Positions 1-35,252 of a stretch of DNA of 35,252 nucleotides are shown piece by piece. The position numbers were made by a program, and so were the translations under genes. Position 1 is the first letter of the stretch. Each line of letters starts with the position of its first letter. The DNA comes from a virus. The notes under the pieces were generated by a model that was not told the origin of the DNA, made no database searches, and saw only the letters and a list, made by a program, of their open reading frames with translations. The stretch lies in the IMG/VR virus record IMGVR_UViG_3300009159_003934, positions 1 to 35,252 of that record. One strand, given 5' to 3'.

Positions 1-606
1 ACATGGCATGAACGTATGACAATACTAGACAATCTACACATGGTTGACGAAGTGATTGAGTTTGACGACAGTGATGGTACAGCCTGCGATGCTATTCGTC
101 AAGTTCGAGAAAAATACCCCGACGACGAGATCATCTTTGCCAATGGCGGTGATAGAACATCTGACAACATTCCGGAAATGATGTTTGATAATGTAGAGTT
201 TGTGTTTGGAGTAGGTGGGGACAACAAAGCCAACTCTAGTTCATGGATTCTTGAAGATTGGAAAAAACCCCGAACCACACGTGCCTGGGGATACTATCGC
301 GTGTTACATGAAGTAGGGCCGCATACTAAACTTAAAGAACTCACGGTAAATCCCAAGACTTGTCTTAGTATGCAACGACATGATCGGCGTGCAGAGTTTT
401 GGTTTGTGGCCGAAGGCGAGGCTGCGGTGTACACCCTGGACAATGCCAGCGACCACGACCTAGTAGGACATTACAGAGTACATGACTATATTTGGATCAA
501 AAAGAATCAATGGCACATGCTGTGTAACGAAACTGATCAACCGCTTCGACTAATTGAAATTCAATTTGGTGACGACTGTGTGGAAGAGGACATAGAACGC
601 CGATGA
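1..606 (+). CDS. Sugar-1-phosphate nucleotidyltransferase C-terminal part fused to a mannose-6-phosphate-isomerase-type cupin (5' truncated by window edge)
   Basis: The frame is open to base 1 (TWHERMTILDNL precedes and includes the first visible Met at 16), so the true start lies outside. From the first visible Met, residues 1-55 look like the end of a cytidylyltransferase/RfaE-like nucleotidyltransferase (VDEVIEF, then FANGGDRTSDNIPE); the catalytic HxGH motif would be in the missing part. Residues 80-196 match the type II phosphomannose isomerase cupin: LSMQRHDRRAEFWFV with metal-binding His/Glu, a second half QWHMLCN, and the ending IEIQFGDDCVEEDIERR. The likely role is activating and handling a sugar phosphate for glycan synthesis. 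It overlaps the next gene by ATGA, so it leads a plus-strand glycan operon. The fold calls are by motif; the substrate is unknown. Confidence 0.75.
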   Translation, partial: TWHERMTILDNLHMVDEVIEFDDSDGTACDAIRQVREKYPDDEIIFANGGDRTSDNIPEMMFDNVEFVFGVGGDNKANSSSWILEDWKKPRTTRAWGYYRVLHEVGPHTKLKELTVNPKTCLSMQRHDRRAEFWFVAEGEAAVYTLDNASDHDLVGHYRVHDYIWIKKNQWHMLCNETDQPLRLIEIQFGDDCVEEDIERR

Positions 607-1289
607 AAGCCATACCAGTTTATGTTGGATACGATCCAAGAGAAGCCATTGCTTTTCACACCTGTGTCAACTCAATCATACGACATGCATCAAAGCCTGT
701 GGCTATTATTCCTGTGGCCTTGAACTTGTTTCGCGACTACGAAGAAACGCACACAGACGGAAGCAATCATTTTATCTACACACGCTTTCTAGTGCCTCAC
801 TTGCAAGAATACACAGGCTGGGCAATATTCATTGATGGCGACATGATTGTGCGAGGAGACATTTCTGAACTTTGGGAGTTACGAAATCCCTACATGGATG
901 TACAAGTAGTCAAACATGACTACAAAACTCGGATGCCTGTAAAATACCTAGGAGCACGAAATGAAGACTATCCTCGAAAAAATTGGTCAAGTGTTATTCT
1001 GTGGAACTGTAATAGCTTTCCTAACCGGCAACTTACTCCTGAGTTCATTCAAAAATCCACAGGTAGTGAGCTCCATCGTTTCTCGTGGTTAGATGATAGT
1101 CGCATTGGAGAATTACCCCCTGAGTGGAACTGGCTGCCCGATGAGTACGGCATTAATAAGGATGCCAAGCTGTTACACTACACGCTAGGCACACCTTGCT
1201 TTCAAGAGTTTGCTGACACGCCACAAGGAGATGAGTGGCATAGAGAACGTATTCTAACTGAATACTGTTTACAAAGGAACCTGCTATGA
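603..1289 (+). CDS. GT-A glycosyltransferase (GT8-like)
   Basis: A 228-residue protein with a nucleotide-diphospho-sugar transferase pattern: N-terminal VYVGYDPREAIAFHTCVNSI, then the metal-binding DGD at residues 78-80 in IFIDGDMIVRGDI, a late acceptor-side segment SVILWNCNSF, and HYTLGTPCF near the end, as in GT8-type enzymes. It probably moves a sugar from a nucleotide donor onto a glycan or lipid-linked acceptor in the host cytoplasm. Start and stop are both shared with neighbours by ATGA overlaps, so it is translationally coupled to the nucleotidyltransferase/cupin gene before it and the KpsC-like gene after it. Donor and acceptor cannot be read from the sequence. Confidence 0.7.
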   Translation: MKAIPVYVGYDPREAIAFHTCVNSIIRHASKPVAIIPVALNLFRDYEETHTDGSNHFIYTRFLVPHLQEYTGWAIFIDGDMIVRGDISELWELRNPYMDVQVVKHDYKTRMPVKYLGARNEDYPRKNWSSVILWNCNSFPNRQLTPEFIQKSTGSELHRFSWLDDSRIGELPPEWNWLPDEYGINKDAKLLHYTLGTPCFQEFADTPQGDEWHRERILTEYCLQRNLL

Positions 1290-2404
1290 TTTTACCAGTG
1301 GCCCTGGTAGACCGTTGGCCGGAAGAGCATTACAAAGAACAGTATGCTACCAAAGAAGAGGCACTGCGAGCCAACACACGAGATGCAGCACTGATATGGC
1401 ACGAAATTGAATTAATCAAAGATAATTTTAAACACAACAATGATCATCGTCCATCAAAAATACACGATAAAAATCTGGATCCTTATCTTAGAACCAAGCA
1501 TGACCAATTAAGCATACTCACCAAATATTCTGATTTTTGTGCGTTGACCATGGCTTCTTACAGTGGAGCACAATTGTTGTCTAAAGATCGATTTTGGGAT
1601 GAAGAGCCTACTATTAAGTCTCCAGTTTTGATACGAGGAATTACCAGTGCCCCAATTGGCGATCATATGCTGAAAAGAGGTATAGATTATTATTTTATTG
1701 AAACGGGTTACTTTGGAAACTATCCTTGCAAGAACAATGATGGCGGTCGTAAGCTATATCATCGTATAGTAAGAAATGGCATGCAACATTTAAATGTGAT
1801 GGATGTGCCCGATGATCGCTGGCAGGATTTAGTAAAATTTAATCATAAATTGCAGTATCAAGGTTGGAAAAAAAATCCTGGCAGTAAAATTTTATTGGTT
1901 GTGCCCAGCAATAAACCTTGCAAATATTACGGAATTGATCAAGATTCCTGGATCATTGAAACCATAGAACAGATTAAACAGCACACCGATAGAGAAATTG
2001 TAGTAAGACACAAAGACCCACGATGGGCTCGCAGTCAAAATTCAATCTACGATGCATTAGATAATGATGTTTGGGCAACTGTAACTTATAACTCTATTGC
2101 CGCAACAGAAAGTGTGCATTGTGGGGTTCCTGCGTTTGCACTGGCTCCTAATGCCGCAGATCCAGTGTGTTCAAAAGATCTAAGTCAACTTGAAACCCCA
2201 TACAAGCCCAATGAAGAACTTGTTTACAGATGGTTGTGTTCGTTGGCCTATGGTCAGTTTCATATGTATGAATTGTTAAATGGAACTGCTTGGAAAATAG
2301 TATTAGATAATAGTTTTCGAAGTATAATTAAAACAGAAAATTTTGCACCTCAAGTTCTTAGTAAGAATCTTGATGAAGAAAGTGATATTGGCCGTGATTG
2401 TTAA
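1286..2404 (+). CDS. KpsC/KpsS-like putative glycosyltransferase, paralogue 1
   Basis: A 372-residue protein. The C-terminal half carries IVVRHKDPRW followed by TVTYNSIAATESVHCGVPAFALAP, the pattern of capsular polysaccharide KpsC/KpsS-like GT-B enzymes, where a nucleotide-sugar site is followed by a conserved NS..A.E....G.P segment. The ending (SKDLSQLETPYKPNEELVYRWL) aligns with two other genes here (2373-3335 and 9905-10738), so the three are paralogues. A good Shine-Dalgarno (AAAGGAA) precedes the ATG. Its N-terminal half is lysine-rich and unlike the other two. The function as a glycosyltransferase is inferred from family resemblance; the sugar is unknown. Confidence 0.5.
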   Translation: MILPVALVDRWPEEHYKEQYATKEEALRANTRDAALIWHEIELIKDNFKHNNDHRPSKIHDKNLDPYLRTKHDQLSILTKYSDFCALTMASYSGAQLLSKDRFWDEEPTIKSPVLIRGITSAPIGDHMLKRGIDYYFIETGYFGNYPCKNNDGGRKLYHRIVRNGMQHLNVMDVPDDRWQDLVKFNHKLQYQGWKKNPGSKILLVVPSNKPCKYYGIDQDSWIIETIEQIKQHTDREIVVRHKDPRWARSQNSIYDALDNDVWATVTYNSIAATESVHCGVPAFALAPNAADPVCSKDLSQLETPYKPNEELVYRWLCSLAYGQFHMYELLNGTAWKIVLDNSFRSIIKTENFAPQVLSKNLDEESDIGRDC

Positions 2405-3335
2405 AAGTTATCTCAGAAGTTTGCCCAGACATATCAACGGCGACGAAAAAATCAATGCATTGACTTATTTTGCAGAGGGTGCAGCCAAATGTGGAGACTC
2501 AGCATCAGTCACCAACTCTGACAGATACGAAACGTGTGATGTTGGTGCCATTATTGGCAATGCATTTGATGCAAATCCCAGCAAGGTTCGACTGCCACAT
2601 TATCAAGTTCGCAAAATGGTAATGGACACACAACACAGTCTTCATCGTTACTGGTTAAGCATAGACAGCAACGTATTTATTTACAAAAATGCTGCCAATC
2701 CACACAAGTATCTACGCTACAGCTTCAATGGTGTGTTTCCTGCCACCGGCATATACTGTAACGAAACCGCCGGTGAAGAAAACTGGAACAACATGCGACG
2801 TGACTATAACATGGATTTAAAACCTTGGCGGTCCACTGGCAATCACATATTGATCTGCTTGCAACGACCGTTGGGGTGGAGTATGCGTGGTGTAGATTTA
2901 ATGAAATGGCTTAAAAGAACACTCAGCAGAATTAGAGAAAACAGTGACCGTCCAATCTTAATAAGATGGCATCCAGGTGACTGGAAGGCATTTCCCAATT
3001 ATAAATCCACGCTAGATAAATTTGGCGTTACTGTGAGCCCACAAAGCCGACACATAACCGAAGACTTGGTCAATTGCTGGGCGGTGGTATGCCATAATTC
3101 AACTCCCAGTGCAGTTGCGCCAATTGAAGGAATTCCGGCATTTATCACAGATGATCCTAGTTACAGCCAAGGTGGCGATATTGCCAATACTGACCTGAGT
3201 CAGATAGAAAATCCTCACATGCCTGACCGTGAGCAATGGATCAGAAAACTAGCACAATGTCACTGGAGTTTTGAAGATGTTAGATCAGGCAGATGTTGGG
3301 CACACATGCGTCAATATGTCAAACCATCTGTGTGA
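2373..3335 (+). CDS. KpsC/KpsS-like putative glycosyltransferase, paralogue 2
   Basis: An ATG at 2373 gives a 320-residue product starting MKKVILAVIVKSYLRSLPRH; a TTG thirty bases earlier would extend it, but the ATG looks better and limits the overlap with the previous gene to 32 bases. The core has ILIRWHPGDWKAF and then WAVVCHNSTPSAVAPIEGIPAFITDD, followed by NTDLSQIENPHMPDREQWIRKL. The same sequence blocks occur in the genes at 1286 and 9905. The HPG...HNS...G.P arrangement resembles GT-B capsule enzymes. It ends tail-to-tail with the minus-strand GT25 gene, sharing 17 bases, with no room for a terminator. Confidence 0.5.
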   Translation: MKKVILAVIVKSYLRSLPRHINGDEKINALTYFAEGAAKCGDSASVTNSDRYETCDVGAIIGNAFDANPSKVRLPHYQVRKMVMDTQHSLHRYWLSIDSNVFIYKNAANPHKYLRYSFNGVFPATGIYCNETAGEENWNNMRRDYNMDLKPWRSTGNHILICLQRPLGWSMRGVDLMKWLKRTLSRIRENSDRPILIRWHPGDWKAFPNYKSTLDKFGVTVSPQSRHITEDLVNCWAVVCHNSTPSAVAPIEGIPAFITDDPSYSQGGDIANTDLSQIENPHMPDREQWIRKLAQCHWSFEDVRSGRCWAHMRQYVKPSV

Positions 3336-3930
3336 GATTCCAGGTAAAACTTTGAGTGTGTTTGTCCTGTTTGTTGGCATGTGTTTGTGCTATTTGAACT
3401 ATGTTCTCATTATACAAGGTAATATCCAATACATTTAACCCAATGCACACATCTGTAGCTATGGCGCCATTGGCATGCACCCATTCAACTAAGCGTTGGG
3501 CACCAATGGGTTTTAAAATATAAGCCCGAGCACCTTCATACCATTTGCCAGCTGGGCGAGGTTTCTTTAAACTGAATCCTTCCAGTTTAAGCAAGTGATC
3601 AAACTTCACAGTGGGTTCAGGCTTGCAAAATTCAACATCGTGTTCAAAAATACCAATGGGCTCATTGAGTTCTACACAAAGTTTCCATAGAGTATAATGA
3701 CTTAAGAAACAACCTCGCACACCCGGCCGTTGCATCATGTCATGACATTTAGCGTTGGTTTGATTGATGTTGATCCCAGTGGTGTTCCATAGATCGCCAT
3801 CAACAGTTCTTCCATCTACACCGACAAATAATTCTACGTCCCAACCGTGATCTAATCCAGTTGCAAGAGCGTGATTGGCCCATTGGGTGCTGGTTTCAAA
3901 CTGTGGTAGATAGATTATATAACTTTTCAC
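3319..3930 (-). CDS. Glycosyltransferase family 25 (LPS-type)
   Basis: A 203-residue protein with the GT25 hallmarks: N-terminal YIIYLPQ, the block GCFLSHYTLWKLC at about 73-85, the acidic EHD at 96-98 (IGIFEHDVEF), then ARAYILKPIGAQRLV and ATDVCIG. GT25 enzymes transfer galactose or similar sugars in LPS outer core or on proteins. It starts with GTG, whose bases overlap the preceding stop (GTGA), so translation is coupled to the methyltransferase upstream. A second GT25 gene lies at 6875-7567. Acceptor unknown. Confidence 0.75.
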   Translation of the reverse strand: MKSYIIYLPQFETSTQWANHALATGLDHGWDVELFVGVDGRTVDGDLWNTTGININQTNAKCHDMMQRPGVRGCFLSHYTLWKLCVELNEPIGIFEHDVEFCKPEPTVKFDHLLKLEGFSLKKPRPAGKWYEGARAYILKPIGAQRLVEWVHANGAIATDVCIGLNVLDITLYNENIVQIAQTHANKQDKHTQSFTWNLTQMV

Positions 3931-4427
3931 GACTTTTCTGCAATAGCGTAAAAACTATGATTCAAATCATGTCCAGGAGTTACAAAGATTTTTTTATAAT
4001 CCCTTGATTGATAATAATCTTGAAGATATTCAGCAGTCAACACAGAAAGATGTTTTCGATTGTCCCATGGGCGCCAGTAGGTTTGATCATAATGCGGTAA
4101 GTACAAAAACATTACTCCACCAGATTTTAATCTAGTAGTCCAATGATCCAATGCCTTGACCCAGTCTGGCAAATGTTCCAAGCAGTGTGAACTAAAAATA
4201 TAATCAAACCGGTTATCGGGCAAATTATAAGCATCGTAGTTGCCATCAAAATTCAAATCAATCATTTGAGCCCCTGGAAAAGCCCACTCAGGTCTATTAC
4301 AGCCTATATCAAGCCCTTGACCTGTGCATATTTTTTTAGCGAATGGCCAGGCATATTGTGCCGCAAAACCTTGACTTTGAAGTAAAGGATACAGTTGATT
4401 ATTGTGAGAGATTGTTTCAATACTCAT
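3927..4427 (-). CDS. Class I SAM-dependent methyltransferase (Methyltransf_11 type)
   Basis: The start at 4427 (MSIETISHNN) is chosen because it overlaps the preceding stop by only 11 bases; an upstream ATG at 4478 would add 17 residues. The 166-residue product has motif I GLDIGCN at about 38-44, an acidic loop MIDLNFDG, and FDYIFSSHCLEHLPDW, followed by LKSGGVMFLYLPH, a standard Rossmann methyltransferase layout. Placed between a GT9-like and a GT25 gene, it most likely O- or N-methylates a sugar. The C-terminal part is short, so substrate binding cannot be judged. Confidence 0.7.
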   Translation of the reverse strand: MSIETISHNNQLYPLLQSQGFAAQYAWPFAKKICTGQGLDIGCNRPEWAFPGAQMIDLNFDGNYDAYNLPDNRFDYIFSSHCLEHLPDWVKALDHWTTRLKSGGVMFLYLPHYDQTYWRPWDNRKHLSVLTAEYLQDYYQSRDYKKIFVTPGHDLNHSFYAIAEKS

Positions 4428-5190
4428 TGATATGGCATCCATTGTCTCGAGCCATCTTAAGATGGTGTTCCCACGCATTTTCGTTGCGATTGGTATAGAG
4501 ATAGATATTTTCTGGCTGAAAGTAAAGTTGAGCTAGATGTAAATATCCGCTGTCAACTCCAATGTGATATTTGGCACGACTCATTGCATATCCAGCGCCG
4601 GTTGCTCTACGTAGAGCCGGATCAACAGCGTCGCCTCCTACAACAACTATTTCACAACCAAGATCGGCAAATTTTTTATACAGTTGATCCACTTGTTCTT
4701 GTGTAGGACGCCGTTGAATACTTGTTGCATCTATTTGCATAGTAGCAAAACTTTCGGGTAAACAAATAGAGGCACTGAGATCGTCGGCGGCAAGACTTGG
4801 AAATTTTTCAGCAACAAGATAATCATCTACCCAAAAGAATGGAGTCAATGGTTTTTGTAGTTTACCTGGATATTTTTTGTAGTAATGTAATTCAGCGTTT
4901 GGATGCTCGGCCAACACAAGATCAAGAAATGCCTGATCAGTCATAGTGGTTGTTTCGTAAGGTTTTAAAAATACAGTGTCTTTTGGAAATAATTTAATTA
5001 CTTCGTTCCAAGTAGTGGGCTTGTCTCGGTTATACTGATGACTTGCAATATGTAAGGTTGCAGGCTCACCGTGTGCTTGCCCGTAAAGATAAGTCAAAAG
5101 ACAACTATGAACAATGTCTCCAAATCCAGGGCAACTATATTGAAGATCTGGAATTCTTGTACTCCAGAATCTCATTACAACATTTTTCAT
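4417..5190 (-). CDS. GT9/heptosyltransferase-like glycosyltransferase
   Basis: A 257-residue protein. The C-terminal half shows the heptosyltransferase pattern: CEIVVVGGDAVD, then a segment AKYHIGVDSGYLHLAQLYF that corresponds to the donor-binding 'xDSGxxHLAxA' element of GT9 enzymes. The N-terminus has PGFGDIVHSCLL, like the glycine-rich acceptor loop 'GDxxxxxPxL' of the family. It is shorter than bacterial WaaC/WaaF (about 320-350 residues). TAATG coupling with the upstream methyltransferase gene and an 11-base overlap with the next one tie it to the operon. It could instead be a more distant GT-B enzyme. Confidence 0.6.
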   Translation of the reverse strand: MKNVVMRFWSTRIPDLQYSCPGFGDIVHSCLLTYLYGQAHGEPATLHIASHQYNRDKPTTWNEVIKLFPKDTVFLKPYETTTMTDQAFLDLVLAEHPNAELHYYKKYPGKLQKPLTPFFWVDDYLVAEKFPSLAADDLSASICLPESFATMQIDATSIQRRPTQEQVDQLYKKFADLGCEIVVVGGDAVDPALRRATGAGYAMSRAKYHIGVDSGYLHLAQLYFQPENIYLYTNRNENAWEHHLKMARDNGCHINEY

Positions 5191-5753
5191 TATGTATGTT
5201 CTTTTCTTTTAATAATAGCGTACCCAAAACTACGATCATCATACACTACATATTCCCAATTGCCTCCAGCTACAAATTCATCAATTGCTTTCTTAACAGG
5301 GGGATGTCGAGCGTCATGAAATACAATATATTTGTTCACTTTTGGTGCATGCAGTTTAATTTCAGCACAGACATGTTTATAGGAGTGTATACTATCAACC
5401 ATGAGCATGTCCACTGTTGATACTGGAATACTAGTGTCAATGCTACTGTTATGATTGAACACTATACGATTCTTGCATTCTTGTTCAAACAAATGGCGAT
5501 GAGGAGTTATGGTATCAAAGTTAACGTCAACTAATTCAATATATTTTAAATTTGTATTTCCTATCCAAGCGGCTGCGGCACTCACACCCGATAACACTCC
5601 GAGCTCTTTATAACTGTCGCATTCAGTTATTAGACGTTGTATATGCTGGTAATACAAGATAAATTCTGGCCCGTATTCTTTAACAAAACACTCGCAGGCG
5701 TAGTTATAAAACTCAAGTAAACTGTTACATTGATTAAAATTTGGAATTAACAT
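5190..5753 (-). CDS. SAM-dependent methyltransferase (Methyltransf_24-like)
   Basis: A 187-residue protein with KELGVLSGVSAAAAW at about 49-63 as the SAM-binding loop, YIELVDVNFD as the acidic strand, VDMLMVDSIHSYKHVCAEI with the DSxHxY pattern typical of Methyltransf_24/cephalosporin-hydroxylase-like enzymes, and YIVFHDARH near residue 145 with metal-binding-like D/H. These enzymes methylate small molecules or sugars. It is followed directly by the GT9-like gene (TAATG) and preceded one base away by the TylF-like gene, so three methyltransferases lie in a row. Confidence 0.65.
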   Translation of the reverse strand: MLIPNFNQCNSLLEFYNYACECFVKEYGPEFILYYQHIQRLITECDSYKELGVLSGVSAAAAWIGNTNLKYIELVDVNFDTITPHRHLFEQECKNRIVFNHNSSIDTSIPVSTVDMLMVDSIHSYKHVCAEIKLHAPKVNKYIVFHDARHPPVKKAIDEFVAGGNWEYVVYDDRSFGYAIIKRKEHT

Positions 5754-5754
5754 A

Positions 5755-6276
5755 TTATTTCTTTATAACATAGACTTTTCTTGTTCTGCTTTGGATGTAG
5801 TCATCGCCAAACATTTCTTTGATGGCTATCATGGTTCCTGGAATCCAATGTACTACATCATCAAACCAAATGATGCCACCTGGTACCATAAGCGGCAACA
5901 AATAAGCTACACTATCTTTAATTGCACGATATTGGTCACAGTCAATATGTGCAAAAGCAATATTTTGCATAGGAACAGCACTGTTAGGAAATATTCCTTT
6001 GACCACAGTGGCATATGGCAACGCAGATTTTACCGTTTCATAATCCGTATCACTAAAATCTCCAACTTTGTGATGATCAATTTCATCTTGAAAAGGAATA
6101 CCTTCAAAAGTGTCGTACAAAAACACTTCTCTATTTTGTTGTTGCGCAATTTCGCAAAAATGCCAAGCGGTGCCTCCTTGATACACACCTATTTCTACAA
6201 AAGCCCCAGGTGGTGTAGACGCCGCAACTTCTCTTAATTCTCTTATTACTTTTTTGCTAACTTTTGTTGGTAACAT
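5755..6276 (-). CDS. TylF/MycF-like sugar O-methyltransferase
   Basis: A 173-residue protein with PPGAFVEIGVYQGGTAW (SAM loop), FLYDTFEGIP, VVKGIFPNS, and AHIDCDQYRAIKDSV followed by GGIIWFDDV, the block order of the TylF/MycF macrocin O-methyltransferase family, which methylates sugar hydroxyls and uses a metal held by the D..D/DD residues. It is shorter than TylF (about 250 residues) but retains the core. A ribosome binding site AAAAAGGA precedes the ATG. In this island, methylation of a glycan sugar is the natural role. Confidence 0.75.
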   Translation of the reverse strand: MLPTKVSKKVIRELREVAASTPPGAFVEIGVYQGGTAWHFCEIAQQQNREVFLYDTFEGIPFQDEIDHHKVGDFSDTDYETVKSALPYATVVKGIFPNSAVPMQNIAFAHIDCDQYRAIKDSVAYLLPLMVPGGIIWFDDVVHWIPGTMIAIKEMFGDDYIQSRTRKVYVIKK

Positions 6277-6277
6277 A

Positions 6278-6859
6278 CTAATCCTTTTTCTTTATAACAT
6301 ACACTCTACTAGGACAACGACCTTTGATTCCAGTGGTTTCAAAAGTTTCAATAATTGTCATACCTAATGTAGTAACTAGATACCTAACTTCCTCGTCATG
6401 TATTTCCAATGGATCGCTGGCACGACTATAATTGTCTAACTCTGAATGTCCGTGTTCAAGAAAAAGTACACCAGACTTGCTGAGTTGATTTCTCCAGGTA
6501 GTTAACACTCGGGTTGGATTGTAGCTATGATCAATAGCATTAGAATATACAATATCAAAATAGTCAAGCCAATCTGCTTTTTCTTCGTGAAAATCCCACT
6601 GCACTGTCATCGGAAACTTGGTAGCAGTATGAGATATTTCTGTACCAATAATTGTAGCGTTGGGGTAAAATTCTTTGAACATTTTTTGTTCGGCTGCATT
6701 TCTAGTACCGTGGCACAGAATAGAATTTGCTGTAGGATGGCGCTGAGCTATTTGCTCTATAGTAGCGCGATCTACCCAGATATTTTTAAGTTTTCTTACG
6801 TTGGCTTCAACTTGTGCCGCTACATATTCTTCGTGAGTTTGGTATTGATATATTTTCAT
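6278..6859 (-). CDS. SAM-dependent methyltransferase-like protein
   Basis: A 193-residue protein. ILCHGTRNAAEQKMF replaces a classic GxGxG loop, TIIGTEIS gives an acidic strand end, FDIVYSNAIDHSYNPTRVL matches the 'D.v.s.n..eH..dp' motif, and LSKSGVLFLEHGHSE follows, so the order fits a class I methyltransferase fold. It is the third of three adjacent methyltransferase genes. A perfect TATAAATA late-promoter-like element ends 12 bases upstream of the ATG and an AGG lies between them, suggesting its own transcript start. Function is inferred by fold only. Confidence 0.6.
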   Translation of the reverse strand: MKIYQYQTHEEYVAAQVEANVRKLKNIWVDRATIEQIAQRHPTANSILCHGTRNAAEQKMFKEFYPNATIIGTEISHTATKFPMTVQWDFHEEKADWLDYFDIVYSNAIDHSYNPTRVLTTWRNQLSKSGVLFLEHGHSELDNYSRASDPLEIHDEEVRYLVTTLGMTIIETFETTGIKGRCPSRVYVIKKKD

Positions 6860-6871
6860 AATATTAGCCTA

Positions 6872-6879
6872 TATTTATA
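6872..6879 (-). promoter_or_regulatory. T4-like late promoter TATAAATA
   Basis: The plus strand reads TATTTATA, giving a perfect T4 late -10 box on the minus strand 12 bases before the methyltransferase ATG at 6859. It overlaps the 3' end region of the GT25 gene. An AGG sits between box and ATG as a weak ribosome binding site. Confidence 0.5.
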
Positions 6880-7567
6880 CAGTGCTTGTGCTGTGTGTTT
6901 GCTTGACTACAGTAACAAAAGGATACAGTTCCTGTAACCACGGAAACTGTTGCAAGCATATAGTGGCATCATTGGGCCACACGCCGTGTGTCTTAAATGC
7001 TTGTTGAAACTTGTAAGCAGCCCAGGGCTTGAGAATATAAGCACTGTTACCCGAAAATCCGTCAGGAATCATACTGTCTGGAGGGCGTTTTGGTGTCAGT
7101 GGATGTACACCTGCAGTGCCACGCTCCTGCATGATTTTGCTGTGTTCTCGTCCGCGATATCCACCGCCAACAGGATCATTTATCTGAACAGCTCCCTCAA
7201 ATGAGATATCAGGCAATGGTGCCACAAATACTGCATCGTGTTCTAGTATTAACAGGGGTTCGGCAAGGTTAACACACAGTTTCCACAACAAGTAATGGCT
7301 CATTGAACAGGCCATTTTTGCTTCTAAACTTTTGGTACTGTAAGGTGATTGTTCTAGACTGGTATATGGACAACGAGTTTTTTCTGTGTTCATGTTGGCC
7401 CAGGTCCAGCGTAGATTTTCTTGTGTCATTGTTTCAGCAACATTATCTTTGGTCACTGCCCAATAAGGTTCTACAGTTAGATCAAACTTCTTGGCAGATT
7501 CTATACAACGCCGGGCTACAGACTCTGAATATTCGTGTCCCTGAATAGTTATTACATAGGCTTTCAT
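6875..7567 (-). CDS. Glycosyltransferase family 25
   Basis: A 230-residue GT25-type protein: YVITIQGHEYSESVARRCIESA at the N-terminus, ACSMSHYLLWKLCVNLAEP at about 86-104, acidic EHD at 109-111 (LILEHDAVF), NSAYILKPWAAYKFQQAF, and NDATICLQQF near the C-terminus. These correspond block for block to the GT25 gene at 3319-3930, though the sequence between EHD and the C-terminal block is about 30 residues longer here (GGGYRGREHSKIMQERGTAG region). It shares ATGA with the preceding GT-A gene. It probably adds a second, different sugar to the same glycan. Confidence 0.75.
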   Translation of the reverse strand: MKAYVITIQGHEYSESVARRCIESAKKFDLTVEPYWAVTKDNVAETMTQENLRWTWANMNTEKTRCPYTSLEQSPYSTKSLEAKMACSMSHYLLWKLCVNLAEPLLILEHDAVFVAPLPDISFEGAVQINDPVGGGYRGREHSKIMQERGTAGVHPLTPKRPPDSMIPDGFSGNSAYILKPWAAYKFQQAFKTHGVWPNDATICLQQFPWLQELYPFVTVVKQTHSTSTV

Positions 7568-8340
7568 TGATATATCTCTGCCACAATTTGTTCTATTGAA
7601 CGGTCTTTGGGTATATGATCAGCTAAAAAGAAATGTATAAAGTATGCTTGAGATAGATATTGATCTTCTATGCCACGGTACAAGGCATTCCACCGCCAAT
7701 CTAGATTTTTAGTTTTAATTTTGTATCGTTTGATCCAATAGTTTAACAATGTTTGATCAGTGGACCAACGCCACTGTCCTTCGCCGTCAACAAATCTTTT
7801 GAACTCTGGACGAGTTAAAAACTCATGTGCTGTTTGCCCGTTTAAATATTTCTTTAGATTGTTTGAACATAGCATTAACCCCATGTTATAAAACTCGGCG
7901 CCTAAACTGTTCCACTTAAAGTCAGCTTGTTCCTTAAGAGATCCATATTGCCCTTCGCTATACTTTTGTATTTTACGCTGGTGTTGAGCAGTTAACGGCA
8001 TATCTCGTTCGGCGACCCCGGCAAATTCAAACTCTTCTAACTGATCAAAAATATTAGGCGCATGTTTAGCAATATAAATGTCACTATCTACAATGCAGAT
8101 ATTGGTGTATTGATCAAATAAATCAAATGCATTTTCTTTTTCAAAAATAGGCAAGTACCCAAGCCGTTCTACAGCTTGACTACTACGATGACTGTTATCC
8201 GGGCGTATCTTTAGTATGGGCTCTCTCTGTACCAGGTGTTCAATACTATAACGCTGACAATAGTCAGCTACGCTGGCAATACAAGTTTCATACAAAAGAT
8301 TTGGTGCACCAACTGCCACCTGATAGATCAAGTTAGCCAT
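7564..8340 (-). CDS. GT-A glycosyltransferase
   Basis: A 258-residue protein with a DSD metal site at 85-87 (YTNICIVDSDIYI), a downstream block GAEFYNMGLMLCSN that resembles the acceptor/donor loop 'F N x G v' of GT8-like enzymes, and a WSTDQTLLNYW segment matching the 'D Q d x l N' motif. This combination is typical of GT-A glycosyltransferases using nucleotide sugars. It overlaps the nucleotide-sugar dehydrogenase gene upstream by eight bases (ATGGCTAA) and the GT25 gene downstream by ATGA. Donor and acceptor are unknown. Confidence 0.65.
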   Translation of the reverse strand: MANLIYQVAVGAPNLLYETCIASVADYCQRYSIEHLVQREPILKIRPDNSHRSSQAVERLGYLPIFEKENAFDLFDQYTNICIVDSDIYIAKHAPNIFDQLEEFEFAGVAERDMPLTAQHQRKIQKYSEGQYGSLKEQADFKWNSLGAEFYNMGLMLCSNNLKKYLNGQTAHEFLTRPEFKRFVDGEGQWRWSTDQTLLNYWIKRYKIKTKNLDWRWNALYRGIEDQYLSQAYFIHFFLADHIPKDRSIEQIVAEIYQ

Positions 8341-9088
8341 TGGTTAGTGTTTGATTGTATTTCAGTAGATCTAAAGTTGCTTGTGGATTTAGTCCTGAGC
8401 TTTCGGCCCAGGCACACCAGGCGTGTACATCTTTAGGCAAACACTTGCTGTTAGCACCACGACTGTTGGGATATACAAATGTCCACCATAGATTCATTCT
8501 AGGATCATCGCCATAAACAGCATCACGCACAGTGTAATAATCAATTCCACAGGCTTCACACGCATCATATAGTTCCTGACATTGTATAACCTTGTAAAAT
8601 ATTGCACGATTTTCACTGAGTTTAATTACTTCAGCTTCAAGATTGGTCACTTGTCTAATAGATATATTGGCATTGTACACTGTGGTGTAACAGTCAATCA
8701 CTGCTCTGCGATCTGCAGGTTCTCCTCCAATGATCATAAACTGTCGGCCAGCCATGTTTAACATTGGATGACTAGGAGTTTCGCCAAGATACTCCGGCTG
8801 AACAACAATGCGCTTGTTATATTTTGTGGCCATTGAATCTGCAAAGCCAGGTGTGGTTGCTGAGCGAATAACAATCAAATCACTGCTGCAATTTGCAATG
8901 GCATCTTCCACTGCTGTGCAGTCTAGTTCTGTGCCATTCCATGGTGTAGGAACTGCCAAGAATACAATGTTGCATTTGGGCAACAATGATTTATATTCTT
9001 CCATGAACTTGTCATGTATTACTGCGTCCGGAAACAACTTGTGTGTGGCTTTGCCTACCCAACCATAACCTAAAATTCCTACTTTCAT
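8333..9088 (-). CDS. Short UDP-glucose/GDP-mannose dehydrogenase-like protein
   Basis: A 251-residue protein with an N-terminal NAD-binding GYGWVG at 7-12, FLAVPTPW near 43-50, the middle-domain helix TNLEAEVIKLSENRAIFYKV (catalytic-type Lys156) and ANSKCLPKD with the presumed catalytic Cys216. In UGD/GMD family enzymes this motif is GGxCxPKD; here the glycines before Cys are replaced. The family is normally 390-450 residues, so the C-terminal sugar-nucleotide-binding domain is missing. It may oxidise a sugar nucleotide to a uronic acid for the adjacent glycosyltransferases, or may need a host partner. ATGA overlap with the upstream gene. Confidence 0.75.
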   Translation of the reverse strand: MKVGILGYGWVGKATHKLFPDAVIHDKFMEEYKSLLPKCNIVFLAVPTPWNGTELDCTAVEDAIANCSSDLIVIRSATTPGFADSMATKYNKRIVVQPEYLGETPSHPMLNMAGRQFMIIGGEPADRRAVIDCYTTVYNANISIRQVTNLEAEVIKLSENRAIFYKVIQCQELYDACEACGIDYYTVRDAVYGDDPRMNLWWTFVYPNSRGANSKCLPKDVHAWCAWAESSGLNPQATLDLLKYNQTLTNG

Positions 9089-9882
9089 TGATATTTCCTT
9101 AATTCTTGTTTGAATATTTCTAACTCTTTGCGTTTGCCTTTGGCCGACCAGATGGCACTGTCGGGTTGCATGCGCCAGTCAACATAACTTATAGGCAACA
9201 ATCCTTTGTTGTATTTGGTAATAACTGAGTCCAGACTGTGTTGGTCCAAAAACCAATAGATATTGTCTTGTTCTATTTCGTGGCGTATAACTTGTGCTAA
9301 TTCTTTTATAAATTGTACAGCATTTGCCTTGGGTGTGTACAGTATTGCTCCGGCTAAATGTCCACCTTTTTCTTTTTGGTACAAGTAAAAGTCTTTGTTG
9401 GCATCATCAGCAAACTCAGATTGGAATGGTGCGCGGACAAGCCCATCAATATCTATCTCTAAAAAACGGCACGGTTCAGTGACAAACTCGGCCAATCTGA
9501 CAAAACGCATACAAGCATAGTATGTTTTATAAATCCACATTGGCAAGTTAGCGTTGTCTGTAAACTGTTTTAATCCAAGCATTTTATTTTTACGACTATT
9601 TTGCGGTTCTGGCAAATTGTTTCGGCTCCAATACTGTATAGTAGATTCAAACTGCTCTGGGCCAAATGTTTCCCAGGTTACACTAACTCGATCTGTTTGA
9701 TGACAAAAGTCAAGTTGACTCGGCGTTGGATTATACAGATGTAAATGTACGCCATAGTTGGTGTTTTGTTTTACACTATTAACTAGCTGACGGCCAAATT
9801 TATCAAAATAACCGCTGTCAGCGGCGGCGTAAACAAAGAAATTATTCTGGTCTAACTTTCCAGACAGTGATGGGATAATCAT
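9085..9882 (-). CDS. GT-A type glycosyltransferase
   Basis: A 265-residue protein. Residues 16-50 (FVYAAADSGYFDKFGRQLVNSV... HLHLYNP) and the metal-binding DID at 144-146 (FLEIDIDGLVR) give the nucleotide-sugar transferase pattern. GGHLAGAILYTPK and DQHSLDSVI follow, matching the later GT-A blocks. It is the first gene of the minus-strand run from 9882 to 3319. There is no Shine-Dalgarno before its ATG; instead TAAATA lies six bases upstream, in a 22-base divergent spacer shared with the plus-strand gene at 9905. Substrate unknown. Confidence 0.6.
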   Translation of the reverse strand: MIIPSLSGKLDQNNFFVYAAADSGYFDKFGRQLVNSVKQNTNYGVHLHLYNPTPSQLDFCHQTDRVSVTWETFGPEQFESTIQYWSRNNLPEPQNSRKNKMLGLKQFTDNANLPMWIYKTYYACMRFVRLAEFVTEPCRFLEIDIDGLVRAPFQSEFADDANKDFYLYQKEKGGHLAGAILYTPKANAVQFIKELAQVIRHEIEQDNIYWFLDQHSLDSVITKYNKGLLPISYVDWRMQPDSAIWSAKGKRKELEIFKQELRKYQ

Positions 9883-9884
9883 AG

Positions 9885-9894
9885 TAAATATTTA
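9885..9894. promoter_or_regulatory. Palindromic bidirectional late-promoter core TAAATATTTA
   Basis: The 22-base spacer between two divergent genes contains TAAATATTTA, a perfect palindrome. Read on either strand it supplies TAAATA, the core of the late-promoter-like motif used elsewhere in this window. The core ends 6 bases before the minus-strand ATG at 9882 and 14 bases before the plus-strand ATG at 9905. The two leading bases of the full TATAAATA box are not matched on either strand. Confidence 0.35.
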
Positions 9895-9904
9895 ACTAAA
9901 AATT

Positions 9905-10738
9905 ATGCGTGTAAGTATTTTTGATCAGTACGGGGCTTTGAACAGTGCGCCAATATTTGCGGCTATACGTGCTGGGCTTGACCACATTGGTATTGAACAC
10001 AACAGCATGGACAGTTCAGCCGATGTTGCTGTTATCTGGAGCCAACTATGGCACGGTAGAATGAAGCACAATCAAAGTGTATGGGAAACATTCCGTAACA
10101 GCAATCGTCCTGTCATAGTGGTCGAAGTAGGCATGCTACGTCGTGGCAGCACTTGGAAACTGGGTGTCAACGGAACTGGTAATAATGCATACTACGGAAA
10201 AAAGTTGATTCCCGGACGTGCGGCACAGTTGAGACTGGAGGCAAAACCCTGGACCAATGCTGGATACAACATTGTGATTGCCGCACAACGGTCTGACAGT
10301 CAGCAGTGGGCAGGACAGCCACCCACTGTGGCGTGGCTAACCGAAACTGCTCGCACCATTAGAAAATACACTGACAGACCTATTATTGTACGTCCACACC
10401 CAAGACAGCGTATCAGTGACATTCCTGGCTGTGTTATTGAAATGCCTCGGCCCATACAAGGAACATATGACAGTTTTGATTATGACCGATGCTTGTCAAC
10501 AGCCTGGGCCGTGGTCAATCACAACAGCGGGCCTGGCTCACAGGCTATAATGAACGGTGTGCCGGGCTTTGTACACGCTAGTAGTTTGGCTGCACCTGTT
10601 GGCAATACAGATTTGTCCACAATCAACAACCCGGCAAAACCAGACCGAACTGCATGGCTAGAGCGACTAGCACACACAGAATGGTACACAGAGGAAATTG
10701 CCTCAGGATTGCCGCTTCGACGATTACTGTTGACCTAA
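9905..10738 (+). CDS. KpsC/KpsS-like putative glycosyltransferase, paralogue 3
   Basis: A 277-residue protein sharing the C-terminal architecture of the genes at 1286 and 2373: IIVRPHPRQRI, then WAVVNHNSGPGSQAIMNGVPGFVHA, then NTDLSTINNPAKPDRTAWLERLAHTEW. The HP....NS....G.P pattern is that of capsule-synthesis GT-B proteins. It is a single plus-strand gene between two minus-strand blocks, 22 bases from the divergent gene at 9882 and overlapping the methyltransferase at 10724 tail-to-tail by 15 bases. No Shine-Dalgarno is visible. The isolated opposite orientation suggests a separate acquisition or an inversion. Confidence 0.5.
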   Translation: MRVSIFDQYGALNSAPIFAAIRAGLDHIGIEHNSMDSSADVAVIWSQLWHGRMKHNQSVWETFRNSNRPVIVVEVGMLRRGSTWKLGVNGTGNNAYYGKKLIPGRAAQLRLEAKPWTNAGYNIVIAAQRSDSQQWAGQPPTVAWLTETARTIRKYTDRPIIVRPHPRQRISDIPGCVIEMPRPIQGTYDSFDYDRCLSTAWAVVNHNSGPGSQAIMNGVPGFVHASSLAAPVGNTDLSTINNPAKPDRTAWLERLAHTEWYTEEIASGLPLRRLLLT

Positions 10739-11479
10739 CCAAGACAAACTCTTGTCAATCCAGGCCAGTACAAGATCTTGTTGTCTTACATGCCCGTAGC
10801 GATTTATACTTCCTACCGCAGTTTCCGGCAGTAAGTTTTTATCTGCCAACTCATACCAAGTGGTAGTCTTTGGATCCATTGGAGCATGTTCACTCTTATA
10901 AGCAATTACATGTATGAATTCGTCGTCTGGTTGTTTTAAAAAGAATCCCGAATTACAGTCCCAGCCATTGACGGCCAGCATGTGCATTAAACTCACAACA
11001 GTATGATGATAATAACATCCAGTTGGTTGCACAAATGCCAGTTGACGTATATCCATGTTGGTGGTCTGCGGAACTGCCATGATCAACATGCCGCCCGGTT
11101 CAGCAATAGCGTTCCACTTGGCTAACGTTGCTAGTGGATTGATACAGTATTGAAATGCATCATGACACCATAACACATCAAACTTTGACTTGCCTGGCAG
11201 ATTTTCTGTATTTTCAAAATCTATTTTTTGATACACAATGTTAGAATGCTTTTTAACCACAGCAGGTGTGGTACCTGTGTCTATTCCTGTGCAACGAATA
11301 TTTAAGGGAATTGGAGCATCGTCTCGAGTTGTTCTAGTCGCCCACCATTCTAAATCCAGTCCTGTTCCGCATCCCAAATCAACTAATGTGCCGACACTTT
11401 CCATAAAATCGTCATACTCAAATAATGTATTGAGTGTTTGTAAACTATGTGCATGGCTTTCTTCAAAATTTCTAAACAT
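10724..11479 (-). CDS. Class I SAM-dependent methyltransferase
   Basis: The start at 11479 (MFRNFEESHAHS) is chosen because AGGA lies about five bases upstream; an ATG at 11494 would add five residues. The 251-residue protein shows TLVDLGCGTGLDLEW as SAM motif I, CTGIDTG as the acidic strand, FDVLWCHDAFQYCINPLATL as the 'D.v.....l.h' motif and AEPGGMLIMAVPQ. It overlaps the preceding 337-residue gene by eight bases. A glycan or small-molecule methyltransferase is the probable role, given the neighbours; the C-terminal third is not recognised. Confidence 0.7.
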   Translation of the reverse strand: MFRNFEESHAHSLQTLNTLFEYDDFMESVGTLVDLGCGTGLDLEWWATRTTRDDAPIPLNIRCTGIDTGTTPAVVKKHSNIVYQKIDFENTENLPGKSKFDVLWCHDAFQYCINPLATLAKWNAIAEPGGMLIMAVPQTTNMDIRQLAFVQPTGCYYHHTVVSLMHMLAVNGWDCNSGFFLKQPDDEFIHVIAYKSEHAPMDPKTTTWYELADKNLLPETAVGSINRYGHVRQQDLVLAWIDKSLSWLGQQ

Positions 11480-12485
11480 ATTGTTCCTGTGCAAATTTGT
11501 GTATTAACTTGGCATGAAGGCCGTTTCTAATAGCAGTATTTAAATTGCGATAATGCTCAACATTTTTCTTAAATCTTGACCAATGCGTTAATCGCAGTTG
11601 TGTCATGTTGTGCTTGGCCAGTGTTTGATGCAATAACTTTAATACTTCTTGGCGACGTTGATGCACATCTTGTATGCTATCATAGTAATGGTTTTCAAAC
11701 ACATCATCAAACACATCAAATCCTAGCTTGCGTACTTCTTCGACCAGTCCCGGTACTGCATACCAGATTGGATACTGATGCCACACTATAGATTTAAAAG
11801 TTTTTTCTGTTATGAATATATTTTGCCAGACTCCAGCATCAATTTGACTTGAAGATTCTACCACAAGATTAACCGGAGCACGATAAAATAAATCCTGCTC
11901 AATAGAATATGTAGCAGTGTTATCGGCCCATATAGGAAACGGATGCGGGTGCATGAGGTTTGCTAGTTTGCGATCAGGATCGTAGTCATCTGTTCCCAGC
12001 GTCAGCAACATCCTATCAAGATCAAATTGATCCATCAATAATTTTCCAAACTCAACTCTATCTACGCTGCCACGCCGCATGAGACATATAAAATTATAAT
12101 CCATTCTGACTGATTGCCAGTTGATTGAATCTACAATATCTATGAGATTTTGGTGTATGGCCATTCTATCAAGAATGTTTATAGCAGGATATGGCAATTG
12201 ATCTAAAGATTCCTTGCTGGTAAACACCACACGAAAATTTGTAGGCGCAACGCCTTGCGCCGTCATCCAGGTGTAGAATGCATGTAACTCTTGCGCACCA
12301 ATCCCTTCTGGGCCACAATCAATTACCCAAGTGTAATTGCGCATGTTTTCCTGGGTAATGCCAACATCAGCACAGTCCTGCACAAATACCTCTACAACGC
12401 GACCAGACATGTAGTCGTCATATGGTACTTGATACCATATTTTATAATAAACTGCAAAATCTTCAATTGCAATACGATACGGCAT
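11472..12485 (-). CDS. Unknown protein with an ITEKTFKSI motif, possibly glycosyltransferase-related
   Basis: A 337-residue protein whose function I do not recognise with confidence. The visible hallmark is FITEKTFKSIVWHQYPIWYAVPG around residues 222-244, a motif found in phage and bacterial proteins distantly like GT10 fucosyltransferases, where K/E residues contact the sugar nucleotide. FICLMRRGSVDRVEF around 131-145 fits the preceding GT-B strand. The C-terminus is rich in His, Arg and Lys and looks helical. It is joined to uvsY by TAATG and to the methyltransferase by an eight-base overlap, bridging the recombination block and the glycan island. Confidence 0.4.
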   Translation of the reverse strand: MPYRIAIEDFAVYYKIWYQVPYDDYMSGRVVEVFVQDCADVGITQENMRNYTWVIDCGPEGIGAQELHAFYTWMTAQGVAPTNFRVVFTSKESLDQLPYPAINILDRMAIHQNLIDIVDSINWQSVRMDYNFICLMRRGSVDRVEFGKLLMDQFDLDRMLLTLGTDDYDPDRKLANLMHPHPFPIWADNTATYSIEQDLFYRAPVNLVVESSSQIDAGVWQNIFITEKTFKSIVWHQYPIWYAVPGLVEEVRKLGFDVFDDVFENHYYDSIQDVHQRRQEVLKLLHQTLAKHNMTQLRLTHWSRFKKNVEHYRNLNTAIRNGLHAKLIHKFAQEQYV

Positions 12486-12937
12486 TATAATTGTATATCC
12501 TCCATGCCGGCCGCTCGCAGTCTTACTACGTGCCCTAACATAAAGTTTTTACTTTCCATTGCTTTCATAATGCCCAGAAATCGATTACGCAACAATGCAA
12601 CTTCGTTGATGATAGTCTCAAAGTCAATTACTTCATCTTCACCATCCACATACTTTTCAGCATCTCGACTGGTCAGCGCACGAGCATAGCCTTCTAGATA
12701 CTTTTGAAAATGTCGACGTCGAATCTTACGTAGTTGTATATTAAGGAAGTTCAGCACCGCTTCAATCTCTTGCAATTGATTAAAGCGGTGCTCGGTAATA
12801 CCCGGCAGTGCTGTGATATTTCGTTCAACCATTCCGCCAATGGCACAATCACGACGTGCAGACTCAAGTTCATTTTCGTAATGAGCAATAAAATCTGGGA
12901 TTTCTCCCAGATTTGCAGTGACACGGTTATACCACAT
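12485..12937 (-). CDS. uvsY: UvsY-like recombination mediator
   Basis: A 150-residue protein slightly longer than T4 UvsY (137). The C-terminal third fits UvsY: RRRHFQKYLEGYARALTSRDAEKYVDGEDEVIDF corresponds to the 'kArldYYsGr...y' region, and LGIMKAMESKNFMLGHVVRLRAAGMED corresponds to the UvsY ending 'l.aIksRgF.i.hi..mRafEaG'. UvsY loads UvsX onto ssDNA covered by gp32, and all three genes lie in this 3.5-kb block, which supports the call. The N-terminal half is only weakly similar. No clear ribosome binding site is seen before the ATG. Confidence 0.7.
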   Translation of the reverse strand: MWYNRVTANLGEIPDFIAHYENELESARRDCAIGGMVERNITALPGITEHRFNQLQEIEAVLNFLNIQLRKIRRRHFQKYLEGYARALTSRDAEKYVDGEDEVIDFETIINEVALLRNRFLGIMKAMESKNFMLGHVVRLRAAGMEDIQL

Positions 12938-12945
12938 ATTTTAAA

Positions 12946-13203
12946 TTAGTCTTCGTATTCAGAGTCTAAATCATCTTCATCTTCGTACTCTTCCTCTTCA
13001 GGTTCGTCGTCGAGATCTCGGATGTAGGCTGCCAGTGCTGTTTTAACATCTGTATCGCCTTTGAACGCTGTACGGATATCGTCTGGGTCACAGTCGTTAT
13101 CCACCAGCACAGATACCAATACTTCAGCGGCTTCAGTGCGATCCACTGTGTTAACATACCGTTTAAGTTCATTCCAAATTTCGCTTGCTAAATCCACTGC
13201 CAT
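12946..13203 (-). CDS. Small acidic protein of unknown function in the uvsX operon
   Basis: An 85-residue protein: about 65 residues that look helical (SEIWNELKRYVNTVDRTEAAEVLVSVL, then VKTALAAYIRDL) followed by an extremely acidic tail of Glu, Asp and Tyr. The strong Shine-Dalgarno GGAGGAATAAA before ATG suggests high translation. It begins two bases after the uvsX stop and is followed eight bases later by uvsY, so it is co-expressed with recombination genes. The acidic tail resembles DNA-mimic or protein-interaction tails such as the gp32 C-terminus. No function is assigned. Confidence 0.7.
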   Translation of the reverse strand: MAVDLASEIWNELKRYVNTVDRTEAAEVLVSVLVDNDCDPDDIRTAFKGDTDVKTALAAYIRDLDDEPEEEEYEDEDDLDSEYED

Positions 13204-13204
13204 T

Positions 13205-14266
13205 TTATTCCTCCACTGTGGTGTCGTCTATTGCTGTTTTTTCTTCTTTCTGATTGGCAAAGTCTGCCATCAGCTTGTCTAAACAGCCGTTTTCATTTGC
13301 TTCCCATTTTTTACGGAACTGTTTGATTACTTCACCATCGCTGGTGACAAATACCAAACTGTTGCCTTCTTTCTTGAGAATGTTTTTCTTTTCTGCCAAG
13401 TCAACTAGACCCGAATGTGGACTCATACCAGTTGAGTAAGGAATCTTAACCTGCATTCCTTCGAAAGGTTTAGCATAGCGTGTTTTCATCACTTTACAGC
13501 CGGCACGAATACCGTTCACTTCACTTACCTTGTTGCCATCTTCATCTTCTTTGAGTTTCATCTTCTTCATTGCAACAACGATACTTGATGCATAGATGAA
13601 ACCTTGTCCACCACTGATCTTGTCGTCTGGATCAAACATGTCTTGGCTTGCGTATGTATGATTAGTAGCAACCAATCCTACATTATAACTACCAAACATG
13701 TTGACAGAATTACGAACCAGTGAAGTAAGTGCTTTGGGTTTACGACCCATGTCGCCCTTCATGTCACCTGCTTCGAACTGGTTAACGTCTGTGGGAGTCA
13801 ACAACATGCCCAGTGAGTCAATCACCCAAAGAACTTTCATACGTTCTTCTTCAGGCAGAGCTTTGTAGTCAATCATAAATGTTGAGATTGCTTTGGCCAC
13901 GTCATCGATCATGCTCATGTTGAGTTTAAGCAACTTTGCTGGGCTAGTATCAACACCCAGTGCATGTAGCCACGATTCGTCTAGTGCGTTTTCTGTGTCA
14001 ACAAGAATAACAAAGATGCCTTGTTCTTGTGCGTTCTTTACAATATTGCCTGAGCAGATGTAACTTTTGCCTGCGCCAGATTCGCCGGCAAACACAGTTA
14101 CCTTACCCAGCGGAATACCTTTATTGAAGTCTCCGGAGATAAGATAGTTCAGTGCATAGTTGCCTGTGCCAATCCAGTCAGTTGGATCGTTAAATCCAAT
14201 GCTGAGTCCTTGGATGCTTTTGGTAATGTCCTTGCGGAACTTTGAGATGTCAAATGGCTTGGCCAT
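13205..14266 (-). CDS. uvsX: UvsX RecA-like recombinase
   Basis: A 353-residue RecA-family strand-exchange protein. Walker A is GESGAGKS at 61-68, the catalytic-type acidic segment DTENALDESW begins at 90, Walker B is VLWVIDSLG with Asp150, and GDMGRKPKALTSLVRNSV plus GLVATNHTYASQDMFDPDDKISGGQGFIYASS give the DNA-binding loop region typical of UvsX. Length is close to T4 UvsX (391). It acts with gp32 and UvsY in recombination-dependent replication and repair. A good ribosome binding site (AAGGA) precedes the ATG, and a possible sigma-70-like promoter lies 25 bases upstream. Confidence 0.95.
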   Translation of the reverse strand: MAKPFDISKFRKDITKSIQGLSIGFNDPTDWIGTGNYALNYLISGDFNKGIPLGKVTVFAGESGAGKSYICSGNIVKNAQEQGIFVILVDTENALDESWLHALGVDTSPAKLLKLNMSMIDDVAKAISTFMIDYKALPEEERMKVLWVIDSLGMLLTPTDVNQFEAGDMKGDMGRKPKALTSLVRNSVNMFGSYNVGLVATNHTYASQDMFDPDDKISGGQGFIYASSIVVAMKKMKLKEDEDGNKVSEVNGIRAGCKVMKTRYAKPFEGMQVKIPYSTGMSPHSGLVDLAEKKNILKKEGNSLVFVTSDGEVIKQFRKKWEANENGCLDKLMADFANQKEEKTAIDDTTVEE

Positions 14267-14290
14267 AATTATTCCTTTTTAATTTAAAAC

Positions 14291-14319
14291 ATTATAACAG
14301 ATATGTTAACTCTCGTCTA
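14291..14319 (-). promoter_or_regulatory. Possible sigma-70-type promoter for uvsX
   Basis: On the minus strand TAGACG (14314-14319, four of six matches to TTGACA) is 17 bases from a perfect TATAAT (14291-14296), 24 bases before the uvsX ATG. It overlaps the end of the sulfotransferase gene. The host sigma preference is unknown, so this is tentative. Confidence 0.35.
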
Positions 14320-14927
14320 TACTGTTGAATATCATCGATAAAATCTTTTTCTAACTTAATTTGATCGATAACATCATCAACTCGACAAGATGAATTTAAA
14401 AACTGGTTGTACAAAACAATATCTTCTGTGTAAAAATGAACCAATCTGTCTCTAATAGTATCAGTAAGTTGTATTGGAACAGAGTTTGTATTAAGTTGTT
14501 TGATGCCTGGATGTACATTTTTTAACATCGACATGGGTTCAATTTTAAATTCAATTTTACAATTTTTACTTAACTTCATCATGAACCAAAATTGTGGCAC
14601 AGTATGCGAATCAAATATAGTAAAAGTTTCTTGGTTGTTTAATACATCATTAACAGATTTTAGAGACATTCCATACAGATTCATCTGTGTAGTTAACCCA
14701 GATAATACTCTTGGCAATGGATCCCTAACAAATACTGTGATTTGTTTTATACCATTTTTTATCAAATAATCAGAGGATTCAATACTAAACATAGTAGGGT
14801 TGGATTTTACTAAATCAATCAAACTCTGTGTTCCGTTTTTCTGTATTAACATATAACATTGATTAGTTACACGATTAACAAAAATATCTAGGTTCTTTGA
14901 ATAGAAATTATTACAAAATATTAACAT
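14292..14927 (-). CDS. Sulfotransferase-like protein
   Basis: A 211-residue product from the ATG at 14927; a TTG at 14939 would overlap the hairpin after gp32 and is less likely. YMLIQKNGTQSLIDL at about 25-39 matches the PAPS 5'-phosphosulfate loop (K-x-G-x-x-S/T), and VFVRDPLPRVLSGL at 65-78 matches the 3'-phosphate-binding R-D-P-x-x-R-x-x-S motif. Together they indicate a PAPS-dependent sulfotransferase, which would sulfate a glycan, lipid or small molecule. The gene is clearly more AT-rich than uvsX and gp32 on either side, which points to recent acquisition. Substrate unknown. Confidence 0.65.
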   Translation of the reverse strand: MLIFCNNFYSKNLDIFVNRVTNQCYMLIQKNGTQSLIDLVKSNPTMFSIESSDYLIKNGIKQITVFVRDPLPRVLSGLTTQMNLYGMSLKSVNDVLNNQETFTIFDSHTVPQFWFMMKLSKNCKIEFKIEPMSMLKNVHPGIKQLNTNSVPIQLTDTIRDRLVHFYTEDIVLYNQFLNSSCRVDDVIDQIKLEKDFIDDIQQYRRELTYLL

Positions 14928-14933
14928 ATTTAG

Positions 14934-14966
14934 AATCAAAGTAAGACACAGCGCCTTACTTTGATT
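14934..14966 (-). terminator. Hairpin directly after gp32
   Basis: A perfect 12-bp inverted repeat (AATCAAAGTAAG at 14934-14945 with CTTACTTTGATT at 14955-14966) separated by nine bases, beginning three bases after the gp32 stop codon. There is no long U tract, so it may act as an RNA-end-protecting or attenuating hairpin rather than a strong intrinsic terminator. Confidence 0.5.
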
Positions 14967-14969
14967 GTT

Positions 14970-15950
14970 TTACTTCTGTTGACGTGCCCGAATCATAGCC
15001 AAAATGTCTTCGGCTTTCTGAGTGGGTGCTGTGGTAGCAGGTGTTGAGACTGGTGCTGTTGCCACTGGTGGCTCGTCATCGTCAAAGTCTGACACAGGAG
15101 CAGGTGCGGCCTTTGGAACAGCAACACTGGCTGGTGCTGATTCAGAAGTACCAGCTGGTGCAGATACACCTGCTGGACGGAAGTAAGAACCCCAACGCTC
15201 TGTGTCATATGCTTGACCATCTACACTTGCTTCAAACATTTCTTTCATGACTTTCACAGCCGCTTCATCTGGCTTCTTGGGCAAGAATGTGCTGAGATCA
15301 AACAAGCCGTGTGCATCCACTGCTGCCTGTTCCACTTCAGTCAGCGCACTTTCTTTACGTGCCCACTTTGAGGTGTTGTAGTCAGCAAAGCCGCCTTTTT
15401 GCGTTTTTGTGATGCGGAAGTCCAAGCCACGCAAGGTGTCTGTTGGAGTTTCTTCCAGTTCTGGGTCCATCAGTGCACCTTTGATAATGGTAAACAGTTG
15501 TGGGCCAATGATGAATCTACGGATGGGATTCTCTGGAGTCTTGTCATCTGCCAAAGGGTTCTCGCGAACAAAGCCTTGGAAAATGTAACTGCGTTTCTTC
15601 CAGTACTTACGACCCATGTCTTCTAGGCTCTTGTCCTTGAACCAGGTGCGTACTTCTGTCAGGATTGGACAAGTCTCTTGCCACATTTCCATACAAGGAA
15701 CTTGTACGTAAACCTGTTTTGATTCCATCTCTCCCTTGACGCCATTGAATGGCAAACGAATCATTGCTCGCTCTTGCCAAAAGAATGTGTTCTTTGTGTT
15801 ACCGTCCGGGAGGAATCGTAGTGTAGTGGATGCGCCTTCTTCCATGTTCCAGTGTGGATAAATTGCGTTATCACCACCAGTGGATGATCCACCTTTGTTG
15901 TTGCCTTCTGAGGCTGCGAGACGTGCTCGGATTTCTGCTAATGATGCCAT
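14970..15950 (-). CDS. gp32: gp32-like single-stranded DNA-binding protein
   Basis: A 326-residue protein similar in length to T4 gp32 (301). The N-terminus MASLAEIRARLAASE is basic and could serve as the cooperativity (LAST-like) segment. The core includes TLRFLPDG, FFWQERAMIRLPFNG, YVQVPCMEMWQETCPI (Cys86, Cys94), GRKYWKKRSYIFQGFV and NPIRRFIIGPQLF, typical of T4-like ssDNA-binding cores. Only two nearby Cys are seen, so the T4-type His-Cys3 zinc site may not be kept. A Pro/Ala-rich linker with DFDDDEPP forms the acidic tail, followed by an extra AEDILAMIRARQQK end. It coats ssDNA in replication and recombination. Confidence 0.9.
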   Translation of the reverse strand: MASLAEIRARLAASEGNNKGGSSTGGDNAIYPHWNMEEGASTTLRFLPDGNTKNTFFWQERAMIRLPFNGVKGEMESKQVYVQVPCMEMWQETCPILTEVRTWFKDKSLEDMGRKYWKKRSYIFQGFVRENPLADDKTPENPIRRFIIGPQLFTIIKGALMDPELEETPTDTLRGLDFRITKTQKGGFADYNTSKWARKESALTEVEQAAVDAHGLFDLSTFLPKKPDEAAVKVMKEMFEASVDGQAYDTERWGSYFRPAGVSAPAGTSESAPASVAVPKAAPAPVSDFDDDEPPVATAPVSTPATTAPTQKAEDILAMIRARQQK

Positions 15951-16008
15951 TTTAAGTTGCCTTTCTAGTGTTATAAAATGTTTTCTAAGTTGCCTGTGAT
16001 GCTAATAA

Positions 16009-16042
16009 AAAAGCGTGTCACTGTTGTAGTGTACACGCTTTT
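16009..16042 (-). terminator. Terminator-like or regulatory hairpin upstream of gp32
   Basis: Perfect 10-bp stem AAAAGCGTGT (16009-16018) with ACACGCTTTT (16033-16042), extended inside by CAC/GTG, with A and T tracts flanking so it can terminate on either strand. It lies 59 bases before the gp32 ATG. It either ends transcripts arriving from the glycosyltransferase gene upstream or is part of a structured gp32 leader, as T4 gp32 represses its own mRNA through a leader structure. Confidence 0.55.
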
Positions 16043-16049
16043 AGTGTCA

Positions 16050-16071
16050 GCGTCAACGATATTTATGACGC
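16050..16071 (-). promoter_or_regulatory. Late-promoter-like CATAAATA in the loop of a small inverted repeat
   Basis: GCGTCA (16050-16055) and TGACGC (16066-16071) form a 6-bp inverted repeat. The bases between and overlapping the second arm (16060-16067) read CATAAATA on the minus strand, one base from TATAAATA. It is 109 bases upstream of the gp32 ATG, with the hairpin at 16009-16042 in between. Together with that hairpin it fills the 173-base gap 15951-16123, the largest intergenic gap here. Confidence 0.4.
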
Positions 16072-16123
16072 GGTTGTTCTATTTGCTTTAATTTAAGTCA
16101 CAGCCTTTTTATGACTCTAATTT

Positions 16124-16972
16124 TTAATATTGTCGTTTAAATAATCGCTTGTCGGCAAAAGATTGGCTGGATTTCCAAAGTTCTAGATCTATTGTCACAT
16201 CTTGATTTTGAAACCAGTCTGGTTCTCTATTCCAGTCTTCAATATTGTCATTAAAATGATTGCTTGCGTATGGTCGTAAGGGCAATGGATCTTTCCAAAA
16301 ATGTTTCCTAAAAATTTCTAACATTTCAAACTCGCTCATGATCATGGTCTGCTCGGTGTCGTTGTACCATAAAATTTTTTTATCCTGCATTAACTCAATA
16401 TGTAAATTTAAAAAATTTTTCTTGTGTACATTTTCTACGTGTGCTCTAAGAGCCTGTAACAATTCCCTAGAAACGAATCTAAAAGAAATCCAACTTGATC
16501 CTAGATTTTCTTCAGAAGATCCTACCCTAAGTTCTGTTCCTAACATATATTTGCAATAAAGTTTAAATCCTAGACCAGTTGGAGATTCTGGAAAAGGCCT
16601 AGCTGGTATCCAGGATACATTTGGATATTCTTTTAATATGACGTCGGCATCTATCAACAGGATATTAGATTCGCTGACAAAATAGTCTACATGTAGCTTG
16701 ATTAGTTGTTGTCTTACCCAGCCGCCTGCGTTGCCGTCGTTGACCTTATCGAGCGTTGAATAACACTCAAACGCAATGTTTTTTGATGGAAATTGCTGAG
16801 AAATATATTTCTTATAGTTGTCTACAAAGGACGGCCAATGTGTTAGATCAAAATCATCAATCAAAATAGTCACAGGGATCTGATCCAAATACTCAAAAAT
16901 TGATCTAAGGCACAACACACTTATGAAAAAATATCCAGGATGATTAGTTACAATTACTCGATCAATTTTCAT
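16124..16972 (-). CDS. GT-A fold glycosyltransferase-like protein (DUF6492-like)
   Basis: A 282-residue protein with GGWVRQQLIKLHVDYFVSES followed by a DAD metal site at 108-110 (ILLIDADVIL); the W-x-x-Q-Q-x-x-K-L segment before the acidic triad is typical of DUF6492-type glycosyltransferases. The first strand is DRVIVTNHPGYFFISVL. The gene is AT-rich and sits alone between gp32 and virion genes, 5 kb away from the glycan island, so it looks like a separate insertion. Role: transfer of a sugar, perhaps to a virion or host-surface glycan. No Shine-Dalgarno is obvious. Confidence 0.55.
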   Translation of the reverse strand: MKIDRVIVTNHPGYFFISVLCLRSIFEYLDQIPVTILIDDFDLTHWPSFVDNYKKYISQQFPSKNIAFECYSTLDKVNDGNAGGWVRQQLIKLHVDYFVSESNILLIDADVILKEYPNVSWIPARPFPESPTGLGFKLYCKYMLGTELRVGSSEENLGSSWISFRFVSRELLQALRAHVENVHKKNFLNLHIELMQDKKILWYNDTEQTMIMSEFEMLEIFRKHFWKDPLPLRPYASNHFNDNIEDWNREPDWFQNQDVTIDLELWKSSQSFADKRLFKRQY

Positions 16973-17002
16973 TTACTGTAATTTATTAAAGTACAAATAA
17001 AA

Positions 17003-18802
17003 TTACTTGCGCATCATTCCACTAAGTTCTCTAAGGCGGTCCAGGAAGCTGGTGTCCTTTTCTACCGGTTTCATTTTACCCGAATGTCCATATTGTCCTT
17101 GTAATGCTGTAGTTTCTTCCAGGGGTGGATTGCCAGTGGTTGCGAACATGGATTCATCGGCTGGTGCCTTTCCGGACAATCGATTAAGTGTTGCTAATTC
17201 TGATTCATACATGCCGCTGCCGCACTCCATCAAGCCGTGTTCAGGACAGTGTTCGCCTTCGGCAGTGTAGTTGCATGATCCATCTGTTTCTTCTTCGCCA
17301 AATGCATCTTGTGCGGCACTGCCTAGTTTGGCACCAGTCATTGCACCACCTGGGCTCTTTGTCAATGCGGCACCACCAATGCCACCTACTATTGCTCCAA
17401 GCATACCATCTTGCAGTAACTCGTTATTCATTCCGCCATCAACTGAATATTCTTCATCATCTTGTTCGGCAACAGGAGGGGGCGGAACTTCGGCTGCTGG
17501 TGCAGCGGCCACTGGTGCTTCCGGAGCCACTGTGGCCGGAGCCAACTGTTCGGATTTGAGTGCATCTAACACTATATCAAAATCATCAAATCCTTTGCTG
17601 GCCATATCAGTGATACGTGCAATAACTATACTACGGCAGTCAGCATCGGGATCTTGTTCTGCCAAGTCTTGCAGTTGATCAAACAAGATGTCATCACCAA
17701 CTAAACTGTACAACTGTTCGGTTGCGTTTGTTGCATCTGCACCAACTGGCAATTCCTGTGACAACAGTGCAATAAGCTCTTGCTGTTCTTCTGGTGTGTT
17801 GGGTGTGGCCCAGGTGCCTTCTAATAGGTTTTCAGCCCAGGCTTCAAATATGTTTGCTTCTTTCATTGCGGTTCCTTGTTGTTGTATACGGGCCAAGATA
17901 GGTAAGGCCTGTTCAATTCGCGAATCAATTGTTTCTTGAACAAATAACGTTTTAATATCTTCGATGATTACATCTTGTTCTGTTATATCAGCAGGATTCC
18001 AACTTTCAAAGTAGCTGTTGTATCCACGGCTGGAAGCAAGACCTTTAAGAGCTCGGCTCACTGTGGCATGGTACACATTGGTTTCGTTCACCAGATTGGC
18101 AGTGTCGCCTTCAAACACACGTCCATGACTGGCTCTGCGAAAACGGCTTAGTACGTTGAGTTCTTCTACCATGTTGGCAATGTGCTGTCCACGCATGTCA
18201 TATGGTCTGCCGCCTTGGCGCACATGTTCTACCATGGCACGGCCTCCTGCCAAGTTGCGGAATGGCAACTTGTAGCGTTCACCTTCGGCTGTTTCTAAGA
18301 ACAAACTTTCAACTTGGCGGAAACGTGCTTCATTCACACCCATTGGACGCTTGTGCCGTATCATTAAGCGCACAGAATCTGGACCACCATTCCAACTCAC
18401 ATTCTTTGTGCCGTTCCAACTTTCGAACAGGCCTTCTTTAAGAGCTGCTTGCCCTTGCATACTGTACTTGAGTCTGTTGATATTTTGGCTACCAAAAGTC
18501 ATAAAATTCTTTGTGGCAAAGTTTTTAAGTTGGTGCTGGAATTCATACCATTCTGTTTTATCTTCGCTGTCCATGCCGCGGCCCACATTGTCACCACTGA
18601 ACAATTCCAGTTGTTTATCATCTCCCAACATCACAACCACTGTGCCGTAGTTGGTGCCGCCGGAACTGATGAATTCAAAACTGTAAATTTCAGCATCTTC
18701 AGCCGAAGGTGCGGCTTTGCCAGTGCTGTCTAGTATTTCTGGGTCAAAGCCACGAGTGACCAGTAGGTCAAAAAGTTGTTGTCCGGGAGTATTCTGTGCC
18801 AT
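17003..18802 (-). CDS. Unknown 599-residue protein, probable virion component
   Basis: I do not recognise a family. Residues 1-340 look globular and alpha/beta (two FESWN segments, near 125 and 263). From about 420 a Pro/Ala/Val linker (PVAAAPAAEVPPPPVAEQDDEE) leads to a glycine-zipper segment GAIVGGIGGAALTKSPGGAMTGAKLGSA near 460-490, which could pack against membrane or other subunits. Then comes a Cys/His cluster CNYTAEGEHCPEHGLMEC (Cys510, Cys519, His522, Cys527), a zinc-site candidate. The last 60 residues contain two LxxLxxLSG-like helical ends. GATAAATA lies seven bases before the ATG, implying late expression next to gp17. A structural or injected protein is likely but unproven. Confidence 0.6.
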   Translation of the reverse strand: MAQNTPGQQLFDLLVTRGFDPEILDSTGKAAPSAEDAEIYSFEFISSGGTNYGTVVVMLGDDKQLELFSGDNVGRGMDSEDKTEWYEFQHQLKNFATKNFMTFGSQNINRLKYSMQGQAALKEGLFESWNGTKNVSWNGGPDSVRLMIRHKRPMGVNEARFRQVESLFLETAEGERYKLPFRNLAGGRAMVEHVRQGGRPYDMRGQHIANMVEELNVLSRFRRASHGRVFEGDTANLVNETNVYHATVSRALKGLASSRGYNSYFESWNPADITEQDVIIEDIKTLFVQETIDSRIEQALPILARIQQQGTAMKEANIFEAWAENLLEGTWATPNTPEEQQELIALLSQELPVGADATNATEQLYSLVGDDILFDQLQDLAEQDPDADCRSIVIARITDMASKGFDDFDIVLDALKSEQLAPATVAPEAPVAAAPAAEVPPPPVAEQDDEEYSVDGGMNNELLQDGMLGAIVGGIGGAALTKSPGGAMTGAKLGSAAQDAFGEEETDGSCNYTAEGEHCPEHGLMECGSGMYESELATLNRLSGKAPADESMFATTGNPPLEETTALQGQYGHSGKMKPVEKDTSFLDRLRELSGMMRK

Positions 18803-18809
18803 AGTGTTC

Positions 18810-18817
18810 TATTTATC
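18810..18817 (-). promoter_or_regulatory. Late-promoter-like GATAAATA, seven bases before an ATG
   Basis: The plus strand reads TATTTATC; on the minus strand this is GATAAATA ending seven bases upstream of the ATG at 18802. A T4-type start about six bases downstream of the box would leave a leader of about two bases. No Shine-Dalgarno is seen between box and ATG. Confidence 0.5.
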
Positions 18818-18827
18818 CAATTTAGCG

Positions 18828-20402
18828 TTAACGCAATGTAGCAAAAAATGGCATGGGCTCTATCATTGTATCGCCAAAATCACGCATTTGCGAGTCCATT
18901 TCTGTGTGATAGTTCTGCAACAACTGCATCATGCGTATGGCCAACAGTGTGCCCATTACCAAGTCGTCTGTTTCTCCAGGTTTGGCAGCGTAGCTTGTTC
19001 CGTGTGCCACAAACGTTTTGAGCTCTGAAACCAGCGGAGCACTGTTGACGGTCATTTTTTTAGATTCTACCAGGATCTTTAACTTGCTACAGGCCGATAG
19101 TTTGCTTTTATTAGTGGTGTTAAATCCTTTGCGGATTCTACGAGCACCACCTGCTACAGAATTATCACTTAGGAAATAGCCTTCAATGTTTTCTTCGCCA
19201 AATTCAACAATACTGATCAGTGCGGCTTCGCCTATGGTGTTGTTCTCTACCGAGTAATAAATGCTTTTGGGATCTTTAACTGCTTCATTGATGTGCTTGC
19301 ACACATCTGCTAATATACGTATCTGTGCAGGGATAGTAGTTCGGTTGTGGCGCCATTCAGCCACTTGTATAGTGGTGTTGGCTTCAAACACTTGTATAGC
19401 TGCCGGGTCTCCTCCGGTGCCCAAACTTGGATCCAAGGCTACAACATACAGTTTACCAGCCTCGGGTCGTTTGTACCAACGTACTTGTCCTGTTCTGTAC
19501 AAGGGTTCTTGTTGGCCTTTTAACTCAACCAAGATAGCCGGTGCAATCAGTGTTTCATCATTGATAATAAATTCGCAGCCAATCTCTCGACGGAATCGAT
19601 CAGTTCCCAACTGTGCTTCCATGCTGGCGCCCCAAGCCGCATCGCGGTCTGGGTGCTCTTGCCAGAAACTGCGGAATGCTCGGAATCCATTGATGCCTAA
19701 CGGTGTTGGATTGCCATATTCATCTTCACACTTGTTGGCGCTTTTCCACAACAGCGCAAACTGATCTTCGTCTGAGTTAGGAGTACTTGTAATAATTGCC
19801 TTACCGCCAGTGGCCAGTGTAGGGCTAATACTAGTCCAGAACTCTTTGGCAATAGTGGGTCGAACAAACGCAAACTCGTCTGCGTACAGCAGTGATATAC
19901 TCATACCACGACCGGTTGTTTCTGTGGTTGTGGCTGATATAATACGACTGCCATTTTCAAAGTCTATTGAGCCTTTGTTGTAGCTGGTGACACCAGCTCT
20001 AATATGGTCCGGGCACAGTTCATACGCAAAACGTATACGTTGCATGATCTCTTGCGCACCTGTGTACTTGTGTGCGGCAATAAGAATAGTTGAGTCCGGC
20101 ACAAACATAGCATACCATAACAGGTATCCGGCAGCACTTGTAGACTTACCTGTTTGTCGAGGCATCATTGAGATACTGAAACGATAGTTATGATACACAT
20201 TGATCAATCGTGCCTGATACTCAAACGGATGATACAACATCTTGCCTTGTGTAGGGTGCTGTATATAAAAGAAATGATCCAGGAAGTATGCAGGACCTGT
20301 TACAGGATCTGCACAGTCCATAAATTCTGTTATTTCGGATTCTGAGAATGACTGGCGCCGGTGTGGTGCTTTGATCAGTACACCTTCTAAACTTTTAGCC
20401 AT
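18828..20402 (-). CDS. gp17: Terminase large subunit gp17
   Basis: A 524-residue product from the ATG at 20402; an in-frame TTG two codons earlier is less likely. The ATPase domain has MMPRQTGKST (Walker A, about 79-88), SLLYADEFAF with Walker B Asp175 and Glu176, and the coupling motif ITSTPNS near 205-211. The nuclease domain starts with YVVALDPSLGTGGDPAAI (Asp324 and Asp332), followed by EVEN-type YYSVENNTIGEAALI. T4 gp17 is 610 residues, so this is a compact version. It packages DNA into proheads with the small terminase. It overlaps the radical SAM gene by eight bases (ATGGCTAA), so its translation is coupled to that gene. Confidence 0.95.
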   Translation of the reverse strand: MAKSLEGVLIKAPHRRQSFSESEITEFMDCADPVTGPAYFLDHFFYIQHPTQGKMLYHPFEYQARLINVYHNYRFSISMMPRQTGKSTSAAGYLLWYAMFVPDSTILIAAHKYTGAQEIMQRIRFAYELCPDHIRAGVTSYNKGSIDFENGSRIISATTTETTGRGMSISLLYADEFAFVRPTIAKEFWTSISPTLATGGKAIITSTPNSDEDQFALLWKSANKCEDEYGNPTPLGINGFRAFRSFWQEHPDRDAAWGASMEAQLGTDRFRREIGCEFIINDETLIAPAILVELKGQQEPLYRTGQVRWYKRPEAGKLYVVALDPSLGTGGDPAAIQVFEANTTIQVAEWRHNRTTIPAQIRILADVCKHINEAVKDPKSIYYSVENNTIGEAALISIVEFGEENIEGYFLSDNSVAGGARRIRKGFNTTNKSKLSACSKLKILVESKKMTVNSAPLVSELKTFVAHGTSYAAKPGETDDLVMGTLLAIRMMQLLQNYHTEMDSQMRDFGDTMIEPMPFFATLR

Positions 20403-21531
20403 TTGCAAACTCCGGCCATAATTTCACAAATTTTCCTGCGCTGTCAGGATGATACTGTGTTTCAATCTCTGTGATATGTTGTTTAAATTTTTGCAAAATT
20501 ACAGGTTGTTCCTGTACCACATTGCGATATGTGGCCAATGCATTGTCAAAAAACGATCTCTCAACTGGTGTTGCCAATCCTGTGGCGTAAAAACGTTCGA
20601 TCTCTGCGGCTGCCAATTTGGCAACACCTGGGCCGTGCAAGAATGGATCAAGGTAGTCAGGCTGGAATAAGTTTTGCCATAGTACTGTAACACCTTGCGC
20701 CTCTGCCCATTCACGCAATTCCACAACACGAGTGGCATTGTAGATGTTGTACACAGCATGGATGCCGCCCCAGTGGCCGGACTTGCTCATTAGTTCTTTG
20801 ACTGCGGCCAGGTTGTGCGTTAATAACGCCCATTTGCCACCGTGTCTGACATATTCAAATCGATCGCCAATGTTGTCAAAACTCATACTCCACCCAACTC
20901 GTGATCGCTGACTCAGCTTGCTGAAGATTTTGTTTTTGTCTAAATCCACACTCATGTTGGTAATGAGAGTCACAATAGCGTCTTTGGGAATCACATCCAG
21001 CAGTCGTTCATTTTCTGGCAGCAGTAACGGTTCGCCACCAACCAAGGCCATTTCATGTATGTGTTCACTGTGCTGTTCAATGAAGTCACACACTTGTTCA
21101 TAGTAAGGACGTGAACCTGACTTAAAAGGAACGCCTTTGATACTGGCCCATTTTGAACTGCAATATTCCATGCAGTAGTTACAACTTAGATTGCAAGTGG
21201 TGTTCCAGCGTATGTCTATAATAACAGGATAATGGTACTGTGTGCCTGCGGCAGCATAATCAAAGTTGGGATTTACGCTGTTGTGCCACGCACGTTCAGA
21301 TCGGCTGCCCAGGCGCTCTGCTTGCACACAGTTGGAACAGTAGGCATGTGGCTGGCCCTGTGCAATAGTACCGCGGATTTCTTGTAGTAGATCTCCGTTG
21401 AGGATTTCAATAATGCCGTCCGTATTTAAATTGCCCAGCATGTTGGGGTCGCCTGCACAGCAAGTTTTGACATCGCCACGTGGGTTTATGTGTAGGCCAC
21501 GCCAGGGTGCGGCACAGTAGAAATTGGACAT
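20395..21531 (-). CDS. Radical SAM protein with N-terminal SPASM/twitch-like cysteines
   Basis: A 378-residue product from the ATG at 21531; a TTG at 21552 would add seven residues. The radical SAM cluster motif is CNLSCNYC (Cys113, Cys117, Cys120), followed by ALVGGEPLLLPEN and TLITNMSV. Ahead of it the first 70 residues carry FYCAAPWRGLHINPRGDVKTCC and HAYCSNCVQ, i.e. Cys6, 24, 25, 65 and 68, matching the auxiliary Fe-S SPASM/twitch pattern that normally follows the core. Proteins of this layout are known in phages but have no assigned reaction. TAAATA lies five bases before the ATG. The overlap with gp17 puts it in the packaging operon. Confidence 0.8.
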   Translation of the reverse strand: MSNFYCAAPWRGLHINPRGDVKTCCAGDPNMLGNLNTDGIIEILNGDLLQEIRGTIAQGQPHAYCSNCVQAERLGSRSERAWHNSVNPNFDYAAAGTQYHYPVIIDIRWNTTCNLSCNYCMEYCSSKWASIKGVPFKSGSRPYYEQVCDFIEQHSEHIHEMALVGGEPLLLPENERLLDVIPKDAIVTLITNMSVDLDKNKIFSKLSQRSRVGWSMSFDNIGDRFEYVRHGGKWALLTHNLAAVKELMSKSGHWGGIHAVYNIYNATRVVELREWAEAQGVTVLWQNLFQPDYLDPFLHGPGVAKLAAAEIERFYATGLATPVERSFFDNALATYRNVVQEQPVILQKFKQHITEIETQYHPDSAGKFVKLWPEFANG

Positions 21532-21536
21532 GCAGT

Positions 21537-21542
21537 TATTTA
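21537..21542 (-). promoter_or_regulatory. TAAATA five bases before the radical SAM ATG
   Basis: The plus strand reads TATTTA. On the minus strand TAAATA ends five bases upstream of the ATG at 21531, the spacing at which a T4-like late transcript would start on the A of the ATG. No Shine-Dalgarno at normal distance. The two bases before it are TG rather than TA. Confidence 0.35.
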
Positions 21543-21564
21543 CATATCCCAAGCTGGGGCGGGA

Positions 21565-22380
21565 TTATTCTGCGTTCTTGCCGCACCGGGCACGTTTGGC
21601 ATTGGTCAGCGCACCGTAGTCCACTGGCCATTCTGCACCAGGTAAAACTTCTCGAGCGCCTTTTGGATAAGCAAACTTAACGCCAGCACGGCTTTCGATG
21701 CTGGGAATCGGCAGGCGGAATCGGGTCAAGTCGTTGCCCAGGTTAACATATGGTTTGGTGTGTGGAAATGCCCAGCCGGCAATTTCGCCAGTGGCGCCGT
21801 TCACAACAATCTTGTAGTAACCATTGGGTACAATAACACCGTTGCCAATATATGGGTCACCAGCGCCATAGAATGCGCCAACGTATATGGTAAAAGCCTG
21901 GTTGCGTTGCACTGCCCAGCCTCTGATGGATGTCTCTAACAACTTCCATATACCACGATTTAAACTGCCGTGTTGAGGATACATGTTTGTCATTAAAAAA
22001 CTTTCGTACTCAACAATCTCGCTCCAGCTTAGGTCGCCATCCGGTGCGGCATGGCCTTTGTCGTAGCCAGTTCCTGCATAGTCATCTGGCCTGGCACCGT
22101 TGACCACTGATCGATCTGCTACAAATGCGTTGGTACGTGGCCAGCAACCCAATGCGTTTTGTGGCAGTAGGGTGTAACTCACATAGGCAGGGATTTTTGC
22201 AGGAGCGTCATATCCTACCAAGTATGCTTCACGGCAAATTGGTTGTGCTGGACGTTGTGTTTGTGCCCATCCATATGGTGCGTGTACCACGCAGGCCTGT
22301 GCGGGCAGTGGGGCTCGTTGTTCCCAGGCGTGTGATAAGTTAGTGGCTGTGATCAACAGCGCAAATAAGATTTTTTTCAT
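21565..22380 (-). CDS. Secreted DNA/RNA non-specific endonuclease (NUC1-like)
   Basis: A 271-residue protein with a textbook signal peptide: MKK, a hydrophobic stretch ILFALLITATNL, and a likely cleavage after SHA (residue 18). The catalytic region is YDKGHAAPDGDL (DKGH at 107-110 in place of the usual DRGH, His110 as general base), followed by FLMTNMYPQHGSLNRGIWKLLE with Asn141 as the expected magnesium ligand. Family members cut DNA and RNA without sequence preference. Four cysteines (30, 49, 79, 266) could form disulfides outside the cytoplasm. TATAAATA is four bases before the ATG, indicating late expression. Export to the periplasm or medium is predicted. Confidence 0.85.
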   Translation of the reverse strand: MKKILFALLITATNLSHAWEQRAPLPAQACVVHAPYGWAQTQRPAQPICREAYLVGYDAPAKIPAYVSYTLLPQNALGCWPRTNAFVADRSVVNGARPDDYAGTGYDKGHAAPDGDLSWSEIVEYESFLMTNMYPQHGSLNRGIWKLLETSIRGWAVQRNQAFTIYVGAFYGAGDPYIGNGVIVPNGYYKIVVNGATGEIAGWAFPHTKPYVNLGNDLTRFRLPIPSIESRAGVKFAYPKGAREVLPGAEWPVDYGALTNAKRARCGKNAE

Positions 22381-22384
22381 CAGA

Positions 22385-22392
22385 TATTTATA
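22385..22392 (-). promoter_or_regulatory. Perfect TATAAATA four bases before the nuclease ATG
   Basis: The plus strand reads TATTTATA. On the minus strand TATAAATA fills the 12-base gap between the fibre-like gene stop (22393) and the nuclease ATG (22380), leaving TCTG before ATG. No Shine-Dalgarno fits. A T4-like start would fall at or inside the start codon. Confidence 0.55.
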
Positions 22393-23184
22393 TTATGCTA
22401 TTTGGTATGTGCCACTGATGTCAAAGTGTGCATCGCCTGCTATGGCCCAATAGGCAAGAGTATTACCAGGTGGGACTCCTCCCGGTACATTGAATTTCCA
22501 TTGTAAATCGCTGGCAGTCTGTGAATAAAAGAATTTCATTGTGCTGGTGCTTACAGTACTATCGGTGTGTCCGGCAATGTGATAAAGAGTGTTGGCACCC
22601 GATCCGCCACCAGATCCAATTTGATGTAGTGTACCATTGGTCGAAGTCCAGGTTGCGTGTGCAGGAAATGGCAAAGTTATTTGATATTGACTGTTTCCGT
22701 AATTTGTAGTTCCTACAAAATCGACATTGACATGAAAGGTGCATATTGAATTATGTAACACATAACTACCGGACACAGTGCCGCCCGCAAATGTATTGTT
22801 AACATCTTTAAACTGAGGATCAAACGCACTTATAACTTCAGTCACTACATTGTTGCCATTGAGCACAGAGTTGCCAGTAACAGTAAGTGTATTGCTGACA
22901 AACGTCAGATTGGCTGATCCTGTAAATAAGTTGCCACCTGCATTTAACTGAAGTGACCCAACTGGGCCGGATGGATCAGCATGTGCTCCGCCGCCGCCTG
23001 TAGAAATTAAATTTAAGTCGCCATTGGTGTTACCAATGTATACATCATTATTTAAAAGATTGACCACCATTTCGCCAGGTCTAGCATTGCCGTTGTAGTT
23101 AGCAATGGTCTCTTGAGCATTGTCTTTCATTACCGTGCGGCTTATGCCGGTAATGTCGTCGTATGGTGGTGGTGGATTTGCCAT
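22393..23184 (-). CDS. Tail-fibre-like virion protein
   Basis: A 263-residue protein. RPGEMVVNLLNNDVYIGNTNGDLNLISTGGGG at about 36-68 is the short beta repeat seen near the N-terminus of many phage tail-fibre and receptor-binding proteins (gel-vnl...vyvGn..g). It continues with Gly/Asn/Ser/Thr-rich strands (LTFVSNTLTVTGNSVLNGNNVV) and a C-terminal beta-rich part of about 140 residues ending in AYWAIAGDAHFDISGTYQIA. No catalytic motif is seen. A CTAAATA box lies 25 bases upstream. It probably contributes to host recognition; a short adsorption or decoration protein is the alternative. Confidence 0.6.
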   Translation of the reverse strand: MANPPPPYDDITGISRTVMKDNAQETIANYNGNARPGEMVVNLLNNDVYIGNTNGDLNLISTGGGGAHADPSGPVGSLQLNAGGNLFTGSANLTFVSNTLTVTGNSVLNGNNVVTEVISAFDPQFKDVNNTFAGGTVSGSYVLHNSICTFHVNVDFVGTTNYGNSQYQITLPFPAHATWTSTNGTLHQIGSGGGSGANTLYHIAGHTDSTVSTSTMKFFYSQTASDLQWKFNVPGGVPPGNTLAYWAIAGDAHFDISGTYQIA

Positions 23185-23209
23185 GATATCTTTAAATTTC
23201 TAGTTAAAG

Positions 23210-23217
23210 TATTTAGT
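23210..23217 (-). promoter_or_regulatory. Late-promoter-like ACTAAATA
   Basis: The minus strand reads ACTAAATA, sharing the TAAATA core, ending 25 bases before the ATG at 23184. The same CTAAATA variant lies 26 bases before gp18, which supports both. Confidence 0.4.
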
Positions 23218-23224
23218 TATAAGT

Positions 23225-23605
23225 TTAATAACCCTTGAACGGCTTGACAAGGCTCTGTGTGACTACAAAATTGGGTTCATCACTCTCAGCCGTTGATACC
23301 AATTGCTTACCACCTGGTGTATTGGTCATTGCCAATGCTTGATCAATAACCTGTGCTATACCTGAATTCATACCTGCCACAACTGCATGTTCGCCAAAGG
23401 CAGTTTCTGCTGACCATTCTGGCATGAACGGGTTTAGATCATCTTTTGCGGCATCGCTACGTGCTCGCGCCAGTGCCACGCCCATTCTGTATGTTTTGTA
23501 TGGGTCCGAAGAACTTAGGCCCGGCAAGGTGTAGGTGTAGCGTAGGGGATTTTTAGTTTCCGGTGGCAGTTCACGTTGCTCTGCAATAAATTCACGGGCT
23601 CTCAT
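23225..23605 (-). CDS. Small protein with a T4-like capsid-targeting N-terminus, copy A
   Basis: A 126-residue protein starting MRAREFIAEQ. The start matches the T4 internal-protein capsid-targeting sequence MKTYQEFIAE, and IAE followed by Gln fits the (I/L)-x-E cleavage consensus of the T4 prohead protease gp21. The remaining ~116 residues (TLPGLSSSDPYKTYRMGVALARARSDAA..., AFGEHAVVAGMNSG) have no family I recognise and end in SLVKPFKGY. The neighbouring gene has a similar start and a similar FKGY ending, so they are probably diverged duplicates. ATGA overlap with that gene. An internal, perhaps injected, head protein is predicted. Confidence 0.65.
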   Translation of the reverse strand: MRAREFIAEQRELPPETKNPLRYTYTLPGLSSSDPYKTYRMGVALARARSDAAKDDLNPFMPEWSAETAFGEHAVVAGMNSGIAQVIDQALAMTNTPGGKQLVSTAESDEPNFVVTQSLVKPFKGY

Positions 23606-23973
23606 CGTGGATATCCTTTGAATCCTTGCACAGGACTTTGTTTGTTGGTAGACTCTAATTCTTGACTGCGCAGGTCACCGTGGTTGAGGTCTTGGTGTTC
23701 TGACCCCACAGCTTGGAATGCTTTTTCTATCATGTCTTGTTCAACATCAGTGTAGGGCATGGCCACATTGTAACGTCCTGCCCAGGATTCATGATCTATC
23801 TTTGGAACAAACGTGCCATCCGTACACGCGGCGGCCATCATGACTCGATTGAGTTCGTAGACTCTATCGGCTAGATCTACATCTCTAAACTTGTTGAGTC
23901 CAACTGTGGCTCGACTTCTTCGTTGACCAATCTTGCCGGTTTGTTTCTCAATGAGAAACTCATGAGCTCTCAT
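23602..23973 (-). CDS. Small protein with a T4-like capsid-targeting N-terminus, copy B
   Basis: A 123-residue protein starting MRAHEFLIEKQ, a variant of the MxxxEFIxE capsid-targeting pattern with LIE as possible prohead-protease site. The mature part would begin KQTGKIGQRRSRATVGLNKF, which is strongly basic, as expected for a protein packaged with DNA. The C-terminus SPVQGFKGYPR matches the ending of copy A. The middle (DLADRVYELNRVMMAAACTDGTFVPKIDHESWAGRYNVAMPY) has no recognised family. It overlaps copy A by ATGA. Confidence 0.65.
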   Translation of the reverse strand: MRAHEFLIEKQTGKIGQRRSRATVGLNKFRDVDLADRVYELNRVMMAAACTDGTFVPKIDHESWAGRYNVAMPYTDVEQDMIEKAFQAVGSEHQDLNHGDLRSQELESTNKQSPVQGFKGYPR

Positions 23974-23975
23974 GT

Positions 23976-24269
23976 TTATGCGCCTGCGGCGTTGTAAACA
24001 CTTGACTGTGCAGATGTTGCTGTGCCCAGGGCTGTTGCAGTTACATTAGCACCAGCAAGGATAAGACGATTGCCTGCGCCAACATAAATTTCTTGTACAG
24101 TGCCTGCTGGCACAGAAACCACGTTGGCATACAAGTTACCCTCAGCAGATGCTGAGCCCAATGCTGTGGCAAATACTTGGTATGTGACGTCAGTACTGTT
24201 GGCAGCAATAGATGCTTTGTCTGTGGTCCACACAATGTTGCCTGCGGCGTTAATTACTTGAATAGCCAT
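23976..24269 (-). CDS. Small virion-associated-like protein, unknown
   Basis: A 97-residue protein rich in Ala, Thr, Val and Gly with alternating polar and hydrophobic residues (VINAAGNIVWTTD, LYANVVSVPAGTVQEIYVGAGNRLILAGANVTATAL), consistent with a compact beta-sandwich such as a head decoration protein. No family is recognised. GGAAAG precedes the ATG as ribosome binding site. It sits three bases downstream of the large AT-hook protein gene and two bases upstream of the capsid-targeting-like protein gene, so it is in the same late operon. Function unknown. Confidence 0.6.
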   Translation of the reverse strand: MAIQVINAAGNIVWTTDKASIAANSTDVTYQVFATALGSASAEGNLYANVVSVPAGTVQEIYVGAGNRLILAGANVTATALGTATSAQSSVYNAAGA

Positions 24270-24272
24270 TTT

Positions 24273-26129
24273 TTACTTTCCAAATGTTCGGTATAAGTTC
24301 AACAAGTTCTGTTCAACTTTTGCACTTTGTTCCATGCTGACTTGTCTACGCAGTTGACTTGCCAGTACAGGCACAGTGGATTGTCCTGTACTCTTGGGAC
24401 CGTTTAATCCACCCGAGTATTGTAGTGCGTTGTCGCTGGTTTCAGTGTCAGTGGGCCAGTTTGGATTGTTTTCGTCAATCATATCGCAACCGCAGGGTGA
24501 TGATCCGCATGATGAACATGTTTCTTCGTGTTGACTTACACCAGCCATCTTTAATAGTTCTGCTAGACGTTCTGCATCTTCGCCATCAGCATTCACAGTG
24601 ATGCTTTTGTTGCCAGGGTGACCGTCTTCTGAGCCTTTGCTCATGTTAACAGTAACACTCATGCCTTCGGTGATCAGTGTTTCCAGTTGTGCATCTAGTG
24701 CTTCGTAAACACTGCCGCCAAACTTGAACTTGCTCTTGGACTTTTTAGGCTCGTCTTCTTTGACTTCGTCTTTTTTGTCATCATACTCGATGTCTTTGGT
24801 GACTTTTTTGCCTGCTCGTTCGGCTTTATCATCTTCTGAACCACGCTTCTTGCCATGGATGCCATCTTTTTTCTTTTCATCGTACTCGATGTCTTTGGCC
24901 ACTCGCTTGCCGGCCTTTTCTGCGCGGTTGTCTTTTTTATCTGTAGACTCTTCTTCCAGTGGCATAACACTATAACCGCACTCTTCCAATGCCGAGATTG
25001 CTTCTTGAATTTCTTCTTCAGACATCTTACGACCGCCTTTGTGCTTGTATGCTTTGGCAGTGGTGCGCTCTGGTCCTTTTGGTGCGCCTTTTGGTCGACC
25101 ACGTCCGCGCTTTTCAATGGTGTTGCCTTCAGCATCTGTTTCTGATCCAACACTCATGCCTTGTGGATCCACACGACGTGTTACTTTACGGCCTGTTGCT
25201 GTCCACTCTGTGTCATGCTTGGCACCGTGTGTGACTTCGCCTGTGCGTGGAGTGGCAGCACGTGGCTTTTTGTAGTTGGTAAACGGATTGAGATCTTCTT
25301 CTTCATCAATGCCGCTTGTGTCTGTAAATTCTTTACCACCTACCTTGAACTTACCGCCCTTTGGTGTCTTGGCCAAAGCGCCGGTAAATGCATTGCCTTC
25401 GTCAGCAACCTGTTGGCGGCCACCCAATGCATTGCGCATGGCTTCGGCAGCAACGTCGCCTAGCATTTCGTCAACTTCTTTTTTGGCTCCAGCGATCTTG
25501 TCAGCAAAAGTGATTTTATCTTTTGGTTCTGCCAATGCGGCAAACTCTTTTGCTTTGGCAGGATTCATTTTTTCTTTAACTTGCTTTGGATTTGGTTCTG
25601 CACCAGGCTTCATGCCAGTTTGTGGCATGTCCATTTTACGTTGCAAGTCACGGATCATGTCTACGTCGTCGCCGTGGCCAACTTTGTTTAACACTGCGGC
25701 GCCGGCTTTCTTGGCCAGGCCGCCAACTTTCTTCACCACATCAACTAGGCCTTCGTCTACTTCTTTGTTGTCATACCGGTCATACTTGTTACGAATATTA
25801 CTCATGGTCTTGTCACTGGCATGCTCACGGCCGGCTTTTTGCAAGGCTTTCATACCTTCGTCACCGTATTTCTTTTTACCAATAGCAGCCTGGAATGCAC
25901 TTTCGTCCATGTCTTGTTCTTCTAACTTGCCGGCCTTGGCCAACTTGGCACGTACAGCACCGGCTACACGTTCGCCTGCTTCTTTTGAGCCGTAACGCTC
26001 GGCAGCACCCTTGGCAATCTTCTCAAAGTTCTTGCCTGGCTTGCCTTCGTCACGCTCGGTTAACTGTGCGGCTTCTGGCTTGGCAGCGATGCTGTCTAAT
26101 GTTTTGTTTAGGTTGTGGAAAAAACTCAT
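24273..26129 (-). CDS. Large charged protein with AT-hook and Cys cluster, probable internal head or DNA-binding protein
   Basis: A 618-residue, Lys/Glu-rich protein of no known family. Features in order: N-terminal helix MSFFHNLNKTLDSIAAKPEA; a Lys-rich helical region; KRGRGRPKGAPKG at 340-352, an AT-hook core (RGRP) able to bind AT-rich minor grooves; a tandem 20-residue repeat AEKAGKRVAKDIEYDEKK / AERAGKKVTKDIEYDDKK (401-420 and 435-453); a small domain SVTVNMSKGSEDGHPGNKSITVNADGEDAERLAELLKMAG (491-530); CSSCGSSPCGC (Cys538, 541, 546, 548), a metal-site candidate; and a Gln-rich C-terminal helix. Several (I/L)-x-E sites (LTE, ITE) could be cut by a prohead protease. A ribosome binding site AAAGGA precedes the ATG. 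Confidence 0.6.
   Translation of the reverse strand: MSFFHNLNKTLDSIAAKPEAAQLTERDEGKPGKNFEKIAKGAAERYGSKEAGERVAGAVRAKLAKAGKLEEQDMDESAFQAAIGKKKYGDEGMKALQKAGREHASDKTMSNIRNKYDRYDNKEVDEGLVDVVKKVGGLAKKAGAAVLNKVGHGDDVDMIRDLQRKMDMPQTGMKPGAEPNPKQVKEKMNPAKAKEFAALAEPKDKITFADKIAGAKKEVDEMLGDVAAEAMRNALGGRQQVADEGNAFTGALAKTPKGGKFKVGGKEFTDTSGIDEEEDLNPFTNYKKPRAATPRTGEVTHGAKHDTEWTATGRKVTRRVDPQGMSVGSETDAEGNTIEKRGRGRPKGAPKGPERTTAKAYKHKGGRKMSEEEIQEAISALEECGYSVMPLEEESTDKKDNRAEKAGKRVAKDIEYDEKKKDGIHGKKRGSEDDKAERAGKKVTKDIEYDDKKDEVKEDEPKKSKSKFKFGGSVYEALDAQLETLITEGMSVTVNMSKGSEDGHPGNKSITVNADGEDAERLAELLKMAGVSQHEETCSSCGSSPCGCDMIDENNPNWPTDTETSDNALQYSGGLNGPKSTGQSTVPVLASQLRRQVSMEQSAKVEQNLLNLYRTFGK
24771..24929 (-). repeat. Two tandem-like 60-bp repeats inside the AT-hook protein gene
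   Basis: Unit 1 spans 24870-24929 and unit 2 spans 24771-24830. Both encode 20 residues of the pattern (D/N)-(K/R)-A-E-(K/R)-A-G-K-x-V-x-K-D-I-E-Y-D-x-K-K. At DNA level they share blocks such as CTCGATGTCTTTGG on the plus strand. They are separated by 39 bases. Confidence 0.8.
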
Positions 26130-26133
26130 TTTA

Positions 26134-26739
26134 TTATCCTTTTGGGTTGTAGCTTGTCGCTGGCTTGGGCGGACGCTTAACGTTGGTCATTGGGCTCTTG
26201 TCACCCATTGGTAAACTGTTTGTAGTAACGGCAGGAGGTGTCTTGCCACCGGCCACTGTGAACTCACTGCGATATGTGTTTTTCAACACTGCATGTTCGT
26301 CATACGGAGCAGAGTAGTCTTTGTACAAGGCCTTTTGCTCTGCATCTGGAGCAGGGTATGGAGAATTCAACAGGTCTTTGTTTTGTTTCTCAATGTCAGC
26401 AGTCAACTTGGCATTGCTGTCTTCATACGGCACAGTCAACATACGCACACGATTTGGATCAATGCCCAACATTTGTACAATTTGTTGAATCTGTGGCTCA
26501 ATTGCAGGATAGCGGAATTCAACATCCATGTGTGTTACACTATGGTTATCAAACGCAGGAAAATCTGCTGGCTTGGCCTGAACTGGCGATGTCTTTGGCG
26601 CTGTGATTTTAACAACATCAAACTGACGAAGTTTTTCTTCAAGTGCTTTGACTAAATCCCGAGGAGTATCACCCACGATTTTAATGCGGTAGTTGTATAC
26701 TCTTTCGTTTTCTGACAAGTATTCTTTAAAATGTTTCAT
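26134..26739 (-). CDS. Virion-operon protein with a capsid-targeting-like N-terminus
   Basis: The start is set at the ATG at 26739 (an in-frame TTG lies two codons earlier), giving 201 residues beginning MKHFKEYLSENE. This aligns with the T4 capsid-targeting sequence MKTYQEFIAE, with LSE as possible gp21-type cleavage site. YNYRIKIVGDTPRDLVKALEEKLRQFDVVKI and VEFRYPAIEPQIQQIVQMLGI form a ferredoxin-like alternation of strands and helices; the C-terminal 70 residues are Pro/Lys-rich and probably disordered. CATAAATA lies 17 bases upstream with AGGG as ribosome binding site. Similar proteins occur in marine T4-like phages without an assigned function, as far as I recall. Confidence 0.65.
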   Translation of the reverse strand: MKHFKEYLSENERVYNYRIKIVGDTPRDLVKALEEKLRQFDVVKITAPKTSPVQAKPADFPAFDNHSVTHMDVEFRYPAIEPQIQQIVQMLGIDPNRVRMLTVPYEDSNAKLTADIEKQNKDLLNSPYPAPDAEQKALYKDYSAPYDEHAVLKNTYRSEFTVAGGKTPPAVTTNSLPMGDKSPMTNVKRPPKPATSYNPKG

Positions 26740-26756
26740 AATCAATCCCTATATGA

Positions 26757-26764
26757 TATTTATG
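26757..26764 (-). promoter_or_regulatory. Late-promoter-like CATAAATA
   Basis: The plus strand reads TATTTATG; on the minus strand CATAAATA overlaps the end of the gp16-like gene and ends 17 bases before the ATG at 26739. A ribosome binding site (AGGGA) lies between them, so this one would give a normal short leader. Confidence 0.5.
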
Positions 26765-27266
26765 CTTGTTTATTCTTTTGATCTCTTGTGCCAATTAGTC
26801 GATCCAATAAATCGTTGCGACTCAGCACTTGGCCTTCGGCAGTTTCTACAGATTCATCTGCTTCGTCAGCACCTGCACGTTTTTCCCGATCAAGATCCAG
26901 TTTGGCTTTTTGTAACTGCAACTGAATCATTTTGAGTTTCTTGTTCATCTTGGCTGTTTTAGCAGTCAATGCATGTCCCAGCATGGCGCCGGCCACTGCA
27001 AAGATTTCACTGGCATAGCGACTGTCAACCTGCATGCCAAGGTCCATTAAATCATCAAAAGTTTCTGTGGCTTTTTGTGCCAGTTCGTCCATGTCGCCAT
27101 CACTTGCTTCAAGATCACGCACACCGGGCAAAGCCGCGTCGATCTTGTCAATGGCATTGTCAATTTCAGTTATAGCATATTGCGTAGTGGCAATATCCGG
27201 CACAGAATCGTCTGTGTTGACGGTGCTAGGCGGTAGGTCAAAAAGTTCTTCTAATTTTTTGGTCAT
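26760..27266 (-). CDS. gp16: Terminase small subunit (gp16-like)
   Basis: A 168-residue protein, close to T4 gp16 (164). LEELFDLPP at the start, then ITEIDNAIDKIDAALPGVRDLEASDGDMDELAQKATETFDDLMDLGMQVDSRYASEIFAVAGAMLGHALTAKTAKMNKKLKMIQLQL: a helix, a central coiled-coil-like region and a basic segment, the arrangement of T4-like small terminases. It recognises DNA and feeds it to gp17 during packaging. In T4, 16 and 17 are adjacent; here about 6.4 kb of other genes lie between. It starts with TAAATA four bases before the ATG in a hairpin-containing spacer. Confidence 0.7.
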   Translation of the reverse strand: MTKKLEELFDLPPSTVNTDDSVPDIATTQYAITEIDNAIDKIDAALPGVRDLEASDGDMDELAQKATETFDDLMDLGMQVDSRYASEIFAVAGAMLGHALTAKTAKMNKKLKMIQLQLQKAKLDLDREKRAGADEADESVETAEGQVLSRNDLLDRLIGTRDQKNKQA

Positions 27267-27270
27267 ACCA

Positions 27271-27290
27271 TATTTACCGCTTTTGCGGTA
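27271..27290 (-). promoter_or_regulatory. TACCGC-AAAA-GCGGTA hairpin merged with TAAATA before gp16
   Basis: On the minus strand TACCGCAAAAGCGGTA (27275-27290) is a perfect 6-bp hairpin with an AAAA loop. Its last bases run into TAAATA (27271-27276), which ends four bases before the ATG at 27266. The stem could cap the upstream gp4 transcript while TAAATA starts a new one. Confidence 0.4.
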
Positions 27291-27299
27291 TAGTGCGGC

Positions 27300-27731
27300 T
27301 TATTTTCCGCCGTTGCGGAACATGTCCTCTTCAGTTATAACGCGAAACTTCAAGCCGTTGCGGTTGCACCATTTGGTTGCAGATGCCCATTTGGCATAGT
27401 TGATGGCCACTACCATGCGGTCTCTGTTGTTCATTTTGCTTTCAATAATGCTTTGTTTTTTAGGTTTGATTTCGATCACTTCTGCAATTAGTGTGTTTTG
27501 TCGTGTTCTGTAGGTGATCAAAAAGTCCGGCACATAGATGCTTTGTTTTCCTGTAACAGGATTGCGATAAGGGATCTGTATGCTTTCGCTGGCCCACTGC
27601 ATTACATTGTCGTTGTTGTCCAGGAATATCATAAACGATAGTTCCCAACCAGACCTATAACGTGGCACACCTTTGCCCACATATTTGGCAGGATTTTTTA
27701 CAGTGTAGGGTCCTTGCGCAAACTTGCTCAT
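27300..27731 (-). CDS. gp4: Head completion protein gp4 (TnsA-like nuclease fold)
   Basis: A 143-residue protein matching T4 gp4 in length (150). RYRSGWELSFMIFLDNND (Glu30), IQIPYRNPVTGKQSIYVPDFLITY (Asp69) and IAEVIEIKPKKQ (Glu87, Lys89) give the PD-(D/E)xK/TnsA-like nuclease motif set. In T4 gp4 acts with gp50/gp65 to complete heads after packaging and is essential for infectious particles. ATGA overlap with the upstream gene; the downstream gp16 follows after a 33-base hairpin spacer. The call is strong on motif and length. Confidence 0.8.
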   Translation of the reverse strand: MSKFAQGPYTVKNPAKYVGKGVPRYRSGWELSFMIFLDNNDNVMQWASESIQIPYRNPVTGKQSIYVPDFLITYRTRQNTLIAEVIEIKPKKQSIIESKMNNRDRMVVAINYAKWASATKWCNRNGLKFRVITEEDMFRNGGK

Positions 27732-28090
27732 GCCCGGACATTTCGTGCCGCATAGTAGTTTGGCTGCACCGGCTGTGACACGCCAAGCAAGGTGGCATTA
27801 CTGCGCTGGTCATTGAGATAGTATGCCAAAGTCAAGTTTAGTTCTGCAGTGTTGGCAGTTGTTTGCATCTGCTGTAACAGTGTCAGCACAGGTATACTTT
27901 GTTCATTGGCAACTCTGAACAGTGCTGTGGCAAAATTGGCAGCTGCCGCCACAGTGGTGCATGTTGTCTTAAAGTAACTAAGGACCACATCATATTCATT
28001 GCTGTCAACAAACTGCTCGTATCCGTAAAAACTGTCAAACACTCTCACAGTGAGATCTATATTGTAGTTGGTGTTGTTAATTGAGCTCAT
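27728..28090 (-). CDS. Small structural-operon protein, unknown
   Basis: A 120-residue protein: IDLTVRVFDSFYGYEQFVDSNEYDVVLSYFKTTCTTVAAAANFATALFRVANEQSIPVLTLLQQMQ, then LNLTLAYYLNDQRSNATLLGVSQPVQPNYYAARNVRA. Similar small proteins with the ending 'LAYYLN..RSN.TLLG' occur in marine T4-like phages between tail and head-completion genes, from memory; no function is known. It is predicted to be mostly helical and is coupled by ATGA on both sides to the tail-tube-like gene and gp4. A virion or assembly role is likely. Confidence 0.65.
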   Translation of the reverse strand: MSSINNTNYNIDLTVRVFDSFYGYEQFVDSNEYDVVLSYFKTTCTTVAAAANFATALFRVANEQSIPVLTLLQQMQTTANTAELNLTLAYYLNDQRSNATLLGVSQPVQPNYYAARNVRA

Positions 28091-29226
28091 GTTCTAGGAG
28101 GCGGTTGTTTAGGAAATATCATGCTGTTAGCGGAGTTGGCTGCGTTGCGCATTGCGCCCGGTAAGCTGTTGCGCAACACGTCTTGTTTGACAGCGTTTGC
28201 ATCATTGCGTATGATATTGCTGAGCGGTGTTCGCTTCAGTGTTTGATTTACATTCAGTGCTTTTTGTACACCGCCAATCACATTGGCAAGACTACCACGA
28301 CCAGACATCAGCGCAGTCAAGTCTTCGTAAATGCCTACACCGGCATCTAGTAATCCGCCCTGTCCTAACACAGTTGACTGACTGCCAGGACGAGAAATTG
28401 AACTACGGATCTGATCGTAATGGTTAGGATCAGCAAACCCAACCACGTTGGTGTCAGGGCGTACAGCACCAATGGCACCGGAATAGTATTTTACAGTTTC
28501 ATACTTTATTGTCACAGTGTGTGTCATAATACCGTTGCCTTGGCTGTAGTCATAGGTATCGTGTTTCCAATCAGTGATCATTGGATTCACCAGCACATAG
28601 GCAGCAAACTTGTGCTGATTAAGTCCGTAAATTTTGATGTCACGAAAAAAAGGTGGCTTACCTTCTGGAGCAAATGTTCCATCAGTATAACTTTCACCCA
28701 CATAACCCCAGTCGTTTACAAATCTATCGTTGCTGTAGGTGTCACGTGTGTTGTAACCAAATCCGGTTGGTGTTGTTTGTAAACTGCCACTGGTTCCGTT
28801 GGTGTTTGGCACACCTTCGTACTGTTGTACAGGATCTTTGTAGTAGTAACTGAAGTAGTTGTACCATAAATTGCGAATTAGATCGCCGCCATCGTCGTTG
28901 AATGTTATGGTAACAGGTTGATATTCAATTTTACTCTGTACCAATCGCTTACGATTGTACTGATTCATTGTGTCAACTGATATTTGATAGCTGGGCAAGT
29001 CAACAGTTTTAACCGACAGACCAATACTGGCAGCATCGCCGTTGCCGACCATGGCCTGCAAGAATGGTATTGCTCCAGAATTTAAATTGAAGAATGTGTG
29101 GAAGTTGAACTTGAAGCGTGGCGCAAGTTCGTATCCATTTGTACGAAAGGTTTTACTGGCGTGGGTGTAATCTCTTAACCCGTTGTCGCCAATAAAACCT
29201 TTTAAAAAGTTTTGTCCAAAGCTCAT
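28087..29226 (-). CDS. Tail-tube-fold protein (possibly gp54-like baseplate-tail tube initiator)
   Basis: A 379-residue protein with FKFNFHTFFN, then VKTVDLPSYQISVDTMNQYNRKRLVQSKIEYQPVTITFNDD (LPSY at 77-80, PVTITFNDD at 104-112), and later MITDWKHDTYDYSQGNGIMTHTVTIKYETVKY. The LPxY...PVTITF...D order with a closing 'MTHTVTIKYETV' strand is the tail-tube fold shared by gp19 and the gp54 initiator. The C-terminal 110 residues are polar and probably flexible. It lies directly after gp19. In T4 the initiator gp54 (320 residues) caps the baseplate; a second tube protein or a gp48-like protein are alternatives. Confidence 0.55.
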   Translation of the reverse strand: MSFGQNFLKGFIGDNGLRDYTHASKTFRTNGYELAPRFKFNFHTFFNLNSGAIPFLQAMVGNGDAASIGLSVKTVDLPSYQISVDTMNQYNRKRLVQSKIEYQPVTITFNDDGGDLIRNLWYNYFSYYYKDPVQQYEGVPNTNGTSGSLQTTPTGFGYNTRDTYSNDRFVNDWGYVGESYTDGTFAPEGKPPFFRDIKIYGLNQHKFAAYVLVNPMITDWKHDTYDYSQGNGIMTHTVTIKYETVKYYSGAIGAVRPDTNVVGFADPNHYDQIRSSISRPGSQSTVLGQGGLLDAGVGIYEDLTALMSGRGSLANVIGGVQKALNVNQTLKRTPLSNIIRNDANAVKQDVLRNSLPGAMRNAANSANSMIFPKQPPPRT

Positions 29227-29234
29227 TCAGTTAC

Positions 29235-29879
29235 TTAGGCGCCTTGGGTGCCACCTAAGCCGGTTACTGTGCCTAGTGTAGTACCAAGGATAGTGCCTGT
29301 TTCGCCAACACCACCGCCAACCACTTGGTTAGCATTGTCAAAGGTAATACTCAGTGCAATAGTCATTGCTTCACTGGTTGCGTAGTTAGCATCACCGTAG
29401 TTTACTTCTTTCAAGTAGCAGCCATACAGTTCCCAGGACTCCAACACTGTTGGGGCAACAGCACCGTTGCCACCGTCTAGTACTTCAAATTTGGTTGTGA
29501 ATTTGTAATCTGCACCTGCAGCCGCTGATGCCATTTCAAAGAAGTCCAGTTGTTTCTGTAGTTGTGATCCAACCAGTTGTTGTACATTAGCGCCGGCATC
29601 GTCACGCAAATTACAACTTACATCACCCCATGAGTGCTTGCCAGCCATTTTAAGAGTGGAGTTATAAATTGGTAAATCAATATTTTCAAATGTCACTGTT
29701 GGGCGGGTAAAGTCAATGACCTGTTTGGTCATTTCGGTAACCGGACCACCTTGCACACCAAAATTTTCAAATATCACCCGAAAGCGATATTTTAATTTTG
29801 GCATTAATATGCCGGTACTACCTTGGCTTTGGTCACTTGCCAAGGGTACTGTCATTCTGTTTAACGATGCTGAAGCCAT
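29235..29879 (-). CDS. gp19: Tail tube protein gp19
   Basis: A 214-residue protein (T4 gp19 is 163). KLKYRFRVIFENFG, KQVIDFTRPTVTFENIDLPIYNSTLKMAGKHSWGDVSCNLRDDAGANVQQLVGSQLQKQLDFFEM and WELYGCYLKEVNYGDANYATSEAMTIALSITFDNANQ match the T4-like tail tube order. The Gly/Thr-rich C-terminus (GGGVGETGTILGTTLGTVTGLGGTQGA) is an extra tail. It polymerises into the inner tube surrounded by gp18. A strong ribosome binding site GAGGA and a CATAAATA late promoter 22 bases upstream indicate high late expression. Confidence 0.9.
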   Translation of the reverse strand: MASASLNRMTVPLASDQSQGSTGILMPKLKYRFRVIFENFGVQGGPVTEMTKQVIDFTRPTVTFENIDLPIYNSTLKMAGKHSWGDVSCNLRDDAGANVQQLVGSQLQKQLDFFEMASAAAGADYKFTTKFEVLDGGNGAVAPTVLESWELYGCYLKEVNYGDANYATSEAMTIALSITFDNANQVVGGGVGETGTILGTTLGTVTGLGGTQGA

Positions 29880-29901
29880 AATTTTTATCCTCTGTTACTG
29901 T

Positions 29902-29909
29902 TATTTATG
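29902..29909 (-). promoter_or_regulatory. Late-promoter-like CATAAATA before gp19
   Basis: The plus strand reads TATTTATG. On the minus strand CATAAATA ends 22 bases before the gp19 ATG at 29879, with ribosome binding site GAGGA between. It directly follows the terminator after gp18, so gp19 can be transcribed independently. Confidence 0.55.
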
Positions 29910-29926
29910 TTATCTATGCGTGACTA

Positions 29927-29951
29927 AAAATAGGGACCAGGTCCCTATTTT
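29927..29951 (-). terminator. Intrinsic terminator after gp18
   Basis: AAAATAGGGACC (29927-29938) pairs perfectly with GGTCCCTATTTT (29940-29951), giving a 12-bp palindrome whose actual loop is probably CCAGG. On the minus strand it ends in TTTTTAG and starts one base after the gp18 stop codon at 29953. A/T tracts on both sides make it usable in both directions. Confidence 0.8.
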
Positions 29952-29952
29952 A

Positions 29953-32900
29953 TTAGCCGCCGGCAGCGATTTCTCCAGTGTTCTTGATACGAACCGGAAT
30001 GTAGATAAACTCAACTGCTTTAACTGGCTCAATGGCAATATCAACATATAATTCGTTACGATCTATACGTGCAGGAGTGTTGTTTGATTGATCGCACACT
30101 ACTAGATAGTCATAGATACCACGTTTAGCAACCAGGTCAATCATCAGGCCATCAATTGCATTCTTGATCTGATTACGAGTGATCTGATCGTTTGGCTCAA
30201 ACAAGAACTGCTTGCCAATGATGTCCAAACGTCCACGAATAAATGCTACCAAACGTGCCACGTTGATGCGGTCCAGTGCTGTGGTAGTACTTGTGGTTGT
30301 TTTGTTACCAAAGTTAGTTATACCAATGCCAGGAATAAACGTGATTGGGTTGATTGCATTTTCATACAGCACATCACGCAGGCCTTGACGTACTCCCAGC
30401 GGTTGAAATTCACCTGTGGTAGAGTTGACATAACCAAGCTGTACAGCGTTGTCAATCACACCACGACGTGTTCCAGCTGGAGCAAACCAAGGAAATGATA
30501 CTTCATCACTGCGAATAATTGTACGTATCATCATGTGACTTGGTGCTGTTACCACTGGACTGCCACTCAGGTCAGTTGTTTGGCAACTTGGATAGAATAC
30601 ACCCATGTACTGATTGCCCACTGTTAGGCCGTCACCTGTGTCTAGTCCTAGACCGTTGTTGTTACTGGCCCACAGCAAGATATCTTGTGGATCTAAACGT
30701 AGTGGTGTGTCACCGATAACAAAGCCTGTATTGTTGCGCTCATTGTTGAGTGCAATCATGTTGGGCATCAATTCTGGATAAGCTGGAGTTGCTATCAAGT
30801 TGAACTGACGCTGTTCTTCACGCACGTCTGTGTTTACATCAATGCCGGACTTCAATGCAGCCACAATCAAAGCACGTTGTGCTTGACGACCCATGTACGG
30901 AGCACCATTGGCTTTTAGGCCACTGGCTGTTACCCAGGCATTGGTCACTGCGGGCAGTGTGTCATCTGGGAATGTGTCAGCATTGAAGTAGTTGACCTGG
31001 AAACTCTTGACGTTAAACCCTGAACGGCGTGTGTTGAACAACAACATGCCTTGTGGATACAAGGTAGACTGTGGAGCATCTAGATCCAAATAATCACTTA
31101 CTAACAAACTAGTAATAGTTGGGAACGGTGCTGTGATAGGATCTGTGTCACCGTTCGGTGCCCAACGTGCGTCAGCAAACAACACACCATTTTCTGTGGT
31201 TTGGTCAGTGTTGTCGATGGCCACCCACTGATCAACGCCGCTAACTGGTTGCCAGCGATATAACTTAGGATAGTTCTCTAAGTCACTTGTGTCTACCCAT
31301 AAGTCACCGTACACCAGTGGTGATTCTGCTGTGTTGGTTTGTGTAGTAGGTGCAGTGGCACTGATAATTGGTCCTGCGGCATTTGTGTTGCTCAAATCGT
31401 AACCACGGATGTCGTTTGTGACATTCTGATAACCTTGCCATACACCGTTGTCTTGAATCATAATGTCAACCTGATCAGTTGCACTGTAGTACCATAAGCG
31501 ACCATCTGCAGGATCTTGATCCGGTGCGGCTGCACTTGCTGTGTATGTGAAAGTAGGTGTGGTTACCCAGTTACTTAATGTCAAGCCAACAACTACACCA
31601 GCGGCATACTGATTTCTTACTCCACGAACTGTAGTATTAAATCCGGCTGTAGCAACTGGTGTACCGGTTAGTTCAAATAATGCTATTGTGCCGCCGGCGG
31701 CATGTGTAAACACCACAGCGCCTGCACTGTTGACAGTGGCACTGACATATGGAATATTGGCACTACTAACTGCGGCAATAAAATCTTCCACGGTAGTTCC
31801 TGCCAGCGTAGCTACTGCACCAGTAGTCGCAGCAGTACCGGGCTGAGTAGCAATAATTCTAAATTGGTTATCCAAAACAAATGGTCCGGGAGTAGTATCG
31901 TCTCCGGTAATTTCTGTAGCACCAGTGGCATATCTTTCAAGTATGACAAAACTTGATGTGTTGTTTTCTAATTGGTTTGCATGAGAGTATGTAGATCCGG
32001 CAGGAATATTTTTGCCGCCACCACTTGGGTCAGCTGCATACAACTCAGCACTTTCAGTAAGATATATTGGACAGGCCTGTGCAACAAATGTGCCTAGAAC
32101 GGAACTGTATTTTTTAACGACCAGTTGGGCACCTTGATTTACATCAGAAATCTTTTGCCATACACTGCCAGTTGGTGCTGGTTGTGTTTGAGTTGAGCCC
32201 CAACGTGGAACTGTATAACTTGGGCTTACCTGGTAAGTAGGAGCAAAATACTCTCCTGCTGTGATACCTAATGTGGTCAATGTTGTGCCAGATATGGTGG
32301 CCAATGAAACGATACCAGTGTCGGCTGTGCTGCCATCGTTTGTGGCAGTGGAGTCAGCATAGATCGACAGTTTGCCGCCAATGGTGGCTGCGTACACGCC
32401 AGCAATGGCTGCATCGTTAATAGCATCAGCAATACCATCCACTGTGTTGTTGGGTGATGCAGGAACTGTAATTGTTACGTCATTGACAGAAAAAGTTTGT
32501 GCAGCAGTCAACGTGATTGGAGCCAATGTGCCTGACACAGTTGGCCAGGCAGTTTTCCATTCGTCGCTGCCAACCAATACCCAGGTATTGTACAAATCTG
32601 ACAGTGCAGTAGCACTAGTCTGTGAGGATGTTGGTCCGCCGCGCTTGTAGTAGCCTGGATTGAATGTACTGGTTGCAGTGACAGCATAATCACCAATGCT
32701 GCCAACTGTTTGTAGCGGAACTGAAGTGCCAGTTTCTAACTGTGTGGTACTGGTGATCACAATAGGAGTTTGAACAGTAAAGATACCGGTTGTGATATTC
32801 CACTGGAAGATTCCCCACTCTGAGTTTGCAGTGTCTAACCAGTAAGTGTTGTTGTTTGGGGCACCTAGTGGTCGTGTCAATGATGCTGTTAGTTCTGTCA

Positions 32901-33246
32901 AGTCAATATCAACACGCTGAACATACGCACGGTTACTTACGCCAAGTGCAGAGTATGCTGCCAACAGGCCGTATTCGTTTAGTTCGTAACCGTTGATTGG
33001 TGTACCAGCAGTGGTCTTGTAGAAGAATGGATTGCCAAAAGTAGCGGCCAAATCTCGCTGACTGGTCATTAAATAAACACGGTTAGCATTTGCTGCCAAT
33101 GTTCCTGGCGCAACGCCAACTCCAGCGGCACTGGTTTTGTTCTGTGCTGTTGCTATTAAAATGTATGGTACTGAATTGGTGGCTGCAGGGATATATTGAC
33201 TCTCATCAATAATCGTTACTTCTACGCCTGGGGATACTAATGCCAT
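29953..33246 (-). CDS. gp18: Tail sheath protein gp18 (enlarged)
   Basis: A 1097-residue sheath protein against 659 in T4. The N-terminus ALVSPGVEVTIIDESQYIPAATNSVPYILIATAQNKT and the C-terminal ~130 residues (NPITFIPGIGITNFGNKTTT, RINVARLVAFIRGRLDIIGKQFLFEPND, GIYDYLVVCDQSNNTPARIDRNELYVDIAIEPVKAVEFIYIPVRI) are the conserved sheath core. The central part, about residues 110-720, carries beta-rich insert modules with repeated W-centred turns (YWLDTANSEWGIFQWN, LWYYSATDQVDIMIQDNGVWQGYQN, LWVDTSDLENYPKLYRWQ). The inserts should decorate the outer tail surface. CTAAATA lies 26 bases upstream and AAAAAGGA is the ribosome binding site. Confidence 0.92.
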   Translation of the reverse strand: MALVSPGVEVTIIDESQYIPAATNSVPYILIATAQNKTSAAGVGVAPGTLAANANRVYLMTSQRDLAATFGNPFFYKTTAGTPINGYELNEYGLLAAYSALGVSNRAYVQRVDIDLTELTASLTRPLGAPNNNTYWLDTANSEWGIFQWNITTGIFTVQTPIVITSTTQLETGTSVPLQTVGSIGDYAVTATSTFNPGYYKRGGPTSSQTSATALSDLYNTWVLVGSDEWKTAWPTVSGTLAPITLTAAQTFSVNDVTITVPASPNNTVDGIADAINDAAIAGVYAATIGGKLSIYADSTATNDGSTADTGIVSLATISGTTLTTLGITAGEYFAPTYQVSPSYTVPRWGSTQTQPAPTGSVWQKISDVNQGAQLVVKKYSSVLGTFVAQACPIYLTESAELYAADPSGGGKNIPAGSTYSHANQLENNTSSFVILERYATGATEITGDDTTPGPFVLDNQFRIIATQPGTAATTGAVATLAGTTVEDFIAAVSSANIPYVSATVNSAGAVVFTHAAGGTIALFELTGTPVATAGFNTTVRGVRNQYAAGVVVGLTLSNWVTTPTFTYTASAAAPDQDPADGRLWYYSATDQVDIMIQDNGVWQGYQNVTNDIRGYDLSNTNAAGPIISATAPTTQTNTAESPLVYGDLWVDTSDLENYPKLYRWQPVSGVDQWVAIDNTDQTTENGVLFADARWAPNGDTDPITAPFPTITSLLVSDYLDLDAPQSTLYPQGMLLFNTRRSGFNVKSFQVNYFNADTFPDDTLPAVTNAWVTASGLKANGAPYMGRQAQRALIVAALKSGIDVNTDVREEQRQFNLIATPAYPELMPNMIALNNERNNTGFVIGDTPLRLDPQDILLWASNNNGLGLDTGDGLTVGNQYMGVFYPSCQTTDLSGSPVVTAPSHMMIRTIIRSDEVSFPWFAPAGTRRGVIDNAVQLGYVNSTTGEFQPLGVRQGLRDVLYENAINPITFIPGIGITNFGNKTTTSTTTALDRINVARLVAFIRGRLDIIGKQFLFEPNDQITRNQIKNAIDGLMIDLVAKRGIYDYLVVCDQSNNTPARIDRNELYVDIAIEPVKAVEFIYIPVRIKNTGEIAAGG

Positions 33247-33272
33247 GGTTAAATCCTTTTTCTAAGTTTTAA

Positions 33273-33279
33273 TATTTAG
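33273..33279 (-). promoter_or_regulatory. Late-promoter-like CTAAATA before gp18
   Basis: The plus strand reads TATTTAG; on the minus strand CTAAATA ends 26 bases before the gp18 ATG. The position and spacing match those before the fibre-like gene and gp19. It lies in the 38-base divergent spacer shared with the plus-strand gene at 33285. Confidence 0.45.
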
Positions 33280-33284
33280 CACCT

Positions 33285-33689
33285 ATGCGCAAAAAACACG
33301 ATCATTCAGCCCTTTGCAAAGGTTTTCCCGCTAAATACTCCATGCAAAGACCTTTATGCCCTGCCTGTAATCAAAGATCGTGTGCCATTAACTACTATCG
33401 CGATGGTGTGCCGCACTATAGAACACGCTGTGACCACTGCGTCAAGAAACAACGTCGAGTAAAGCCGCCACTGGCTCGTTGGAAATCCGCTGGCTATAAG
33501 AAAAAAGCCACGTGCGATAGATGTGGCTTTAAATCAAAATATTCTGCACAAACGTCAGTGTATCACGTGGATGGCAACTTACACAATACCAGTATTAACA
33601 ATCTGAAAACAGTGTGTTTAAACTGCACAGTTGAGATCACGAAGTCCGACTTGCCCTGGCAGCCAGGCGACCTGGTGCCTGATCTATAA
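33285..33689 (+). CDS. Cysteine-rich HNH-like zinc protein on the opposite strand
   Basis: A 134-residue basic protein. Two zinc-type pairs occur early (CPAC at 25-28, CDHC at 49-52), then CDRCGFKSKYSAQTSVYHVDGNLHNTSINNLKTVCLNC (Cys77, Cys80, His94, Asn98, Asn106, Cys111, Cys114), the HNH pattern of HNH and endonuclease VII-like enzymes. The usual final His after CxxC is Thr115, so activity is uncertain. It is the only plus-strand gene in the right half, starts in the gp18 leader region and overlaps the dNMP kinase gene tail-to-tail by 53 bases. A free-standing homing-like or late regulatory DNA-binding protein are options. Confidence 0.55.
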   Translation: MRKKHDHSALCKGFPAKYSMQRPLCPACNQRSCAINYYRDGVPHYRTRCDHCVKKQRRVKPPLARWKSAGYKKKATCDRCGFKSKYSAQTSVYHVDGNLHNTSINNLKTVCLNCTVEITKSDLPWQPGDLVPDL

Positions 33690-34293
33690 CAGTCTGTATT
33701 TGCGTGTACAGTGAGTCAATGCTGGAGTTGTTGTACAGCACAAAATCAAAGTCAGTGCCGACCCACGCTGTTTCGCTGGCATGGATGCCTTCCGCCCGTA
33801 GCCAGGCCTGTGCTTTAGTATCGCCTTGATTGGCTTTGGCAGCAATTGCAGTCCAGTGCGGTTGTACGCCACGTTCAACACAGAGTATAATGCCGCCGGC
33901 AGCTCGCAAGGACCGGATTTCGTTGGGAAAACGACAGTCGCTGATTACAACATTGTCTCGGCTGTGGCGCAGTTTGTTTTCCAAACTGGCAATCCAAATA
34001 TCATCGTGGAAACCAGTGCGACAAACTTCTGTGCCCCATAACTGTAGCATCAAGCGTGGGGTCAAGTCAGGCCGGTTCAATCGGTTAGCCCACCATGTAT
34101 CCACTTGTTCGCGCCATTCTCGAGCTTGAGCTGTGCGTCCTTCCAGCAGGGTTCTGTCCCACCCAAACACCTGTGCCACTGCGTCTTTTAAACTGTTGGC
34201 AAAACTTTCACGTCTGTACTCGTGGAAATTTACCAAGTAATCTGCCACGGTATCTTTGCCCGACCCAATGAATCCACAGATGCCAATGATCAT
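33637..34293 (-). CDS. gp1: Deoxynucleoside monophosphate kinase (gp1-like)
   Basis: A 218-residue kinase. MIIGICGFIGSGKDTVADYL has Walker A GFIGSGKDT at 7-15. FANSLKDAVAQVFGWDRTLLEG and RLMLQLWGTEVCRTGFHDDIWI are the substrate/lid regions of T4 dNMP kinase (gene 1, 241 residues), and NVVISDCRFPNEI is the conserved D-x-R-F-x-N-E core. It phosphorylates dNMPs (in T4 also hydroxymethyl-dCMP) to feed phage DNA synthesis. ATGA coupled to the DexA-like gene upstream. The last 53 bases overlap the opposite-strand HNH-like gene; the C-terminal GRLAARASRTS may not be functional. Confidence 0.85.
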   Translation of the reverse strand: MIIGICGFIGSGKDTVADYLVNFHEYRRESFANSLKDAVAQVFGWDRTLLEGRTAQAREWREQVDTWWANRLNRPDLTPRLMLQLWGTEVCRTGFHDDIWIASLENKLRHSRDNVVISDCRFPNEIRSLRAAGGIILCVERGVQPHWTAIAAKANQGDTKAQAWLRAEGIHASETAWVGTDFDFVLYNNSSIDSLYTQIQTVIDQAPGRLAARASRTS

Positions 34294-34814
34294 TTTAACT
34301 CCGTTACGTTGAGGTGCTTTAGTGTGCGTTGTAACATGCCAATTTGTCTACGGCAATCTTCTAACGCATGGTGAGTAGTGGGCGGGATAGGTTGGCTGGG
34401 CCATAAACTAAACACAGTTCTTGAGTCACGAACCATGTAGTACTGCCACGGCAGGGGCTTATTGTAACTTTTATAAGCATGTTCAAGTATGTTCATGTCA
34501 TAGGTTGGGCCTTGCGCCCAGACACGATTACTATGCCAAATTAGTTTACCTAACTCGTCTAGTGCTTGGTCCAACGGAATTCGATCGTCTTCGTTAAATG
34601 CTTCATCACGCACCACAGCAGGTTGAGTTGCCCACCAGTCAATTGTGCCTTGTTGGATGCTACGATTTTCCTGGCTTTCTAGTGTTACTCTAGCATAGTA
34701 AGACTTCTCGTGATGGCCCGTGCTAAACGGGTCAAAGCTCTGTGCCGCAATAGTTAGTATTGTGGTGTCAGGGCCTGTTCCCAAACCTTCTAAGTCAATC
34801 ATTAAATCTGCCAT
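34290..34814 (-). CDS. dexA: DexA-like 3'-5' exonuclease (DnaQ/RNase T fold)
   Basis: A 174-residue exonuclease of the DEDDh group: Asp7 and Glu9 in LMIDLEGLGTGPDTTILTIAAQSFDP, Asp106 in WAQGPTYDMNILEHAY, and His149/Asp153 in HHALEDCRRQ. T4 DexA (227 residues) degrades ssDNA 3' to 5'; related Rv2179c-like proteins trim RNA, so the substrate is not certain. The chain is shorter than T4 DexA. It is followed by the dNMP kinase with ATGA overlap, so both form a nucleotide/DNA-metabolism pair. A TATAAT element in a palindrome lies five bases before the ATG. Confidence 0.8.
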   Translation of the reverse strand: MADLMIDLEGLGTGPDTTILTIAAQSFDPFSTGHHEKSYYARVTLESQENRSIQQGTIDWWATQPAVVRDEAFNEDDRIPLDQALDELGKLIWHSNRVWAQGPTYDMNILEHAYKSYNKPLPWQYYMVRDSRTVFSLWPSQPIPPTTHHALEDCRRQIGMLQRTLKHLNVTELK

Positions 34815-34830
34815 GTGTTATTATAACACA
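34814..34830 (-). promoter_or_regulatory. Palindrome containing TATAAT upstream of dexA
   Basis: GTGTTA (34815-34820) and TAACAC (34824-34829) form a 6-bp inverted repeat around TTA. On the minus strand TATAAT (34820-34825) falls in it, a sigma-70 -10 match only five bases before the ATG at 34814. The -35 match (TTGCAT) is poor. It could be a promoter, an operator or both. Confidence 0.3.
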
Positions 34831-34855
34831 CCACAGCGTAATATGCAACAGATGT

Positions 34856-35252
34856 TTAGCCGATTACCCAACTCAATGGTTGTGAACCATCCACATAGTT
34901 TTTAAGATCAACTAGCAGTGCCTCCATCTGTGCCGTGGCTTCAGATTTCATTGCGGCACCGTTTAAGGTTCCGCCGCCCTGTGGACCAGCAATGGTGCCA
35001 AATTTCTCACGTGCTTCGCCGATGATCATTTTGCAGTTGGCCACCATGTAGTCACGGATCCATTGGCTGATTTGAAAGTCACTCAGCAGGTTAAACTCGG
35101 GTTTCAAATTGTATGTCCAAAGTAACACAACTTCATCGTTTCCACGTGGATCACGTATTAGCTGTAGTTTTTTGGTTACTGGATCCCATGTATAGTTAAT
35201 ATAGCCACCAAACATACGTGCCGCAAGTTCTACGTATTGTTGATAAAAGTCA
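34856..35252 (-). CDS. C-terminal end of an unidentified large phage protein (5' truncated by window edge)
   Basis: The frame is open to the right edge: DFYQQYVELAAR precedes the first internal Met at 35215. Visible 131 residues: MFGGYINYTWDPVTKKLQLIRDPRGNDEVVLLWTYN, then QISQWIRDYMVANCKMIIGEAREKFGTIAGPQGGGTLNGAAMKSEATAQMEALLVDLKNYV. The 'W.r.y.la.ck..lG..R.kf..i.gP.ggg.lNG..l..e...e...L' ending occurs in large virion proteins of marine T4-like phages, as I recall, possibly a neck or baseplate-associated protein. The start is outside the window, so no function is claimed. Confidence 0.55.
   Translation of the reverse strand, partial: DFYQQYVELAARMFGGYINYTWDPVTKKLQLIRDPRGNDEVVLLWTYNLKPEFNLLSDFQISQWIRDYMVANCKMIIGEAREKFGTIAGPQGGGTLNGAAMKSEATAQMEALLVDLKNYVDGSQPLSWVIG

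Follow-up and report, generated by a model that had tools for sequence, protein, structure and literature searches.

Two distances between promoter box and start codon predict leaderless and Shine-Dalgarno-led mRNAs in a clade of T4-related jumbo phages

The window analysed here is an entire IMG/VR virus record of 35,252 bp, and its terminase, tail sheath, tail tube, UvsX, UvsY and single-strand-binding proteins fall into the families of T4-type myoviruses. The nearest named phages, as judged by terminase and sheath, are PA5oct, Phosso and Atu_ph07. Contigs of up to 347 kb carry terminases nearly identical to that of the window; the window is, therefore, a fragment of a jumbo phage, a T4-related jumbo myovirus. 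Nine related contigs (110-347 kb, with ~2,460 called ATG-start genes) were fetched. Six of them (G001-G006) encode gp55 homologs (phmmer, E-values of 3e-6 to 1e-8) in a region that lies outside the window, and relatives of gp44 are found, while gp45 and gp33 are not detected by single-sequence searches, which could miss distant homologs. A search of GTDB genomes for phage contigs that would identify the host gave no match.

The hexamer TAAATA precedes five ATGs of the window at very short range (Table 1), and the spacings reported in the first-pass annotation are exact, with the hexamer ending 6, 7, 5, 4 and 4 nt before the start codon. The far group described alongside them also holds, with boxes 12, 25, 17, 22 and 26 nt before the starts at 6859, 23184, 26739, 29879 and 33246. 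The near box of the virion structural protein gene is at 7 nt in 8/8 relatives carrying the ortholog, that of the phrog_16202 gene is at 4-5 nt in 8/8 relatives with the ortholog, and the radical SAM family has six members in the relatives with boxes at 4-7 nt. The nuclease orthologs are near in G001 and G004 and far in G006. The gene at 9085..9882 has no box-bearing ortholog among the nine relatives, and its class is assigned from the window alone. Of the far boxes, that of the gene starting at 26739 is at 17 nt in 8/8 relatives as well. The gene starting at 6859 is an exception, in that its box lies inside an otherwise nearly empty zone of distances and is accompanied by a weak Shine-Dalgarno (SD) motif only.

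Table 1. Promoter boxes and associated genes in the window.
Feature	Position	Strand	Remarks
TAAATA core of TATAAATA box	6872..6877	-	12 nt before ATG 6859
Predicted leaderless-mRNA gene	9085..9882	-	265 aa, no PHROG match
Near TAAATA core	9889..9894	-	6 nt before ATG 9882; gene and upstream neighbour divergent
Virion structural protein gene	17003..18802	-	weak phrog_13484 match
Near TAAATA core	18810..18815	-	7 nt before ATG 18802; ACTATG context
Radical SAM protein gene	20395..21531	-	start ATG 21531
Near TAAATA core	21537..21542	-	5 nt before ATG 21531
Nuclease gene	21565..22380	-	phrog_14168, profile match from residue 1
Near TAAATA core of TATAAATA box	22385..22390	-	4 nt before ATG 22380
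Far TAAATA	23210..23215	-	25 nt before ATG 23184; weak SD
Far TAAATA	26757..26762	-	17 nt before ATG 26739
Gene, 168-aa protein of unknown function	26760..27266	-	phrog_16202
Near TAAATA core	27271..27276	-	4 nt before ATG 27266
Variant box TAAGTA	29232..29237	-	5 nt before ATG 29226; TAA doubles as stop of upstream gene
Far TAAATA	29902..29907	-	22 nt before ATG 29879, tail tube; SD present
Far TAAATA	33273..33278	-	26 nt before ATG 33246, tail sheath; SD present
Predicted non-late leaderless gene, exonuclease	34290-34814	-	sigma-70 promoter
Sigma-70 -10 box TATAAT	34820..34825	-	5 nt before ATG 34814
Weak -35 TTGCAT	34843..34848	-	17-bp spacer to TATAAT -10 box

The annotation had guessed that five such spacings would rarely arise by chance. 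When the 40-nt regions upstream of the 42 called genes of the window are shuffled, a procedure that keeps single-base composition only, at least five boxes at 4-8 nt are obtained in 1 of 20,000 shuffles (mean 0.38, observed 5). Genes of the nine relatives were called with a hexamer coding model, and the spacing between TAAATA and the start was determined under three start rules, all of which agree; the start calls are computational and simple, taking the leftmost ATG or relying on a coding score. Pooled over the relatives, 179 genes have the box at 4-8 nt, 9 at 9-14 nt and 184 at 16-28 nt. Under the leftmost-ATG rule, the near group includes 40, 65, 23, 42 and 9 genes at distances (d) of 4, 5, 6, 7 and 8 nt, respectively, and the far group forms a broad hump at 15-28 nt. 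Such counts of box distance across relatives had been put forward as a check, and they reproduce the enrichment in all nine, with bimodality present in each relative individually (9/9). Counted by family, the distribution is 73.5 near, 6.3 at 9-15 nt and 90.1 at 16-28 nt. The spacing is absent from 14 rearranged control hexamers, except for AAATAT and ATAAAT, which overlap the box, and ATAATA. The enrichment of ATAATA at 4-5 nt was considered as a variant of the late box and rejected, as it is traced to sigma-70 -10 boxes. The conserved core is TAAATA, the leading TA of the TATAAATA-type box being mostly unconserved.

The class of a gene is fixed by its family. Among 63 families (defined by reciprocal best hits) in which two or more members bear a box, 31 are near throughout, 26 are far throughout and 6 are mixed, as compared to a mean of 48.7 mixed families, and never fewer than 39, under shuffled labels. 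Inside near families the distance drifts (4, 5, 6, 7) and seldom crosses the empty zone. Among the near families are the nuclease, radical SAM proteins, metallophosphoesterases, superoxide dismutase, fatty-acid desaturase, VanY-type peptidase, several structural proteins and, with 4 near and 2 far members, the portal; the tail sheath, tail tube, baseplate wedge, head-tail adaptor and tail fibres are among the far families. With the sheath and tube genes as reference, far genes score slightly above near genes in codon adaptation in 4/4 genomes tested, a small difference that agrees with, and does not prove, a division into SD genes of high output and leaderless genes of lower output. Chance spacing, for which the window by itself leaves some room with only five cases in AT-rich upstream regions, is refuted by the relatives, where 179 near genes and a class conserved by family join the 1 in 20,000 shuffles of the window; its probability is negligible.

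Near and far genes differ in their translation signals. An SD-like triplet at positions -14 to -4 is noted in 89% of far and 53% of other genes of the nine relatives but in 3% of near genes, the last figure being partly geometric because the box itself fills that space. Under the coding-score rule, ATG is the start of 144/147 near genes, 158/177 far genes and 1633/2139 genes with no box (i.e., non-ATG starts number 3, 19 and 506, respectively). Since start calls are computational, the near ATGs could in principle be spurious and the true starts could lie downstream behind ordinary leaders, an outcome that the first-pass annotation had named as fatal to its proposal. This outcome was looked for, and the 24 codons after the near ATG contain an in-frame start led by a 4-nt SD in 0/179 genes. 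Alignments of orthologs are instead in register from the near ATG (exactly so in 350/476 pairs), and the near ATG is also where members of the nuclease and radical SAM families start, which leaves misplaced starts very improbable. Unusually weak structure at the mRNA 5'-end was considered as a trait of near genes and rejected, since they do not differ clearly from far genes.

The bases that follow the box agree with a transcription start close behind it. Far-class boxes are followed by an enrichment of A at box+5 to +7, the expected T4-type transcription start, and 91% of the d = 5 genes have a pyrimidine directly before the ATG, which is what a Y-R initiator should show. Near genes are probably not all of one kind. 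At d = 4-6 the A of the ATG coincides with the expected +1, whereas at d = 7-8 an A at box+5/+6 points to a leader of 2-3 nt (e.g., ACU-AUG). The ACT-ATG consensus of the d = 7 genes suggests a 3-nt leader and, thus, a short leader instead of strict leaderlessness.

A similar split is observed at promoters of another type. Sigma-70 promoters of the nine relatives, defined as TATAAT with a -35 element of at least 4/6 matches at 16-18 bp, lie 5, 6 or 7 nt before the ATG in 8, 26 and 5 cases, respectively, are lacking at 8-13 nt, and then form a far group (n = 122). SD triplets are found at 0/40 of the near and 93% of the 122 far sigma-70 promoters. The annotation had proposed a two-class scheme of late translation; the two classes stand, on the statistics and the relatives, but the restriction to late genes does not, since the sigma-70 promoters are split as well. 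For the late box the near mode is 5 nt and for TATAAT it is 6 nt, a shift that the known geometry of each promoter predicts. Six nt is the textbook distance from a sigma-70 -10 box to the start of transcription. In T4, roughly one turn of the helix separates the late box from the transcription start downstream of it (PMC2988020).

These promoters also bear on the idea that TAAATA before the ATG is an A/U-rich enhancer of translation and not a promoter, such that two unrelated elements would share one sequence. An A/T-rich hexamer does sit where ribosomes would be expected to touch the mRNA, a consideration that stems from reasoning and not from any tool result. The SD genes, however, have the identical hexamer with similar flanks further upstream, rearranged A4T2 hexamers are unenriched at 4-8 nt save for the overlapping and sigma-70 ones, and TATAAT plus a -35 element gives the same pattern. 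An enhancer is, thus, highly unlikely.

Gene context raises the alternative that translation of near genes depends on coupling to, or re-initiation after, the preceding gene of a long mRNA, with the close boxes being incidental or weak promoters. Most near genes closely trail a same-strand gene (median distance 17 nt, vs. 30 nt for far genes), and in 27 near genes the stop of the upstream gene is the TAA that begins the box. By contrast, the upstream neighbour is divergent in 56/179 near genes (vs. 181/2090 genes without a box), and 62/179 have no same-strand gene end within 200 nt. Coupling also predicts neither the near-empty zone at 9-14 nt nor a mode that depends on the type of promoter (5 or 6 nt), and is considered improbable.

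The distribution of the near class was followed in 236 further IMG/VR loci, where it persists at all terminase identities as low as 50-55% and almost disappears below 50%. The 223 of the 236 loci whose terminase is at least 50% identical carry 514 near boxes between them, and 21 genes lie at 9-15 nt. On the terminase tree, the near-class label needs 4 changes, as compared to 14 for shuffles (a quick method, with some forks open); the carriers form one large group in which PA5oct is nested, with two near-class loci as its sisters, and the group of Phosso and Atu_ph07, without the near class, lies outside. T4, Syn9, PA5oct, Atu_ph07, GAP32 and Phosso have 0, 0, 1, 2, 0 and 1 near boxes and 21, 19, 29, 28, 5 and 20 far boxes, respectively, where the counts for Atu_ph07, GAP32 and Phosso come from genomes searched in part; the scheme had been described as unfamiliar from T4, and the T4 counts bear this out. 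PA5oct and Phosso orthologs of near-class families include six with a far box and SD and none with a near box. The near/far layout extends across a broad clade of uncultured phages, and the six cultured phages checked essentially lack it.

The reading that very probably accounts for these observations is that one fixed set of genes has leaderless mRNAs, or mRNAs with leaders of 1-3 nt, and another has SD-led mRNAs, with the 5' ends predicted from the geometry of T4 and sigma-70 promoters. About half of the promoter-led genes seem to start exactly at the start codon. Two modes of initiation would be chosen by the position of the promoter relative to the ATG: (i) a box 16-28 nt before the ATG would direct a start ~6 nt past the box and yield a ~10-23-nt leader with an SD for canonical 30S initiation, and (ii) a box 4-8 nt before the ATG would let the RNA begin with the A of the ATG, or at most ~3 nt earlier, giving an mRNA that would be read through recognition of the 5'-AUG, probably by 70S ribosomes. 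Boxes at 9-14 nt would be avoided because the leader would be too long for leaderless and too short for SD initiation. One rule would, thus, cover gp55-type late promoters and sigma-70 promoters. The likely benefit is compactness, as the full expression signal would take up ~10-14 nt and fit between packed genes, sometimes by way of the TAA of the upstream stop. The leaderless mode may serve mainly enzymatic or lower-copy products, with bulk tail proteins (sheath, tube) keeping SD leaders. More tentatively, the layout may form a genome-wide dual code of translation in which the promoter-ATG spacing of each family is held in one of two windows, at host-sigma and phage-sigma promoters, and the phage could shift output between the two through initiation factors, initiator tRNA or the state of the ribosome.

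Leaderless initiation is favoured by initiator tRNA and disfavoured by raised IF3 (PMC9031893), and candidates of this kind were searched in the phages. A phage-encoded IF3 was rejected as the cause, being absent from the nine relatives and present in Phosso and Atu_ph07, both without the near class. Ribosomal protein S21 was likewise rejected, as it is encoded by only some members and also by PA5oct, Atu_ph07 and Phosso. A tRNA-Met with an initiator-type C1-A72 mismatch is encoded by G001 and G004 and is not detected in G002; it is not diagnostic, as PA5oct and Atu_ph07 carry such tRNAs without the near class. No translational GTPases (IF2/EF-Tu type) were found in the nine relatives.

Leaderless translation is usually seen as a minor curiosity where SD use is strong; here it would be a systematic and evolutionarily fixed alternative, in a layout that neither T4 nor the cultured relatives examined reveal and that is carried by a broad group of uncultured giant phages. 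Many start-codon annotations of viruses would be affected, the near genes offer a ready-made set on which the sequence rules of leaderless initiation can be tested, and regulation of translation by phages through the mode of initiation becomes directly testable. In the literature searched, which lacks most subscription papers, leaderless mRNAs are not described for T4-type phages.

Leaderless mRNAs are familiar from other phages and from bacteria. The Thermus phage P23-45 resembles phiYS40 in its leaderless mRNAs. The phage phiYS40 has leaderless middle and late mRNAs (PMC3594737); similarly to the predictions made here, a lytic phage produces many leaderless mRNAs that the translation apparatus of the host reads. 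The phages are unrelated and their hosts belong to different phyla, however, no IF3 or translational GTPase gene is found in the present clade, and the split described here separates fixed sets of genes that share a promoter type, and is seen with sigma-70 as well as late promoters. Single-gene leaderless mRNAs of phages are exemplified by lambda cI, which begins at the AUG (PMC9031893); such cases are single regulatory genes, whereas the near genes form a genome-wide class. The '-10 region adjacent to ORF' pattern of Deinococcus-Thermus (PMC12340547) shares the -10 box that adjoins the start codon, with leaderless mRNA as a common mode, but is bacterial and of sigma-70 type, whereas the present pattern is viral and extends to a phage late-sigma promoter. 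Late transcription of T4 relies on gp55, gp33 and gp45 and the TATAAATA box (PMC2988020, PMC7892883). The clade has in common with it the type of -10 box, roughly one turn ahead of the start, as well as the gp55 homologs and the SD-bearing far class. By contrast, T4 has no near class, and the core here is TAAATA, with the two preceding bases little conserved.

TAAGTA behaves as a variant of the near-class box, the late-promoter core that ends 4-8 nt before the ATG. Among the relatives, TAAGTA lies at 4-7 nt in 28 genes, against 7.1 expected, and at 17-24 nt no excess over expectation is seen.

The palindrome TAAATATTTA carries one late box per strand between the divergent genes 9882(-) and 9905(+). 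The gene that starts at window 6859, with a box 12 nt before its ATG and a weak Shine-Dalgarno (SD) (region 6859-6877), is among the few in the nearly empty zone (9-14 nt). Window 603-12485 holds clustered genes that are methyltransferase-, oxygenase/glycosyltransferase- and nucleotide-sugar-dehydrogenase-like, with putative, uncertain functions.

Box and RNA-gene features of the window and its relatives
Feature	Location	Strand	Remark
TAAGTA	window 29232-29237		TAA of box is stop codon of upstream gene
Late boxes of palindrome	window 9885-9894	both	6 nt to 9882(-), 14 nt to 9905(+)
tmRNA gene	L088:10821-11310		within large tRNA array of relative G001
tmRNA gene	L139:11362-11767		within large tRNA array of relative G002
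Initiator-type tRNA-Met, phage-encoded	G001:110361-110435		C1-A72 mismatch
Initiator-type tRNA-Met, phage-encoded	G004:222236-222310		C1-A72 mismatch

The cultured phages PA5oct and Atu_ph07 have a tRNA-Met similar to the initiator-type ones of relatives G001 and G004. IF3 is encoded by Phosso and Atu_ph07 (L271, L272), the sister group without the near class; this contrast with the near-class carriers may be meaningful, as leaderless initiation is disfavoured when IF3 is raised (PMC9031893).
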